Virus record (IMG/VR): IMGVR_UViG_3300021083_000077
Coordinates: 1-41,964 of that record
Origin: a virus
DNA: 41,964 nt
Reading direction: 5' to 3' (one strand)
Below, one piece after another: positions 1 to 41,964 of the stretch (positions within the stretch are counted from its first letter, which is position 1; every line of letters begins with the position of its first letter). The notes below the pieces were generated by a model. The model worked only from the letters and a program-made list of their open reading frames with translations, was not told where the DNA came from and ran no database searches. The translations under genes were made by a program, and so were the position numbers.

Positions 1-1
1 T

Positions 2-775
2 ACGCCTGTCGAGACTGTATCATTGACTTCTAGCAGTGCGACCTTCACTGTGGCTGCTGGCGCTCTGTATAGCGTGGGATATGGATTGGAGGGTGTTGGG
101 ATTCCTGTTGGAACAACTATAACTGGCATTTCCACCAATACGATAACAATGTCTTCGGCTGCTACAGCTAGTGGAACTGTCCCTGTTAGGTTCTTTGCAG
201 CGGCTAGCATTATACAAGAGACAGTAACGTGGACTGGTGCCAGTGCATTCGGCGTTGCTAATGGAGCGTTGTATCACGTAGGCCAGGCGATTTCAGGAAT
301 ACAAATACCCACTGGAACTACGATATCCACTATTGTATCTAACGCCATTACGATTTCAGCCCCTAGCTCTCCGAACTATGTCGATACGAATCAGTCCATT
401 GTTAATTTCTATGATGCAGGAAATGGGGATGGGTCGACAACGTTTAACGTTCCAGATGCTAGAAGAAAAAATACAGTAGGAGCTGGGGGAGTTGTTGTAT
501 CGAGTCCTGCTTCTGCCATATCTGGGGGATTAGGAGTAGGCAATCAAGTTGGTAACGTTGGTGGTCAAGAGTTGCATTTGCAATTGTTAACAGAACTTGC
601 TCAGCATAATCATACTTTTTCTAATATTGGTGGTACTGGAGCGAATGGCTATGGAGCCGGCGGATTTAATCCTAATGTTAGTCAAAATGTATCAATGACT
701 CCAGCGTCAGCAAATGTGCCTTTCAACGTAATTCAACCAGGACTGGTGACTAATAAGTGCATCAGATTTGAATAA
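2..775 (+). CDS. Tail collar/fibre protein, C-terminal part (gene crosses the window ends)
   Basis: This is the 3' part of the gene that starts at 40751. The frame is open from base 2, and joining base 41964 to base 1 keeps it in frame. It shows two copies of a roughly 50-residue repeat (pattern ALYxVG...G..IPxGTTI), then NGDGSTTFNVPD followed by a glycine-rich stretch. That is the second half of a phage tail collar domain (Pfam Phage_Tail_Collar); the first half lies at the right edge of the window. A histidine motif (LAQHNHTF) follows, as in other collar-type fibres. The likely role is a virion tail fibre or adhesin. Start codons inside this piece are not real starts. The full protein would be about 660 residues if the ends join directly. 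Confidence 0.8.
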   Translation, partial: TPVETVSLTSSSATFTVAAGALYSVGYGLEGVGIPVGTTITGISTNTITMSSAATASGTVPVRFFAAASIIQETVTWTGASAFGVANGALYHVGQAISGIQIPTGTTISTIVSNAITISAPSSPNYVDTNQSIVNFYDAGNGDGSTTFNVPDARRKNTVGAGGVVVSSPASAISGGLGVGNQVGNVGGQELHLQLLTELAQHNHTFSNIGGTGANGYGAGGFNPNVSQNVSMTPASANVPFNVIQPGLVTNKCIRFE

Positions 776-784
776 GGATAAATC
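765..784 (+). promoter_or_regulatory. RBS hairpin with AAGGAU in the loop (CsrA-type site)
   Basis: The arms GATTT (765-769) and AAATC (780-784) flank a 10-base loop that contains AAGGAU. The loop holds the Shine-Dalgarno sequence of the gene starting at 785, and the right arm ends at the start codon. It belongs to the late-gene hairpin series described in the findings. Confidence 0.5.
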
Positions 785-1174
785 ATGACAACAGTTTATA
801 AGTTACAGAAGGATGTCGTAGGGTTTAATGGATTCGGGTTGCCGTTCACAGACCAGAGAGTTAGCTCTACCTTGTCGGCTACTTCCGACACATCAACCAC
901 AGTACCTAGCAACGGAGCTATCGGTGCGCCGTTGAATTCGGTGAATCGCTTCCTTGCTATTGTCGAGGTGACATACGGATTGAACGTATATTGCGCTCTT
1001 AATACTGCGGCTGCGGCTCCTGTGGGAGACACCTTTGCGGCCAGTGTGTCTGACCTGATAGTCGGCGGTGAATATTATGCACGTGAAGTTAAGGCTGGAG
1101 ATGTCCTGCACTTCTATGCACCTGAAGCTGATACGAGTGTAGTAATTTTATATTACGCATTGCCTGCGAGTTAG
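785..1174 (+). CDS. Hypothetical protein in the tail/fibre cluster, 129 aa
   Basis: I do not recognise a family. It lies between the collar fibre and a second fibre gene and reads in the same direction, so a virion or fibre-associated role is likely from context. The protein is rich in Val, Ala, Thr and Ser, has a single Cys, and has no signal peptide or membrane segment, which suits a small beta-structured virion protein. The AUG directly follows an AAGGAU hairpin. Confidence 0.75.
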   Translation: MTTVYKLQKDVVGFNGFGLPFTDQRVSSTLSATSDTSTTVPSNGAIGAPLNSVNRFLAIVEVTYGLNVYCALNTAAAAPVGDTFAASVSDLIVGGEYYAREVKAGDVLHFYAPEADTSVVILYYALPAS

Positions 1175-1177
1175 ATG

Positions 1178-1191
1178 GTTTCACGTGAAAC
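1178..1191. promoter_or_regulatory. parS-like: parS-like palindrome (ParB-binding site core)
   Basis: The sequence GTTTCACGTGAAAC is a perfect 14-base palindrome. It equals the core of the bacterial ParB/Spo0J site parS (TGTTTCACGTGAAACA); only the two outermost bases differ (G and G here). It sits in the 52-base gap between the stop at 1174 and the start at 1227. No T-run follows, which argues against a terminator. No ParA or ParB is encoded in the window, so any binding would be by host ParB. Confidence 0.5.
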
Positions 1192-1210
1192 GTAGTAAAT
1201 AATTAACCAC

Positions 1211-1226
1211 TTTAAAAGGATTTAAA
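1211..1226 (+). promoter_or_regulatory. RBS hairpin, hexaloop AAGGAU (CsrA-type site)
   Basis: TTTAA (1211-1215), loop AAGGAT (1216-1221), TTAAA (1222-1226), with the AUG at 1227. It is a perfect five-pair but all-AU stem. The Shine-Dalgarno sequence is the loop. Confidence 0.55.
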
Positions 1227-2021
1227 ATGGCTATCATAAATATTACACCTGGCCAAACAGGGCTAGTAGGAGTGCTTCCAAGCATTGCCTATATTCAGAC
1301 TAGCGATCCATTGGCAACGGTTATGGCCACAGGATATCTCAACCATGAGATTCAATTAGGGCTTCAATTTTCATTGCCTTGCCTTGCCTCGGTAAGTACC
1401 CAAGAAACACCCACTTCCGCAGTCAGGGTCGTATGGCTTCAGGTCGTACACGTTGCTCCAAACTGGTCATTAATTCCCATCAATGGTGGCGCTAATCCAG
1501 GCACTATAAATCAGTTGGCCTATTATGCTGCTACTGGAAATACTGTCTCAGGCATTGGGCCACTAACTAATGGTCAAGTGCTAATTGGTTCTACCGGACA
1601 ACCTCCTGTTGCTGCAAATATAACTGGTACTGGTGGGGTATCTGTAAATAACACTGCTGGCGGAATTCAGATTAGCGGTACTGGTGGTGGCATAGGCTGG
1701 AATAATATTACCGGAACTACTCAGCAGATGGTAACTAATACTGCGTATGTTGCTGCTAATGCCGGACTAGTAACTCTTACACTACCTGTTTTGGCTGGAT
1801 TTGGAACAGTGCAAGGTGTTGTTGGTCATGGTGCTGGTGGCTGGCTTATAGCCCAAAATGCTGGGCAAAATATTCAGGTTGGCGCTACGTCTACTACAGC
1901 TGGAGTGGGCGGCTCGGTAGCATCATCTAATTTCTCTGATACCATTGATTTAGTATGTGTAGTTGCAAATACAACTTGGGCTATTGTTGGCGCTCCACAG
2001 GGAATATTAACTGTCGTTTAA
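1227..2021 (+). CDS. Fibre-associated protein with shared N-terminal module, 264 aa
   Basis: The first roughly 85 residues (xIIxxTPGQTGLVGVLPSIAYI, then GYLN.E, QFSLPC, VVHV..NWSL) are clearly paralogous to the N-terminus of the gene at 4304-5167. The C-terminal parts differ. Residues about 165-264 form a Gly/Val/Ala-rich beta-type region ending in LVCVVANTTW, a style common in phage fibre tips. A natural reading is an attachment module carrying interchangeable distal domains. It follows an AAGGAU hairpin and is spaced 10 bases from the next gene. Confidence 0.75.
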   Translation: MAIINITPGQTGLVGVLPSIAYIQTSDPLATVMATGYLNHEIQLGLQFSLPCLASVSTQETPTSAVRVVWLQVVHVAPNWSLIPINGGANPGTINQLAYYAATGNTVSGIGPLTNGQVLIGSTGQPPVAANITGTGGVSVNNTAGGIQISGTGGGIGWNNITGTTQQMVTNTAYVAANAGLVTLTLPVLAGFGTVQGVVGHGAGGWLIAQNAGQNIQVGATSTTAGVGGSVASSNFSDTIDLVCVVANTTWAIVGAPQGILTVV

Positions 2022-2031
2022 AGGATTAAAC
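2016..2031 (+). promoter_or_regulatory. RBS hairpin, hexaloop AAGGAU (CsrA-type site)
   Basis: GTTTA (2016-2020), loop AAGGAT (2021-2026), TAAAC (2027-2031), with the AUG at 2032. It is a perfect five-pair stem and one of the clearest members of the series. Confidence 0.6.
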
Positions 2032-4284
2032 ATGTCTACTACTGCTAATGCTCTAAATTTAAGCACAACTAATCCGCTATCAGAATTGCTTGGCGGAACA
2101 GGAATGTCAGCATCATTACCTATTGATACATTAATACAGCAAAATACTTTTAATTTTGCAGTTACTGGCGGGTCTGCCGATGCTTACACAGTCACATTAA
2201 ATCCAGTTCCTGCCGCCTATACAGACGGAATGATAATTACGGTACTTGCAAATCGAGCGAATACAACATCTACACCTACATTAAAAGCTAATGCGCTGGG
2301 GGCTATTAGCATAGTTACATCTTTTGGAGCATTGCAAGTAGGTGATATGACTTTAGATTCCGTTTATCAACTAGTCTATAGTCTTCCAAATAACAACTTT
2401 ACACTACTAAATCCAACATTTACTTTTGCCTCATCAGGACTTGTACAAGCCAATTTTTACAATTCTGCAACAGATACTGGTACTGCTAATGCTTATATTG
2501 CATTTGTTCCACCATTTAGCAATCTTCCCGAAATCGGAGCATTTTTCTGGGTGCTGATTACCCATAATAATACTACCGCATCAACTTTAAATTTGAATAG
2601 TTCTGGCGCTAAAGATATTATTAATTTAGAAGGTAGTAGTTTAGTTGAAGGAGAATTAATTGCTGGAACTTGGGCGCAATTCGTATGGGACGGCACAAAT
2701 TATCAGTTGCAAAATAGTGCGCTTACATATTTAACATCTGCCATTGTAACAATTGACGGCGATACAGGCCATGCAACAGGCACAACAGTAGCTGTTTACA
2801 CAAATGGTCTTTGTGGTTCTTCAGTAGGTTTTACTGGAAATAATACAGCCTTGCAATTGGCAGTTACTGATATTTCAGGTAATACAATTATAGGACTAGA
2901 CGCAGGAAATTCTTTCCCTAACATCGGAGGAGGAAACACAGCGCTAGGTACACAAGCCCTATTTAGTTGCATTGATACAACCAGTAACAATACTGCCATA
3001 GGTTACAATGCTCTATATTTAGTCACAGGCGTAAATAATACGGCTCTGGGTGAAAACTCATTATCAAATGTAACTACTGGCGTGTATAACCTGGGTCTTG
3101 GTCAAAATTCTGGTGATAATTATACCGCAGCAGAATCATCAAATGTGCTTCTAAATTCTCAGGGTGTGGCTGCTGAAAGTCATGTTCTAAGAATTGGAGC
3201 AGCAACCGGCACAGGGACACAGCAATTACAAAAAGCCTATATTTCAGGCATTAACGGTAATACAGTTTCAAACCAATTATTTGTTACTATTAATAGTGCA
3301 ACAGACCAACTTGGTGTTGTAAGCGCAGCGGGACTCGGGGCTGTCTTACTAGCTCCAAGCGCGATACAAAATATTACAGGATACGCTCTTACATTAAACA
3401 ACTTATTTGTTTTATATCCTTCTGCCCCAACGTCTGGCGCTTTAGTATTAGGCGCAACAGTCAATGCAACTGGTAACTTTGCTACGACAGTAACAAACGC
3501 TGCTGCCGTTGCTCAGAATCAAACAATTACTATCCCAGATGTAGGTGCGTCAACAGGTAATTTTATACTGTCAGGTTTAGCGTCTGCTGCAACCCAACAT
3601 ATTACTAGCGGTTCGTTACAAATTGATGCTGGTAATCTATCGCTTGCAGGTGGTGGGCGTTGTATAACTTATCCAGCTACTCCGTCAAGTGGACAATTCC
3701 AAATTTCACCTACAGCAAATGGCAGTGGTAACTTTAATACTGTTGTTACTAATGCTAATGCAGTCGGTCAAACTCAAACCATTTCAGTTCCAGATTGCGG
3801 TGCTATCGGTGCTAGCTTTATTTTAACTAGTTCAGCTTCTGGAACGCAAAATATTGCAGGGGCATTAACACTAAGCTCAGTTGCAGTAGCTACAACTGTT
3901 AATAATACGTTTACGCCTGGCGTGACATTTGGTGGGGGAAGTACTGGTATAACTTACACCAATCAAGTCGGTGTGCATACAATTGCGGGGAACGTCTGTA
4001 ATTTTTCAATTTACATCCAATTGTCAAATGTCGGATCGTCTACTGGTGTCTTTGCGATTACTAATTTGCCAATAGCGTCACGTGCAGCCGGATTAATTTC
4101 TTATTTATTAAATATCCAAATTTCAGGAGGGATAGCCATTCCACCAGGAGTAACTGGGACTTTGCTTCAAAATACCAGTCAAGTAACAGCCTCATCACAA
4201 GGATTAACATCATTAGTATATTTAAATAATACGTCTTTCGCTAACACCACGGAGATATTTTTATCAGGTTCATATTTAGTTTAA
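2032..4284 (+). CDS. Large tail fibre protein with YadA-like repeats, 750 aa
   Basis: This is the largest fibre protein. Residues about 300-365 hold repeats of the type NTALGxxAL / NTAIGxNAL / NTALGENSL / GLGQNSG, which resemble the trimeric autotransporter (YadA) head repeats found in some phage fibres. Two longer internal repeats, each about 60 residues, begin near residues 463 and 546 (YP.xPxSG... GNF.T.VTNA.AV.Q.QTI..PD.GA). The composition (Thr, Asn, Gly, Ala rich, few charged residues) suits an extended trimeric beta fibre for receptor binding. It is spaced 10 bases after the previous gene and 19 before the next. Confidence 0.8.
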   Translation: MSTTANALNLSTTNPLSELLGGTGMSASLPIDTLIQQNTFNFAVTGGSADAYTVTLNPVPAAYTDGMIITVLANRANTTSTPTLKANALGAISIVTSFGALQVGDMTLDSVYQLVYSLPNNNFTLLNPTFTFASSGLVQANFYNSATDTGTANAYIAFVPPFSNLPEIGAFFWVLITHNNTTASTLNLNSSGAKDIINLEGSSLVEGELIAGTWAQFVWDGTNYQLQNSALTYLTSAIVTIDGDTGHATGTTVAVYTNGLCGSSVGFTGNNTALQLAVTDISGNTIIGLDAGNSFPNIGGGNTALGTQALFSCIDTTSNNTAIGYNALYLVTGVNNTALGENSLSNVTTGVYNLGLGQNSGDNYTAAESSNVLLNSQGVAAESHVLRIGAATGTGTQQLQKAYISGINGNTVSNQLFVTINSATDQLGVVSAAGLGAVLLAPSAIQNITGYALTLNNLFVLYPSAPTSGALVLGATVNATGNFATTVTNAAAVAQNQTITIPDVGASTGNFILSGLASAATQHITSGSLQIDAGNLSLAGGGRCITYPATPSSGQFQISPTANGSGNFNTVVTNANAVGQTQTISVPDCGAIGASFILTSSASGTQNIAGALTLSSVAVATTVNNTFTPGVTFGGGSTGITYTNQVGVHTIAGNVCNFSIYIQLSNVGSSTGVFAITNLPIASRAAGLISYLLNIQISGGIAIPPGVTGTLLQNTSQVTASSQGLTSLVYLNNTSFANTTEIFLSGSYLV

Positions 4285-4303
4285 TCATACAGGGAGTTAA
4301 AAA

Positions 4304-5167
4304 ATGCCTATTATTACAGTAACACCAGGTCAAACAGGATTGGTCGGAGTTTTACCCAGCATCGCATATATAGACACTGATGATACGGTTGCTGAAATTA
4401 TTACTACAGGTTATTTGAATAAGGAAGTTGCGAATGGCGCTCAGTTTTCGTTGCCATGTATTGCTGCCGTAACCACGGTTGCTTCACCTGGTGCTGCTCC
4501 AGCAGTAGGTTGGTATCAAGTAGTTCATGTAGGCTCAAATTGGTCTCTGACGGTTGACTCAAGCGACATCATTGGACTTACTTCAGGCCATATATTTGTC
4601 GGAAGTGCTGGCAATATCGCCACCGATGTAGCCATGACAGGGGATATAGGCATAACAAATGCTGGTGTTACGGCGATTCAGGCAGGCGTAATTGTTAATG
4701 CTGATATTAATGCGGCGGCTGCTATTGCCTACTCTAAATTGGCAGCTCTAACAAGTGGAGATATATTAGTAGGTTCTGCTGGCAATGTGCCAACTGCTGT
4801 AGCCATGTCAGGAGATGCGACAATTATAGCCTCTGGTGCACTAACTATTGCCGCTAACGCTATCACTACCGCTAAGATTCTCAATGCTAACGTAACTTTA
4901 GCAAAATTATCAGCTGGCATAACACCAAGTAATGTAATTAAGTTCGCGGCTCAGTATACTACTCTCGGCGGCGCAGCAGCAGAAGCCATAACTATAGCTG
5001 GAGCATTAGCTACTGACTTAGCATTTGTTCAGCTTGTTGGAGTTGCTGGGAACGTAGTAACAGTGCTTCATGCAGTGGTTACAACAAATACATTGACGGT
5101 GACATTTAGTGGCGATCCAGGTGCTGGTGACATCATCAATTATCAATTAATTCGTGCAGCATCTTAA
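4304..5167 (+). CDS. Fibre-associated protein, paralogue of 1227-2021, 287 aa
   Basis: The N-terminal roughly 85 residues repeat the module of the 1227-2021 gene. The middle has two repeats of the form LTSGxIxVGSAGNxxTxVAMSGD (near residues 93 and 160), followed by an A..I..AKLA..T pattern typical of phage fibre shafts. The C-terminus (about 215-287) is a compact beta-like region. It is probably a virion fibre or fibre-adaptor. The start is preceded by ATACAGGGAG, which matches the linear CsrA consensus RUACARGGA. Confidence 0.75.
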   Translation: MPIITVTPGQTGLVGVLPSIAYIDTDDTVAEIITTGYLNKEVANGAQFSLPCIAAVTTVASPGAAPAVGWYQVVHVGSNWSLTVDSSDIIGLTSGHIFVGSAGNIATDVAMTGDIGITNAGVTAIQAGVIVNADINAAAAIAYSKLAALTSGDILVGSAGNVPTAVAMSGDATIIASGALTIAANAITTAKILNANVTLAKLSAGITPSNVIKFAAQYTTLGGAAAEAITIAGALATDLAFVQLVGVAGNVVTVLHAVVTTNTLTVTFSGDPGAGDIINYQLIRAAS

Positions 5168-5178
5168 TAAGGAAATTA
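5165..5178 (+). promoter_or_regulatory. RBS hairpin, hexaloop AAGGAA (CsrA-type site)
   Basis: TAAT (5165-5168), loop AAGGAA (5169-5174), ATTA (5175-5178), with the AUG at 5180. The stem is a weak four-pair AU helix, but the arrangement matches the other late starts. Confidence 0.4.
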
Positions 5179-5179
5179 C

Positions 5180-5401
5180 ATGAGTTTAGATAAATTATTA
5201 CAGCGTCAAAAAGATATTGAAGCAGCATTGGTTAATGCCAACAACCAGTTACAGAACTTGTTAGGGGCTAGAGCTGAGAATCTGTATAATATTACTCAAG
5301 CCGAAGCGGCGTTGGCTGCGGAAAATATTCCCGCTATACCCGATGCTGATGTACCTGTAGATGATACAGTTGAACCTGATGCTGATGTACCTGTAGTATA
5401 G
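5180..5401 (+). CDS. Small coiled-coil protein with acidic repeat tail, 73 aa
   Basis: Residues 1-50 are heptad-like (LDKLLQRQKDIEAALVNANN... then a second Leu/Ala-rich helix). The tail holds a perfect octapeptide repeat, PDADVPVD / PDADVPVV, mirrored in the DNA. No family is recognised. It is the last gene of the fibre cluster and is followed by a terminator-like inverted repeat. A fibre chaperone or small virion protein is possible, but that is a guess from position. Confidence 0.65.
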   Translation: MSLDKLLQRQKDIEAALVNANNQLQNLLGARAENLYNITQAEAALAAENIPAIPDADVPVDDTVEPDADVPVV

Positions 5402-5407
5402 CTCACT

Positions 5408-5452
5408 GAAGAGTAGGAGCTTCTAAGATTGCCCTCTTTGTGACTACTCTTC
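5408..5452 (+). terminator. Terminator-like inverted repeat after the fibre genes
   Basis: GAAGAGTAG (5408-5416) and CTACTCTTC (5444-5452) form a perfect nine-pair stem, and TTTAT follows. The 27-base loop is long for an intrinsic terminator, but the position just after the fibre operon fits. Confidence 0.45.
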
Positions 5453-5476
5453 TTTATCGTCAGTGTTATACTGTTA

Positions 5477-5522
5477 TGGTGTCTGTGGTTTTTTCATGAT
5501 TGATTTCCCACAGACTCCACCA
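5477..5522 (+). promoter_or_regulatory. Long hairpin in the leader of the lysis genes
   Basis: TGGTGTCTGTGG (5477-5488) pairs with CCACAGAC plus ACCA (5508-5522), with a 3-base bulge (TCC, 5516-5518). A 19-base loop starts with six T. It lies 12 bases before the AUG at 5535, beside the Shine-Dalgarno CGGAGAAG. It could attenuate or delay lysis gene expression. A TG-extended -10 element (TGTTATACT, 5464-5472) lies just upstream, but I see no good -35. Confidence 0.4.
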
Positions 5523-5534
5523 TCGGAGAAGTCT

Positions 5535-5678
5535 ATGAACGCATTAAATGCAGTTCTTGTCCTCTTGATTATAGGCGTTACAATTTACGTTTTAATTAAC
5601 TGTCTTCAGGATAACTCTATTAATTTAACAAATGATTTTAATTACACACGGATTGTGTATGACGTTAATGACAAGTGA
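5535..5678 (+). CDS. Small single-span membrane protein, candidate holin/lysis protein, 47 aa
   Basis: The start at 5535 is chosen because CGGAGAAG precedes it; longer in-frame starts upstream run through a hairpin and lack a ribosome site. Residues about 5-24 form one hydrophobic segment (LNAVLVLLIIGVTIYVLI), and the C-terminal part is polar. The 3' end overlaps the muramidase start, a typical lysis cassette arrangement. Holin, pinholin or another lysis accessory are all possible; no family signature is visible. Confidence 0.6.
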   Translation: MNALNAVLVLLIIGVTIYVLINCLQDNSINLTNDFNYTRIVYDVNDK

Positions 5679-6186
5679 AGAACGGTTCCAATATTGTGCT
5701 GCAATCATCTTAGAGCATGAAGGCGGATTAAGTCAGGATAAGTTAGATCCAGGTGGAACCACTAACTTCGGTATATCATCACGCTTTGTCCGTGACAATC
5801 AGATTAGCACTGACATTGATTACGTCCTCAGTCTAACCAAAGACGATGCTATCAATATCTACCGCGAGTATTGGTGGGACCAATATCACTATGAACGCTT
5901 CACACAGATTGACGTAATTGCTAAGGTCTTCGACCTGGCTGTCAATATTGGACCAATTACCGCTCACAAGATTCTGCAAAGGTCATGCAATTCCCTCATG
6001 CAACCACCTCTTAATGTTGATGGTCTGCTTGGTCCTGCAACTGTGTCAGCAGCTAATACGCTAGAGGCAGCTAATTTAAGACAAGCTTTACGAGATAGTG
6101 CCAAGGAACGGTACTTAGAGATTATTGCAGCAAATCCTGCGATGAAGGAATTTGAACAGGGATGGATGATAAGGGCAGCATGGTAG
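5659..6186 (+). CDS. Endolysin, glycoside hydrolase family 108 muramidase
   Basis: The motif EHEGGLSxDxxDPGGTTNFGIS near the N-terminus is the GH108 (N-acetylmuramidase) signature. The catalytic Glu is about residue 21 with this start. A peptidoglycan-binding-like C-terminal half (NVDGLLGPATVSAAN) follows, as in PG_binding_3 proteins. It degrades the host cell wall at lysis. No signal peptide is seen, so export would need the holin. Start choice is uncertain (5632, 5659 or 5668; none has a strong Shine-Dalgarno). The gene overlaps the upstream membrane protein gene by 20 bases, which suggests translational coupling. Confidence 0.85.
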   Translation: MTLMTSEERFQYCAAIILEHEGGLSQDKLDPGGTTNFGISSRFVRDNQISTDIDYVLSLTKDDAINIYREYWWDQYHYERFTQIDVIAKVFDLAVNIGPITAHKILQRSCNSLMQPPLNVDGLLGPATVSAANTLEAANLRQALRDSAKERYLEIIAANPAMKEFEQGWMIRAAW

Positions 6187-6542
6187 CAAAGAGACACACG
6201 GAATCAAACGAGCAGATAGCAGTAATTGACTGGATAAGACTTCAGCACCCACGAGTTGCAGAATGTACAATTCATATCGGCAATGAGCGCAAAAGTAGCT
6301 ACTACGCTGGATACATAATGAAGCGTATGGGCGTACTCAGCGGTGCAAGTGATCTCTTCATTGCTTGGCCTAATGCTGAGTTTCACGGTCTATTCATTGA
6401 AATGAAATCACTTACAGGCAAACCCTCCGATAACCAGCTAACTTTTACAAAAAGAATGATAGAGAAGGGTTATTATGCCTGTTTTTGCTATGGAGCTGAC
6501 GATGCTATCCAGGTTATTACATGGTATCTCAGTCAGCCTTGA
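6180..6542 (+). CDS. VRR-NUC domain nuclease, 120 aa
   Basis: The start at 6180 is preceded by AAGGG and overlaps the endolysin end. The PD-(D/E)xK core of VRR-NUC proteins is present: Asp in GASDLFIAW (about 58) and the E-x-K pair in FIEMKS (about 74 and 76), then KPSDNQLTF and GYYACFCYGADDA. Stand-alone VRR-NUC proteins in phages are structure-specific nucleases for DNA branches or replication forks. The 3' end overlaps the convergent gene at 6529 by 14 bases, so the two opposing transcription units end within each other. Confidence 0.85.
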   Translation: MVAKRHTESNEQIAVIDWIRLQHPRVAECTIHIGNERKSSYYAGYIMKRMGVLSGASDLFIAWPNAEFHGLFIEMKSLTGKPSDNQLTFTKRMIEKGYYACFCYGADDAIQVITWYLSQP

Positions 6543-6771
6543 ACATCTCTTCCACAATGCCAGGAAATATATCATTCAAGGTGCAATAGTCCTGATAACG
6601 ATCTTTGCTTGCCAAGCGTCTAGGACTGGCACGAAGTGTCCTACTCTTCGGTAAATTCATATCAGAGTTCACCCCACTTCTTATCCGATCATAATGCTTC
6701 TCACAATAGCCACGTGTCACAGCTATTCCTTTGCAACGAGTGAAAAGACAATTAAGTCTAGAAGACTTCAT
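6529..6771 (-). CDS. Small zinc-finger-like protein, 80 aa
   Basis: The start at 6771 is chosen over 6819 because GGAG precedes it at a good distance and it overlaps the SSB stop by a few bases, as in coupled genes. The Cys/His pattern CLFTRCKG..VTRGYCEKHYDRIRSG resembles the N-terminal zinc element of phage HNH-type and small DNA-binding proteins, but no HNH core follows. It is the last gene of the leftward recombination operon; the function is unknown. Confidence 0.65.
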   Translation of the reverse strand: MKSSRLNCLFTRCKGIAVTRGYCEKHYDRIRSGVNSDMNLPKSRTLRASPRRLASKDRYQDYCTLNDIFPGIVEEMFKAD

Positions 6772-7144
6772 CACTAAACTCCCCATCCAGCACAAATTTA
6801 TCTTTCGGCTCGGCGACATGAGGCTTAGACCTTGGCATTAATTTTATTTCGTGTGCAATAATATACGAACTTGTTCGTTCAGCTCCGTCTTTGCCAATGT
6901 ACTTATGTGTCGCCATCTCTCCCTCTATATAAAGCAAATCACCAACGGCCACATACTTTTCAGCAATATCAGATAGCTTTGAGAAGCATGATATATTGTG
7001 CCAGGTAGCTTTTTCCTGCGTAACACCATCTTTTGAAAACTTCTTTGATGTGACCATGCTGATATTAGTTACACCTGAACCATTTGCAAGCGATTTGGTT
7101 GCAATCTTACCAACTCTGCCCAATACCATTCCTTTATTAATCAT
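6758..7144 (-). CDS. ssb: Single-stranded DNA-binding protein, 128 aa
   Basis: An OB-fold SSB: MINKGMVLGRVGKI at the N-terminus, then WHNISCFSKLSDIAEKYVAVGDLLYIEGEM, matching the conserved W.....F.k.Ae....GdlvyveG core. The C-terminus is acidic (DGEFSDEVF) but lacks the usual DDDIPF. It coats ssDNA in recombination and replication, and forms a set with RecT and the YqaJ exonuclease. The AUG is preceded by AAGGGA. Confidence 0.93.
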   Translation of the reverse strand: MINKGMVLGRVGKIATKSLANGSGVTNISMVTSKKFSKDGVTQEKATWHNISCFSKLSDIAEKYVAVGDLLYIEGEMATHKYIGKDGAERTSSYIIAHEIKLMPRSKPHVAEPKDKFVLDGEFSDEVF

Positions 7145-7153
7145 AATATTCCC

Positions 7154-8092
7154 TTATCGCTTTTTTAACTGAGTTATGAAGTGGTGAGCAGATTTCTCGG
7201 TTAGCTCATGCAGACCGTCTACTTCGTAATATTTCCATGCGTTGATTTGATTTACTTCAGGAAAGCCAGTCTCCTCCATCAACGTGATTATCTCTAGGGT
7301 TTGGGCTTGAGTAATCGGCGACAACGTTGGACTGTCAATGCACACACCAACTTCTCTTTCTCCAGCTTTATCCATATTTGCAGGCTGGGTGCTTTGATTT
7401 GCTGCCTCTGAATATGATCTATCATCCACAGGTTCAGCCATATGCGAAATTTCAGTATTAGTTGCAGCATTGATTTCCCTCTTAAGTAGTTCTGATCTCG
7501 TAATTTTAACCTCACTAAACTCTGCGTCAATAAAGTCTTCAATCTCCTCTCGTGATTTAATACCTTTTAGAGCATCTGGGAAGGCATCTCGAAGCGAGTA
7601 TCCTCTAGCTCTGAGCTTAAGCATACGCTCAGTTGCAGTCGTCCATGGCCCTTGCTTACCCAGTAGTCCAGCTTTCTTGGCCATGTCCAGAGTAAAAGTA
7701 TTTACTGTCGGCGTTCTACCCTTACGCTTGACTGTGCAGGTATAGCCAATCATTACACCGTCATCGCTAAAGAAACGTTCTTCGGATATATCCTCGAAGT
7801 CCTTGTGAACCATACACAGGGCTAACATCTCATCACCCCACATGGCAGGTTTCCCGTTAATCACGGCTATACATTGCATCGCCTGAGCCGGAGACAATCC
7901 AACCTGATAGCCCATTTCCCAGCAGATGAATAGATCTTGCGGTTTACCCTGGAAGCTCTTAGGAACCAGTGCAGATGAAGCCAGCTTCGTAGCCAATTGC
8001 ATGTAATGTGGTGCCAAATCTTTTGAAAAGAGACTGTCATCCAGGCGACTGACTTTAGTTCTGTCTTGTACTGCTAGTTCTGTACTTGTCAT
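7154..8092 (-). CDS. recT: RecT-family single-strand annealing protein, 312 aa
   Basis: The start MTSTELAV (8092) is preferred because GAGGGAT lies just upstream. Conserved RecT features: LVPKSFQGKPQDLFICWEMGYQVGLSPAQAMQCIAVINGKPAMWGD, a WTTATERMLKLRARGYSLRDAFPDALKG block, and a variable acidic C-terminus. It anneals complementary ssDNA produced by the exonuclease next door. The gene overlaps the exonuclease stop region and sits 9 bases from ssb, so all three are one leftward operon. Confidence 0.93.
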   Translation of the reverse strand: MTSTELAVQDRTKVSRLDDSLFSKDLAPHYMQLATKLASSALVPKSFQGKPQDLFICWEMGYQVGLSPAQAMQCIAVINGKPAMWGDEMLALCMVHKDFEDISEERFFSDDGVMIGYTCTVKRKGRTPTVNTFTLDMAKKAGLLGKQGPWTTATERMLKLRARGYSLRDAFPDALKGIKSREEIEDFIDAEFSEVKITRSELLKREINAATNTEISHMAEPVDDRSYSEAANQSTQPANMDKAGEREVGVCIDSPTLSPITQAQTLEIITLMEETGFPEVNQINAWKYYEVDGLHELTEKSAHHFITQLKKR

Positions 8093-8104
8093 GTGATCCC
8101 TCAC
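8093..8104 (-). promoter_or_regulatory. recT RBS mini-hairpin, loop AGGGAU
   Basis: On the minus strand GTG-AGGGAT-CAC directly precedes the recT AUG. The three-pair stem is weak, but the hexaloop has the ANGGA motif of CsrA sites and contains the Shine-Dalgarno sequence. Confidence 0.3.
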
Positions 8105-8931
8105 TTAATATTAAAAACCCTCGTCCCTTTCTTATTGGCTTTCCATGTAGCCATAATCTCACCATCTTGTCCCATCAAGTATTCAGCGTTGCCCATGTGC
8201 GACATCAATTGCATCTTTAGGTTATCCTCATCCTGAGAAACCCGTTTAAGCTGTTGCTTGATATCAATTAGCTTACTAAGTGCTGTCTGAGTCTTGTAGG
8301 TCGATGTTGCTATTCTATCTGGATGAGGAGTCCTGTATTTAAGCCGACAATCATTGGTATTGATTGGAGCGGGTTCGATGCCATTCGTAACTCCATGCCA
8401 AAATTCCACGTCCGACTTAATGATAAGCTCTTCGAGTGCCAGGTCACGCTCATAGACAAACTGCATAAATTCATTACCGCCGAACAGAACAGCACAGTAC
8501 CCACGCTTGGCATTAGTCACCGCAACTTGCTTGGCAATCTGGATTAGGTAGGACAGTGGGATGCCGTCACTGGTGGCTGGGTCCCATTCTTTACGCTGAT
8601 AGGAGTTTGCACATTTTGCTTCAACAACCGCCTGTTCAGATTCGAGCCACCCATCCAAATTAGCGAATATATAGGGATAATCAGGATGATAAATAGTATC
8701 AGGAAAAGTAAGCACCACGCCATTTTCTTCTGCAAATCTCTGGAGGATAAGCGGTTCGAGTGCGTTGCCCCAATATTGGAATTCTGTTTCTTCTTCTTCG
8801 TCATTAACGGTGCCTGTCTTCTCTAAATATAATTGATAGGGGGTCTTATAGCTTGAATATCCCATAATTATAGCGCTGTCGGAGGCTCCAAGCCCCTCTT
8901 TTCGCCTAAGTCGTTGCTCTTCTGTTAGCAT
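8101..8931 (-). CDS. YqaJ-type (lambda-exo-like) viral exonuclease, 276 aa
   Basis: YqaJ family: GLGASDSAIIMG near residue 13, then catalytic positions Glu59 (ALEPLI), Asp93 (NLDGW) and the E-x-K pair Glu104/Lys106 (VEAKCA), followed by a Gln in YLIQIAKQ. It resects double-stranded DNA 5' to 3' to feed RecT. The start at 8931 is chosen because GGAG precedes it; two earlier in-frame AUGs (8955, 8943) lie in the promoter leader without a good ribosome site. It is the first gene of the leftward recombination operon. Confidence 0.93.
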   Translation of the reverse strand: MLTEEQRLRRKEGLGASDSAIIMGYSSYKTPYQLYLEKTGTVNDEEEETEFQYWGNALEPLILQRFAEENGVVLTFPDTIYHPDYPYIFANLDGWLESEQAVVEAKCANSYQRKEWDPATSDGIPLSYLIQIAKQVAVTNAKRGYCAVLFGGNEFMQFVYERDLALEELIIKSDVEFWHGVTNGIEPAPINTNDCRLKYRTPHPDRIATSTYKTQTALSKLIDIKQQLKRVSQDEDNLKMQLMSHMGNAEYLMGQDGEIMATWKANKKGTRVFNIK

Positions 8932-8944
8932 ATTTTTCTCCATT

Positions 8945-8973
8945 TTGTAGTACAATAAACCTAAGTTTAAAGT
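8945..8973 (+). promoter_or_regulatory. Candidate rightward promoter (Cro/NAD/replication operon)
   Basis: TTGTAG (8945-8950), 17-base spacer, TAAAGT (8968-8973). It is a modest sigma70 match overlapping the leftward promoter and sharing the operator. It would drive the gene at 9030 onward. Confidence 0.4.
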
Positions 8974-8980
8974 AAATCAA
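8952..8980 (-). promoter_or_regulatory. Leftward promoter of the recombination operon
   Basis: On the minus strand: TTGATT (8975-8980), 17-base spacer, TATTGT (8952-8957). The spacing is ideal and each box matches four of six consensus positions. The palindromic operator lies in the spacer. Confidence 0.5.
8956..8969. promoter_or_regulatory. Operator-like palindrome between divergent operons
   Basis: TAAAC-CTAA-GTTTA has perfect five-base arms. It lies inside the spacers of both opposing promoters and next to the Cro-like gene, so it is a likely binding site for that regulator. Confidence 0.5.
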
Positions 8981-9029
8981 TATGGTATTAACCCGTGAGT
9001 TATTATACAATCAATTTGAGGAGATTAAT

Positions 9030-9257
9030 ATGACTGTAGATGAAGTTTATAAATATTTTGGCACGTTTTATCAGGTGTGCAAGGCGCTTAAAATTGCACA
9101 GCAGAACCCAACCAAGTGGAAGAAGAAGGGGTATATTCCACTTTTGCAACAGTATCGCATTGCGGAGTTAACGGACGGAGTGTTAATGCCCGATGAGATT
9201 GACCCCAGAATTGTGTATCAAGAAAGGATTAAGGATAACGATGCTGCTAATAAATGA
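9030..9257 (+). CDS. Cro-like DNA-binding regulator, 75 aa
   Basis: The start at 9030 is set by GAGGAG six bases upstream; the longer ORF starts within the promoter. The sequence DEVYKYFGTFYQVCKALKIAQQNPTKWKKKGYIP resembles Cro/YdaS-type helix-turn-helix regulators: a short helix, then the A..L.i....t.Wkk.g.iP pattern in which the chromosomal Cro family reads DNA. It sits at the divergent promoter, as lambdoid Cro does, and probably represses one or both operons. No CI-type partner or integrase is seen, so lysogeny control is unproven. Confidence 0.75.
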   Translation: MTVDEVYKYFGTFYQVCKALKIAQQNPTKWKKKGYIPLLQQYRIAELTDGVLMPDEIDPRIVYQERIKDNDAANK

Positions 9258-10083
9258 TAAACCGATTAACTATTTTAAATTCCCAGGTGGTGAGCTGCAA
9301 GTAAAGCTTCCCGATTTTATTGAGTGTGAGCGCGTGGAACTGACATGGCTGCCGACCAACTCCGAGGACATAATGCTGCTGCTACTGGCTGCTAATGCCC
9401 TCAAGCACTACGGAATATATGACATTCACCTTGATTGTCTTTACCTCCCATATGCTAGGCAGGACAGGGTTTGCAATCCAGGTGAGGCATTTAGCTTGGA
9501 GCTTATCTGCAAGCTTTTGGATGGCTGTGGTTTCGCAGGAATTAATTTCTGGGACTTGCACAACTGGTCAGATACGATCCCATTATTTAAAAATACCTTT
9601 GTTTTCGAGGCAGAGGCTTCCGATATCTTTGCCAGATTCAAGGTATTGGATAACTTTGACCTCAAAAATCTAATGCTGTGTGCGCCCGATGGGGGAGCAT
9701 GGGGTCGAGTTGATGCCATATGCTCTAAATTTGACGTTTGGCATCCTTCAATCCAGCTTTCAAAGGTCAGAAATTGTGAAACAGGAGAGATTACAGGACT
9801 ACAGTATTCCGCTATTACATCGTTTAATCCCGAGTTGAATGGAGAGACTGTATTAGTTGTAGACGATATCTGCGATGGAGGCCGAACGTTTATCGAAGCT
9901 GCAAAACTTCTGAAGACCAAGACGGCTGGCAAGCTCTATCTCTACGTTACTCATGGCATCTTTAGCCGTGGCTTGACTGAGTTACTACGCCATTACGAGC
10001 ATATCTATTGCCACCATGTGTTAGACCATGACTTCAAATCCAATGCACGCTTAACAATACTAAAGGAATTTCCGAATGAATGA
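9241..10083 (+). CDS. Ribose-phosphate pyrophosphokinase-like enzyme, candidate ADPR-pyrophosphate synthetase (NARP1 Adps)
   Basis: Prs-family fold. FPGGELQVKL is at the N-terminus, PYARQDRV is at about residues 70-76, DLHN at about 105-108, and the PRPP-type loop VVDDICDGG is at about 206-214, followed by RTF. At 280 residues it is slightly shorter than cellular Prs. It is directly joined (8-base overlap) to a NAMPT-like gene. Phage gene pairs annotated as Prs plus NAMPT form the NARP1 pathway. There the Prs-like enzyme (Adps) pyrophosphorylates ADP-ribose and the NAMPT-like enzyme (Namat) joins it to nicotinamide to rebuild NAD+ after NAD-depleting defences. The loop CDGGRTF differs from the usual DTGGT, which fits a changed substrate. 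A plain PRPP synthetase supplying NAMPT is the alternative. Confidence 0.85.
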   Translation: MLLINDKPINYFKFPGGELQVKLPDFIECERVELTWLPTNSEDIMLLLLAANALKHYGIYDIHLDCLYLPYARQDRVCNPGEAFSLELICKLLDGCGFAGINFWDLHNWSDTIPLFKNTFVFEAEASDIFARFKVLDNFDLKNLMLCAPDGGAWGRVDAICSKFDVWHPSIQLSKVRNCETGEITGLQYSAITSFNPELNGETVLVVDDICDGGRTFIEAAKLLKTKTAGKLYLYVTHGIFSRGLTELLRHYEHIYCHHVLDHDFKSNARLTILKEFPNE

Positions 10084-11584
10084 TCTTAATCCACTATTAG
10101 CTATCGACTTTTACAAGGTAGACCACCGTAGACAGTATCCAGAAGGCACCACAGAGATTTACAGTAACTTTACACCACGGTATTACAAGAAGTCACACAG
10201 CTTGTTACGAGCCTATGACGGTAAGGTTGTGGTGTTTGGGATTCAAGGGTTCATCAAGTCGTTCTTCGAGGAGCAATGGCAGAAGAACTTCTTTGGAAGG
10301 CCTAAGAGTGAGGTAATTGGAGAATATACGGATATAATTCAAACCGCGCTTGGCATTCCTATTTTTGACTGCTCACACCTGGCAGCATTGCATGACCTGG
10401 GTTACTTACCAATCAGGATTAAAGCGATTGACGAGGGCTTTCGAGTGCCAATAGGCATTCCAGTGTTGACTATAGTCAATACCAGACCCGAATTCTTCTG
10501 GCTAACCAATTACCTTGAAACCGCTTTATCTGCTGGACTGTGGAAGGCGATCACATCGGCAACGATTGCGTTCGAATTTAAGACACTCTTAACTCGCTAT
10601 GCCATCTTGACCGGAAGCGATCCCGAGTTCGTCAAATTCCAGTGTCATGATTTTAGCTTTCGGGGCATGTCTGGTATCGATGATGCGACCGTTTCAGGCG
10701 CTGCACATTTAACCTCGTTTGTCGGTACTGATTGCGTTCCTGCTATAGCATATTTGAATAAGTATTATGATGGTGAGTCTACTTGCACCCTTGTTGGGAC
10801 TAGCGTTCCAGCGACTGAGCATAGTTGCATGACCTGTAATGGTGTGGAAGGTGAACTTGACACGATAACCAGATTAATTACTGAGATTTACCCCTCTGGA
10901 ATTGTATCAATTGTGTGCGATTCGTATGATTTTTGGAGAAATATTGATGTCAACATTAGAGGGTTACGCGAGAACATTCTTAAGCGTGATGGTCGGGTTG
11001 TTATTCGGCCTGATTCTGGGAACCCAGTTGATATTATTTGTGGTGATATTACGAGCAAGTCTGGAAGTTTGGAACACAAAGGAGCCTTGCAACTGCTATG
11101 GGATATCTTTGGCGGAACAGTCAATGCAGCAGGTTACAAGGTCTTAGATCCGCATGTCGGCTTGATATACGGCGATGCGATCACAGTGGACAGGGCAAGC
11201 CTTATACTTCAGTTAATGCAGGAAGAGGGGTTTGCTTCAAGTAACATCGTGTTCGGGGTTGGTTCCTACACTTATCAATACGTCACCAGGGACACTTTCG
11301 GGTTCGCAATGAAGGCGACTAGTTGTGTCGTAAATGGTGAGCGTAGAGCAATCTTCAAGGATCCAATTACTGCAAGCGGAAAACAGACCAAGAAATCGGC
11401 CATGGGCTTACTGTACGTGGGCTTAAAAGGTAATTTGACCATGCACTTACAGGATAACGCCACACCTGAAGATGAAGCGCGTGGGATGCTTACTATGGTG
11501 TACGAGAACGGCAAAATGGTAGGTAATACCAACTTGGCTGATATTCGGTACAACTTAACTCTGGAACTTGATAGGATAGAGTAA
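10076..11584 (+). CDS. nadV: Nicotinamide phosphoribosyltransferase-like enzyme (NAMPT/NadV; candidate NARP1 Namat), 502 aa
   Basis: A full-length NAMPT-family protein. It has DFYKVDHRRQYPEGTTEIYSN at residues 11-31, SFRGM near residue 197, a VSIVCDSYDFW core, VIRPDSG..V, and LIYGDAITVDR near residue 364, followed by FGVGSYTYQYVTRDTFGFAMKAT. Canonical NAMPT makes NMN from nicotinamide and PRPP; the NARP1 enzyme Namat instead uses ADPR-pyrophosphate to make NAD+ directly. The overlap with the Prs-like gene indicates they act together. No NMN adenylyltransferase is seen in the window, which favours the one-step NARP1 route. It acts in the host cytoplasm. Confidence 0.92.
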   Translation: MNDLNPLLAIDFYKVDHRRQYPEGTTEIYSNFTPRYYKKSHSLLRAYDGKVVVFGIQGFIKSFFEEQWQKNFFGRPKSEVIGEYTDIIQTALGIPIFDCSHLAALHDLGYLPIRIKAIDEGFRVPIGIPVLTIVNTRPEFFWLTNYLETALSAGLWKAITSATIAFEFKTLLTRYAILTGSDPEFVKFQCHDFSFRGMSGIDDATVSGAAHLTSFVGTDCVPAIAYLNKYYDGESTCTLVGTSVPATEHSCMTCNGVEGELDTITRLITEIYPSGIVSIVCDSYDFWRNIDVNIRGLRENILKRDGRVVIRPDSGNPVDIICGDITSKSGSLEHKGALQLLWDIFGGTVNAAGYKVLDPHVGLIYGDAITVDRASLILQLMQEEGFASSNIVFGVGSYTYQYVTRDTFGFAMKATSCVVNGERRAIFKDPITASGKQTKKSAMGLLYVGLKGNLTMHLQDNATPEDEARGMLTMVYENGKMVGNTNLADIRYNLTLELDRIE

Positions 11585-11596
11585 TTTAGGGGAAAC

Positions 11597-11758
11597 ATGG
11601 ATATTTTAGAGCGCATGAAGTGCAAGATTATCGAAGACTTTCCCGATATCACTGAGGACGAGTTGGCCACCAGATTAAGGTTGGCCACTCACATGATTGA
11701 ACTAAATCAATATAAAGACAACACCTGTAGGAAGGAGTTATTAGAACATGTAAGATAA
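11597..11758 (+). CDS. Small hypothetical protein, 53 aa
   Basis: A strong Shine-Dalgarno sequence (AGGGGA) lies six bases before the AUG, directly after the NAMPT-like gene. It is a mostly helical, charged protein (MDILERMKCKIIEDFPDI...) with two Cys. No family is recognised. It is likely in the same rightward operon. Confidence 0.6.
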   Translation: MDILERMKCKIIEDFPDITEDELATRLRLATHMIELNQYKDNTCRKELLEHVR

Positions 11759-11920
11759 ATTAGGGCGTCATGCCCTGCAAACTGTTAACGCAATTCTCCG
11801 CCAAGAGTTCACATTGCGTTATACATCCCCTTTTACAACTTCGCATCAATTAAGCGGATGAGGCGAAATCACAACTTGGAATCAGCGAAATGACTCGCGT
11901 CAACCAGAAGGAATTGTAAC
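11759..11920 (+). other. Structured intergenic segment before the replication initiator
   Basis: Three inverted repeats are visible: AGGGC-gtcat-GCCCT (11762-11776, terminator-like but without a T-run), AACGCAAT (11787-11794) with ATTGCGTT (11813-11820), and TTCGCATC (11840-11847) with GATG-AG-GCGAA (11857-11867). It could be a small structured RNA, a leader, or part of the origin. The downstream start has its own GAAGGA. Confidence 0.4.
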
Positions 11921-12676
11921 ATGGATCATTCATTTAATGTACAACTCGCAATAGATTTTGATAAAGATATAGCTACTTTTTTAAATAATTTAGCTTTTTG
12001 GACTCACAAAAACGCTGCAAACCGCAAACATTATCACGAAGGCCGTTACTGGATTTATAATTCAATCCCTGCCTGGTTAATCCTTTTTCCGTATGAAACT
12101 ACTGAATCAATTCGTCGAATTATTCGTAATTGTGTTAAGCATGATTTACTGATTATTGGCAATTTTAATAAGAAATCTTACGACAATACTAATTGGTATT
12201 CCTTATCAGACAAGGCTTTAAAGTACTTTCCACTAGTTTTTGGTTCAGTTTTAAACACCCCTGTTGATTCCAACAGTACCCCTGTTGATTCCAACAGACC
12301 TATACCAAATATAAACACAAATATAAAAACTACTAATAGCAGCAGTAATTCTAAACCCAACCCCGAGTTAATGGAGTTGATTGCCTGTTATCGTGAGGTG
12401 TTCCCTGATAACCCTCAGCCACACAAGCGCGTTATATCAACCACATTGCAGCGCACTCTATTGAGCTTAGTTAAGCGTTGGCCTGAATTAGACCCAGAGA
12501 GTAAGCCAATAACCATTGACGGCTTTAAACGCTATCTAATCGCGCTTAGAGGTGGCGCTCCGAGGTTCTCTCTTGGTGAATACACCACAGACAGCGGAAG
12601 ACGAAAGAAAAATAGTCTTGAAACATTTGCTCGGTGGGATACAATCGTGAAATTTCTTGAAGGTGCTTATTCATGA
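11921..12676 (+). CDS. Replication initiator protein (lambda O / DnaD-like), 251 aa
   Basis: The N-terminal region (about 20-100) has the winged-helix pattern of phage initiators: FLNNLAFWTHKNAANRK... GRYWIYNSIPAWLILFPYETTESIRRIIRNCVKHDLLI. It is followed by a Ser/Asn/Thr-rich linker and a C-terminal domain with GFKRYLIALRGG. The gene overlaps the DnaB-type helicase by four bases, the O-P/DnaB arrangement of lambdoid phages. It probably binds the iterons inside its own gene and loads the helicase. The start at 11921 has GAAGGA upstream. Confidence 0.75.
   Translation: MDHSFNVQLAIDFDKDIATFLNNLAFWTHKNAANRKHYHEGRYWIYNSIPAWLILFPYETTESIRRIIRNCVKHDLLIIGNFNKKSYDNTNWYSLSDKALKYFPLVFGSVLNTPVDSNSTPVDSNRPIPNINTNIKTTNSSSNSKPNPELMELIACYREVFPDNPQPHKRVISTTLQRTLLSLVKRWPELDPESKPITIDGFKRYLIALRGGAPRFSLGEYTTDSGRRKKNSLETFARWDTIVKFLEGAYS
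12257..12297. repeat. ori: Two origin-like iterons inside the initiator gene
   Basis: The 20-base unit ACCCCTGTTGATTCCAACAG occurs twice (12257-12276 and 12278-12297), one base apart, giving a 21-base period. Each unit has dyad symmetry (CTGTTG-attc-CAACAG). An A/T-rich stretch follows (about 12300-12360). Iterons plus AT-rich DNA within the initiator gene is the layout of the lambda origin. In protein they encode TPVDSN twice. Confidence 0.6.
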
Positions 12677-14049
12677 AGTCACTGAATAACTGGTTTGAAA
12701 TTGAGTGTAGAGTTCTTGAAAACTTAATGGCAATTGGTGATTCTAGATCATTGAGAACACAATCAGCATTTTTAAAACTTGATTCTGAGATCTTCTACAA
12801 TCCGATTAACGCTAGACTATTTGACCTAATCAAGTCCTGCTTCACGAAGCGCGATCCATTTACCTATGTTGACGTTCTTTGCTTAATTAAATCGGACGAT
12901 AAAACGTTGCATGATCGCCAAGCTGAAATTATGGAGAACTACCGCCTCTATAGCGTCCATTCTAAGTTGCTTGAAAGTGACATTGAACAATTACTTATCC
13001 TTGCTACTCTTCGTAGCCAGATGAATATTGCTAAAAATAAGCTTGAGGAGGTTACTAATTGTCCTGATCCTCGGGACGCTCAGGCCTTATTTAGCAATAT
13101 GGTTAATGAAATATCAGCGTTGAATTTCAGGGAATCTAAGCATGGGATCACCACTCACGAATTAGCAGATTTATTTTATGAGGGCAATTTAGAGAATGAT
13201 CTAATCATTCCAACTACTTGTCATGAACTTAATTTAGCCCTAGGCGGTGGAGTTATGTCCAAGAGCTTAATTACCGTGGCAGCCGGTGCAGGGGTTGGTA
13301 AAACTGGCTTTGGAATTTTCTTGCTCGACTGTATCGCGCGTAGGCTTCCAGGAACACAAAGTCTATTTTTCAGCTTAGAGATGGAGTCAAAACATATTTG
13401 GATGCGCCATGTGGGAATCAGAGGAGGAAAACAGTTTGACAAGCTGAACGAGGTGAAGCGCCTTGACTCGATAGCATCTTGCCTTGAAGTGCCGTTAAGA
13501 ATCTATGATAATGCCTCTTGCCATAATGCTAGCGATATTGAATACATTCTTACGACTGCAAGACTTAAAGCCACTGAGCAACCCTTAGCCGTGATTGTAA
13601 TTGATTATTTAGGTTTAGTTGAAAATCGTGGTCATTTTGAACGCAATGACCTCAAGCAATCGGATATTACAACTAAGCTAGCGAAACTTGCGTTAGAGCT
13701 TAATTGCGTAGTGATAGCTCTGTCACAGATTAATCGGGCTGCAAGTGCAAGAGCTAGTGATGATCGCTGTCCATATCCCAGTGACGCCGCGGATTCAAGT
13801 GGATCGCATCGGTCTAGCACTTTATGGCTAGGCGTTGATCGTCCTGAATTGTATCTCGATGATCCGTGTTATAAAAATCAGTTTGTCGTTAAATGTCGCA
13901 AGAATCGCTTCGGGGGTACTTTCGAGCTAACGTTTGCTTTTAACGAGGGTACGTTTAGCCCCGTCCAGCCTGGTCATTTTCGTAAACCGTACGTTGAGAA
14001 GAGAAGTGCAGAAGAACTGATATTTTCAGCAAAGTATAAGGATAACTAG
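12673..14049 (+). CDS. dnaB: Replicative DNA helicase, DnaB family, 458 aa
   Basis: An N-terminal helical domain (about 1-150) is followed by a RecA-like ATPase. Walker A AGAGVGKT lies at about residues 203-210, SLFFSLEME follows, Walker B VIVIDYLGL is at about 307-315, and SQINR is near 351, then DAADSSGSHRSS. It unwinds the replication fork as a hexamer. At 458 aa it has full length. It overlaps the initiator gene by four bases. The DnaB finger usually reads lSDLReSGsieq; here it is PSDAADSSGSHRSS, a diverged form. Confidence 0.92.
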   Translation: MKSLNNWFEIECRVLENLMAIGDSRSLRTQSAFLKLDSEIFYNPINARLFDLIKSCFTKRDPFTYVDVLCLIKSDDKTLHDRQAEIMENYRLYSVHSKLLESDIEQLLILATLRSQMNIAKNKLEEVTNCPDPRDAQALFSNMVNEISALNFRESKHGITTHELADLFYEGNLENDLIIPTTCHELNLALGGGVMSKSLITVAAGAGVGKTGFGIFLLDCIARRLPGTQSLFFSLEMESKHIWMRHVGIRGGKQFDKLNEVKRLDSIASCLEVPLRIYDNASCHNASDIEYILTTARLKATEQPLAVIVIDYLGLVENRGHFERNDLKQSDITTKLAKLALELNCVVIALSQINRAASARASDDRCPYPSDAADSSGSHRSSTLWLGVDRPELYLDDPCYKNQFVVKCRKNRFGGTFELTFAFNEGTFSPVQPGHFRKPYVEKRSAEELIFSAKYKDN

Positions 14050-14051
14050 AG

Positions 14052-14086
14052 TTATCCACCTACTTACCCACAGAAATTGTGGATAA
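14052..14086. promoter_or_regulatory. Cluster of three DnaA-box-like sequences
   Basis: TTATCCACC (14052-14060, one mismatch), TTACCCACA (14064-14072, one mismatch) and TGTGGATAA (14078-14086, a perfect TTATCCACA box on the other strand). The first and last also form an inverted repeat (TTATCCAC/GTGGATAA). The cluster lies right after the helicase stop. It could be a host DnaA-dependent origin element or a DnaA titration site. Confidence 0.5.
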
Positions 14087-14139
14087 AAACGGCCTAAATA
14101 CTTCGATGGCTGCACGATAAGTTAAAAAATGATGTAGGG

Positions 14140-14164
14140 TAGCGGGTACGATTGTACCCTGCTA
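14140..14164. terminator. Hairpin between convergent operons
   Basis: TAGCGGGTAC - GATT - GTACCC-t-GCTA forms a ten-pair stem with one bulged base and a four-base loop. It lies between the rightward helicase gene and the leftward operon end, so it probably acts as a bidirectional terminator, although no clear T-run follows. Confidence 0.5.
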
Positions 14165-14183
14165 GAATCGCTTTAAATTGCCT

Positions 14184-14459
14184 TTAATCGCCTATCATTT
14201 TATCAAGAAATTCATTAAAGCGCGTTTTTATCTCGATTAAGTCTGATTTTAAATCGGGAGTTGGATCAGTTTTAGCCCGTTCGATCACTTCTTGGCATAA
14301 GCTCAATAAGTGACTGGTCATAGTGATTATAACTCCCCCTATGACCATGGCGGTTTTCTGTTTCTTCCCGCCTAAGTCCTGCATTTCCTTTTTAATTGCC
14401 TGAATAAAGCGCAAACAATATTCAGTTGCGCCTGTGATTGATCGAAAGCTACTAGTCAA
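14184..14459 (-). CDS. Hypothetical protein, 91 aa
   Basis: Last gene of the leftward early operon. It has a mildly hydrophobic central segment (KTAMVIGGVIITMTSHLLSLC, about 36-56) flanked by charged helices, so a membrane association is possible. No family is recognised. Confidence 0.6.
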   Translation of the reverse strand: MTSSFRSITGATEYCLRFIQAIKKEMQDLGGKKQKTAMVIGGVIITMTSHLLSLCQEVIERAKTDPTPDLKSDLIEIKTRFNEFLDKMIGD

Positions 14460-14490
14460 TTGGTTTCTCCTCGGTTAACTTCAATCCGTA

Positions 14491-14682
14491 TTATGCCTTA
14501 ATTAGTTTCAAAGTATTCTTTTGTGCCTGAATTTTGATCCAGACCTCTTCACGATGCACAGTTACGCTATCTGGTGCAGATATTCCTAGCCTTATCTGAT
14601 TCCCTTTAACCCCTAGTATTGTGCATTTAATGTTGTCATTGATTATTAAGTTTTCACCGATTCTTCTAGTTAAGATAAGTAT
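14491..14682 (-). CDS. csrA: CsrA/RsmA-family translational regulator, 63 aa, apparent AUA start
   Basis: Translation gives [16 protein letters not shown]... [25 protein letters not shown], colinear with E. coli CsrA at full length and without gaps. The RNA-contact residues are present at the standard numbers: Leu4, Arg6, Arg7 and Arg44 in VHRE. CsrA dimers bind ANGGA motifs in mRNA leaders, usually blocking ribosome access. The position of the initiator Met is ATA. No in-frame ATG, GTG or TTG exists between it and the preceding in-frame stop. AAGGAG lies six bases upstream, ideal for an AUA start. The leader UACAAGGA matches the CsrA consensus RUACARGGA, which suggests autoregulation. A single-base change or sequence error (ATG to ATA) is the alternative. 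Confidence 0.92.
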
Positions 14683-14704
14683 GATAATCTCCTTGTAGTT
14701 AAAA

Positions 14705-14905
14705 TTAATTTAAAATTTGTTTATCAAGAATTTCTGCTATCTCGTAGTAGCCCTCGATAAAAGCGTTTTCTGTACTAATGCGCATCCATACCGAATCACC
14801 CACTTTTAACTGATTGCTTGTTAAAATCCGACTCGATGAATCGCAAGTTGTACGTACAATATATTCTTTGTCGGGATATTCGCCCTTGAGGTAGTCGTGT
14901 TTCAT
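14705..14905 (-). CDS. Hypothetical protein, 66 aa
   Basis: The start at 14905 is chosen for the AGGGGGG just upstream; the longer ORF begins inside the preceding tiny gene. It is a polar protein ([20 protein letters not shown] ...) with a VGDSVWMRI segment like a small beta-barrel. No family is recognised. Same operon as csrA. Confidence 0.6.
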
Positions 14906-14915
14906 GTTTTCCCCC

Positions 14916-14981
14916 CTAATACCCCAGCGCATAGCCAGCGATAAACATAGTTAAAAGTGTGAGTGTGTATAGCCAGTTCAT
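14916..14981 (-). CDS. Tiny membrane peptide, 21 aa
   Basis: MNWLYTLTLLTMFIAGYALGY, preceded by GAGGAA six bases upstream. It is almost entirely hydrophobic, one possible membrane span. It is short, so coding is supported only by the ribosome site and its position in the tightly packed operon. Confidence 0.4.
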   Translation of the reverse strand: MNWLYTLTLLTMFIAGYALGY

Positions 14982-15005
14982 GTTTTGTTCCTCTAAGTTG
15001 ATTAG

Positions 15006-15245
15006 TTAAAATATTGGAGCCATGGAAGAATTATTTTCATACTTCCAATGTCCCTGATAATGTTGGGCAGCTTCGATTAATTCCTCTTTGTATCCAACCG
15101 TTTCATGATTATTGAATAGTTCCATTATTTCGATCTCACTATTATAAAAATCAGCGATCATTTTATCGTGATCATCTTCATAGCTATCTTTTTTTGCGTT
15201 ATCGATCAGTTTTTCAAGCTCTTTTATGTATTGTTCTTTATTCAT
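15006..15245 (-). CDS. Hypothetical helical protein, 79 aa
   Basis: Acidic and Lys-rich helices (MNKEQYIKELEKLIDNAKKD..., then NSEIEIMELFNNHE). No membrane segment or recognised family. It has the operon's typical upstream GAGGGCAACC ribosome site. Confidence 0.6.
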   Translation of the reverse strand: MNKEQYIKELEKLIDNAKKDSYEDDHDKMIADFYNSEIEIMELFNNHETVGYKEELIEAAQHYQGHWKYENNSSMAPIF

Positions 15246-15267
15246 GGTTGCCCTCTTTAAGTTAAAG

Positions 15268-15537
15268 TTAAATTTTCCACGTCCGGCGCTCGATGCCTAA
15301 TAAGTCCATTACTTGATCGTCCCAATGGTGTGATTTACCCGGGATAACCTCGACATTATCAATCTGTGCCTTTGTAAAATTATGAAACGTGTATTCCGTA
15401 CTGACGGGGTGAGATGGTTCGCCGTCTTGCGTGCATATCTGTAAACATCCACCCATAATGCAATAAAGCTTTCGGTTGTGAGTGCCATATATCCTACAGT
15501 TGCCTGAATCATGACCTTTGAATTTAATATTAATCAT
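15268..15537 (-). CDS. Hypothetical protein, 89 aa
   Basis: The start MINIKFKGHDS (15537) overlaps the previous gene's stop by 8 bases and has GAGGATA upstream; the longer ORF start lies inside that gene. It contains three Cys (CRIYG, YCIMGGC, ICTQ) and a C-terminal WDDQVMDLLGIERR. No family recognised. Confidence 0.6.
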   Translation of the reverse strand: MINIKFKGHDSGNCRIYGTHNRKLYCIMGGCLQICTQDGEPSHPVSTEYTFHNFTKAQIDNVEVIPGKSHHWDDQVMDLLGIERRTWKI

Positions 15538-15817
15538 TTTTGTTATCCTCTTTTCTGCAATACATAGTTTGATTGGCTGATAGACAATAGTGTTTAATCT
15601 CTTCCTCTGTAAATTCTGGAAAACTGATCTCGTCAAATTCGTCACTTTCCCACTGGTTAACGCATATATTAAAGGTGAATTCATCAACTAGGCGATAAGC
15701 TCGCCCAGCGTCATAAGTACAACCACAGATACTTACTGGGTCATAGGATTCATCAAGTAATTCTTGATACATGTCTTCTAATTCGTGTCTGAAATACATT
15801 GGTCTGATATTGCTCAT
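15530..15817 (-). CDS. Hypothetical acidic protein, 95 aa
   Basis: Acidic, with Cys (CGC, CV, YC, YC) and no membrane segment. The stop overlaps the next gene, and the start overlaps the upstream gene's stop at 15817, so it is translationally coupled on both sides. No family recognised. Confidence 0.65.
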   Translation of the reverse strand: MSNIRPMYFRHELEDMYQELLDESYDPVSICGCTYDAGRAYRLVDEFTFNICVNQWESDEFDEISFPEFTEEEIKHYCLSANQTMYCRKEDNKND

Positions 15818-16071
15818 TATTTAACCTCTAAGGTTGTGTTAGATTCGACTATTACAAAGGCACTATCGCCGTTAGGTAATGCACCGCCTACAAACTTACA
15901 ATTCCATCCTAATTTTAGAGCTAAGTTGTAGGCACATTCACAATGATTACCGTAATGTTCTAAGTCATGATTGAATGACTGGGTTAGGGATTCTTTGCCG
16001 TATATCCAAGCCTTGACCCTTGTGCCTTTAAAGTCTGTTGCCGGTAATGATTTAACTTGTATTGCTTGCAT
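15817..16071 (-). CDS. Hypothetical protein, 84 aa
   Basis: It has the look of widespread small phage proteins: VKSLPATDFKGTRVKAW near the N-terminus, then a HDLEHYGNHCECAYNLALKLGW block. I recall this layout from many phage genomes without a known function. The start is preceded by AGAGGGC. Confidence 0.65.
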   Translation of the reverse strand: MQAIQVKSLPATDFKGTRVKAWIYGKESLTQSFNHDLEHYGNHCECAYNLALKLGWNCKFVGGALPNGDSAFVIVESNTTLEVK

Positions 16072-16094
16072 GGTTTGCCCTCTAAGTTGGTTAA

Positions 16095-16616
16095 TTATTT
16101 ATTTAACGGCATTACTACCGCTTCGATCTTAATTTCACTACTTAAGCCTTCATTAACGATCATTGTCATTAAGTTAGCTTTGCCAATTTCATGTGGATAA
16201 ATTGAGATACGGCCAACTTTAATTTTTAAGTCCTTTTTAAATGTATCGAGAGCTTGAAAGATTAAGGCTAGATACTGGGTATCAAATTGAACTGGGTTAA
16301 GTTCGTGCAGTTTATTTTCATCGTTTAACCCGAACACCCTCTCAAAATTAGGGAATTTAATCTCATAATCCAATGGTTTAAGTAGTGATTTATCCTTAAT
16401 CTTTACGGCCTTATTAATTGAATCAAGTGTTAAATTGCTTGGGAATTCCTCTTTAAAATCAGAAGTAATTTTAATCCCGATAACTCCACTGGTTGCATAA
16501 AAGTACGTTTTAATGTTAACCAGGTCATGAATAATTGATACATTTTTGCACATTTCACTAGTATGCTTAGGTGCCAAGAATTTTGAAGCTAGTTTTAATA
16601 TTGCTAGTGTTGTCAT
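16095..16616 (-). CDS. Hypothetical protein, possible sliding-clamp-like fold, 173 aa
   Basis: Largest gene of the leftward early operon. The segment NIKTYFYATSGVIGIKI resembles the 'vatDGhrla' element of DnaN clamp domains, and the C-terminus IEAVVMPLNK resembles the DnaN end VVMPMRL. At 173 residues it is about half a clamp. The resemblance is by eye only and should be tested by structure prediction. Confidence 0.5.
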   Translation of the reverse strand: MTTLAILKLASKFLAPKHTSEMCKNVSIIHDLVNIKTYFYATSGVIGIKITSDFKEEFPSNLTLDSINKAVKIKDKSLLKPLDYEIKFPNFERVFGLNDENKLHELNPVQFDTQYLALIFQALDTFKKDLKIKVGRISIYPHEIGKANLMTMIVNEGLSSEIKIEAVVMPLNK

Positions 16617-16626
16617 GTTTTACCCC

Positions 16627-16782
16627 TTAATAATCTTGCATCTTAATTACTGAATAATCATCGCTATCTAGTTCTAGCTCGTAGCACATATCAATTAAGC
16701 CAGACAATGCATCTTCTCGCGAGTCGAACGTTGCGTTAAACCAGTAATTTGTTTCTATTTCGTTGATAATGTAATAGTTCAT
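16627..16782 (-). CDS. Small hypothetical acidic protein, 51 aa
   Basis: MNYYIINEIETNYWFNATF..., with AAGGGG nine bases before the AUG. The leader 'TTAAGGGGTAAAACATG' is nearly identical to that of the gene at 16616. No family recognised. Confidence 0.5.
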   Translation of the reverse strand: MNYYIINEIETNYWFNATFDSREDALSGLIDMCYELELDSDDYSVIKMQDY

Positions 16783-16792
16783 GTTTTACCCC

Positions 16793-16909
16793 TTAATATA
16801 AGTAAGCTTGTAATGCTATGAATCCTAGGCAAGCCACGTTGCCGACAACTACTAGTGCTATGGCTACCTTGTGATCTACTGATTTAACTCTGTTACGTCT
16901 TGCTTTCAT
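16793..16909 (-). CDS. Small membrane protein, 38 aa
   Basis: A basic N-terminus (MKARRNRVKS) followed by one hydrophobic span (VAIALVVVGNVACLGFIALQ), so N-in orientation is expected. AAGGGG precedes the AUG. No family recognised. Confidence 0.5.
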   Translation of the reverse strand: MKARRNRVKSVDHKVAIALVVVGNVACLGFIALQAYLY

Positions 16910-16910
16910 G

Positions 16911-17024
16911 TTAACCCCTTAAGCTTGCGTAGAATTTCTTATCTGCACGTAGCTCAATCGCTAACTGTATCAAGCCCGCAATACAACTCACTGTTATTAC
17001 CACTAATCCTAAAATACTAATCAT
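16911..17024 (-). CDS. Small membrane protein, first gene of the leftward early operon, 37 aa
   Basis: An N-terminal hydrophobic span (ISILGLVVITVSCIAGLIQLA) and a charged tail. It begins 36 bases after the -10 box of the early promoter. The ribosome site AAGGACACAAAATG is fair. No family recognised. Confidence 0.5.
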   Translation of the reverse strand: MISILGLVVITVSCIAGLIQLAIELRADKKFYASLRG

Positions 17025-17059
17025 TTTGTGTCCTTGTTGTGTGTCGTTGGTATGTAAGT

Positions 17060-17087
17060 AGTATACAACCCTGGGTTAATAAGTCAA
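17060..17087 (-). promoter_or_regulatory. Strong sigma70-like promoter of the leftward early operon
   Basis: On the minus strand: TTGACT (17082-17087), 16-base spacer, TATACT (17060-17065). Five of six positions match in both boxes. It drives the small-gene operon that includes csrA. Confidence 0.75.
17067..17077. promoter_or_regulatory. Operator-like palindrome in the early promoter spacer
   Basis: AACCC-t-GGGTT has perfect five-base arms inside the spacer between -35 and -10, so a bound repressor would block the promoter. It differs from the palindrome at 8956-8969. Confidence 0.45.
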
Positions 17088-17163
17088 GCGTCTTTATACA
17101 ACTATTTTCAATTATTTCAATTTTAGGATATAGTTTAAGCAAGTGGTTTAAGTGAGTGTGATA

Positions 17164-17421
17164 ATGAGTGATATTGATACAGTGCGTTGTACGAGTTGTC
17201 GCGGTAGTAAGCAAGTGCCGAAGCTGGGGGGAATAATCGGTGATTGCAACACATGTCAAGGTACGGGCAAGGTTAAGCACGTCCCAATTTGTGCGCCAAT
17301 CGTACACCCCGAAAGCGTATATAAGGTTGATCCAGTTATTGCAGCGGTAGCACAGGTGCAGCCAGTTGTTAAGGTTGCGAAAGATGGTAGGACGATTTAT
17401 AAGCGTAAAGCGAGTGTTTAA
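17164..17421 (+). CDS. Small DnaJ-type zinc-finger protein, 85 aa
   Basis: The AUG at 17164 is preferred to the upstream GUG. Residues about 8-35 carry CTSCRG..., CNTCQGTG, i.e. one pair of CxxCxG(xG) motifs as in DnaJ zinc ribbons. The remainder is Val/Pro-rich with a basic C-terminus. It overlaps the next gene by one base (TAATG). A TATAGT -10-like box lies at 17129-17134. The role is unknown; perhaps DNA or protein binding at the packaging-related gene next door. Confidence 0.65.
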   Translation: MSDIDTVRCTSCRGSKQVPKLGGIIGDCNTCQGTGKVKHVPICAPIVHPESVYKVDPVIAAVAQVQPVVKVAKDGRTIYKRKASV

Positions 17422-17786
17422 TGACAGACTTTAATCAGCACATACCAACTATTAAAACTAGGCAGCGTATTAGTGACTTGGTTGCAAGTGGTATACCGCT
17501 CCACATTATCGCTCAAATTGTAGAGTTGGACGATCAGACTATCAAAAAACATTACAAGCGTGAATTAGATTGTGCACAAGCAGAGGTAGTCGATCGGATC
17601 GGAAAGGTTGTAGCTTTACAGGCTGAAGCAGGAGATGCAAAGTCACAAGCTTTATATCTTAAGACGCAAGGCGCTAGATTTGGATGGATAGAGAAGCAGA
17701 TTGTAGAAAATGTGAGCAGTAAAGAATCCGATGATCTTAAGGCTAAGATTGCAGAGTTAGAGGCGACTAGTCAACGTGATTATTAA
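17421..17786 (+). CDS. Small-terminase-like HTH protein, 121 aa
   Basis: The N-terminal helix-turn-helix reads TRQRISDLVASGIPLHIIAQIVELDDQTIKKHYKRELD. The helix GKVVALQAEAGDAKSQALYLKTQGARFGW follows, then a coiled C-terminus. This is the layout of small terminase subunits or related phage DNA-binding proteins ('a.....Gn..A..fwLKtr'). It lies about 7 kb from terL, which is unusual but known. If it is TerS, the adjacent non-coding region may hold the packaging site. Confidence 0.65.
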   Translation: MTDFNQHIPTIKTRQRISDLVASGIPLHIIAQIVELDDQTIKKHYKRELDCAQAEVVDRIGKVVALQAEAGDAKSQALYLKTQGARFGWIEKQIVENVSSKESDDLKAKIAELEATSQRDY

Positions 17787-18438
17787 GATTAGAGTAGATC
17801 ATATAATGTATGTTTCGCTGATTGTGGGGGGAAAGTAGGCAAACGCCCTTTGCTAGCCTCACTTCCACAACTTTACACGCCCTCGCAACTCACCTCACTT
17901 ATCATCATCAATAGTACAATGTGATCAATGATTATACTAATTAATAGTACATTCATTGTACAATCTGTTGAGCAATAAGCGGACAAAATAGGCTTATTGC
18001 AAGTCATTGATTAATAAGGATTAATTAATTAAGTTAAACCTGGTTATTACAATAATCAGACTTAAGGAATATAAGCTGGGCTTGGGTTATAAGGCATATG
18101 ATATACAAGGCCCATGAGTAGCCCTACATGCCACGCACTGGCTACCCCTCACCTAAGCCCTACCCGTTGGCGCTAGCCCCTGCCATGCCCTGCCTAGGCC
18201 TTCGATGGGGGTATACCCCAGCACAGCAGACGAGGAGCGAGGACTGGGACCCTCCACTCATATCTGCCAGCCCATTTTCCAAAACACTGTATAAATTTAT
18301 ACCAAAATATTCCCCCATAATATTTTTCAACCAAACCGACTATGCGTTACATATATTTTTTACACAATCTGCCTATATAGTATCCCATACATATTTCCCC
18401 AAAATTTCTGGTAAACTCATGGCTACTAAGGAGAAATC
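17787..18438. other. 652-base non-coding region with inverted repeats and a GC-rich island
   Basis: No convincing gene. It holds GTACAATG/CATTGTAC (17914-17921/17954-17961), a perfect nine-pair hairpin GCAATAAGC/GCTTATTGC (17972-18000), an AT-rich stretch near 18008-18035, a GC-rich patch (about 18120-18275) with the palindrome GGGGTATACCCC (18208-18219), then AT-rich DNA before 18439. Candidate roles are a packaging (pac) site, a structured RNA or an early promoter region. Confidence 0.5.
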
Positions 18439-18645
18439 ATGATCACAATCAAGGTCCAAGACTGGTATCCGTTTAAATGGCGCAAGAATTTCGCAATACT
18501 CTGCCCATTCCACGAAGAGAAGACTCCATCCTGCACAATAGTGCCGGACAAGGGTGTGTTCCACTGTTTTGGCTGTCGAGCGCATGGCTTCATTAGCGAT
18601 GACTTTTCTCTATGTCTCGAAGAGCCACCCGAGGAGAAATCATGA
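18439..18645 (+). CDS. Stand-alone CHC2 zinc-finger (DnaG primase N-terminal domain), 68 aa
   Basis: CPFHEEKTPSCTIVPDKGVFHCFGCRAHG is the CHC2 zinc ribbon of DnaG-type primases (Cys-His-Cys-Cys). Only this domain is present. The RNA polymerase (TOPRIM) domain is missing, and no other primase core was seen in the window. It may guide the host primase or serve as a DNA-binding regulator. AAGGAG lies just before the AUG. The stop overlaps the next gene's start. Confidence 0.85.
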   Translation: MITIKVQDWYPFKWRKNFAILCPFHEEKTPSCTIVPDKGVFHCFGCRAHGFISDDFSLCLEEPPEEKS

Positions 18646-18809
18646 AAATATTCATGGCAACCGAGTTTGACCAGTCAATCACAGTGCGCATAACTGATGA
18701 GGAAAGCGGCTCCCACATCCGTCTCAAGGGCGAACTATGCCACGACCACGGCTGCAAGCTTGACGAAGGCGAAGAAGACCGATTAATTGAATGGATGGCA
18801 GAGCTGTGA
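18642..18809 (+). CDS. Hypothetical protein, 55 aa
   Basis: The start MKIFMATEFDQS (18642) is set by GAGGAG upstream and the overlap with the CHC2 gene. It is acidic with HDHGC. No family recognised. Confidence 0.55.
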   Translation: MKIFMATEFDQSITVRITDEESGSHIRLKGELCHDHGCKLDEGEEDRLIEWMAEL

Positions 18810-18825
18810 TATTGATAACCCATAG

Positions 18826-18854
18826 TTGACTATCGCCTCGCGTTTGGCTATACT
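18826..18854 (+). promoter_or_regulatory. Strong sigma70-like promoter of the rightward small-gene operon
   Basis: TTGACT (18826-18831), 17-base spacer, TATACT (18849-18854). It has the same boxes as the leftward early promoter at 17060. It would start RNA about 18 bases before the gene at 18879. Confidence 0.75.
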
Positions 18855-18878
18855 GTGCTCTAACCTTTAGGAGCCACA

Positions 18879-19157
18879 GTGACCGAAGAAGACCAAGTAT
18901 TATTGCGCGATAAGATTATGGAGTCCCTTAGAAGCGCTTTTACCGCGAATCTAAGTGAGAATGATAAGGACCTAACCAATACTCAGTCGATTAACATCAC
19001 TTACGACTGTCTAATTAGGCTCTCAGTTGAGATGCTAGTTTCAATTGCAGTCTTCACAGGCGACCCAGAGATTATCGTGAAATACATGACAGACACCTCT
19101 GAGTTGGTACTGAAAGAGCTTAATGGGTTCCAACCTGATAGCGGGGTGGTGCATTAA
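18879..19157 (+). CDS. Hypothetical protein, GUG start, 92 aa
   Basis: GUG start with TAGGAG seven bases upstream, just after the strong promoter. Helical and acidic, with a mildly hydrophobic centre (CLIRLSVEMLVSIAVFTG). No family recognised. The stop overlaps the next AUG. Confidence 0.6.
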   Translation: MTEEDQVLLRDKIMESLRSAFTANLSENDKDLTNTQSINITYDCLIRLSVEMLVSIAVFTGDPEIIVKYMTDTSELVLKELNGFQPDSGVVH

Positions 19158-19333
19158 TGGATGGTAATTATGAGAAGTACAAGCGCATATGTCTAAGACT
19201 TAAAGACATCTGTCGCGATAATCATGACCACCCAGATATCATTGAAGCCATTAAGAAGGCGCAGGCTGCCAAGAGCCTTCTGGACAAACTTAATCCTTCA
19301 TACAGGGCTAGATTAGAGAGGGAAGTCCATTGA
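19157..19333 (+). CDS. Small hypothetical helical protein, 58 aa
   Basis: Starts in TAATG overlap with the previous gene and ends overlapping the next. Charged helices with two Cys near the N-terminus. No family recognised. Confidence 0.55.
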   Translation: MDGNYEKYKRICLRLKDICRDNHDHPDIIEAIKKAQAAKSLLDKLNPSYRARLEREVH

Positions 19334-19611
19334 AACATTACTGCACGATTCACGGCACCTATTTATCCGAGACCAGTCCCGAATGCCCGAGCTGCCACGT
19401 AGCTACTGTAGACGCAAACCTAAATAGACGGGCGATGATGCAGGCTCAAAATGAATCACTACTAGCGACTTCAGGCTCAGGCTTGGGGTCACTTTCATGG
19501 CATTTTCAGACCCCAAATGATGTGGCCAATGCAATCCTAACCAGACCATTCAAACCCAAGCCCAACCCCAACCCCAACCCAAAGCTTTTATTACTAACCA
19601 GGAGAAAATGA
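19330..19611 (+). CDS. Zinc-ribbon-like protein with NP repeat, UUG start, 93 aa
   Basis: The UUG at 19330 has GAGGGAAG upstream and overlaps the previous stop. The N-terminus reads KHYCTIHGTYLSET.PECPSCH, a Cys/His zinc-ribbon pattern of the 'CthHG...CP.C' type. Near the C-terminus a KPKPNPNPNPK run comes from a short DNA repeat (CCCAAC). Role unknown. Confidence 0.6.
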   Translation: MKHYCTIHGTYLSETSPECPSCHVATVDANLNRRAMMQAQNESLLATSGSGLGSLSWHFQTPNDVANAILTRPFKPKPNPNPNPKLLLLTRRK

Positions 19612-19886
19612 TGTCGCTATTGAAATATAAGGATGTCCTAAAACTGAGCAAGGATAAGATTCACGAAGCCATGGCTCCCCTTCGCGCCCGAGAAATGCGC
19701 AAGAAAGCCGAGCTTGAGGCCTGCAAGCTTGAATCAGTGATTGCAGAGAAGGAGCAGCAAGTTCAGGAGTTGGCTTCCGAGTATCCGATTGAGTTCAATA
19801 GGCTGCTTGACGCTCTGGATGACCTTGAGTTGACTTCTCGCCGTAAAGAGCAGTTCGAGAAGATTATCTCTGAGCTGTTTGACTAA
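19608..19886 (+). CDS. Coiled-coil protein, 92 aa
   Basis: Nearly all heptad-forming (residues about 20-70: Ala, Glu, Lys, Leu rich). CAGGAG lies before the adjacent AUGs at 19608 and 19611. No family recognised. Confidence 0.6.
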   Translation: MMSLLKYKDVLKLSKDKIHEAMAPLRAREMRKKAELEACKLESVIAEKEQQVQELASEYPIEFNRLLDALDDLELTSRRKEQFEKIISELFD

Positions 19887-19888
19887 TT

Positions 19889-20077
19889 ATGAAGCTATTG
19901 TGCAGACTATTTGGGCATAAGGAATCCGAGGAACACATTTGGCCTTATTGGATGTTTTATCATGACGATTGCCCGAAGCCCGTTCCCATCTGGCGCTGCA
20001 CAAGATGCAAAGACTCTAGAGAGAGGTACGTTGCTCAAGATAAGAGTAAGGTGCTTCTCTTGGTTAAGGGGAAGTAA
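19889..20077 (+). CDS. Small zinc-binding protein of DUF1660 type, 62 aa
   Basis: MKLLCRLFGHKE at the N-terminus and WRCTRCKDSRE later give the C...H...C..C pattern of small prophage proteins such as DUF1660. The function of that family is unknown. The stop overlaps the next start. Confidence 0.6.
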   Translation: MKLLCRLFGHKESEEHIWPYWMFYHDDCPKPVPIWRCTRCKDSRERYVAQDKSKVLLLVKGK

Positions 20078-20244
20078 TGCTCCACGTATATGTACTTGTA
20101 ATGATTCTATTAGGAGATGGTGAAGCCATTGAGAAGGTATATTTTGACTCTTTGGAGAAGTGTGAGCGTCACGCTAGTGAGATTAAAGCTGATACTCCTT
20201 GGGGACTTCATATGAGGACTTATTGTTGGGATGCGGTGAGATGA
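20077..20244 (+). CDS. Small protein with hydrophobic N-terminus and two Cys, 55 aa
   Basis: MLHVYVLVMILLGDGEAIEKVYFDSLEKCE...RTYCW. It shows the same plan as the genes at 21215 and 21356: a short hydrophobic start, an F-x-S/T..xC.. block and a final Cys. It may be secreted to the periplasm with a disulfide, but the hydrophobic part is short. Confidence 0.55.
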   Translation: MLHVYVLVMILLGDGEAIEKVYFDSLEKCERHASEIKADTPWGLHMRTYCWDAVR

Positions 20245-20411
20245 CCAATGATGAGAGACTTGAACTCCTATGGACCCACTATCAACGCCAAATTGACGAG
20301 AACCGTGCAGTATATTGGTCGCTTGAAGAGCTTCGGGAGCAGGTTACTGACCTACGCTGGCGCATGAACGAGGTTTGCAATCATTTGAGTCTTAAGATGC
20401 TGGGGGAATAA
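20241..20411 (+). CDS. Hypothetical helical protein, 56 aa
   Basis: The AUG at 20241 overlaps the previous stop (ATGA). Helical with LEELREQVTDLRWRM. No family recognised. Confidence 0.55.
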   Translation: MTNDERLELLWTHYQRQIDENRAVYWSLEELREQVTDLRWRMNEVCNHLSLKMLGE

Positions 20412-20629
20412 TGATGACTGAGCAATTCACCCAATCCGAGCTAATCGACCTGCGCATCATTCTTGCAATATGGTCACATAAGTACCGTGGCGACCACGTT
20501 GGGGCTGCTTTGGCTAAGAAGATTGACAGGTTGATACAGCATGATGAATGCCAGCATGTCTCCCAGACTCCAGATGCTGATTATAATGTCCATATGTGCA
20601 TTAAATGTCTAGAGGAATATGTGAGATGA
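20411..20629 (+). CDS. Small zinc-motif protein, 72 aa (family with 20975)
   Basis: TEQFTQSELIDLR... KKIDRLIQHDECQH... HMCIKCLEEY. It shares the FT..EL, KI..LI, C.H and final CxKC pattern with the gene at 20975-21184, so the two are probably old duplicates. The C-terminal Cys pair could bind zinc. Confidence 0.55.
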   Translation: MMTEQFTQSELIDLRIILAIWSHKYRGDHVGAALAKKIDRLIQHDECQHVSQTPDADYNVHMCIKCLEEYVR

Positions 20630-20805
20630 CCCACTGGCTTAACCTACTATGCGAATACTGGAACGACAAGAAGTTGGCCGAGAAATGCGGGCTTGAGGTT
20701 GAGGATATTTGTGTACATGAAAGTGATGGCAAATCCTATACTGTTCCTGGATGTGCATTTTATTCGTATATGAAGTGCAAAAAATGCGGGGAGTTTTATA
20801 GATGA
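20626..20805 (+). CDS. Small zinc-motif protein, 59 aa
   Basis: The AUG at 20626 overlaps the previous stop (ATGA). It ends in YMKCKKCGEFYR, a zinc-knuckle-like pair, with earlier ICVHE. Probably related to its two neighbours of similar ending. Confidence 0.55.
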   Translation: MTHWLNLLCEYWNDKKLAEKCGLEVEDICVHESDGKSYTVPGCAFYSYMKCKKCGEFYR

Positions 20806-20867
20806 TATCTTTTCTATTAATTGCCACGGGAGTTGGTTGTTTAATGGGGATAATATTCCATGAATGA
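20802..20867 (+). CDS. Tiny membrane peptide, 21 aa
   Basis: MISFLLIATGVGCLMGIIFHE. It overlaps the previous stop (ATGA) and the next start. One hydrophobic span. Supported only by packing and overlap. Confidence 0.35.
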   Translation: MISFLLIATGVGCLMGIIFHE

Positions 20868-20982
20868 CTTCACGAAATACTTACCTTACGATATTTCATG
20901 GTTAATTATTGCTACACCAATTGCGTTTATTGCGCTGGTAATTTGCTCTTACTTTGTAACCTTGGGAAGGTATGATGAATGA
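20860..20982 (+). CDS. Small membrane protein, 40 aa
   Basis: MNDFTKYLPYD, then one hydrophobic span (WLIIATPIAFIALVICSYFV). The first 17 bases are identical to the start of the gene at 20975, which suggests a partial duplication of a translation start. Confidence 0.45.
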   Translation: MNDFTKYLPYDISWLIIATPIAFIALVICSYFVTLGRYDE

Positions 20983-20991
20983 CTTCACGAA
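20860..20991 (+). repeat. Direct repeat at two consecutive gene starts
   Basis: ATGAATGACTTCACGAA occurs at 20860-20876 and again at 20975-20991. Both copies begin with the AUG and give MNDFTK. Confidence 0.8.
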
Positions 20992-21184
20992 GGACGAGCT
21001 AGTCGCAATATTATTCTGGGGTATAGACAGAGTTGAAGCCATTGGCTTAGATGAATTCAAGACTGTAGGTCATGATATTATTTATCAGAAAATCCACTCC
21101 CTAATCGACAACTATTGCGAGCATGACATGGATTATGAATCAGGTGAATTCCATAGGTGTAGCAAATGTGGGCATAAAGAATGA
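20975..21184 (+). CDS. Small zinc-motif protein, 69 aa
   Basis: MNDFTKDELVAIL..., then IHSLIDNYCEHD and a final CSKCGHKE. Homologous in layout to 20411-20629. The start at 20975 is better spaced from GGGAAGG than 20972. Confidence 0.55.
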   Translation: MNDFTKDELVAILFWGIDRVEAIGLDEFKTVGHDIIYQKIHSLIDNYCEHDMDYESGEFHRCSKCGHKE

Positions 21185-21214
21185 GTGATTTTAACAACAA
21201 CTAAGGAGACAACA

Positions 21215-21343
21215 ATGAACTTTGTACTTTTCGTTTTGATGCAGGGAGCAATCCATGCAATACCTTTTGAGGATTATCAATCATGTATCAATGCTTCAAA
21301 GCAAATGACATATGCTTCTAAAACTGTTTGCATACAACGCTAA
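21215..21343 (+). CDS. Small protein with hydrophobic N-terminus and two Cys, 42 aa
   Basis: MNFVLFVLMQGAIHA, then FEDYQSC and TVCIQR. Second member of the two-Cys family (20077, 21356). AAGGAG lies upstream of the AUG. Confidence 0.55.
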   Translation: MNFVLFVLMQGAIHAIPFEDYQSCINASKQMTYASKTVCIQR

Positions 21344-21355
21344 GAGGATAAAGAA

Positions 21356-21523
21356 ATGACTTGGATATTAGTATGTGTAATGTGGGGAAAACTTGGCACA
21401 TCTTCCGTTAATGTTGATTTTACAACACAGGCACAATGTGAATCAGCTAAATCTCAATTACTGAAGATTATACCAACTCAAAAAGATGGTTATTTTAACT
21501 ACACATCTTGCTTTCAAAAATAG
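21356..21523 (+). CDS. Small protein with hydrophobic N-terminus and two Cys, 55 aa
   Basis: MTWILVCVMWGKLGTSS, then FTTQAQCESAKSQ and YTSCFQK. Third member of the family. GAGGATA lies upstream. Confidence 0.55.
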   Translation: MTWILVCVMWGKLGTSSVNVDFTTQAQCESAKSQLLKIIPTQKDGYFNYTSCFQK

Positions 21524-21532
21524 GGGTTTATT

Positions 21533-21646
21533 GTGCATATATTATTAATACCGCTGGTTATTATGGCGCTAACCCTAGTCGGGGTAACTACTGGGGTAGA
21601 TTATGATGTTAAACACGAGGTAAAAGTTGATAACATTTCGAGATAA
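21533..21646 (+). CDS. Small membrane protein, GUG start, 37 aa
   Basis: Hydrophobic first half (ILLIPLVIMALTLVGVTTG), then an acidic/basic tail. TAGGGG lies upstream of the GUG. Coding support is modest. Confidence 0.4.
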   Translation: MHILLIPLVIMALTLVGVTTGVDYDVKHEVKVDNISR

Positions 21647-21803
21647 GACTTTTTGCGCTAGTCCTAATTGTGCTAATGAGTGCGGGCGACACATGACGCA
21701 GGAAGAGCGAGAAGAGCTGATACGTGCCAACTCGCCTGAACAATGGGACGGGATGTTGCTCGTGTGTTATGGATATTTTTGCGGAGAACCAAAAGATGAA
21801 TAA
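21627..21803 (+). CDS. Cys-rich small protein, UUG start, 58 aa
   Basis: LITFRDKTFCASPNCANECGRHMTQEE... CYGYFCG. Five Cys in a pattern seen in many phage small proteins (C.sp.C.n.CGR... FCG), likely a zinc fold. GAGG lies upstream of the UUG. Function unknown. Confidence 0.6.
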   Translation: MITFRDKTFCASPNCANECGRHMTQEEREELIRANSPEQWDGMLLVCYGYFCGEPKDE

Positions 21804-22005
21804 TTTAGAAAAGTTGATACATAAAGCAGCAGCCAATGGATGTCGGATACAGATGCGTTATGACCCATCCGAACCAGGCGAGGAATGGGGTATTAAATAC
21901 TATCCCGAGGATGACGATGATGCGCATTTTTACGCCTATCATGTCGATTTAGATTCAGCAGCACGACAGATACTAGATGAGTTGAAGGGGTTTCCAGCAT
22001 GGTAA
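21796..22005 (+). CDS. Hypothetical acidic protein, 69 aa
   Basis: The AUG at 21796 (MNNLEKLIHKAA) overlaps the previous gene and is more likely than the earlier in-frame AUG. Contains a run of five Asp/Glu (EDDDD) and LDSAARQILDELKG. No family recognised. Confidence 0.55.
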   Translation: MNNLEKLIHKAAANGCRIQMRYDPSEPGEEWGIKYYPEDDDDAHFYAYHVDLDSAARQILDELKGFPAW

Positions 22006-22556
22006 GGAAGATACTGATTGGGCTTTCATTGGCGCTTTTAATCTCAAGTTGCTTTGCCGGATACTCCAGTGGCGGAGGGCGTTCAGGGTTTAGCGGTGGA
22101 AGCCGGAGCTTTGGCTCAAGTCGTAGCTACTCCTCTGGACGCAGTGGATTTGCAAGGTCCAGCAATACTACTCGGGCCTACGTTGCCCCGCGTACATACT
22201 CCAGGCCATATGCTGGTTCCTCAAGCCGAACGGTGATTAACAACCATCATTATTCTAGCGGTGGCTACGGTGGTGGCGGGTTTGGTCATAGCATGCTGGG
22301 CGGGATGCTTGGCGGCTACATAGGCAGTTCCATGTTTGGTAATCACGGCACAACCGTTATTGCCGGAGCTGGTGGTCAGCCTTATATCGGTGACGGTCAA
22401 GGCGCGATGATGGACGGCGGTTATCCAGTGGTGCAGTCTCAATCTAGCTTCGCAGGAGTGATATTGGTTTGGCTGTTTATTGCAGCGATTTTATTAATAA
22501 TATTGTTTAAATTTTTAACACGTGATGATTGCAGTCACAGACATAATAGGTGGTAA
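21999..22556 (+). CDS. Secreted Gly/Ser-rich membrane protein with signal peptide, 185 aa
   Basis: Residues 1-20 form a signal peptide (MVRKILIGLSLALLISSCFAG). ISSC could be a lipobox, with lipidation at Cys18. Residues about 22-140 are extremely rich in Gly, Ser, Arg and Tyr, with RSGFSGG, RSYSSG and GGYGGGGFG patches. One strong membrane span is near 150-170 (FAGVILVWLFIAAILLIILF), and the tail is short with His and Cys. Bacterial proteins of this plan exist, but I know no defined function. In a phage a cell-envelope role such as superinfection exclusion is a reasonable inference. Confidence 0.7.
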   Translation: MVRKILIGLSLALLISSCFAGYSSGGGRSGFSGGSRSFGSSRSYSSGRSGFARSSNTTRAYVAPRTYSRPYAGSSSRTVINNHHYSSGGYGGGGFGHSMLGGMLGGYIGSSMFGNHGTTVIAGAGGQPYIGDGQGAMMDGGYPVVQSQSSFAGVILVWLFIAAILLIILFKFLTRDDCSHRHNRW

Positions 22557-22559
22557 GCG

Positions 22560-22829
22560 ATGAAAGCAGCACATATTAAAGATTCAATTCATTTTAAATC
22601 AACAAAATTACGTAAACCAGAAAATTTAAATACTGGAGACCATGCTTATCTTGCTCATTTACCGTATTCAATTACTTGCGGTTATATCGTTACAGGGAAA
22701 GATGAATTAAATTATTATTTAGATGGGAGACCAATGTCAGCGAATCATAATGCGTTATATACCAATAAAAATGAAGCCATTGATGAAATGATTAGGCAAC
22801 TCCTGGAGCTAAAAGATGAAAACAATTGA
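22560..22829 (+). CDS. Hypothetical protein, 89 aa
   Basis: A soluble, Lys/Asn-rich protein with lower GC than its neighbours. Tandem Tyr (LNYYLDG). No family recognised. The end overlaps the next start. Confidence 0.6.
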   Translation: MKAAHIKDSIHFKSTKLRKPENLNTGDHAYLAHLPYSITCGYIVTGKDELNYYLDGRPMSANHNALYTNKNEAIDEMIRQLLELKDENN

Positions 22830-22920
22830 AATCCCCATGTGGCAGTACTGGGCAATGCTCCTAGGGTCTGGTTACGGCCTGGGCAGTCTGTCGTATATTT
22901 TATTGAATATTTGGGGATGA
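22816..22920 (+). CDS. Small membrane protein, 34 aa
   Basis: MKTIEIPMWQYWAMLLGSGYGLGSLSYILLNIWG. One span, overlapping the previous gene by 14 bases. GAGC lies upstream; the support is modest. Confidence 0.4.
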   Translation: MKTIEIPMWQYWAMLLGSGYGLGSLSYILLNIWG

Positions 22921-23309
22921 TTAACATGGATGACTTTGAACTTGTTCCAAAGATAAGTTAGACTAAAACCTGTTCTCGTTCGATTCGAGATGGGTGGCTG
23001 ACAAACTGGTGTAACAAACGGTGGTTCGATTCCTCGATAGGTTCTGGTGACACAGAAAGCCCGATTTGCTGACGTAATCAGCTTACTACTATGGCTCTCC
23101 TTTTAGGTCTTGCGCATATAATCACAAACATGTGACCCTCTTGGAGCGCCTCCCGTCTGTTTGTTTGTACGTTTTATCCTAGAGGTCAAGCTTGAGTGAT
23201 CAAGTAAGAAACGTAATGACAGCCTGGAAAGCCAGGCAGCTCTCTCCTTCCCCTTGCAATTCATAGTAACTCATGGTTTAATAGACATTCCACACTTCAG
23301 GATGAAATT
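22921..23309 (+). ncRNA. Structured non-coding segment, possible RNA gene or tRNA relic
   Basis: No convincing gene. Hairpins: TCTCG/CGAGA (22974-22990, with a T-loop-like TTCGATT loop), TTCTG/CAGAA (23042-23057), GCTGA/TCAGC (23068-23082), CTTGA/TCAAG (23191-23204) and GCCTGG-AAAG-CCAGGC (23222-23237). TTCGATTC occurs twice, as in tRNA T-arms, and AACCTGT/ATAGGTT could pair as an acceptor stem. I could not fold a complete tRNA. The run of hairpins suggests a small RNA or decayed tRNAs. Confidence 0.35.
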
Positions 23310-23489
23310 ATGATTGATATAGAAGATTTTCTACAGTGGCTAACTCTTCACAAGAGTGCAGCTAATTTTCGCTACGATGAGCATGGTCGAGAGCAAGACC
23401 TCGGCTACATACACGCTTGTGAAGTAATTGAAGCTGAACTTAGATATAAAGTTGAGGAAGGTGAAGATGTCAATGAAGTTGTCGGATGA
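23310..23489 (+). CDS. Small hypothetical acidic protein, 59 aa
   Basis: MIDIEDFLQWLTLHKSAANF... E/D-rich with AGGATG upstream. The 3' end overlaps the TnpA-like start. No family recognised. Confidence 0.5.
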   Translation: MIDIEDFLQWLTLHKSAANFRYDEHGREQDLGYIHACEVIEAELRYKVEEGEDVNEVVG

Positions 23490-24000
23490 AGAGATATGGA
23501 ACTGGCATAACATTCTTGAAGAACAGAAGGTATCAGGTCTAAGTGTTGTAAAGTTCTGTAAAAAATATAAACATGACTATAATAGGTTCACAAATTTAAA
23601 GTTTAGACTCATCTATATTAGCCTTTCACAACCACAAGAATATGAACGACTTACTAAGTTTACACGAGAGTTAATGGCTAGTGAGTTACCTATATCTAAG
23701 TTTTGTAACTTGCATAAGCTTAATAAAAAGGTGATCGCAGAAGTCCAAACACATCTTAATTATTTAGATATTATCGAACGGATTAAACTAGAACGAGGAG
23801 ACGAACCGACAATGAATTTTGTACAGATTAAATCTACAATTACAGATCCAATCTACCAGCTAAATCCACCTGCAACTGAAGTAATAGAACCGAAGAACGA
23901 TATTGAAATTGCAATTACTAAAGGAGTTCGTGTAAGTGTATCGCCTCACATAGACAGCTCAAAGATTATTAGAATTATTGAACTTTTAAAGGACTTATAA
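23467..24000 (+). CDS. tnpA: IS66-type TnpA (helix-turn-helix) protein, 177 aa
   Basis: The start at 23467 (MSMKLSDEEIWNWHNILEEQ) has GGAAGGTGAAG upstream. The N-terminal part repeats the IS66 TnpA pattern W...l..q..SGLSv..FCk.., and a second copy (FTRELMASELPISKFCNLH) follows. The C-terminus IEIAITKGVRVSVSPHIDSSKIIRIIELLKDL matches the typical end of IS66 OrfA (I.i..G..i.v....d...l..li..L). It overlaps TnpB by one base. In IS66 elements TnpA, TnpB and the transposase TnpC occur together; here TnpC is absent. Confidence 0.75.
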   Translation: MSMKLSDEEIWNWHNILEEQKVSGLSVVKFCKKYKHDYNRFTNLKFRLIYISLSQPQEYERLTKFTRELMASELPISKFCNLHKLNKKVIAEVQTHLNYLDIIERIKLERGDEPTMNFVQIKSTITDPIYQLNPPATEVIEPKNDIEIAITKGVRVSVSPHIDSSKIIRIIELLKDL

Positions 24001-24353
24001 TGTTAATACCATATGAAAATCGAAAAATATACATGGCATCCAAACCCGTTGACTTCCGCATGTCTATAGACGGCCTCTCGACATTCATCCAGAGAGAGAA
24101 GCACAACCACATTCACGATGGCAGCATCTATGTCTTTTATAACTCGCACCGTGACAAGATTAAGTGTCTATTCTGGGACCAAAATGGATTCGTACTGTAC
24201 TACAAGCGCCTGGACAAGTGTAAGTTCAAGTTCAAGGACATGCGCAAAGCTATTGAAGACATCACTGCCGAAGAACTGGATATTCTGCTGTCTGGGTTTG
24301 AGCCAGGTAACGTTGTTCGTCAGCCGAGGTTACTGAATAGTGTTGTAGGGTAA
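24000..24353 (+). CDS. tnpB: IS66-type accessory protein TnpB, 117 aa
   Basis: All landmarks of IS66 Orf2/TnpB are present: the N-terminus with IYMASKPVDFRMSIDGLSTFIQ, then GSIYVFYNSHRDKIKCLFWDQNGFVLYYKRLDKCKF, and ITAEELDILLSGF at the end. Length is normal. It is translationally coupled to TnpA (TAATG). No tnpC follows: tRNA genes begin within 50 bases, and I could not see IS66-like terminal inverted repeats. It is either a decayed element or a domesticated pair. Confidence 0.85.
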   Translation: MLIPYENRKIYMASKPVDFRMSIDGLSTFIQREKHNHIHDGSIYVFYNSHRDKIKCLFWDQNGFVLYYKRLDKCKFKFKDMRKAIEDITAEELDILLSGFEPGNVVRQPRLLNSVVG

Positions 24354-24377
24354 AGCAAGATTTAATATACTCTAGGA

Positions 24378-24393
24378 GCGGTCCATGGACCGC
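24378..24393. repeat. Perfect 16-base palindrome before tRNA-Asn
   Basis: GCGGTCCATGGACCGC is its own reverse complement, four bases before the tRNA. Possible roles: terminator of the tnpAB unit (no T-run), RNA-processing site, or recombination site. Confidence 0.6.
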
Positions 24394-24397
24394 ATAA

Positions 24398-24474
24398 TCC
24401 GAATTAGCTCAGTTGGTGAGAGCGAGCGCCTGTTAAGCGTTAGGTCCTAGGTTCAAGTCCTAGATTCGGAGCCA
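24398..24474 (+). tRNA. tRNA-Asn (anticodon GUU), CCA encoded
   Basis: The cloverleaf folds fully: acceptor TCCGAAT/ATTCGGA, D-stem GCTC/GAGC, anticodon stem AGCGC/GCGTT with loop CTGTTAA (GUU), T-arm CTAGG-TTCAAGT-CCTAG, discriminator G, then CCA. One G-T pair is in the anticodon stem. It supplements host decoding of AAC/AAU; the virion genes are Asn-rich. Confidence 0.95.
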
Positions 24475-24478
24475 CTAT

Positions 24479-24555
24479 TGCCCTTTAGCTCAGTTGGTTA
24501 GAGCAGCACCCTCATAAGGTGAAGGTCGTTGGTTCAAGTCCAGCATGGGCAACCA
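24479..24555 (+). tRNA. tRNA with CAU anticodon (Met or Ile2), CCA encoded
   Basis: TGCCCTT/ATGGGCA acceptor (one T-T mismatch), D-arm GCTC/GAGC, loop CTCATAA (CAU), variable loop AGGTC, T-arm GTTGG-TTCAAGT-CCAGC, then A and CCA. The top of the anticodon stem has a G-A mismatch. CAU can be elongator Met or lysidine-modified Ile reading AUA. The Ile2 option is interesting because csrA appears to start with AUA and AUA codons are used in the genome. Confidence 0.9.
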
Positions 24556-24569
24556 TCATAAGGAACTAA

Positions 24570-24806
24570 ATGGTTAAGATCATGCGCTGTATCATAGGCA
24601 AGGATTTCGGCAACCCTGATTTCAAAGTCAAGTTTGATTCGCCCTATTACCCAGGAATATTTGGAATAACTTTTACTGAAGTTGAAGTTCCATTCCCATT
24701 ACATAGTTTTGATCAACGTGAAGTTAGAGCATTCCGTGACTTCCTAACTAACATTCTCGATGAGCATGACCGCATCAGCACTGCTTTAGAAGAAATTAAC
24801 GTCTGA
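24570..24806 (+). CDS. Hypothetical protein, 78 aa
   Basis: AAGGAA lies before the AUG. Sequence MVKIMRCIIGKDFGNPDFKVKFD... with FDQREVRAFRDFLTNILDEHD at the end. Possibly a small phage-specific protein; no family recognised. It lies between the tRNAs and terL. Confidence 0.55.
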   Translation: MVKIMRCIIGKDFGNPDFKVKFDSPYYPGIFGITFTEVEVPFPLHSFDQREVRAFRDFLTNILDEHDRISTALEEINV

Positions 24807-24881
24807 CCTTCTCAATTTTCATCTCAACTTGATCTAATATGTAGTAATTTTGCCAAGTTTTATGCTATTTTAATTGTAAGG

Positions 24882-24914
24882 CATCCAAGGATGGATGTTC
24901 GGCAAAGGATTGCC
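24882..24914 (+). promoter_or_regulatory. Two tandem AAGGAU hairpins in the terL leader (CsrA-type double site)
   Basis: CATCC-AAGGAT-GGATG (24882-24897) and GGCA-AAGGAT-TGCC (24901-24914). Both loops are the same hexamer and their GGA cores lie 18 bases apart (24889 and 24907), a spacing known to favour CsrA dimer bridging. The second loop serves as the Shine-Dalgarno of terL (AUG at 24920). Confidence 0.7.
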
Positions 24915-24919
24915 CCCTT

Positions 24920-26476
24920 ATGGATCAAGCATTACAGCGCAAGCTGGATAATGCAGAGGTTGCCGCTAAACTCAAGGGCAGTCTCCTGCTATTCATTCAA
25001 GCTTTCTTCCCGATACTGACCGGACGTGAATTTATCATATCGCGTCCTGTTGGTCGTGAATCTCATTTTATAACTATTTGTCGCGCTCTTACTAAGTGTA
25101 CTCGGCTCCAGGCTCTCAGGCTTCTGGTCAATGTTCCCCCTGGTCACGGCAAATCTGTCATTGTCAGCTTCTGGATAGCGTGGTGTATGGCCAAATGGCC
25201 GGACTGCAACTTCCTGTACATATCCTATTCTAAGACCTTGGCCTCTACTCATACCGATACGGTCAAGAAGATCATGTCTCTTAGCCAATACAAGGTGCTA
25301 TTCGATGTGCATTTACGCGAAGATTCTCAAGCTAAAGATTCGTTTACTACGACTGCGGGTGGAACTGTATCTGCGTTCGGCTCTGCTGGCTCCATTACTG
25401 GACGCAATGCTGGCCTTCCTGGTCTGGATAGATTCTCAGGAGCCGTAATCATTGATGATAGTCACAAGCCAGACGAGGTTCACTCGGATTTGATTCGAGA
25501 GGGTGTGATAACTAATTACCGAGAAACTATTCAACAGCGTCCTCGTGGCGTGAATGTTCCCATAGTCTTCATAGGTCAACGCTTACATGAGCAGGACCTG
25601 CCAGCATATTTTATTGCTGGTGATGATGGTTACGAATGGGAAAAGGTAATCATTAAATCATTAGATGATGCTGGCAATGCTCTTTATCCAGAAGCCTTCC
25701 CTCTTGACATGTTGCTTATACGCCAGAAGACAGACAAGTACGTATTTGCTGCTCAACATCAGCAAGAGCCTCAGCCATCTGGGGGAGGACTATTCATGCC
25801 AGAAGACTTCGTGCTCATGGATGTTGAGCCAGAATACTATATCACCTTTATAACTGCCGATACAGCCGAGACAGAAGACCTACGCAACGATGCTACAGTA
25901 TTCAGCTTCTGGGGAATGTACAATATTGAGACAGAAGGACGCAAGACAGGCGTAATGGGTTTGCACTGGATAGCATGTCGTGAGATTCGCGTAGAGCCAA
26001 AGGATCTTGAGAATGAGTTCATCGACTTCTGGCAGGAGTGCGCTAGACATGAAAACCCTCCCCTGATTGCTTATATTGAGAAGAAGTCTACCGGAGTAAC
26101 CCTACTATCTATCTTGAAGGACATGCGAGGCCTGAAGGTACGTGAGATTGAGCGTACCAGGATGTCAGGCTCTAAGAGTCAACGCTTCATCGACATTCAG
26201 CCCTACATTGCTAGTAAGCAGGTGTCTCTTCCTGCGAATGGTCGCCATACGGATATGTGCATCAATCACATGAAGAAGATTGCGAACAATGACTCACACG
26301 CGCATGACGACATTGCAGATACCTGTAGTGACGCAGTTCGTATTGCCCTGATTGAGCGCATTCTCTCGGTATATACATCCAAGGATATTAAGACACGTGA
26401 AGCTACGATGGCTGCCGTAAATCGCTATAACAACGTAGTGGAATTGAAGTTGAAAGCCTACAGGACAAGGAATTAG
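24920..26476 (+). CDS. terL: Terminase large subunit, 518 aa
   Basis: Walker A VPPGHGKS at about residues 72-79, YISYSKTLA, Walker B GAVIIDDSH at about 174-182, and a nuclease domain starting with the Asp of ITADTAETEDLRNDAT near 310. It cuts and translocates phage DNA into the prohead. Length and motif spacing are normal for P22-type/headful terminases. The leader carries the double hairpin. It is followed directly (2 bases) by the portal gene. Confidence 0.95.
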   Translation: MDQALQRKLDNAEVAAKLKGSLLLFIQAFFPILTGREFIISRPVGRESHFITICRALTKCTRLQALRLLVNVPPGHGKSVIVSFWIAWCMAKWPDCNFLYISYSKTLASTHTDTVKKIMSLSQYKVLFDVHLREDSQAKDSFTTTAGGTVSAFGSAGSITGRNAGLPGLDRFSGAVIIDDSHKPDEVHSDLIREGVITNYRETIQQRPRGVNVPIVFIGQRLHEQDLPAYFIAGDDGYEWEKVIIKSLDDAGNALYPEAFPLDMLLIRQKTDKYVFAAQHQQEPQPSGGGLFMPEDFVLMDVEPEYYITFITADTAETEDLRNDATVFSFWGMYNIETEGRKTGVMGLHWIACREIRVEPKDLENEFIDFWQECARHENPPLIAYIEKKSTGVTLLSILKDMRGLKVREIERTRMSGSKSQRFIDIQPYIASKQVSLPANGRHTDMCINHMKKIANNDSHAHDDIADTCSDAVRIALIERILSVYTSKDIKTREATMAAVNRYNNVVELKLKAYRTRN

Positions 26477-26478
26477 TC
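26464..26478 (+). promoter_or_regulatory. Portal RBS mini-hairpin
   Basis: GAC (26464-26466), loop AAGGAATTA, GTC (26476-26478), AUG at 26479. The three-pair stem is weak; ACAAGGA is also a linear CsrA-like sequence. Confidence 0.3.
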
Positions 26479-28641
26479 ATGGCACGCATTATTGCAAATA
26501 GACATATCAGTCAACTGGATAAGATTAAGCAGAACGTAGAGCAAGCGTATATCTACTTCAGACCTAACTATGAGCGATTTCATCAGTTCATGCGTTTCGT
26601 CTATAAGTCGACACTGACTGAGGATGACATCGCTGTACTGGCTACTCTAGGTAGGCCACAGATTGAATTCAACATGATGGAAGCTTATATCTCGCGCTTG
26701 CGTGGTGAGTTCAGTAGAATGGAGCCTGGCTTTATTATTCGCGCACAGGACGGTTATGAAAATGTGGACCCGAAGTTGTTATCTATACTTGAAGCGCATT
26801 TTCGATCAATCCTTGTTGATTCTGATAATGACGGCTTTAGCTATGATGTTTATACGGATTTGCTCATCGGCGGCTTCTCGGTCGTTGAGGTTTATACAGA
26901 CTACATCTCAGAAATGTCGATGGACCAGAAAATCTGCACCCAAAGAACCTTCGACCCCACCCTCTGTGGATTCGACCCTCTAGCTAGGAAGTCCCATAAG
27001 GGTGACGGTAGGTTTTGCTTTCAGTTCTTCCCTAAAGAGGCTGAGGAAGCAGTCGCTGAGTTCGGCTCAGATGTTCTGAAGGGGATGAAGTTTGCACGTA
27101 GCTTCTCTGGCTTTAACTGGAGTTACAGAGCAGCCAGGAAGGATATCGTCCTGATATGCGATTACTTCCAGAAAGATTTCAAAGAAGAGAAGATTACCAA
27201 GCTCACTAATGGTCGCGTAGTGAGTGTCAAGAATTACGAAGAGCTGATGGTTCTATGGGACCAGGCTGGCTACATCGAGCAACCGCCTCAGCCAGTCGGA
27301 AAGATGCGTAAGACCATGATTGAGAAGATTGAGCGTCATCGCTTCTCCGGCGCACAACTCATAGATGTTCAGAAAACCGACTTCAAGATGCTCCCCCTAA
27401 TCTTCTTTGACGGCAATAGTGCGGTATTGCGGGATAATAATGACTCTACAGCAGAGCAGATGTGCCGCCCCTATATCTATAATGTCAGGGACGCGCAGAG
27501 ACTTAAGAATTACGCAGGTCAGTCTTTGGCTAATGAGCTTGAGAACACGGTAGAGCACAAGTTCATCGCTTCCGTTGAATCAATTCCTGAAGACTACTTG
27601 GATGCTTACATCGATGTCCAGAAGCCAGGCACTCTCTTGTATAACGCTTTCTTTGAAGGCGACCCTGACCGTCCTCTTCAACCTCCTCGTGAGATTGTAC
27701 GTACACCAATTCCACCTGAGATTAGCGCAACCTTCCAAATGTCAGACAATCTGATTCAAGGAATACTGGGTTCGTATGACGCAGCGCTCGGCATTCAAAA
27801 CAATGAGCTATCAGGTGTAGCCATTATGCAGGGGGCCATGCACTCCAATGCCGCAGCAATGCCATACACCGTAGGCTTCATGAAGGGGCTTAACCGTGTC
27901 TGCCAAGTTATCCTTGACCTAATTCCTAAGTACTACGTTACCCCTCGCTCTCTGCCAATCGTCAAGCCAGATGGCAAAAGGTCTTACGAAGTTATTAATA
28001 AGCAAGGCTCTCCCTTTATGAATTACGATGCAATGAGCCTGGACGTTAAGGTTGAGGCTGGAGTCAACTTTGCAGTACAAAAGCAGATATCTCTCGAAAC
28101 CATTATCCAGTTGATGCAGACCTCAGAGGCGTTTGCTGCCTTCATCAATACTAAGGGCCTCGGGATTCTGTTGGATAACATTGATATCCGAGGTATCGAG
28201 GGATTACGCCAGGCCGCCAGTCAGTTCATGGAAGAGACTCAGCAGAAGCAAGCACAGATGGAGCAAATGGCGCAGCAACAAGCACAACAGCAGCTCGACC
28301 CCAAACAGGTCATGGCTATGCAAGCTCAGGCTGAAATGGCTAAGGTCGCGCAGAAGAAGGAAGCTGTTCAAGCTCAGACGCAAGTGGCGCTTACTAAGAT
28401 TGCTACCGATGATGCTGTCAAGAATAAGCAAGCTGATATCGAATTCCTCAAGGTCATGGCGGATATCCAAGGCAGCAATGTTGAAGCACAGTTGAAGCAA
28501 GAGAAGACTGATGCTGAGATGTCGCGCACTGCCGTGGATATGGCGATTAGTGTAAGCAGTCACCACCATGATATCAGGGAGTCCGACAGGGCGCATGAGT
28601 TAAGTAAGAAGGAGATGGCAAATGCCGATAAGAGTAAATAA
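26479..28641 (+). CDS. Portal protein, P22 gp1-like, 720 aa
   Basis: An N-terminal helix-rich region, then RPQIEFNMMEAYISRLRGEFSRMEPGF, YDVYTDLLIGGFSVVEVYTDY, FQFFPKE, and a GVAIMQGAMHSNAAAMPYTVGFMKGLNRV block match the P22 portal type. The last roughly 150 residues form a Gln/Ala/Lys-rich coiled coil (the barrel in P22). The dodecamer is the DNA entry and exit channel at one capsid vertex. 720 residues is near the P22 length (725). Confidence 0.93.
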   Translation: MARIIANRHISQLDKIKQNVEQAYIYFRPNYERFHQFMRFVYKSTLTEDDIAVLATLGRPQIEFNMMEAYISRLRGEFSRMEPGFIIRAQDGYENVDPKLLSILEAHFRSILVDSDNDGFSYDVYTDLLIGGFSVVEVYTDYISEMSMDQKICTQRTFDPTLCGFDPLARKSHKGDGRFCFQFFPKEAEEAVAEFGSDVLKGMKFARSFSGFNWSYRAARKDIVLICDYFQKDFKEEKITKLTNGRVVSVKNYEELMVLWDQAGYIEQPPQPVGKMRKTMIEKIERHRFSGAQLIDVQKTDFKMLPLIFFDGNSAVLRDNNDSTAEQMCRPYIYNVRDAQRLKNYAGQSLANELENTVEHKFIASVESIPEDYLDAYIDVQKPGTLLYNAFFEGDPDRPLQPPREIVRTPIPPEISATFQMSDNLIQGILGSYDAALGIQNNELSGVAIMQGAMHSNAAAMPYTVGFMKGLNRVCQVILDLIPKYYVTPRSLPIVKPDGKRSYEVINKQGSPFMNYDAMSLDVKVEAGVNFAVQKQISLETIIQLMQTSEAFAAFINTKGLGILLDNIDIRGIEGLRQAASQFMEETQQKQAQMEQMAQQQAQQQLDPKQVMAMQAQAEMAKVAQKKEAVQAQTQVALTKIATDDAVKNKQADIEFLKVMADIQGSNVEAQLKQEKTDAEMSRTAVDMAISVSSHHHDIRESDRAHELSKKEMANADKSK

Positions 28642-28659
28642 ACTAAATAGGAGAACAAT

Positions 28660-28920
28660 ATGTCTATAATTTTAACTTTAATAAGTAGTCATCTGTTAAC
28701 AGTAATTGAGAATGCTCTCGTAGCTGAAGAGCCTGAGATTGTAGCCATGATTGAGAAGGAACTTGAACTATTAATTTCCAAGATTCAATCACTGTTGTCT
28801 AGCAAGAGTCCAGCCGTAGCAGCGGTAGTCAATCCTGCTCTTACCGAAGCAGATACTATTGCTAATGCTGGCGTTGAAGCCGCAGGAGCCGCAATGTTGG
28901 GGGAGGCAGCAAATGGCTGA
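28660..28920 (+). CDS. Hypothetical protein between portal and scaffold, 86 aa
   Basis: A helical, amphipathic N-terminus (ILTLISSHLLTVIENALVAEEP) and Ala-rich C-terminus. TAGGAG lies upstream. The overlap with the next AUG suggests coupling. Possibly a minor virion or assembly protein; no family recognised. Confidence 0.6.
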   Translation: MSIILTLISSHLLTVIENALVAEEPEIVAMIEKELELLISKIQSLLSSKSPAVAAVVNPALTEADTIANAGVEAAGAAMLGEAANG

Positions 28921-29095
28921 GAAGAAGAAATGGATTCAAGGAGCTATCAAGCATCCAGGCGCTTTGCATAAGGAGCTGGGTGTGCCGATGGGCAAGAAGA
29001 TTCCAGCTAAGAAGTTGGCTAAAGCAGCTAAAGCTAGTGGTAAAGAAGGTCAGAGGGCTAGATTAGCTCAAACATTAAAGGGGATGAAGAAATGA
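28913..29095 (+). CDS. Small basic protein, 60 aa
   Basis: MAEKKKWIQGAIKHPGALHKELGVPMGKKIPAKKL... RARLAQTL. This KGALH..LGVp.gkkIP pattern recurs in phages near capsid genes; its function is not known to me. The start at 28913 overlaps the previous stop. Confidence 0.7.
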   Translation: MAEKKKWIQGAIKHPGALHKELGVPMGKKIPAKKLAKAAKASGKEGQRARLAQTLKGMKK

Positions 29096-29220
29096 AAGAT
29101 AAACCTAAAGGCGGTATGAAGAAGATGTCTGACAAGATGTCTAAAAGCATGGACATGAAAATGGCCAAGAAGCCTAAAAAGATGGCTAAAAAGAAGATGA
29201 TGAAGAAGGACTGTATGTAA
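29092..29220 (+). CDS. Very Lys/Met-rich small protein, 42 aa
   Basis: By count 17 Lys and 11 Met out of 42 residues, with repeated KKM and MKK units and one Cys near the end. It overlaps the preceding gene by four bases (ATGA). The composition is extreme and suits nucleic-acid binding. Function unknown. Confidence 0.55.
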   Translation: MKDKPKGGMKKMSDKMSKSMDMKMAKKPKKMAKKKMMKKDCM

Positions 29221-29293
29221 CTATTGAACTAAAAGTTAATAAGTAGATCATTTAGATTAATTGTTGCTATACTAGGTTCAAAGTAGTACGCGA

Positions 29294-29365
29294 CTGGCCG
29301 CGATGGATGCCAGGCAAAATACGCATCTATGCGGGATAAATAGTCGGGACTACCACGGATGGTAG
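29294..29365 (+). promoter_or_regulatory. Two ANGGA-loop hairpins in the scaffold-gene leader
   Basis: CTGGC (29294-29298), a 10-base loop ending in ATGGAT, GCCAG (29309-29313); and CTACC (29350-29354), hexaloop ACGGAT, GGTAG (29361-29365). Both stems are perfect five-pairs. A TG-extended -10 box (TGCTATACT, 29265-29273) lies upstream, so this leader may start a late transcript. Confidence 0.6.
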
Positions 29366-29389
29366 GTGATTACGGTCACACCGGAAACA

Positions 29390-30166
29390 GTGAGATTTCG
29401 AATGGATAAGGATATTGCAGAAGAATTGCAAGAGACTATTGTGGATGAAGCAGAAGCCCCTAAAGAGGCCGAAGCAACACAACCTGAAAAGCTGATTCCG
29501 GTTTCACGTGTTAATGAGCTTGTAAAAAAGGCTAAATATCATGGAGAGCGGAAAATGCAAGAGCAATTAGATGCGGCTAGACAGCAAATCGAGCAGCTAC
29601 AGGCGCAACAAGGTCAGCAACCAGTTCAGCAACCGCAAGGACAACAACCCCAGCAGCAGCAACAGCAGCAAGGGATGTCGCCAGAGCAGATGCAACAGGT
29701 TATGGCTATGGTGCAGAAGCAGCAGCAAGACCAGCAAGAGAAAGCGCATCAGGCACAGCTTGAAAAGGAAGTGAATGACGTAGCGGAACAGTATTTCGGA
29801 AAGCTTGCCCAAGGAAGGGAGGCATACGAGGACTTTGACGCTGTTACCGCAGATTTCGATCCGGCGGCGTTCCCACAATTAGTTTATTTAGCCACTCAGA
29901 CGGATAACACTGCTGCCATAATTTATGAGCTTCAGAAGAATCCGGCTAAGTTAGCTGCCCTATCTCACCTGGTGGATAAATCACCCGCCATGGCTAGAAA
30001 GGAGTTAGCGAAGCTTAGTCAGTCGATTAAGACTAATGATGAAGCTAGAAGTAACTTGCAAGAAGCTCAAGACCCCCTTAACCGTTTGAAGTCTTCCCCT
30101 GTGGGAACTGACAATGGTACGAAGGGTGTACGGGATTACAAACAGGCTTCCTATTTAAAGGCTTAG
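29390..30166 (+). CDS. Scaffolding protein, probable, about 258 aa
   Basis: It lies between portal and coat, the usual scaffold position. Highly helical and charged, with a Gln-rich stretch (about residues 65-105) and a helical C-terminus with basic residues. No sequence motif proves it. The start is uncertain: GUG at 29390 has GGAA upstream; AUG at 29402 or GUG at 29366 are alternatives. Scaffold guides coat assembly and is released or recycled. Confidence 0.7.
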   Translation: MRFRMDKDIAEELQETIVDEAEAPKEAEATQPEKLIPVSRVNELVKKAKYHGERKMQEQLDAARQQIEQLQAQQGQQPVQQPQGQQPQQQQQQQGMSPEQMQQVMAMVQKQQQDQQEKAHQAQLEKEVNDVAEQYFGKLAQGREAYEDFDAVTADFDPAAFPQLVYLATQTDNTAAIIYELQKNPAKLAALSHLVDKSPAMARKELAKLSQSIKTNDEARSNLQEAQDPLNRLKSSPVGTDNGTKGVRDYKQASYLKA

Positions 30167-30183
30167 TAATCCAACCGAATGGT

Positions 30184-30227
30184 CATGTCAGTTCTCTGAA
30201 TCAATGGATTGATGGAGAAGAGACATG
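30184..30227 (+). promoter_or_regulatory. Long start-sequestering hairpin of the coat gene
   Basis: CATGTC (30184-30189) pairs with GACATG (30222-30227), which includes the AUG. TTCTCTG (30192-30198) pairs with TGGAGAA, the Shine-Dalgarno (30213-30219, two G-U wobbles), and TCA/TGA closes a loop. The apical part reads ATCA-ATGGAT-TGAT (30200-30213), a hexaloop with ANGGA. The start is hidden unless the hairpin is opened. Confidence 0.6.
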
Positions 30228-31469
30228 GCCGTTCCTAATAACATTTTGCAACAAGTACAGACTTATCAATTATCCAACCTAGCGTATCTACAGAACTTAA
30301 ATTGCTTCGTAGCTACTGCTAATACAAAATTCAAAAACTTCGAGAAACTGACTGCTAATTTAGGCGACACAGTGACCTTTGATTTACCACCTAGGTTCAC
30401 AACTGCGCAGTCTTTGGTTGCTACATTCCAGTCTGCTGACCAACGTATCGAGAACCTTACTGTCGGCAATGCCATTAACGTGTCGTATGCATTCACTGCT
30501 CAACAATTTATCTTCAACGTTGAAGATTACATGGAGCAGTTCGGAAAATCGGCTGTCATGGAAATGTCTGCTGAGATTGAATCAGATGTGGCTACCGTTT
30601 GCGTAACTTCTACATATCGTTTCTACGGCGATGGCGTAACCCAAATTAACTCTTATGGTCAATTAGCCGCTGCCCTTGCAATGTTCCGTAACTATGGCGC
30701 TGCAAAGGACAACACCAAGTTCTATATCAGCGATATTGCACAGTCTGCAATCGTGAATACTGGCTTGAACCAATTCACTATGGACCGTAACAATAAATCC
30801 GCTATGTCATGGGATGTTGGTGATTTCGACCGTGCTGCGTTCTATGTATCCAACTTACTACCCGTGCATACTGCCGGAAATGTTGGTAATGAAGCTGCTG
30901 TGCTGACCGTAGTATCTGTAGTATTAGACGCTAACGGCGCTGTGGTTCAAATCGTATTCTCTGGCGCTTCTGATAGTGATGCTAATGCGATCAAAAAATA
31001 TGACAAAGGTCAGTTTAATGATGGCGTAAGTGGACAGCCAAATCTTAGATACCTCACCTTTATTGGTCACAAGGTTTCTAGTAACCCTGTTCAATTCCAA
31101 GTTACAGCAGATGCTGCTGCTACAAGTGGTGGGCAAGTTACAGTTAATGTTTATCCTCCTTTGCAAGCTAACTCAGGTAATGACCAAAACTTGAACTACG
31201 CAATTCAGCCTGGTATGCAAGTTTCCTTCTTGCCTTCACACAGAGCTGGCGTAATCACTGCTGGTAATCCTTTGTTCCTTGGTATGCCAATGTTGCCGGA
31301 AGAAGTACCGTTCCCAACAGGTAATGAAGTTGACCCTGATACTGGCGTTTCAATGCGCATGTATTATGGTAGTTTGTTCGGCCAGAACCAAAGGGGCATG
31401 ATACATGATGCCATATGGGGGAAGACACTGGTCCCAGAATATGCCATGAGCGTCATATTTCCCTTATAA
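30225..31469 (+). CDS. Major coat protein, P22 gp5-like, 414 aa
   Basis: MAVPNNILQQVQTYQLSNLAYLQNLNCFVATANTKFKNFEKL... GDTVTFDLPPRF... and a long HK97-type fold with FTAQQFIFNVEDYMEQFGKSAVMEM match P22-like coats. Length is near 430. It forms the icosahedral shell. The RNA leader is the long hairpin. The stop (31467-31469) is directly followed by the promoter of the endonuclease gene. Confidence 0.9.
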   Translation: MAVPNNILQQVQTYQLSNLAYLQNLNCFVATANTKFKNFEKLTANLGDTVTFDLPPRFTTAQSLVATFQSADQRIENLTVGNAINVSYAFTAQQFIFNVEDYMEQFGKSAVMEMSAEIESDVATVCVTSTYRFYGDGVTQINSYGQLAAALAMFRNYGAAKDNTKFYISDIAQSAIVNTGLNQFTMDRNNKSAMSWDVGDFDRAAFYVSNLLPVHTAGNVGNEAAVLTVVSVVLDANGAVVQIVFSGASDSDANAIKKYDKGQFNDGVSGQPNLRYLTFIGHKVSSNPVQFQVTADAAATSGGQVTVNVYPPLQANSGNDQNLNYAIQPGMQVSFLPSHRAGVITAGNPLFLGMPMLPEEVPFPTGNEVDPDTGVSMRMYYGSLFGQNQRGMIHDAIWGKTLVPEYAMSVIFPL

Positions 31470-31497
31470 TTGACAACATTGCATAATCAGATACAAT
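31470..31497 (+). promoter_or_regulatory. Promoter of the first HNH endonuclease gene
   Basis: TTGACA (31470-31475, perfect), 16-base spacer, TACAAT (31492-31497). RNA would start near 31504. It starts one base after the coat gene stop. Confidence 0.65.
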
Positions 31498-31526
31498 TCT
31501 CTTGATTTAATTTGATGGAGAATTGT
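31493..31526 (+). promoter_or_regulatory. RBS-sequestering hairpin overlapping the -10 box
   Basis: ACAATTCTC (31493-31501) and GAGAATTGT (31518-31526) are perfect nine-base arms. The right arm includes most of the Shine-Dalgarno GGAGAA of the gene at 31529. The left arm lies before the expected RNA start, so only read-through RNA can fold it. Confidence 0.6.
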
Positions 31527-31528
31527 AG

Positions 31529-32452
31529 ATGGTTGCGAAGTGTGGTGTCAGTTGCAGCAAATGTGGTGTTAATGAAAAAATTCTAGGTAGCTCATGGTGT
31601 AGTAATTGTATAAACACTAGAAAGCGAGCGCTTAGGGCTGAGAAGAAGGCTAAAGGTATTTCTCTTTTTGGTTCCAACGCTAATCCTATTTGCAATTCAT
31701 GCGGCTCTAATAAAGAGCTTAATTACATGAATGACAGTTTATGCAAGAAATGCAGGAGCGAGGCTAATAAACTGCGTAGACAACAAAGACGAATCGAGGA
31801 AGGAAAGCCTCCTCATGGTTCAGGAAGAAGCTTGAAATGCAGTAAGTGCGGCGAAATTAAAGACGAACAACATGTGTCCAGCGGATATTGCCGGAAGTGT
31901 TGCTCCGAAAGAAGGAAGCTAGATACTGTATTGATGCGAGAGCATTTAGGGCTGAAGCCATGGGGTTCTGGTCGCAAAGATACTTGTTGTCGATGTGATA
32001 AGATTAAAGAAAATTCTAAGCTTGGATATTGTCACAGTTGTCATAGGCAGCTGGATCGCGAATGGCGATTAGCTAGTGGCAGAACTAAAAGAGCCAGAAC
32101 GGGTAAATGTAGATGCGGGCAACCTTTTGCAAGTTACAGTCACTGTTACTGTGTAGATTGTGCATCAAAATGGAGACGAGAATATCTAGCTCGAAGAACT
32201 GACATAAAGGACAGATTTAATAAGCAACATAATGAGAGGAGACGAAAAGATCCAAACATTAGGCTTAAAGAATATGTGAGAGGAGTTACTAACACCTATA
32301 TTAAAAATGGATGGTTGATAAGGCAGCCATGCGAAATTTGCGCAACTGATATAAATGTTGAGGCTCATCATGATGACTATAGCAAACCCATTGATGTACG
32401 ATGGTTATGTAAAATTCATCACGCAGAGCATCACAAGAACGAACAGAAGTAA
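31529..32452 (+). CDS. HNH endonuclease with multiple zinc ribbons, 307 aa
   Basis: The N-terminal 200 residues carry repeated CxxC pairs (CSKC, CSNC, CNSC, CKKC, CSKC, CRKC, CCRC, CHSC...), the pattern of zinc ribbons in free-standing phage endonucleases. The C-terminal HNH domain runs from CEIC near residue 268 through VEAHHDDY.KPIDVRWLCKIHHAEHH. It lies between coat and the next virion gene with its own promoter. It is probably a homing endonuclease that spreads itself during mixed infection. It is no part of the virion. Confidence 0.88.
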   Translation: MVAKCGVSCSKCGVNEKILGSSWCSNCINTRKRALRAEKKAKGISLFGSNANPICNSCGSNKELNYMNDSLCKKCRSEANKLRRQQRRIEEGKPPHGSGRSLKCSKCGEIKDEQHVSSGYCRKCCSERRKLDTVLMREHLGLKPWGSGRKDTCCRCDKIKENSKLGYCHSCHRQLDREWRLASGRTKRARTGKCRCGQPFASYSHCYCVDCASKWRREYLARRTDIKDRFNKQHNERRRKDPNIRLKEYVRGVTNTYIKNGWLIRQPCEICATDINVEAHHDDYSKPIDVRWLCKIHHAEHHKNEQK

Positions 32453-32483
32453 CCTTTATCGGGCGACATGAAGTTGCCCTAAC

Positions 32484-32497
32484 TTATAAGGACATAA
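32484..32497 (+). promoter_or_regulatory. RBS hairpin, hexaloop AAGGAC (CsrA-type site)
   Basis: TTAT (32484-32487), loop AAGGAC, ATAA (32494-32497), AUG at 32499. Confidence 0.45.
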
Positions 32498-32498
32498 A

Positions 32499-33317
32499 AT
32501 GACTATTTCAAGACCACCTGTAAATGCCGGACAGCTCTATATTAACGGTTTGAATCTCTCCTGGATTTCAGGAACTGAGATTCTAGTTAATGCTGGACTG
32601 TGCCGTGATTCAACCAATAGTAATGATATTAATGTTGGCCTATCAATTCCTGTTGCTGCAACTCCATCAGGTGTTGAACCTGTAGCTGCTGGCACTGGTC
32701 CTGTAACCATCAATGCTGCTGTAAATGGTGCTGCTGGACTTGATACTGGCGTTCTTGCTGACAGCTTATTCTATGCTGTGTATGCAATTGGCGACAGTTA
32801 TGGCCAGAATCCTGGCTCGGCTTTGCTCTCTTTAGAGTCTAATGCTGCTCCTTACTTGCCCTCTGGTTATGACATGTACTTCCGTATCGGATATGTCTTG
32901 ACTAGCGGTGCTGCTGCAATCCTGGCATTCAGACAAGAAGGCGCTGGTTTGGACAGATGGATGTGGTATGACGCTGCAATTCCTACGTCAATCACTGCTG
33001 GGGCTTCTGCAACTTATGTTGCTGTAGATGCGCATCTATCACTTCCTCTCAAAGCTGCTTCTATCGTTAACTGGGCAATTAGCTTTGCTCCATCAGCTGC
33101 GGGTAGTGCATTGGTATTAGTGCCTGGCCTATCTTCTGCTGCTGCTGGTTACGCAACCTTAACTGGCTCTACGCTAGCTGTAGGTAACTTGATTTGCCCA
33201 GCTGACTTACCTTTAACTGATGCAGTTAATTACAAAGTGGCTGGTACTGCTGCTGCTATTGATGTCCAAGCGTACTTAGACCAATTAGGTTTAGTTGCTA
33301 CTGACGGTCAAAATTAA
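32499..33317 (+). CDS. Virion-associated hypothetical protein, 272 aa
   Basis: Ala/Gly/Ser/Thr-rich with an extended beta character, and NAGLCRDSTNSNDI near the start. A similar protein often follows coat genes in P22-like phages; I infer a head-decoration or adaptor role from position only. The start is set by the AAGGAC hairpin. Confidence 0.7.
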   Translation: MTISRPPVNAGQLYINGLNLSWISGTEILVNAGLCRDSTNSNDINVGLSIPVAATPSGVEPVAAGTGPVTINAAVNGAAGLDTGVLADSLFYAVYAIGDSYGQNPGSALLSLESNAAPYLPSGYDMYFRIGYVLTSGAAAILAFRQEGAGLDRWMWYDAAIPTSITAGASATYVAVDAHLSLPLKAASIVNWAISFAPSAAGSALVLVPGLSSAAAGYATLTGSTLAVGNLICPADLPLTDAVNYKVAGTAAAIDVQAYLDQLGLVATDGQN

Positions 33318-33323
33318 GGAATT
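33312..33323 (+). promoter_or_regulatory. RBS mini-hairpin with AAGGA
   Basis: AAT (33312-33314), loop TAAGGA, ATT (33321-33323), AUG at 33327. Weak stem. Confidence 0.25.
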
Positions 33324-33326
33324 GTC

Positions 33327-34031
33327 ATGGCCTACACGACTTTACAGCTAATTAATAATGCCTACTACGAGTCTGGCATAGTATCTAGAGGCTTTGAAAC
33401 GGTGTCAGGCCAGCAAGCCACGGATGGCCTACAATTCTTAAATGATTTAATAGACGATAAGACTGTGGATAACGGTCTTATCCCCTATTACACGCAGTAT
33501 GATTTTATAGCAGTGATTGGTCAGGAGAAGTATTACATTCCTAACCTAATCAACATTGACACCTTTGTCTTCTACATTGATACGGTTAGATACCAAACGG
33601 ATAACAGAGGTCGCAGAGAATACTTCGGTACGTCTCGTGCTGATGATATTCAGTCGTTGCCTGGAAGCTGGCATCTTGAGCGGTGTTTAGGCGGTGCGAA
33701 TCTATTTATGTACTTCTTGCCAGACCAGGCATTCCCTTTAGAAATATGGGGACAATTTCGGTTGGCTGAGGTTGTGATTAATCAAGACCTGTCGCTGACC
33801 TTAGACAGATTTTACATTAACTACTTGAGATATGACTTAGCGGTCAGACTGTGCGCTGAGTACAACTACTCTGTGCCTCCAGGCGTTCAGAAGGCTTATG
33901 ACAAGTACGTGATTGATATTAGCAAGAAGTCAGGACCGATGGACCTGAAATTGACGAAGCTGAGTAGTCTACAGCGTAGAGGCAGTATAAATTATGCACA
34001 AGTCAATCTTGGTCATGGCTGGGTGTCATAG
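33327..34031 (+). CDS. Head-completion/tail accessory protein, P22 gp4-like, 234 aa
   Basis: YTTLQLINNAYYESGIVSRGFETVSGQQATDGLQFLNDLIDDKTV is the gp4 N-terminal pattern (often 't..eli..AlrliGv...g...s..e...Al..Ln.ml..w'). It closes the portal vertex after packaging and links portal to gp10. The order matches P22 (coat, gp4, gp10). Confidence 0.85.
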   Translation: MAYTTLQLINNAYYESGIVSRGFETVSGQQATDGLQFLNDLIDDKTVDNGLIPYYTQYDFIAVIGQEKYYIPNLINIDTFVFYIDTVRYQTDNRGRREYFGTSRADDIQSLPGSWHLERCLGGANLFMYFLPDQAFPLEIWGQFRLAEVVINQDLSLTLDRFYINYLRYDLAVRLCAEYNYSVPPGVQKAYDKYVIDISKKSGPMDLKLTKLSSLQRRGSINYAQVNLGHGWVS

Positions 34032-34046
34032 TATGTCCACATGGTA

Positions 34047-34075
34047 TTGCATGATGGATGGAATAAGGCTATACT
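34047..34075 (+). promoter_or_regulatory. Promoter of the endonuclease VII-like gene
   Basis: TTGCAT (34047-34052), 17-base spacer, TATACT (34070-34075). RNA would start near 34082. Confidence 0.6.
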
Positions 34076-34099
34076 GGTTTCTTTAATCAGGAGAAACCA
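34075..34099 (+). promoter_or_regulatory. RBS-sequestering hairpin overlapping the -10 box
   Basis: TGGTTTCT (34075-34082) and AGAAACCA (34092-34099), eight perfect pairs with loop TTAATCAGG. Part of the Shine-Dalgarno AGGAGAA is in the right arm. As at 31493, the left arm is lost from RNA starting at the local promoter. Confidence 0.6.
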
Positions 34100-34726
34100 A
34101 TGAGATATACATTTTACGAATGCCCTAATCATGGAAGATTAGAAGTTACGGCTTATTTTCGAGCTGGAGTGTTGGATTACCGATGCAAGGAATGTGATTC
34201 GCAAGTAATTTTTAAAGAGATAATCGTTTGCAAGTATCATGGCGAGTTACCAGCTGATTTAATTACGACCAAGAATCAATGTCGAACTTGTCATCGTGAA
34301 TCGGCCAATAGAAGAAGAAATAATAATCGGGAAGAATTTAACGCTAAACAAGCATTAGACAGAGAGCTAAATCCAGAGAAATGGGATGCAATTTACAAGC
34401 GAGCCTATTCTCGGCTTAGACATAATAAAGGTCAGGATTTAAGTTTGCTTAAGGTGTGTAATGCTCGAAGAATTACACTTGAGCAATATCAGGAATTAGT
34501 TAAGAGCCAAGACAATAAATGCGCAATATGTTTACAGGAAGAGACATGTATTGATGGAAGGTCTAAAGATAAGAGGCCAAGACGATTATCAATTGACCAT
34601 TGTCATAAAACCAATTCGGTTCGTGGTCTGCTCTGCCAAGGATGTAATGTTGCAATAGGACGTTTCAAAGACGATACTGAACTCATGGAGAGAGCAATAA
34701 ATTATGTCAAGAAACATTATGGCTAA
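34100..34726 (+). CDS. Recombination endonuclease VII-type HNH endonuclease, 208 aa
   Basis: The C-terminal part has CAIC near residue 141, LSIDHCHKTNSVRGLLCQGCN (about 162-183), then IGRFKDD...L..A..Y. That is the endonuclease VII (T4 gp49) HNH-like domain. The N-terminal half holds Cys pairs (CKEC, CRTC) as zinc elements. It is a free-standing gene between gp4 and gp10 with its own promoter and a regulated ribosome site; a homing endonuclease is likely. Confidence 0.9.
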   Translation: MRYTFYECPNHGRLEVTAYFRAGVLDYRCKECDSQVIFKEIIVCKYHGELPADLITTKNQCRTCHRESANRRRNNNREEFNAKQALDRELNPEKWDAIYKRAYSRLRHNKGQDLSLLKVCNARRITLEQYQELVKSQDNKCAICLQEETCIDGRSKDKRPRRLSIDHCHKTNSVRGLLCQGCNVAIGRFKDDTELMERAINYVKKHYG

Positions 34727-34743
34727 TGATTGTTAGGATGGAT

Positions 34744-34755
34744 ATCAAGGATGAT
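34744..34755 (+). promoter_or_regulatory. gp10-like gene start in a mini-hairpin, loop AAGGAU
   Basis: ATC-AAGGAT-GAT; the loop holds the Shine-Dalgarno and the first bases of the AUG (34751). Three-pair stem, weak. Confidence 0.3.
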
Positions 34756-36247
34756 TTTCACACCGAATGCCAAACAGATACCAGTCAATATCGTAGGAAG
34801 CAGTTCCTTCGGTCGTCACCCTATCATCTCGGATGAGCGAACATTTAATATGTTTATCTCCGATGATTGGCTGCTAAACTTTGCTGGGTATCATGAAGCT
34901 GCTTATCTTCTTCCCGTAGGTGAAGAGGGTAGGGGGCTTTTCCATTCAACTCGCGGTAACTTCATGATTGCGGTTATTGCTAGTAACGTCTATCGCATTA
35001 ACCCTGGATTGGGTTCAACGTTTCTCTATACCATTAGCTCTAGCACGGGCGAAGTCTTTATGGATGAGAACCTAAGCTCGCAGATTTGTATCGTGGATGG
35101 GACAGCAACTGGATACATTTATAATTACGATCCTGCAATTAATGCAGTTGCTCCGATTAACTTTACTGGAACGTCACAAACCTTCATTCCAAACTATGTG
35201 TCTTATCATAATACTTACTTCCTATTCGGTAATGGCATTGAAGATTCAAGCGGAGCGCAGTGGTACATTTATCAAAGTGGGTTTAATCCTACTGATTTAA
35301 GTGGACCTTTCGACCTGGCATTTGTAGAGGTCTTGACGCTACAGACTAAGCCTGACTTTGCCAAAGCAGTAGTACGAATACCTGGGAAGGGTAACAACGT
35401 CCTGGTCATGGGTTCTACCGTTTCTGAGATATGGAGTAACGTAGCGGGTTTACAAATCTATCAACGTTATGCATCCGTGAACATTGACTTTGGAGTGGCT
35501 AGTGTTGCTACCATAGCATCAATGGATGACCAAATTGTATGGTTAGGAATCAACGAGAAGTCATCCCCTTCTATAATGGTTTTCAATGGAAGCCAAGCGG
35601 TAGGATTATCTACGGATGGTATTGATTATCTTTTAAGCTTTGTGCAGTTCCCAGAGCAATCGACTGCCATGTTTTATCGAGAAGACGGGCATGTATTTTA
35701 CATCCTGACCTTCTTTAACCCAGTTGATAACTTCACCATTATGTATGACTTCACCACGCAGAAGTTCTTCGATATTACAGACTGGGATTTCACATATCAC
35801 CCTGCTCGACAGATTGCCTACTTCAACAATGAGATTTACTTCGTCTCTTTGAAGCAGGGATCTATCATGCACTTGAGTACAGACTTAACAAATATATCTA
35901 CTGGGCCAGGAATTGAGTATGAGATACCCAGAGTTAGGAAATGCGATACATTCAGATTGCCAGGTGGTGACAGGTTCATCGTTAACCAGTTTGCGTTTAC
36001 GATTCAAAATGGTGTTGATCCAGATATTGACACGACTAACCAGCCTAGGATTGACGTGACCATCTCTAAGAACGGCGGCGAGACTTACGGTAACGCTGTC
36101 TCGTATTACATGCATACGACTGGAAATTACTTCAATCAGCCTCGCTTTAACAAGCTGGGGCAGGCGAATCAATTCACGATTCAGATGCGCTTCTGGGGCT
36201 TTGATGCTGTAGTTTGTACAGCAGGGTTTCTGGAGGTATATCAGTGA
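34751..36247 (+). CDS. Packaged-DNA stabilization/tail hub protein, P22 gp10-like, 498 aa
   Basis: MIFTPNAKQIPVNIVGSSSFGRHPIISDERTFNMFISDDWLLNFAGYHEAAYL... GEEGRGLFHSTRGNFMIAVI is the gp10 N-terminus. It plugs the portal and joins the needle or tail parts. Start at 34751 because the earlier in-frame start lacks a ribosome site. The stop overlaps the next GUG. Confidence 0.9.
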   Translation: MIFTPNAKQIPVNIVGSSSFGRHPIISDERTFNMFISDDWLLNFAGYHEAAYLLPVGEEGRGLFHSTRGNFMIAVIASNVYRINPGLGSTFLYTISSSTGEVFMDENLSSQICIVDGTATGYIYNYDPAINAVAPINFTGTSQTFIPNYVSYHNTYFLFGNGIEDSSGAQWYIYQSGFNPTDLSGPFDLAFVEVLTLQTKPDFAKAVVRIPGKGNNVLVMGSTVSEIWSNVAGLQIYQRYASVNIDFGVASVATIASMDDQIVWLGINEKSSPSIMVFNGSQAVGLSTDGIDYLLSFVQFPEQSTAMFYREDGHVFYILTFFNPVDNFTIMYDFTTQKFFDITDWDFTYHPARQIAYFNNEIYFVSLKQGSIMHLSTDLTNISTGPGIEYEIPRVRKCDTFRLPGGDRFIVNQFAFTIQNGVDPDIDTTNQPRIDVTISKNGGETYGNAVSYYMHTTGNYFNQPRFNKLGQANQFTIQMRFWGFDAVVCTAGFLEVYQ

Positions 36248-36576
36248 TTATCCCAACCTTCGTGAATGGTATGGCTGTGAATAAAGACGGCTATCTTACA
36301 CCGCAATTGCAGCTGTATAATGACCAATTGAATAGCGTTTTGCGTAATGGTCTATCAAATAATGGCTGGACGTTGCCTGTGGTAACTCAGGCGCAGTTGA
36401 CGGCTATCATGGCATTGCCGAGCAGTCAGGCTCTTCCTGACGGAACTATGTGGGCGGTCCAAGATACCCCTGACTTACCAGCCCCACAGTACGCAGAAAT
36501 AGTCGTGCTATTGGATGATGGCAGTGGCTCTGGTACGAGCGCATTATATAAGTTAACGAAGACAGCTTACCCATAA
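36244..36576 (+). CDS. Hypothetical virion-cluster protein, GUG start, 110 aa
   Basis: GGAGGT six bases before GUG, and the GUG overlaps the gp10 stop (GTGA). Sequence has MAVNKDGYLTPQLQLYNDQLNSVLRNGLSNNGWTLP, resembling short phage tail proteins that recur as 'glutamine-type fibre' segments. It sits where P22 has the needle gene gp26, but is far shorter and without a coiled coil. Role unknown. Confidence 0.6.
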   Translation: MIIPTFVNGMAVNKDGYLTPQLQLYNDQLNSVLRNGLSNNGWTLPVVTQAQLTAIMALPSSQALPDGTMWAVQDTPDLPAPQYAEIVVLLDDGSGSGTSALYKLTKTAYP

Positions 36577-36583
36577 GGATATG
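36572..36583 (+). promoter_or_regulatory. RBS mini-hairpin, loop AAGGAU
   Basis: CAT-AAGGAT-ATG, followed by AG and the AUG at 36586. Three-pair stem; same loop as the strong members. Confidence 0.3.
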
Positions 36584-36585
36584 AG

Positions 36586-37290
36586 ATGAGCATATTAGGC
36601 AATTTATTTGGCAGCGGAAATCAGCGCAGCCCACAGGATGCTGCTAACAAGTATCTTAATCAGATTCCTGGCGTGGGACATGATGCCTATGACCCCTATA
36701 TCAATCAGGGTAGGGAGTCAGGCGCTAATGCTCATAGTCAATATGAGTCGATGATTAATGATCCACAGGGCTTCATTAACAATATCCTGAATGGCTACAA
36801 GGAGTCTGAAGGGTATCAGTACCAGAAGGGTCAGCTTGAGAAATCGCTGTCAAATACGGCTGCTGCTGGAGGTATTAGAGGCACTCCGCAAGACCAGCTC
36901 AATCAGGGTGAAGGCGTACAGAAGCTACTGTCAGCCGACCAGCAACAGTGGTTGACGAATGTCCTAGGTCGATATGACAAGGGGCTAGGTGGCGAGGAAG
37001 TTGAGGCTGAACGGGGATACAATGCTTCTGGCAATCTAGCTGATATCCTTGGAGGCAATCTTAATCAGCAAGGCGAGATAGCATTTAATGACCAGCAACA
37101 GAAGAACAAGAGCCGCAGTGACACTATTAATGCTTTGATTAAGGCATTTGGTACGGCTGGTGGATTCTTAGTTGGAGGCCCTGCTGGAGCTGCTGCTGGC
37201 GGAGGATTAGCCGATTTATTCAGCCACAATGGCAGAGATGCTGGCCCGATGGATGGCAGTTCATATAAACCATGGCATAACCCAGGTTAG
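36586..37290 (+). CDS. Putative DNA ejection protein (gp7-like position), 234 aa
   Basis: A Gln/Asn/Gly-rich helical middle (about 60-160), then a C-terminal Gly/Ala-rich stretch (AFGTAGGFLVGGPAGAAAGGG), which can insert in a membrane. Position after gp10 and before two long helical proteins is that of the P22 ejection proteins gp7, gp20 and gp16. Family not recognised; role inferred. Confidence 0.6.
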   Translation: MSILGNLFGSGNQRSPQDAANKYLNQIPGVGHDAYDPYINQGRESGANAHSQYESMINDPQGFINNILNGYKESEGYQYQKGQLEKSLSNTAAAGGIRGTPQDQLNQGEGVQKLLSADQQQWLTNVLGRYDKGLGGEEVEAERGYNASGNLADILGGNLNQQGEIAFNDQQQKNKSRSDTINALIKAFGTAGGFLVGGPAGAAAGGGLADLFSHNGRDAGPMDGSSYKPWHNPG

Positions 37291-37299
37291 GAGAATACT

Positions 37300-38490
37300 A
37301 TGGCGATTAATAATTGGGGTCACTATTTAAACGCACCCTTACTGGATACTCCGGCTGCTAACCTATTCGAGAACCTTCTTAAAGGTTACAAGATGGGTAG
37401 AGAGCCTGCACAGATTAAGGCGAAAGAGGAAGAGCAGCAACTTGCCAATCATTTGAAGCGGTTAGATGTCGAGCATAAGCCTAAAGAGTATGAGCTTAAT
37501 GATAAGCATCAAGCTCTTGCTAATTCTATCAGTGAAGAAGCATATAAGCATTTGCCGGAGCAGAGACGGCAGGAAGCGGCTAAGAATCAGGCTTATATTG
37601 ATAAGGCTAATCGTCCCGCCCAATTAAAGGGTGCGTTAGCGGAAGCATTTCAATTGAGAAATCAGTTAGATCCTAATTCTCCTAACTACGAACGCGATTT
37701 ACGTGAAGTCAATAATTATATTGCTAAATTAGGTACGATGCCTGGAGGGGTTCAAGTAAGTGGTTCACCTGGTGGCGAATTTAATATCTCTGTTGGTGGT
37801 GGAGCTAAAGGAGAGACAGCTAATATTGCAGGACTTCCCGCTCTACCCAAAGGTCAAGTGTGGTTATATGACGATAATGGTCAGGTTAAAGGTCGTGGCC
37901 AACCATATTCAGAAGCAGAGAAAAAGGAAGTTGGTGGTCGAACAGCGTTTAATATTTATCAGAAATTTATTACAGATGCGCAGGCTCCATATTCTGGACG
38001 TGGTTCCAATGAGAAGTTCGAGAATGATGTTTTAGCCTATGAAACTGATCCTGCGGCTAAGGATAGGATTGATAAACTACTTGCCGCAGACAAGCTGTTA
38101 TTTAGTGCCACAGTTAAGGAAGAGGCTACATTGGGTGGAGCGAATACGAACCAGGCTTACAATCGAATTACGCACTCATTAAAGACCTCTGAAATATATC
38201 CAAAGCTACAACAATTTGCACAATATCAGTTGCCGTCTGGGTATGCCAAAGCTCCTAATGATATCTTTAGGAATGTTCTGAATGAAGGTACAGAAGCTGG
38301 TGCTAAGATTCCTGCTTTCAAAGCTTATTACACGAAGCAAGGTGAACCGATTGAATCTCCAGAGCAAGCAGCCCAAAAGAAGGCTCTATCCAAAGGTGAT
38401 GCGGCCAAAGCTAAGGCTAAGGCGGCTTATCTAGCTATGACTCCTGCGCAGCGTTTGGCTTATAAGAAACAGCATTTAGGGGATAAGTGA
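37300..38490 (+). CDS. Putative DNA ejection/internal virion protein, 396 aa
   Basis: Lys/Glu/Ala/Gln-rich helices with little hydrophobic character and a Gly-rich middle (about 145-170: MPGGVQVSGSPGGEFNISVGGG). The C-terminus is Ala/Lys-rich (GDAAKAKAKAAYLAMTPAQRLAY). Between two putative ejection proteins; no family recognised. Confidence 0.6.
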   Translation: MAINNWGHYLNAPLLDTPAANLFENLLKGYKMGREPAQIKAKEEEQQLANHLKRLDVEHKPKEYELNDKHQALANSISEEAYKHLPEQRRQEAAKNQAYIDKANRPAQLKGALAEAFQLRNQLDPNSPNYERDLREVNNYIAKLGTMPGGVQVSGSPGGEFNISVGGGAKGETANIAGLPALPKGQVWLYDDNGQVKGRGQPYSEAEKKEVGGRTAFNIYQKFITDAQAPYSGRGSNEKFENDVLAYETDPAAKDRIDKLLAADKLLFSATVKEEATLGGANTNQAYNRITHSLKTSEIYPKLQQFAQYQLPSGYAKAPNDIFRNVLNEGTEAGAKIPAFKAYYTKQGEPIESPEQAAQKKALSKGDAAKAKAKAAYLAMTPAQRLAYKKQHLGDK

Positions 38491-40628
38491 TGGCTGATTA
38501 TAAAGCTACTGCTGAAGACTTTGCTCAATGGGATAAGGAAGCTTATATTCCCAGTCAGGAAGACTTTGACGAATGGGATCAGGAAGACAATCAATCTTCA
38601 ATACCTCCTATTCATGATGGTCAGCCTGAAGGTCAGCCACAAGGGCAGCCTCAAGCGCAGGAGCAACAAACACCTTCCAAGAACATTTTTGGGGCAGAAG
38701 AGCCTAACTATCCTGGATTCAAAGGTCTTAAGGAAAGCAGTACGGCATTATTAAGCAATGCGCTGAAAGGTGGCATAGGATTTTTATCTAATCCCGTGAA
38801 AAGTGTCGGCGCAGAAGGACTGGGCGAAGAGTTTGAGAAGGATCCATTAGGTGAAGCGGCTCATGCGGCCGGACAACTTGGAGTAGGAATAGCTGAGAGT
38901 GGTAAGGATTTAATTAACTTCGGCCTGTCAGCATTAACTCCTTTGTCTGAAATCGGTGGCATTCCAAAGGGCGGTCATCCGGTTAAACTTCAGATACCTG
39001 AGAATACTGGGTTGCAACATGCACTGGGATTAGACTCGAATAGGAAAGGCGATGAATTTATTAAGAAGATTCCTGATATAGCGGCACTAGCTTATGGTGG
39101 AACCTCCTTGATTAAGAAGGGATATAAACTTCTCGACAAGGCTCCTCCTTTGACTAAAGAGCGTAAATTTCAAAACGCTTTGAAGGAAGAAGAGATTAAG
39201 TCTAAGAAAGCTGAAGATCAACTTGCTAAGGAACGTAAGCAGATTGAGGAAGAGCAGAAGCGCAAGTACGCCGCTATTGGCCCCGAGGGGATGCTACCTC
39301 AAGGAGAAAAGATTGGAAGCCTTTCACCAGTAGACCTAGATATTGAAGCAATAGCTAAGGAAGCTAAGATTGAACGCCTTAAACCTACCGCTGAACTTCC
39401 TGAAGAGCATTTAGGAGAAATTCCTGGCCCTCCTGATACTCAGTCATTAATTGACGCTAAATTATCTGCCGCCAAGAAAGCTCGTGCAGATGTTAAAGAA
39501 TCATTAGGGATTCTCGATCATCCTACAATGAAGGCTGGTGAAATAATTCAAAAAAGCATAAAGGATTTAAAAAAATCTGGCGAAGATTTATACAAGTCGG
39601 GCCGTGATATTTTAGTTGATAAAAAAGTTAAAGTTGACAATTCAAAAGAGATTAAAGATATAACCAAGGATCTTAATCAAATTTCGGCTAATGAAGGTAT
39701 TTTTCAAGGTACCGTTTCTGAACGAGACGCTCTGCAAGCTAAAATTGATGCGCTAGAAGGAGAGTCAATTGAAGCCAGCGATGTCTTTGACCTTCAGCGC
39801 ACACTTGAGAAAATGGCTAAAGATACACGTAAGAAGCAATACTCAGGTAAAGCAAATGATACCGAATTTAAAAATCTTGGCATTTTAGCAGAGCGATATG
39901 ACAGTCATGCCGCAGCTTTAGCAAACAGACTTGAGTCAGTTGGTGGAGATGAAGTTCAAGCTATTTTTAAAGAAGCCAATAAAGTTTGGAAAACTTATCA
40001 TGATTTAAAAAAACATTCTGTGGGAAAACCAGCGTTAAAGAAAGGTGAAATTCCATCAGACACTTTACTTGCCATTGCAAATAAGGAACAGGGTAATGAA
40101 TTTTTTCAAGCATTGACTAATGTTTATCCTGAATTAAAGAAACATCTTTTGGCTGCTCACGTAGGTGCGACAAGCGTTAATAAGTTATTAGACCCTACCA
40201 CTGAAGTAAGGAAATATTTAGAGGCGCTTCCTGAAGTCGCGGATAAAGTTAATTCTTTACAGCACGCTTTAACTGAAGTTAAGGAAGGTTATCGATATGG
40301 CGCGAGGGAAGAAAAGAAATACAATGCATTAGTTAAGTCAATGAAAGATGCCGCGAAAAGGCAAGCGGCTAGGAAGAAAAGCATTCAAGAGATTGACAAA
40401 GCCACTAAGCAAGCCAAACTACTTCGAGAGACTTCGGACAAAGTAGCTGCTAAACTTAAGCAAGAGGAAGCGCAAGGGCATAATACCTCCAAGATTAAGG
40501 AAGATTTGGCAAGACGTAAGCGTGAATATTATAATCAAGAGACTAAGATCGATGTCTTGAAGAAGAATCTCTTGAAACTTGGTACAGCTAAACTTGGTTA
40601 CGAAGCTTTCTTCAAAAAGAAAAATTAA
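38490..40628 (+). CDS. Large coiled-coil virion protein, probable ejection/pilot protein, 712 aa
   Basis: An acidic N-terminus, a PQGQPQAQEQQ-rich linker near residue 50, a few Gly/Ala-rich segments (about 80-200), and very long Lys/Glu/Leu coiled coils from about 220 to the end. No Zn or catalytic motif is seen. Position (last of three) and structure suit a P22 gp16-like ejection protein delivered with the DNA. AUG at 38490 overlaps the previous stop (TGATG). Confidence 0.65.
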   Translation: MADYKATAEDFAQWDKEAYIPSQEDFDEWDQEDNQSSIPPIHDGQPEGQPQGQPQAQEQQTPSKNIFGAEEPNYPGFKGLKESSTALLSNALKGGIGFLSNPVKSVGAEGLGEEFEKDPLGEAAHAAGQLGVGIAESGKDLINFGLSALTPLSEIGGIPKGGHPVKLQIPENTGLQHALGLDSNRKGDEFIKKIPDIAALAYGGTSLIKKGYKLLDKAPPLTKERKFQNALKEEEIKSKKAEDQLAKERKQIEEEQKRKYAAIGPEGMLPQGEKIGSLSPVDLDIEAIAKEAKIERLKPTAELPEEHLGEIPGPPDTQSLIDAKLSAAKKARADVKESLGILDHPTMKAGEIIQKSIKDLKKSGEDLYKSGRDILVDKKVKVDNSKEIKDITKDLNQISANEGIFQGTVSERDALQAKIDALEGESIEASDVFDLQRTLEKMAKDTRKKQYSGKANDTEFKNLGILAERYDSHAAALANRLESVGGDEVQAIFKEANKVWKTYHDLKKHSVGKPALKKGEIPSDTLLAIANKEQGNEFFQALTNVYPELKKHLLAAHVGATSVNKLLDPTTEVRKYLEALPEVADKVNSLQHALTEVKEGYRYGAREEKKYNALVKSMKDAAKRQAARKKSIQEIDKATKQAKLLRETSDKVAAKLKQEEAQGHNTSKIKEDLARRKREYYNQETKIDVLKKNLLKLGTAKLGYEAFFKKKN

Positions 40629-40684
40629 TTAGCCAGCATCCAAAGATATGCGCAAACGAAAGCACATAGAATAGATATTAACAT
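40625..40684 (-). CDS. Possible tiny antisense membrane peptide, 19 aa
   Basis: MLISILCAFVCAYLWMLAN on the minus strand, with GAGGGG before its AUG. Hydrophobic. No promoter is evident, and it sits in a short gap between plus-strand virion genes. Weak support. Confidence 0.25.
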   Translation of the reverse strand: MLISILCAFVCAYLWMLAN

Positions 40685-40687
40685 GAT

Positions 40688-40722
40688 TACCCCTCTTTAA
40701 AATGGACATTATATAGAGGGTA
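40688..40722. repeat. Inverted repeat before the tail-collar gene
   Basis: TACCCCTCT (40688-40696) and AGAGGGTA (40715-40722), eight pairs with one bulged C. It may be an attenuator or a terminator of the preceding operon. Confidence 0.4.
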
Positions 40723-40735
40723 TGGATAAAACACA

Positions 40736-40750
40736 AGCAAAGGATTTGCT
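40736..40750 (+). promoter_or_regulatory. RBS hairpin AGCAA-AGGAU-UUGCU (CsrA-type site)
   Basis: AGCAA (40736-40740), loop AGGAT, TTGCT (40746-40750), with the AUG at 40751 directly after. Opening the innermost A-T pair gives an AAGGATT loop that contains AAGGAU. Confidence 0.6.
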
Positions 40751-41964
40751 ATGGCTCTTGATCCCCATTATATCGCGGCCTTCAATATTGAGGATGTGCT
40801 GCTTGACAAAGACACAGGCGCACCTCTCGCGGGCGGCCAGGTCTTCTTCTATGACTCTCTTCAGCCTTCAAATTTAAAGGCAGTCTGGCAGATTACTGGA
40901 ACCGATCCTGATTTCACTTATATCGAGTTACCAAACCCGATGATCTTAAGTTCAATTGGAACTTTCCAAGATGCTATGGCTAATCCGGTTATCCCTTACT
41001 TCTTGCCATACTCAGGCAATGCAATTACTGGTTGGGGTGATATTGATTACTATCGGGTTGTAGTCCTGAGTGCTGGGGACGTTCCACAGTTCATACGTGA
41101 TCCAGTTCCATTCGTGCCTCAAGACAACTCAGATGACGTAGCCAGTGCGTATGTAAATGAGATCTCAAATCCTCAGTTTGCTGTGGTCAACTTTGATACG
41201 AGTGCTGGTGCTTATACCTTTAATTACATGACAGCCGTGAATGTTGTAACTAACATTGCGCCCAACTGGGACATCATTGTTAATAGCGCAAGTACTGCAA
41301 CAGTAACAGTGCAGCAGATTACTCCCGCTGGCGACCTTAATATTCTTACCAATCCAGGAACTACTTTACGGATTAGCTCTACCTCTCTGACGAACCTTAC
41401 TCTCAGGCAACGAATCTATGGCTCGCCTAACTTATGGGGAAGTGGCTTTGTATCAGCAAGTTTCGTAGCTAAGACATCATCTGGCGTTCCAACTCCTGTA
41501 ACAATGTACTATGCTCAGTCGAACGGCAATCTCTTGGATGATCCTGTTACGCTGGTCGCCGCAAGCTTGAATGCTGATGACAGCTACCACACCTATCCAG
41601 AATCAGGTAGCGGCATACCAATACCAGCCTCAACCAGCACCCAGACATATCCTGGCGCATACATTGATATCTATTTTCAGTTGCCTGTTAGTAGCATGTA
41701 TATTGAGATTACCAGTGTCATGCTTGCGGCCACTGGAGCTGTACAGCTTGACGTTGACATCGACTACGACCAAGAATCGCTATACCGACAGATTGATCAT
41801 CTCTATCACTATGCTTATCCGATTGTCCCAATTGGAACGATTATTGACTTCTTTGGGTTCAATACGCCTCAGCACTATACGCCATGCAACTATGCTCTAT
41901 TAAACCGAATTCAGTACAATCAGCTATTCAACACGATTACGCATGTCGAGACTGTAACATTGAC
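40751..41964 (+). CDS. Tail collar/fibre protein, N-terminal part (continues at base 1)
   Basis: The frame is open from the AUG to the last base (404 codons plus two bases). The N-terminus (ALDPHYIAAFNIEDVLLDKDTGAPLAGGQVFFYDS) resembles phage fibre proteins with a virion-anchoring beta domain. The end shows PIGTIIDFFGFNTPQHYTPCNYALLNRIQYNQLF, the first half of the tail collar domain (P.G.i..f......P.gw..CnG..lsr..Y..Lf). The expected second half (NGDGSTTFNVPD) is found in frame at bases 2-775. In between lie repeats inserted in the collar domain. Confidence 0.85.
   Translation, partial: MALDPHYIAAFNIEDVLLDKDTGAPLAGGQVFFYDSLQPSNLKAVWQITGTDPDFTYIELPNPMILSSIGTFQDAMANPVIPYFLPYSGNAITGWGDIDYYRVVVLSAGDVPQFIRDPVPFVPQDNSDDVASAYVNEISNPQFAVVNFDTSAGAYTFNYMTAVNVVTNIAPNWDIIVNSASTATVTVQQITPAGDLNILTNPGTTLRISSTSLTNLTLRQRIYGSPNLWGSGFVSASFVAKTSSGVPTPVTMYYAQSNGNLLDDPVTLVAASLNADDSYHTYPESGSGIPIPASTSTQTYPGAYIDIYFQLPVSSMYIEITSVMLAATGAVQLDVDIDYDQESLYRQIDHLYHYAYPIVPIGTIIDFFGFNTPQHYTPCNYALLNRIQYNQLFNTITHVETVTL

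Follow-up and report, generated by a model that had tools for sequence, protein, structure and literature searches.

A predicted NARP1-type NAD+ reconstitution gene pair behind the cro-like gene of an uncultivated phage of about 42 kb

The DNA analysed here (the window) is the entire IMG/VR virus record IMGVR_UViG_3300021083_000077, 41,964 bases long, in which a rightward block of genes runs in the order cro, adps, namat, ORF53, O-like and DnaB. The features of this block are as follows:

9030..9257, + strand, cro-like repressor gene (P22_Cro PF14549, E 7.9e-9; PHROG 409, E 3.9e-12)
9241..10083, + strand, adps, predicted ADP-ribose pyrophosphate synthetase (Prs-like), 280 aa (TIGR01251, PHROG 619, tree, AlphaFold model)
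9862..9891, + strand, sugar-phosphate loop DDICDGGRTF of Adps, residues 208-217 (alignment; the same or nearly the same in most relatives)
10076..11584, + strand, namat, predicted nicotinamide ADP-ribose transferase (NAMPT-like), 502 aa (phmmer to 9W5X/9W5W; catalytic residues; clamp)
10181..10225, + strand, selectivity clamp loop (SCL) of Namat, Y36-Y37-K38-K39... (alignment; relatives have Y-V-K-(E/H/K))
11261..11293, + strand, selectivity clamp helix (SCH) motif GSYTYQYVTRD of Namat (alignment; motif as defined in PMC12774641)
11597..11758, + strand, ORF53, small conserved open reading frame 3' of namat, 53 aa (homologues at the same place in L006, L007 and L089)
11921..12676, + strand, O/DnaD-like initiator gene (Pfam/PHROG matches, context only)
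12673..14049, + strand, DnaB-like helicase gene (Pfam/PHROG matches, context only)

The cro-like open reading frame opens at 8982 and its likely start is the ATG at 9030, which is preceded by GAGGAG; homologues of this gene are present in loci L006, L007, L016, L086 and L089. The adps reading frame opens mechanically at 9193, and its homologues line up with the first residue of the protein that starts at the ATG at 9241, which has AAGGAT just 5' of it; the stop codon ends at 10083. The namat start is preceded by AAGGAAT, so that each of the three genes has a Shine-Dalgarno-like sequence 5' of it. The cro-like gene and adps overlap by 17 bases (9241-9257) and adps and namat by 8 bases, and the latter two lie adjacent in one phage operon, as the genes of a NARP1 module do. 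Both are intact, full-length reading frames with a GC content similar to that of the neighbouring genes. A preliminary description of this DNA had reported overlapping genes with Prs and NAMPT signatures at 9241-11584, and this was borne out, with profile matches far above chance (below). ORF53, which has no Pfam or PHROG match, may belong to the same operon.

Genes similar to recE, recT and ssb run leftward from ~8955, and the terminase, portal, head and connector genes make up the right part of the record; the order of the genes points to an early operon of the lambda type. The preliminary description had also called the pair early and next to a Cro-like promoter. It is the gene order that speaks for early expression; a promoter scan was uninformative, with fewer sites than in shuffled sequences and no clear promoter above them. 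At 8101-9257 of the window the gene opposite the cro-like one is recE-like and not that of a cI-like repressor. A search of the whole record for integrase domains gave none, and so no evidence of integration, and a megablast search of its right half against named phages gave no match. Shortly before the terminase gene, and beside genes for tRNA-Asn (24398-24474) and tRNA-Met (24479-24555), a TnpB_IS66 (IS66 Orf2-like) protein is encoded at 24000-24353 (PF05717, E 5e-29).

The Adps-like protein matches TIGR01251 with E 1.3e-33 (116 bits) and PHROG 619 with E 1.3e-65. Its pyrophosphokinase residues R73, D75, H107, D150, K175, R177, D208 and D209 are invariant in a 53-row alignment, and its AlphaFold model (pLDDT 93.1, pTM 0.88) has PRPP synthetases as its best PDB matches, aligned from end to end (Foldseek E 5e-14); VIA-align superimposes 263 residues of the model on 8dbn_A with Z 24.4 and an rmsd of 2.9. 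Adps and Prs share one catalytic core, and an Adps cannot be told from a Prs by fold alone. The two are separated by lineage. In a tree of 70 rows (IQ-TREE, LG+C20+F+G4) the seven housekeeping Prs proteins (one from E. coli, the others from six genomes in which an Adps-like gene is also present) cluster together with 100/100 support, set off by a branch of 1.33. The window protein falls outside this cluster: together with four phage relatives it makes up a clade supported at 100/99, placed among the Adps-like proteins, to which those of SPbetaL1, DyoEdafos and Paenibacillus foliorum also belong; the deep order among the Adps lineages is poorly resolved. Pathway activity has been published for the SPbetaL1 and P. 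foliorum pairs (PMC12774641) and for the DyoEdafos pair (PMC13232231); a felixounavirus row labelled "verified" in the tree is a stand-in for Bas63 and is not counted as tested. The six bacterial genomes, which carry a clamp-bearing Namat, each encode two such proteins: a housekeeping Prs scoring 351-409 bits, whose loop is DTGGT, DTAGT or DTGTT, and an Adps-like one scoring 91-142 bits, whose loop is of the CDGG or CSYGG kind. These scores are on the model that gives the window protein 116 bits.

The sugar-phosphate loop points the same way, since DDICDGGRTF in the window protein stands against DDMIDTGGTL in E. coli Prs, is identical in the felixounavirus Adps and is nearly identical in that of DyoEdafos. 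The earlier reader was therefore right that CDGGRTF is changed relative to Prs, but we rejected it as a special feature of this phage: CDGGxTF is a common form among Adps proteins, alongside the (T/C/S)S(F/Y)GG form of the SPbetaL1, Kayvirus and Paenibacillus types. By lineage and loop, the Prs-like protein is predicted to belong with Adps. PADLOC matches of this protein to PsyrT and ShosT were set aside, as only the shared phosphoribosyltransferase loop was matched.

The second protein matches PRK09198 (E 2.8e-166) and PHROG 448 (E 6.2e-188), and its best solved match by phmmer is 9W5X/9W5W (E about 1e-158, 532 bits), which are structures of the SPbetaL1 Namat (PMC12774641); human NAMPT scores E about 1e-74 to 2e-74 (254 bits), less than half the bit score of the SPbetaL1 protein. 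Every catalytic residue checked is kept, including the nicotinamide-binding Phe189, Asp215 and Arg306 and the catalytic His245: in SPbetaL1 numbering the alignment retains D13, Y15, F189, S190, R192, D215, A242, H245, R306 and D308, as well as G360, D361, A362, G390, S391, Y396, T398, R399 and D400, and F392 is replaced by Tyr. We did not adopt "nicotinate phosphoribosyltransferase", the PRK09198 name, as a working name because the protein retains Asp215 and its best solved match, by a wide margin, is a Namat.

What distinguishes Namat from Nampt is a signature in the clamp helix, GSX-phi-X-phi-X-phi-TRD with aromatic residues at positions 3 and 7 (PMC12774641), and the window protein has it (GSYTYQYVTRD). 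It is absent from the clamp-less Nampt controls, of which KVP40 NadV has GGGLLQQLDRD, KLB1 has GGGLLQEVTRD and RaK2 has GTKLVNPERGRD. The clamp loop fits less neatly. Lys38 aligns with SPbetaL1 Arg40 and is of the type allowed at SCL position 3 (Arg/Lys/Tyr), but Lys39 at position 4 is not aromatic, and close relatives have Glu, His or Lys there; when position 3 is Lys, adenine stacking has been assigned to position 4 (PMC12774641), so the stacking residue of the window protein appears to be atypical. Since single clamp mutants lose only 1.3- to 1.7-fold (PMC12774641), this does not overturn the assignment, and the NAMPT-like protein is predicted to be a Namat. The alignment with NARP1 Adps and Namat that the preliminary description had proposed thus came out in its favour: the catalytic residues and the SCH motif are kept, and the Adps loop is identical to that of a felixounavirus.

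Clamp and partner gene also go together outside the window. Among the fetched loci, which are matches to the window Namat plus a spread of phage matches and so not an unbiased sample, clamp-bearing Namats nearly always lie near an Adps-like gene with a CDGG- or SFGG-type loop, and none of the five clamp-less Nampts (L071, L072, KVP40, RaK2 and KLB1, the first two apparently from one virus) has a Prs-like gene nearby. Relatives of the window Namat occur at 340 loci in species-representative bacterial genomes (Flavobacteriaceae, Acinetobacter and others); all 80 that were kept (L093-L172) carry the clamp motif, most of them with a CDGG-type Adps gene within 6 kb. NARP1-like pairs may be a common chromosomal salvage route. 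In an Acinetobacter MD-2021a record a gene for a bifunctional NMN adenylyltransferase/ADP-ribose pyrophosphatase comes after the pair.

The described systems closest to the window pair are NARP1 modules that differ from it in detail. The Bacillus phage SPbetaL1 likewise has Adps followed by Namat as abutting genes in one operon, with the catalytic residues and SCH motif and a Namat 53% identical to that of the window; its Adps, however, is only ~30% identical, with the loop DDLSSFGGTF, its SCL has Arg40 where the window has Lys, and its host and phage type differ. The Escherichia felixounavirus humlepung (the stand-in for Bas63) has the identical Adps loop, the SCH motif GSYTYQYMTRD and Lys at SCL position 3, but in its Namat ~70 residues are inserted ahead of the phosphate loop and SCL position 4 is Trp, and felixounaviruses are large virulent phages. 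Mycobacterium phage DyoEdafos, whose pathway has been reconstituted in vitro (PMC13232231), has the Adps loop DDICDGGGTF and the Namat clamp GSFTYQHNTRD; it carries RyDEP, an RyR-domain cADPR glycosidase, between its two genes, whereas no gene lies between them here. The PRPP-dependent KVP40 NadV and human NAMPT share the fold and the nicotinamide and ribose catalytic residues with the window protein but lack the clamp motif, and KVP40 NadV has no Prs-like gene beside it.

A six-frame search of the whole record found no CTP_transf_like domain, while the same search matched in 14 of 14 control genomes, which upholds the earlier statement that the window has no NMN adenylyltransferase (NMNAT). 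Neither the clamp-less Nampt nor the phage NMNAT that characterize NARP2 or PRPP-dependent NadV salvage was found here. No Nudix domain was found in the record, and so no ADP-ribose-hydrolysing Nudix partner, nor was an RyR/RyDEP partner found there, although this negative is weak, the RyR family having matched in no control genome.

With two intact, translation-coupled genes behind cro, the catalytic residues, the clamp motif of Namat and the Adps lineage all in place, we read the pair at 9241-10083 and 10076-11584 as a NARP1 module, with a probability of about 0.92. This agrees with the preliminary description, which had assigned the pair to the NARP1 pathway. By analogy with tested relatives, Adps would move pyrophosphate from ATP to ADP-ribose to give ADP-ribose pyrophosphate (ADPR-PP), and Namat would join ADPR-PP and nicotinamide to form NAD+ and pyrophosphate. 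In this scheme NAD+ is made directly by Namat, and no NMN adenylyltransferase is needed. ADP-ribose and nicotinamide, the two substrates, are exactly what host NAD-depleting defences release, and for this reason Adps and Namat made early would be expected to hold NAD+ up and allow phage growth; substrates, timing and rescue of infection, and with them the enzymatic activity and counter-defence role in this phage, are thus presumed from the tested systems.

How the site varies can be seen from relatives, which were found by a viral contig scan with the window Namat (the same scan with the Adps-like protein as query gave no match). Four uncultivated IMG/VR contigs, L006, L007, L016 and L089, have a recE-like gene, cro, adps and namat, with O and dnaB where the contig reaches, and their proteins are 60-69% (Namat) and 53-57% (Adps) identical to those of the window. 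They differ from it in carrying a Band-7/SPFH gene and small open reading frames between cro and adps:

L006:2471-3994, Band-7/SPFH and small-ORF stretch
L007:1358-2953, Band-7/SPFH and small-ORF stretch
L016:2654-4159, Band-7/SPFH and small-ORF stretch
L089:2170-3263, Band-7/SPFH and small-ORF stretch

The Band-7/SPFH protein of L006 matches PF01145 with E 1.3e-25; the small frames after the Band-7 gene encode 72-75 aa, with an additional frame of ~158 aa in three of the contigs, and three L006 proteins compared with the window (Band-7, 157-aa and 62-aa) gave no match. These genes possibly form a further early accessory module. A fifth relative, L086, has a recE-like protein 67% identical to that of the window and, between cro and O, only a small frame homologous to the 62-aa one. 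Between cro and the replication genes, four relatives thus hold Band-7 and NARP1 and one lacks NARP1, which makes NARP1 accessory at this site. We raise tentatively, as a possible though doubtful extension, that this stretch is an early accessory slot with NARP1 in a Cro-controlled operon, often together with Band-7/SPFH and small frames, and that NAD+ rescue belongs to a larger early counter-defence island under Cro control, with further components that are as yet undescribed.

The same NARP1 chemistry could instead serve as a general NAD+ booster for replication or phage metabolism, with counter-defence a mere side effect, and we think this unlikely. The genes do adjoin replication genes, and many bacterial chromosomes carry the same clamp-bearing pair with no established role in counter-defence. 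ADP-ribose, however, is scarce in the absence of an active NADase, and the missing pair in L086 suits an accessory gene; moreover, phage NARP1 protects against several NAD-depleting systems (PMC12774641). Considerably less probable is ordinary PRPP salvage, in which the first enzyme makes PRPP, the second makes NMN and a host NMNAT completes a NARP2-like route without its last enzyme. General models do name the pair ribose-phosphate diphosphokinase and nicotinate phosphoribosyltransferase, the Prs catalytic residues are conserved, and published Namat still accepts PRPP in vitro, working about half as fast as human Nampt (PMC12774641), so that PRPP may be used as a minor route; the SCH motif, the 100/100 exclusion from the housekeeping Prs clade, a sugar-phosphate loop altered as in tested Adps, and the lack of a Prs-like neighbour in all five clamp-less Nampts sampled nevertheless argue against it as the main one. 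That these are decayed or non-expressed cargo genes is barely credible, for although the cro-O interval varies among relatives, both frames are complete, each has a Shine-Dalgarno sequence and the overlaps are coupled, their GC is like that of neighbouring genes, and catalytic and clamp residues are kept at 53-70% protein identity to relatives.

NARP1 has already been published with phage and bacterial members, so the window pair, read as NARP1, is a new example of a system of known kind, from an uncultivated phage lineage. It adds a sequence-tested NARP1 for a small (~42 kb) phage, with the pathway as the first genes behind a cro-like early control gene; in one survey no more than about 2% of small phages had NadV-like genes (PMC9503650). 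Tests of the clamp helix and of Adps lineage can re-label many proteins annotated as ribose-phosphate pyrophosphokinase or nicotinate phosphoribosyltransferase, and the variable cro-O slot may point to more early counter-defence genes.

The Namat reading frames L089:4049-6514 and L067:4977-7391 contain an intein-like insertion of ~300 aa, for which we found no report in paper titles or abstracts. It splits the active-site motif RPD|SG exactly between its Asp and its Ser, starts with Cys and ends with VCGN before the Ser, and in L067 only it gives weak Pfam matches to Intein_splicing (E 0.004) and LAGLIDADG_3 (E 0.007). Other phage Namats depart from the published clamp signature (L029/L030, L020/L021/L074, L039, L052 and L053), for example with GSYTYGMVSRD or GSFTYQFKSRD, in which SRD replaces TRD; they still adjoin an Adps-like gene, and the published motif is thus slightly too strict.

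Follow-up and report, generated by a model that had tools for sequence, protein, structure and literature searches.

The late mRNAs of a Legionella-associated podovirus family carry hairpins that display an ANGGA motif at their ribosome-binding sites. Comparison of these leaders among relatives makes it probable that CsrA, ancestrally the host's own, represses virion translation through them until release.

ANGGA hairpins at late-gene starts

The window analysed here spans positions 1 to 41,964 of record IMGVR_UViG_3300021083_000077. By gene content and order it qualifies as a P22-like podovirus: terminase, portal, scaffold and coat follow one another in P22-type order according to their phrog matches, and a P22_Cro match is also present. 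All hairpins described below are on the plus strand. Two of them precede the terminase large subunit gene terL (24920..26476, +; phrog_38, E 8e-80). The upstream one (24880..24899; GGCATCC-AAGGAT-GGATGTT) has 7 pairs and lies 18 nt from the next loop, that of the downstream hairpin (24901..24914; GGCA-AAGGAT-TGCC), which sits on the Shine-Dalgarno sequence and is near-invariant among relatives. The scaffold hairpin (29350..29365; CTACC-ACGGAT-GGTAG) directly abuts the GUG start of the head scaffolding protein (29366..30166, +; phrog_8865, E 1.9e-5), and the coat hairpin (30200..30213; ATCA-ATGGAT-TGAT) precedes the major coat protein gene (30225..31469, +; phrog_283, E 2e-19); both stems covary in relatives. 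Five-pair hairpins mark the starts of gene 1227 (1211..1226; TTTAA-AAGGAT-TTAAA) and tail gene 2032 (2016..2031; GTTTA-AAGGAT-TAAAC), and four-pair hairpins those of genes 5180 (5165..5178; TAAT-AAGGAA-ATTA) and 32499 (32484..32497; TTAT-AAGGAC-ATAA). The collar/tail gene start at 40751 has the hairpin AGCA-AAGGATT-TGCT (40736..40750), whose stem also covaries. In most cases the loop and the Shine-Dalgarno sequence coincide, and the loop mostly begins at -10 to -15 relative to the gene start (-21 to -25 for coat). Many stems are short and A/U-rich.

The original prediction, made from the window only, had listed all of these sites, and they are present where it placed them. It overlooked a five-pair hairpin (5643..5659; TACAC-ACGGATT-GTGTA) at 5659, the likely start of a GH108 endolysin. 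Conversely, it reported a weak hairpin at the portal start (26479), where there is none, and a hairpin at gene 785, for which the window has no flush hairpin and some relatives have one. Of the two hairpins that it assigned to scaffold, one has the conserved ANGGA loop described above; the other (about 29322; CGCA-UCUA-UGCG) is conserved too and lacks the motif. The weaker hairpins that it saw at 33327, 34751 and 36586 are indeed weak, with 1-3 flush pairs in the window. Stems are longer in relatives at 33327 and at 36586 (36572..36583; CAU-AAGGAU-AUG), where they covary and where both G002 and G005, two of the relatives, have 9 pairs, and the hairpin at 34751 (34744..34755; AUC-AAGGAU-GAU) has 6 pairs in G005. 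Portal and the virion genes at 37300 and 38490 are without hairpins, as are the early starts that the original prediction had named as lacking them. Another AAGGAU hairpin, of 9-10 pairs, is intergenic (18006..18029), about 100 nt upstream of ORF 18128.

Excess over chance, motif specificity and covariation

The original prediction had gauged the hairpins by a chance of 1 in 4^5 for a five-pair stem, which is the wrong test; chance expectations were instead obtained by flank permutation. In the window alone, at least 4 pairs are found at 8 of 18 late sites (2.4±1.4 expected) and at 1 of 12 early sites (0.7 expected), a moderate excess that is suggestive; the decisive evidence comes from the family. 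Our main count spans 12 genomes from the close family of the window; it takes their late-gene ANGGA ribosome sites and scores a hairpin if at least 4 flush pairs close the loop. Such hairpins occur at 62 of 159 late sites, against 13.5±3.2 expected. Under strict de-duplication, with one example kept per inner stem, 34 remain against 8.4±2.7, the maximum among 5000 permutations being 21. Early sites show at most a weak excess (16/145 vs 9.1). A simple home-made caller supplied the gene starts and put some of them in the wrong place, such as the GTG start of scaffold; the scaffold hairpin is thus absent from the genome-wide counts, which are conservative there.

The excess is specific to the motif. 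It is absent where late ribosome sites have GGA but not the leading A (4/83 vs 6.5 expected), a preference that could partly reflect expression level, since AAGGA makes a strong ribosome site as well. CsrA needs this leading A. In a register control, the count of 6-nt loops is highest exactly at the ANGGAN position, with 41 against 0-9 for other offsets. Four control phages stand at expectation (4 vs 3.9), which, together with the sites lacking the leading A, rules out a loop-borne ribosome site as a generic feature. The Legionella chromosome likewise shows no excess (5 vs 3.8). Nor do 80 other viral loci with csrA have more long hairpins (at least 5 pairs) than expected (9 vs 8.6), so that such hairpins are not a property of any csrA-bearing phage. 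A distant Legionellaceae prophage (terL 62%), by contrast with its own expectation of 1.0, has at least 5 pairs at 6 of 20 late sites.

Compensatory stem changes around a kept loop were found in five leaders (scaffold, coat, 36586, collar and terL), and covariation there exceeds that of shuffles and of slid partners. The alignments include all 18 coat variants (A2) and 15 of the 19 terL variants (A5); sequences with another loop length or no pairing were left out for scaffold (two), gene 36586 (one) and collar (one), so that paired percentages in A1, A3, A4 and A5 are slightly flattering. Single-sequence folding energies are nothing exceptional (z from -2.6 to +1.0). The hairpins are genuine, conserved and beyond chance, with a late excess in the family and covarying stems. 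The original prediction's idea of coordinated CsrA-type sites at virion genes holds insofar as the sites are late- and ANGGA-specific and conserved with compensatory changes.

The double site of terL is the only clear case of multiple sites spaced for a dimer. A spacing of 18 nt separates its loops in 17 of the 19 variants, and 18 nt is the optimum for dual-site CsrA targets; one CsrA dimer may span both. In 11 of the 19 variants, the upstream loop reads AUGAU, AAGAU or AUGAC, and these loops without GGA are poor CsrA sites.

Hosts, relatives and the phage csrA gene

A close relative of the window phage lies in a Legionella maceachernii contig, as an integrated-looking copy, and two distant relatives are found in other Legionellaceae genomes, one of them with strong late hairpins. 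No strong match was detected in 368 other gammaproteobacterial genomes sampled, and no close phage in INPHARED. A match in a 'Desulfosporosinus' MAG (L171) probably reflects a phage contig that was misbinned. The family's known carriers all belong to the Legionellaceae, and its metagenomic members, the window included, may have similar hosts. L. maceachernii has seven CsrA-family matches.

The csrA gene of the window is real, as originally predicted: 63 aa, encoded on the minus strand (14682-14491) within a leftward cluster of small genes, it matches PF02599 with E 3e-22 and 74.5 bits (cut-off 27) over positions 2-52 of 53. By inspection, the RNA-binding residues are present in the N-terminal LILTRR strand and in VHREE (...VTVHREEVW). 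Its start codon is AUA: the stretch from the upstream stop to the conserved LILTRR contains no ATG, GTG or TTG. Among 82 compared CsrAs, 80 start with ATG and none with AUA. The AUA start suggests weak expression and leaves the gene's family membership by sequence intact. The leader (UACAAGGAGAUUAUC) contains a CsrA-like CAAGGAG.

csrA is absent from all 45 other family records searched, which rules it out as a family-wide gene. Four of the csrA-less records are close relatives whose end repeats suggest completeness. The csrA of the window phage seems to have been added later. As the hairpins are conserved in relatives devoid of csrA, the sites presumably arose alongside a different CsrA, in all likelihood that of the host. 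Ten genomes searched contain no phage-encoded sponge RNA in the form of clustered ANGGA hairpins, as in RsmY/Z, and an Rfam scan returned two tRNAs only.

Proposed mechanism and alternative explanations

Under the host-CsrA model, a CsrA dimer, the host's by ancestry, would occupy the ANGGA loop and block ribosome entry on the mRNAs of terL, scaffold, coat and collar/tail, and probably on those of lysis genes. Repression would last while CsrA is free, namely during the Legionella replicative phase, and would be lifted in the transmissive phase, when Rsm RNAs titrate CsrA; particle production would thus follow the host's life-stage switch. The csrA acquired by the window phage would supply extra repressor early in infection or set a new threshold. 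More tentatively, host CsrA could gate both assembly and lysis, restricting particle production to the transmissive turn of Legionella, with some members, such as the window phage, overriding or extending the gate with a CsrA of their own.

The original prediction had instead cast the phage's own CsrA as the main regulator, in an early/late translational switch. In favour of this view, the gene is intact, and the small genes around it are on the other strand, away from the late block. We nevertheless consider this unlikely, since dozens of relatives have the hairpins while none of the 45 other records has csrA, the AUA start is without parallel among the compared CsrAs, and the other csrA-bearing viral loci lack long-hairpin excess. 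The ligand might also be another, unrecognised RNA-binding protein of phage or host that prefers ANGGA loops, and a looser loop preference would fit the upstream terL hairpin, which keeps its stem and 18-nt spacing and often loses GGA. Loop, register and leading-A need are, however, those of the CsrA consensus, and CsrA acts in this way in Legionella, so that we give another protein little credence.

A CsrA-independent translation feature (a loop-displayed ribosome site, an RNA thermometer or mRNA protection) would agree with the loop being the Shine-Dalgarno sequence in most cases; it is made quite improbable by the absence of any excess where late GGA sites lack the leading A, in the control phages and in the Legionella chromosome. 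Finally, the sites were originally picked by eye, stems are short and the window-only excess is moderate, as chance might produce, an explanation that the permutation, register, motif and relative-based tests leave with almost no probability.

If host CsrA gates the virion genes in this way, these phages have coupled their virion module to the master repressor that governs development in their intracellular host. This would be a post-transcriptional late-gene switch reading host physiology, and would explain how the phage of an intracellular bacterium could time lysis to release from the protozoan host.

Comparison with known systems

CsrA, RsmA and RsmE repress leaders such as those of glgC, hfq and hcnA through an A(N)GGA loop over the ribosome site. 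The phage hairpins resemble these targets in having the ANGGA loop on the Shine-Dalgarno sequence and a stem whose pairing is conserved, terL being spaced like dual-site targets. Unlike them, they are predicted CsrA sites that belong to phage virion genes, and this coordinated, conserved set covers a large share of a late module at once. In Legionella, the fleQ and lqsR leaders of L. pneumophila have A(N)GGA loops to which CsrA binds (PMC5338858), and CsrA represses transmission traits (PMC13227487).

Like the window phage, other mobile elements have csrA alleles, which are catalogued on phages, plasmids and ICEs and include those of Pseudomonas rsmM phages (PMC7366521) and csrT, a mobile allele of a Legionella ICE (as cited in PMC7366521). 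The role of phage csrA alleles is unknown according to PMC7366521, and we found no paper naming phage target sites or function. Unlike the rsmM and csrT cases, the present one involves a conserved set of phage target sites, mostly in csrA-less relatives. In Serratia ATCC 39006, prophage activation is under CsrA control (Wilf et al. 2013, as cited in PMC7366521); a CsrA-family regulator of the host thus affects a prophage there, as proposed here, although a set of late-gene leader sites is not mentioned in the passage that cites the work.

Vibrio phage 1.211.A and Shewanella phage X14, both P22-like podoviruses, have a head-gene order similar to that of the window phage and, like it, a P22-type coat and portal, but coat identity is only 23-24% and their ANGGA hairpins are not in excess. 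The Legionella biphasic switch, running from LetA/S through Rsm RNAs to CsrA and linked to no phage in the literature that we found, is the proposed input signal for the late genes of this family.

Late-gene hairpins in the window

The strong hairpins that the original prediction had drawn on ribosome sites of virion genes, each with ANGGA in its loop as in CsrA-type sites, are present in the window sequence as drawn. Those proposed at 785 and 26479 are not borne out, and of the two assigned to the scaffold gene one stands while the other lacks the ANGGA motif; a further hairpin, on the endolysin gene (5643-5659), had been overlooked. Eight of the 18 late Shine-Dalgarno sequences holding ANGGA have at least four stem pairs closing directly on the loop (flush pairs), compared with 2.4±1.4 after swapping 5' flanks at random between sites; the early count is 1/12. 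For the window alone, this excess is suggestive and not conclusive. Flush ANGGA hairpins are missing from both endonuclease-like genes inserted in the late block (31529-32452 and 34100-34726), which fits mobile insertions. The scaffold hairpin lies between two further conserved elements, CGCA-N4-UGCG on its upstream side (29322-29333) and GUGA...UCAC over the start codon (29366-29379). An AAGGAU hairpin of 9-10 pairs is intergenic (18006-18029) and adjoins no start codon.

The window is probably a complete, permuted genome, since the 662-aa frame of gene 40751 continues across the origin of the record. It has P22-type head genes and encodes RecE/RecT, SSB, a P22_Cro-like protein, a DnaB-like helicase and a replication initiator; visual inspection revealed no integrase gene. 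Adjacent genes for ribose-phosphate pyrophosphokinase and nicotinamide phosphoribosyltransferase (Prs/NAMPT, 9241-11584), an NAD-salvage pair also found in relatives G005 and G019, resemble phage NAD-restoring counter-defence pairs. An IS66 Orf2 (TnpB)-like gene (24000-24353) lies immediately upstream of two phage tRNAs (Asn, Met).

Excess and covariation in relatives

Searches recovered 80 coat loci (60-88% identity) and nine terL relatives (78-86%). Across 12 close genomes, 62 of 159 late ANGGA sites have at least four pairs (13.5±3.2 expected from permuted flanks), as do 16 of 145 early sites (9.1±2.7 expected). When GGA lacks the leading A, late sites show no excess (4/83, 6.5 expected) and early sites number 16/120 (8.2 expected). 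Keeping a single example per inner-stem sequence leaves 34 late sites against 8.4±2.7, the highest of 5000 permutations being 21. The excess peaks solely for a 6-nt loop beginning at the A of ANGGA, and there is little or none in four unrelated phages, 80 csrA-bearing viral loci or Legionella chromosome stretches. Given these counts, the register peak and the controls, the hairpins show specificity for late genes, the CsrA motif and the window's family. A sister clade (G024, G026, G027, G032; coat ~67-68% identical) has no late-gene excess. A few early genes there carry 5-7-pair ANGGA hairpins.

The same hairpins recur, with altered stems, in close-clade leaders. Scaffold stems read CUACC/GGUAG, CAACC/GGUUG, CUGCC/GGCAG, CUAUC/GAUAG or CUAAC/GUUAG around a constant ACGGA loop; every cell of the alignment is paired, with both-sided changes in three of five pairs. 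At gene 36586 the stem is CAU/AUG in the window, UUAUUUCAU/AUGAAAUGG in relative G002 and UUAUAGUAU/AUACUAUGA in G005. Covariation scores for scaffold, coat, 36586, collar and terL are higher than in any of 500 shuffles or with any slid partner; because relatedness of the sequences inflates the shuffle test, more weight belongs to the control with slid partners and to the range of pair types seen. Varying ANGGA hairpins (for example UUUCC-AUGGA-GGAAA) also occur in leaders of a non-virion gene, a recE-like exonuclease (276 aa), in G002, G005, G010, G019 and G031; the window gene has none.

In the terL leader, the two loops lie 18 nt apart (last A to last A) in 17 of 19 variants, and 18 nt is the reported optimal distance for a single CsrA dimer to bridge a pair of sites. 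The upstream loop reads ANGGAN in two variants (window included) and AGGA[CU] in six; the other 11 have no GGA, a real weakness of reading the upstream element as a CsrA site.

The phage csrA and the likely regulator

The window has a single csrA, on the minus strand, with an intact 63-aa product. Its start codon is AUA (14682, minus strand), preceded by AAGGAGAUUAUC and with no standard start codon upstream in frame; among 82 compared phage or Legionella CsrAs, 80 start with ATG and none with AUA. Deliberately weak expression, recent degradation or a sequence error may explain this. CAAGGAG in the leader is a possible autoregulatory site. One review (PMC7366521) counts csrA in 30 of 2517 phage genomes, gives no known phage targets for these alleles and cites an influence of Serratia CsrA on prophage activation. 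Searches of the open literature, with few subscription journals covered, turned up no account of phage late genes that carry CsrA sites.

The phage protein had been proposed as the timer of virion-gene translation. A search of 45 further records of the family found csrA in none, including four close relatives whose end repeats suggest completeness; the hairpin set is thus independent of the window csrA, which argues against the phage's own CsrA as cognate regulator. A family member lies in a Legionella maceachernii contig (L222-L224; G046:C26, about 48.8-88.7 kb), with apparently bacterial genes on both flanks and no integrase gene recognised by eye. This species gave the only strong match among 369 gammaproteobacterial genomes sampled; two further Legionellaceae genomes carry relatives (coat identity 53-54%). 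One distant relative, which lies integrated within a contig of 3.3 Mb, offers a test on sequences not used in framing the hypothesis: it has strong late hairpins too, with at least five pairs in 6 of 20 late sites, terL included (1.0 expected). Seven CsrA-family matches occur in L. maceachernii; the phage CsrA is 67% identical to one of them. Given these csrA-less relatives, Legionellaceae carriers and host CsrAs, together with what is known of L. pneumophila CsrA, the ancestral ligand of the hairpins was likely a host CsrA and their likely purpose is life-stage gating: in L. pneumophila, A(N)GGA loops of the fleQ and lqsR leaders are CsrA binding sites (PMC5338858), and CsrA represses transmission traits until relieved by LetA/S (PMC13227487).

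Follow-up and report, generated by a model that had tools for sequence, protein, structure and literature searches.

The window examined here is the complete 41,964-base virus record IMGVR_UViG_3300021083_000077. It carries genes for the terminase large subunit (terL), a head scaffolding protein and the major capsid protein, each preceded by one or two hairpins that present a GGA trinucleotide in the loop, together with a homolog of csrA and further hairpins of the same type at other gene starts (Table 1). A gene for an IS66 Orf2 (TnpB_IS66) protein (24000–24353, plus strand, 5e-29) is located just 5′ of terL and adjoins two tRNA genes, which were the only matches in an Rfam search. Elsewhere on the plus strand (9193–11584), a ribose-phosphate pyrophosphokinase-like gene is followed by a nicotinamide phosphoribosyltransferase-like gene, as identified by Pfam. 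Judging from these matches, the two genes are likely to be a phage-carried NAD-synthesis pair.

Table 1. Coordinates of hairpins and genes discussed in the text (SD, Shine–Dalgarno)
Feature	Position	Strand	Details
SD hairpin TTTAA-AAGGAT-TTAAA, gene 1227	1211..1226	+	weak alone
SD hairpin GTTTA-AAGGAT-TAAAC, tail gene 2032	2016..2031	+	
SD hairpin TAAT-AAGGAA-ATTA, gene 5180	5165..5178	+	weak alone
SD hairpin GTG-AGGGAT-CAC, RecT-like gene (phrog_561)	8093..8104	-	kept in 10/10 orthologues
csrA homologue, 63 aa	14491..14682	-	PF02599 E=3e-22, second run 3.3e-21; apparent ATA start; SD AAGGAG 14689-14694
terL leader hairpin 1	24880..24899	+	loop AAGGAU, GGA 24889; 7-bp stem including G-U; -8.4 kcal/mol
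terL leader hairpin 2	24901..24914	+	loop AAGGAU, GGA 24907 = SD; -4.4 kcal/mol
terL, terminase large subunit	24920..26476	+	~34% identity to annotated phage terminase large subunits; 78-86% to IMG/VR relatives
Scaffold leader hairpin CTACC-ACGGAT-GGTAG	29350..29365	+	-5.5 kcal/mol; directly before GTG 29366
Head scaffolding protein gene	29366..30166	+	phrog_8865, 1.9e-05
Major-capsid leader hairpin ATCA-ATGGAT-TGAT	30200..30213	+	GGA 30206; separate SD GGAGA from 30214
Major capsid protein gene	30225..31469	+	phrog_283, 2.2e-19
SD hairpin TTAT-AAGGAC-ATAA, gene 32499	32484..32497	+	weak alone; stems varied yet paired in most orthologues
SD hairpin CAT-AAGGAT-ATG, gene 36586	36572..36583	+	CGT/ACG in relative G016

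The core of the first terL hairpin is composed of CATCC (24882–24886), AAGGAT (24887–24892) and GGATG (24893–24897), and the second is composed of GGCA (24901–24904), AAGGAT (24905–24910) and TGCC (24911–24914). An initial annotation of this DNA had described two identical AAGGAU hexaloops whose GGA trinucleotides are exactly 18 nt apart, the second serving as the Shine–Dalgarno of terL. Both statements are confirmed by the coordinates, with GGA 24907 located 13 nt before the ATG at 24920. In the computed fold, the terminal A and U of either hexaloop are paired, and thus the minimum-energy form of each is an AGGA tetraloop closed by an A-U pair. Excess folding stability is absent for the complete 81-nt leader (z −0.63). 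The AAGGAT sequence occurs 38 times in the window compared with 27 expected, and is common because it is a usual Shine–Dalgarno. Pairs of ANGGAN hexaloop hairpins with stems of at least 4 bp and a separation of 10 to 63 nt occur on average 0.015 times per shuffled window strand, so the combination is rare.

A stronger test than rarity is conservation. Searches of IMG/VR and GTDB genomes with TerL yielded 29 distinct terL leaders, and both hairpins were found in all 29. (With a 14-base pattern alone, most matches were due to chance, and a start codon had to be required as well.) Pairing is kept in 99.0% of the pair cells of the stem alignment compared with 88.2% in shuffles, and 22 cells carry two-sided changes compared with 5.1 in shuffles. 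None of 500 shuffles scored as high on any of five measures of co-variation, and only 10%–45% of cells are paired when the registers are slid. The arms of hairpin 1 vary while pairing is kept (TTTGC/GCAAA, TCGC/GCGA, TCTC/GAGA, TCAC/GTGA, ATGC/GCAT, CATCC/GGATG and GAAC/GTTT). Hairpin 2 varies very little; its two compensated variants are GGCU/AGCC (L238) and GGGA/UCCC (L241), and the latter lies 24 nt from the ATG, outside Shine–Dalgarno distance. The distance between loops is 18 nt in 25 of the leaders, 17 nt in three and 20 nt in one. An outcome that had been named as refuting the proposed switch, the absence of both loops from close relatives, therefore did not occur.

The loops themselves are conserved to different degrees. 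Loop 2 conforms to ANGGAN in every leader (AAGGAU, AAGGAA, AAGGAC or ACGGAU). Loop 1, however, contains GGA in only 12 of the 29 (AGGAU/C, AAGGAU or ACGGAA), with UGA in 15 (AUGAU/C) and AGA in two (AAGAU). The GGA, UGA and AGA states are intermixed on the TerL tree, itself of poor resolution, and the window phage groups there with two other GGA phages; a single ancestral GGA state of loop 1 is thus unsupported. The comparison of related leaders recommended in the initial annotation consequently upholds both hairpins and the second loop, but not the first GGA. These alignments indicate that the two-hairpin geometry is under selection and that the first GGA is not required within the group.

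Several other elements are present in these leaders. A conserved extended −10-like sequence, TRTGNTATTTTA, is located at ~24860–24872, just 5′ of hairpin 1, and occupies the same place in most of the terL relatives, and TATGTAGTRTTTT is found farther 5′ of it in several leaders. Transcription of terL may start very close to hairpin 1. A palindrome, GAAGTACTTC, lies between the promoter-like box and hairpin 1 in L238, L239, L241 and L246, and is not found in the window. A conserved upstream open reading frame starting from an ATG in hairpin 1 was considered and rejected, as 11 of the 29 leaders have no such ATG and the frame and stop vary in the rest.

CsrA recognizes A(N)GGA in hairpin loops and represses translation by covering Shine–Dalgarnos, and it bridges sites separated by 10 to 63 nt, best at about 18 nt (PMC7652899). 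The window terL leader has the corresponding sequence features. Its second GGA overlaps the Shine–Dalgarno, both loops contain A(N)GGA (as do those of the scaffold and capsid leaders), and the two sites are separated by 18 nt, a distance shared by 25 of 29 relatives if UGA and AGA loops are counted. The optimum near 18 nt invoked in the initial annotation therefore agrees with the published range. The bridging of two identical GGA loops by CsrA fits the window phage and a few relatives, but does not extend to the group, in which 17 of the 29 first loops carry UGA or AGA in place of GGA and would be expected to bind poorly in the classical CsrA mode.

Because the UGA variants do not suit classical CsrA binding, there is room for another RNA-binding protein. 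The hairpins might be operators for a different phage or host protein, for example in feedback by TerL, the scaffold or a small phage protein, that reads A-N-(G)GA-N and also accepts UGA at hairpin 1 of terL. This would accommodate a first loop of the form A-N-GA-U/C (where N is G, U or A) at a constant distance from loop 2. We consider this explanation rather unlikely, since the loop consensus, the Shine–Dalgarno position and the spacing all match CsrA closely and GGA is present in most loops. Moreover, unrelated genes share the site, as would be expected more readily of a global regulator than of a single product acting by feedback.

The scaffold and capsid leaders also bear on the identity of the reader. 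Among relatives, 95% of pairs in the scaffold hairpin are kept, and two-sided changes number seven compared with 0–2 in slid registers. The stems include CTAAC/GTTAG, CTACG/CGTAG, CTATC/GATAG, CTGCC/GGCAG and CAACC/GGTTG around a constant ACGGA loop, with shorter loops (AGGAU and ACGAU) in a few relatives. The ACGAU loop of L335, in place of ACGGAU, has the five-base A-N-GA-U form that many terL leaders show in hairpin 1, and its occurrence in one relative is a further point in favor of a protein other than CsrA. For the capsid leader, the loop contains ANGGA in all 27 group leaders (AUGGAU, AAGGAU or AAGGAC), and the stem has 14 two-sided changes at slide 0 compared with one to five at most other slides and nine at +3. 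A separate GGAGA Shine–Dalgarno follows 8 to 12 nt after the looped GGA. Since the looped GGA of the capsid leader is not the Shine–Dalgarno, it must be conserved for a different reason, of which recognition of ANGGA by a protein would be an example. The terL leader had been put forward as the best single test site, but those of the scaffold and capsid genes are at least equally suitable.

Hairpins of this type are abundant throughout the phage. The plus strand of the window has 12 hairpins with an ANGGAN hexaloop and a stem of 4 bp or more, compared with 3.7 expected (the maximum among 200 shuffles was nine), and the minus strand has one. Many of these are located at gene starts. Counts over 11 near-complete group members show a hexaloop closed by at least 3 bp at 98 of the 262 genes with an ANGGA Shine–Dalgarno, and one closed by at least 4 bp at 52; the corresponding value for Shine–Dalgarnos lacking A two bases before GGA is 6/153. 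When the analysis was rerun jointly with controls, for which gene starts were called by the same simple rule, the group yielded 96/257 (37%) and GC-matched unrelated IMG/VR phages yielded 13/161 (8%; Fisher 4e-12). Other controls gave 0/15 for T4, 1/9 and 1/13 for two csrA-carrying reference phages, 22/280 (8%) for the loci of 80 csrA-carrying viral contigs, 3/71 for relatives with 60%–68% capsid identity, and 14/81 for 420 kb of the Legionella maceachernii chromosome, where only 3/81 remain at 4 bp. These controls rule out a style of Shine–Dalgarno common to all phages or to the host. One further, more distant phage (G027, comprising L243, L467 and L468; TerL identity 58%) has hairpins at 7/23 Shine–Dalgarnos and a terL leader without the two-hairpin form; its csrA-like match falls below the family cut-off.

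As the 11 genomes are related, the gene counts are not independent, and co-variation among orthologues is the safer test. Across orthologue groups, pairing at the three positions that close the loop amounts to 73% in register and 30%–46% when slid, and two-sided changes number 49 in register compared with 6–16. An origin by chance is therefore excluded by the shuffles, the slid registers, the orthologue co-variation and the control phages. It is also highly improbable that the inverted repeats are DNA-level signals, whether an operator, a promoter or a packaging site. The TRTGNTATTTTA box just 5′ of most terL leaders and the GAAGTACTTC palindrome in some of them would suit such a role, but the stem sequences change while their pairing is kept, whereas a DNA-binding site would be expected to conserve its sequence.

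Stems are present with 68 of 111 loops that have A..U ends and with 5 of 91 that have other pairable ends (summed counts). This association indicates a sequence preference that goes beyond hiding the Shine–Dalgarno. The same data bear on the possibility that no protein is involved, and that the hairpins adjust translation, gate it by temperature or expose the Shine–Dalgarno to ribosomes. The Shine–Dalgarno does reside within the loop at most sites, and many stems are so weak that they should open readily, with several AU-rich hairpins having a folding energy of about zero alone. However, this explanation appears quite improbable given the preference for A..U ends, the capsid hairpin that contains no Shine–Dalgarno, and the conservation of the upstream terL hairpin at a set distance.

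The CsrA homolog encoded by the window phage scores 74.5 bits with PF02599 compared with a family cut-off of 27. Its translation (ILILTRR...VTVHREE) keeps L4 and R44 (E. coli numbering). L4 is an RNA-contact residue of CsrA. R44 is another (PMC7652899). The gene lacks an ordinary start codon (ATG, GTG or TTG). Its start region reads AAGGAG-ATTATC-ATA-CTT, with ATA at the position of the conserved Met, where all eight relatives listed have ATG. A standard listing of open reading frames misses the gene for this reason, and its expression is uncertain. From the sequence, csrA may have an unusual start or be poorly expressed.

Among relatives whose TerL is at least ~78% identical, many of them fragments and 13 exceeding 38 kb, csrA was not detectable. 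The phage gene therefore cannot be the general ligand, and given the frequency of GGA in loop 1, GGA–GGA bridging by a phage CsrA is not group-wide. A link between the hairpin pattern and phage-encoded csrA is not supported, since csrA-carrying phages do not have the pattern and most of the hairpin-bearing relatives do not have csrA. Both observations weigh against CsrA as the ligand, and the lack of csrA in close relatives favors a different protein. The CsrA of the window phage may instead add to or tune control by host CsrA.

The probable host is suggested by an apparent prophage in L. maceachernii ATCC 35300 (L249), whose terL leader is identical to that of L234. A further TerL match is in a metagenome-assembled genome labeled Desulfosporosinus (L248), a label that should not be trusted, and the Legionella assignment thus depends on the one named isolate. 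Several PF02599 matches are found in the genome of L. maceachernii. A seemingly close csrA match was at first sight adjacent to the prophage, but sits on another contig.

We consider it probable that the hairpins are translational operators for CsrA, mainly that of the host, which restrain packaging and head genes. The terL pair would be one operator of a phage-wide set, in which the starts of packaging, head and several other genes bear a hairpin with A-N-GGA-N, the CsrA/RsmA recognition loop. The looped GGA would usually be the Shine–Dalgarno itself and, at the capsid gene, would lie just 5′ of it. CsrA dimers, mainly from the host and in the window phage possibly also its own, would occupy the loops and keep ribosomes out. 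In the window phage and some relatives, one dimer could clamp both terL loops across 18 nt, as in the glgC leader. While free CsrA is high, the packaging and head genes would be restrained at the level of translation, and they would be released once CsrA is titrated or degraded. In Legionella, this release would correspond to the shift from the replicative to the transmissive phase. L. pneumophila CsrA is a repressor of transmission traits that is relieved via LetA/S and RsmY/Z (PMC6853998).

More tentatively, a clade of Legionella-type phages could have evolved its translation starts, those of the terminase, scaffold and major capsid genes among them, into CsrA operators, such that a regulator of the host life cycle times virion assembly, with one member adding its own csrA. 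If true, this would clearly exemplify a phage whose late genes are tied straight to a post-transcriptional regulator of its host. CsrA is the master switch between growth and transmission in Legionella, and many phages carry csrA genes of unexplained purpose. The question of CsrA control of phages is hereby reduced to simple tests on three short leaders (terL, scaffold and major capsid).

Translational repression of phage genes at operator sites is known for T4 RegA and the RNA-phage coat protein. As in those systems, an RNA-binding protein would block phage translation starts; here, in contrast, a CsrA-type loop is found repeatedly, at genes for packaging, head, tail and recombination functions. 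Our literature search, which left most subscription journals outside its reach, found no comparable report on CsrA control of phage structural genes or on Legionella phages, and no phage target of the Legionella CsrA switch. Alleles of csrA have been found in 30 of 2517 phages, and CsrA control of prophage activation in Serratia has been cited (PMC7366521); 85 GenBank phage records have csrA. Those phages share with the window a CsrA family gene in the genome, but do not exhibit the Shine–Dalgarno hairpin pattern, which in our group is present mostly without a phage csrA. The CsrA/RsmY/RsmZ/LetA-LetS switch of Legionella (PMC6853998) is similar in that the likely host regulator acts on mRNA leaders. 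The E. coli glgC leader (PMC7652899) likewise has a hairpin with GGA in its loop just upstream of a second site at the Shine–Dalgarno, at a distance suited to bridging. The phage leader differs from glgC in that it serves a terminase gene, both of its sites are looped, its first GGA varies among relatives, and many genes share the device.

Follow-up and report, generated by a model that had tools for sequence, protein, structure and literature searches.

The HNH-type endonuclease gene and the endonuclease VII (EndoVII) gene in the virion operon of a podovirus each appear to be preceded by a self-contained expression cassette, in which an inserted endonuclease is on in RNA from its own promoter and off in read-through RNA; we assign this reading a probability of about 80%. 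It is supported by the recurrence of the leader plan in dozens of diverged sequences, by compensatory changes in the hairpin arms, and by a mismatch bias toward G.U. In the proposed mechanism, each leader contains a hairpin with the Shine-Dalgarno sequence (SD) in its right arm, and a sigma70-type promoter coincides with the left arm or the loop. Transcripts entering from the virion operon would include both arms and fold, leaving the endonuclease untranslated or poorly translated; transcripts from the local promoter would begin in the loop or where the left arm ends, could not fold, and would be translated. The endonuclease dose would then depend on the modest promoter of the gene itself and be shielded from the high level of late transcription through the capsid genes. 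We infer the RNA start sites and the repression of read-through RNA from the sequence.

Gene setting of the two endonucleases

The window, i.e., the whole stretch of DNA analyzed, is a 41,964-base IMG/VR virus record whose genes include a P22-like portal, terminase, scaffold, and capsid; the virus is a P22-portal podovirus. Its capsid protein is 23% identical to those of Vibrio podoviruses, and a search of annotated phages with the window DNA gave no match. Members of the virus family were found on two MAG contigs (Flavobacterium and Saccharibacteria), which may be misbinned.

The endonuclease genes, their upstream neighbors, and all leader elements are on the plus strand. The HNH gene (31529 to 32452, 307 amino acids) has the major capsid gene (MCP; 30225 to 31469; PHROG 283) on one side and a decoration-like gene on the other. 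Its product contains tandem CxxC zinc ribbons and a C-terminal HH...H module, matches PHROG 2340 (endonuclease; 1.9e-10) and PHROG 11793, and has conserved A-H-H-x-D-Y and HH...H residues; searches with Pfam and NCBIfam profiles returned no family match. The zinc-ribbon-like CxxC...CxxC repeats number about five in tandem, vary in count among homologues in the alignment, and may serve in modular DNA recognition. The EndoVII gene (34100 to 34726, 208 amino acids) is located between a head-tail adaptor-like gene (33327 to 34031; PHROG 12985 and 637) and a head-closure gene. Its product scored 71.7 bits against the PF02945 profile, for which the curated cut-off is 23.6, and T4 EndoVII chains were recovered with the A2 profile.

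Anatomy and folding of the leaders

The MCP-HNH gap measures 59 bases. Its -35 element, TTGACA (31470 to 31475), is found immediately 3' of the MCP stop codon (31467 to 31469) and is followed, after a 16-nucleotide spacer, by the -10 element TACAAT (31492 to 31497), giving a predicted RNA start at around position 31504. The left arm TACAATTCTC (31492 to 31501) and the right arm GAGAATTGTA (31518 to 31527) form a perfect 10-bp stem; the right arm covers the SD GGAGA (31517 to 31521), and the ATG is at 31529. This leader folds with -19.7 kcal/mol (z = -3.9), a value that none of 200 shuffles equaled. The promoter TTGACA-16-TACAAT (31470 to 31497) was the sole 11/12 sigma70 match in the window scans. 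The total number of sites with 9 or more of 12 matches was below or near that of shuffles, so that single 9/12 sites carry little meaning.

The gap 5' of the EndoVII gene is 68 bases long. Here, a weak -35 element, TTGCAT (34047 to 34052; 3 of 6 consensus matches), is separated by 17 nucleotides from the -10 element TATACT (34070 to 34075), and the predicted RNA start is at around position 34082. The left arm TGGTTTCT (34075 to 34082) pairs over 8 bp with the right arm AGAAACCA (34092 to 34099), which overlaps the SD AGGAG (34089 to 34093) and ends directly at the ATG at 34100. The eight pairs are complemented by two U.G pairs to a total of 10. With a fold of -11.0 kcal/mol, a z of -2.0, and 11 of 200 shuffles equally good, this hairpin is by itself only suggestive. 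A first-pass annotation of this DNA had proposed perfect hairpins of nine (HNH) and eight (EndoVII) pairs; both stems are perfect and the EndoVII count is correct, but the HNH stem has ten pairs. Its statement that the -10 element overlaps or abuts the left arm agrees with our data, since the HNH element lies wholly inside the outer part of the arm and the EndoVII element abuts the arm, sharing one base with it.

To compare the cost of opening the SD, we folded a long RNA (-80 to +15) and a short RNA with its 5' end seven bases past the -10 element. The computed cost dropped from 13.1 kcal/mol in the long RNA to 1.3 kcal/mol in the short RNA, from which the left arm is gone, for HNH, and from 8.2 to 1.0 kcal/mol for EndoVII. 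These values bear out the earlier proposals that the right arm hides the SD and that the predicted local RNA, as opposed to read-through RNA, cannot fold the hairpin; the latter is strongly supported by the recurrence, compensatory changes, and G.U bias described below. When the predicted start was shifted several nucleotides either way, SD opening in the short RNA still cost only 0.9 to 3.9 kcal/mol. Among the 21 window genes examined, HNH and EndoVII were the only ones with a good promoter and an SD that is costly to open but freed in the short RNA.

The MCP leader (30167 to 30233) calls for caution in the interpretation of such hairpins. It has a conserved, predicted fold over the SD and ATG with an opening cost of 11.2 kcal/mol, and no local promoter was found in the window's MCP leader. 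Opening of the MCP SD cost at least 6 kcal/mol in 66 of 89 relatives, and an alignment of 17 MCP leaders contained no compensatory change. Since the MCP SD lies in a hairpin of similar strength without a promoter, and the gene nonetheless needs heavy translation, a hairpin alone does not prove silence: either something opens the MCP hairpin, or SD hairpins block less than computed. Autogenous or coat-dependent control of MCP is possible.

Recurrence of the leader plan in relatives

The comparative set comprised 390 loci, from which non-redundant leaders were taken and inspected for (i) an SD opening cost of at least 6 kcal/mol, (ii) a drop in this cost of at least 5 kcal/mol, and (iii) a promoter score of at least 6.5 bits. 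In the window's virus family, all three features were present in 36 of 52 HNH leaders and 26 of 57 EndoVII leaders; about one-third of the former and one-half of the latter thus lacked at least one. The same loci and pipeline gave 10 of 462 leaders for six virion-gene controls, namely, MCP (8/89), HTA (2/102), Hc3 (0/85), DEC (0/90), scaffold (0/54), and portal (0/42). Outside this virus family, only 3 of 71 HNH and 7 of 75 EndoVII leaders from the identical endonuclease families showed the three features, indicating that the plan belongs to the insertions in this lineage and not to the nucleases per se. A smaller, earlier comparison of leaders gave a matching picture.

A protein-blind scan of 815 non-redundant starts led to the same genes. 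Hits were obtained for 31 of 44 HNH and 20 of 40 EndoVII starts (51/84 jointly) and for 20 of the 731 others, corresponding to an odds ratio of 55 (p = 6e-42). Ten hits were unlabelled; two of these encode an HNH_3 domain (L152:9424-10164 and L193:3448-4008), which is a third endonuclease class with a promoter-in-hairpin leader, and another two (L155:6498 and L285:5555) look by eye like EndoVII genes cut by the contig end.

In close relatives, the gap between MCP and the decoration gene contains an endonuclease in some cases and none in others. Where it is absent, just a short intergenic hairpin and the SD of the decoration gene are found; where it is present, the leader sequence is new and the plan unchanged. 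The HNH cassette is thus an optional insertion at a fixed site between conserved genes, as is typical of homing endonuclease genes, and the presence/absence pattern suggests that the endonuclease genes may be mobile. The EndoVII genes of L033, L053, and L019 overlap the upstream stop codon and have no costly SD hairpin. They may represent a second strategy, translational coupling, under which the absence of a hairpin is expected.

Promoter type and timing

Independently of any promoter model, we counted hexamers 18 to 48 bases 5' of the endonuclease starts. TATAAT was the top enriched hexamer in the endonuclease leaders of the family (30 of 109 leaders versus 6.2 expected) and was outside the top ten in control genes and in endonucleases of other viruses. 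Seventeen of the 30 TATAAT leaders had a TTGACA-like -35 element (at least 4 matches, 15 to 19 bases away), compared with about 6 expected. Promoter scores exceeded those of shuffles in the endonuclease leaders and not in three control gene sets, and hairpin and promoter co-occurred in the leaders of EndoVII (p = 0.002) and HNH (p = 0.026).

The alternative that survives best, although we consider it rather unlikely, is a delay like that in T4, in which the local promoter is limited to one phase and the hairpin blocks translation of earlier read-through RNA. This logic has been demonstrated experimentally for T4 I-TevI, T4 e, and mobE of Aeromonas phage Aeh1 (PMC2988022, PMC3014915). However, the words found here, TATAAT and TTGACA-like, are not those of T4 middle- or late-type phage promoters, and the proteins scanned, a set outside which many small ORFs lie, included none recognizable as a phage sigma factor or RNA polymerase. 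Since the sigma70-like promoters are located inside a virion operon of a type normally expressed late, insulation from read-through fits better than a T4-style delay, and the timing is probably opposite to that in T4.

RNA pairing in the stems

Arm sequences vary among phages, even between close endonucleases, whereas complementarity is kept. The first-pass annotation had suggested looking for compensatory arm changes in relatives. Among EndoVII orthologues, these are clear, with 14 compensatory pair changes versus 0 to 2 in slid controls; the window and L005 leaders, for example, differ by the replacement of one G-C pair by C-G, with zero pairs broken. For HNH, the count was 28 versus 4 to 15 in slid controls, but the divergence is too great for a clean covariation test; the L151 and L158 leaders differ by one A-T to G-C change with zero broken pairs. 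We then defined stems by Watson-Crick pairs only and counted the mismatches within them. G.U outnumbered A.C by 52 to 11 (p = 2e-7) in endonuclease leaders, and the corresponding numbers in other genes and other viruses, with MCP left out, were 30 and 19. Taken together, the conserved complementarity, the compensatory changes, and the excess of G.U over A.C indicate that RNA pairing, rather than a DNA operator, has been selected.

An operator would be an inverted repeat laid over the promoter and bound, for instance, by the endonuclease itself. In favor of this, the repeats share positions with the promoters, and the intron endonucleases of T4 bind operators that cover their own promoters, as in the repression of its late promoter by I-TevI. 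This explanation is nonetheless improbable: the arm sequence is unconserved even where the endonucleases are closely related, the SD sits in the right arm, and the tolerance of G.U but not of A.C is specific to the RNA strand, since a DNA palindrome would not favor G.U on one strand.

The position of the -10 element is also in keeping with an RNA switch based on loss of the left arm. In the HNH leaders with all three features, it is found in the loop (21 leaders) or overlaps the left arm (14 leaders), i.e., in 35 of 36 cases, and 31 of the 36 predicted short RNAs retain none of the left-arm bases that pair with the SD. The -10 element of EndoVII leaders more often abuts the arm, and their predicted short RNAs still contain, on average, 22% of the left-arm bases that pair with the SD. 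The placement of the RNA start was better than permuted placement for EndoVII (0/300) and no better for HNH.

We consider it equally hard to believe that the hairpins are RNase processing sites or stabilizers of the operon RNA, with an incidental effect on translation. Processing hairpins are common in operon RNAs, and T4 has RNase E processing near segB and segG, but the hairpins described here lie over the SD and are associated with a promoter, whereas the intergenic hairpin kept 5' of the decoration gene leaves the SD free (DEC opening, 1.5 kcal). Chance occurrence of promoter-like words and short inverted repeats in AT-rich leaders could account for the EndoVII hairpin taken alone and agrees with window promoter scans that show no excess over shuffles, but it is almost certainly contradicted by the compensatory changes and by the enrichment relative to shuffles and to control genes taken through the identical procedure.

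Relation to known systems

Endonuclease genes located within another transcription unit include those for I-TevI, I-TevII, I-TevIII, and SegB in T4 and mobE in Aeh1; in these cases, a stable hairpin hides the ribosome binding site in read-through RNA, and RNA from the gene's promoter lacks the upstream arm (PMC2988022, PMC3014915). In addition to these five, the hairpin logic is established or presumed for T4 e, soc, and 49 (PMC2988022, PMC3014915). The window leaders share with them the SD within a hairpin and a predicted local RNA that lacks the arm. The first-pass annotation was therefore right to cite T4 as a precedent, but the promoters are of another type and the timing would not be the same: T4 promoters are of the middle or late phage type, and the genes, silent at first, are expressed late, whereas the window promoters are sigma70-like. 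Furthermore, the host unit here is the virion operon of P22-portal podoviruses, and the design recurs within one lineage, in three nuclease classes and dozens of divergent leaders. The genes e, soc, and 49 also have an inhibitory helix over the SD or start codon in the long RNA, and late e RNAs without the 5' strand are translated; gene 49 encodes the type endonuclease VII itself. These are, however, resident genes that depend on late promoters and not optional insertions.

In IS10 and IS50, the transposase can be translated from RNA of its own promoter, whereas transcripts that read in from flanking DNA fold so as to cover its ribosome binding site. As far as insulation rather than timing is concerned, these elements are the nearest analogue. 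They differ in that they encode a transposase and have terminal inverted repeats; both window genes are endonuclease-like and are not part of such an element.

A search for earlier reports of promoter-in-hairpin endonuclease leaders in podoviruses found none in the collection of papers covered. The leader trick itself is already known from phage T4; the dozens of leaders, the three endonuclease classes, and the other promoter type set the present case apart. We see about even odds for the broader proposal that this P22-portal podovirus lineage runs at least three inserted endonuclease classes via repeatedly evolved promoter-in-hairpin leaders that act in the reverse sense to T4, being on from a host-type promoter independent of the phage program and off on late virion RNA. 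If this were true, insertion points at the capsid, the head-tail region, and elsewhere would repeatedly select an insulated leader. The leaders described here extend a few T4 examples to a recurrent, statistically supported design in phages that lack a late promoter of the T4 type, and they suggest a general rule for a selfish gene living in the most heavily transcribed region of a virus. Inserted endonucleases could also be searched for in a protein-blind manner by looking for a promoter that overlaps an SD hairpin.

Other features of the window

A scan for known RNA families in the window detected two tRNAs only, and none at either leader. An orphan IS66 TnpB-like gene (24000 to 24353; PF05717, NF033819) is found just 5' of these tRNAs, tRNA-Asn and tRNA-Met (24398 to 24555), and of the terminase gene. 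At positions 9193 to 11584, a ribose-phosphate pyrophosphokinase-like gene lies beside a nicotinamide/nicotinate phosphoribosyltransferase gene, a pair that we take to resemble the NAD-rebuilding pairs used by phages against NAD-depleting defenses.
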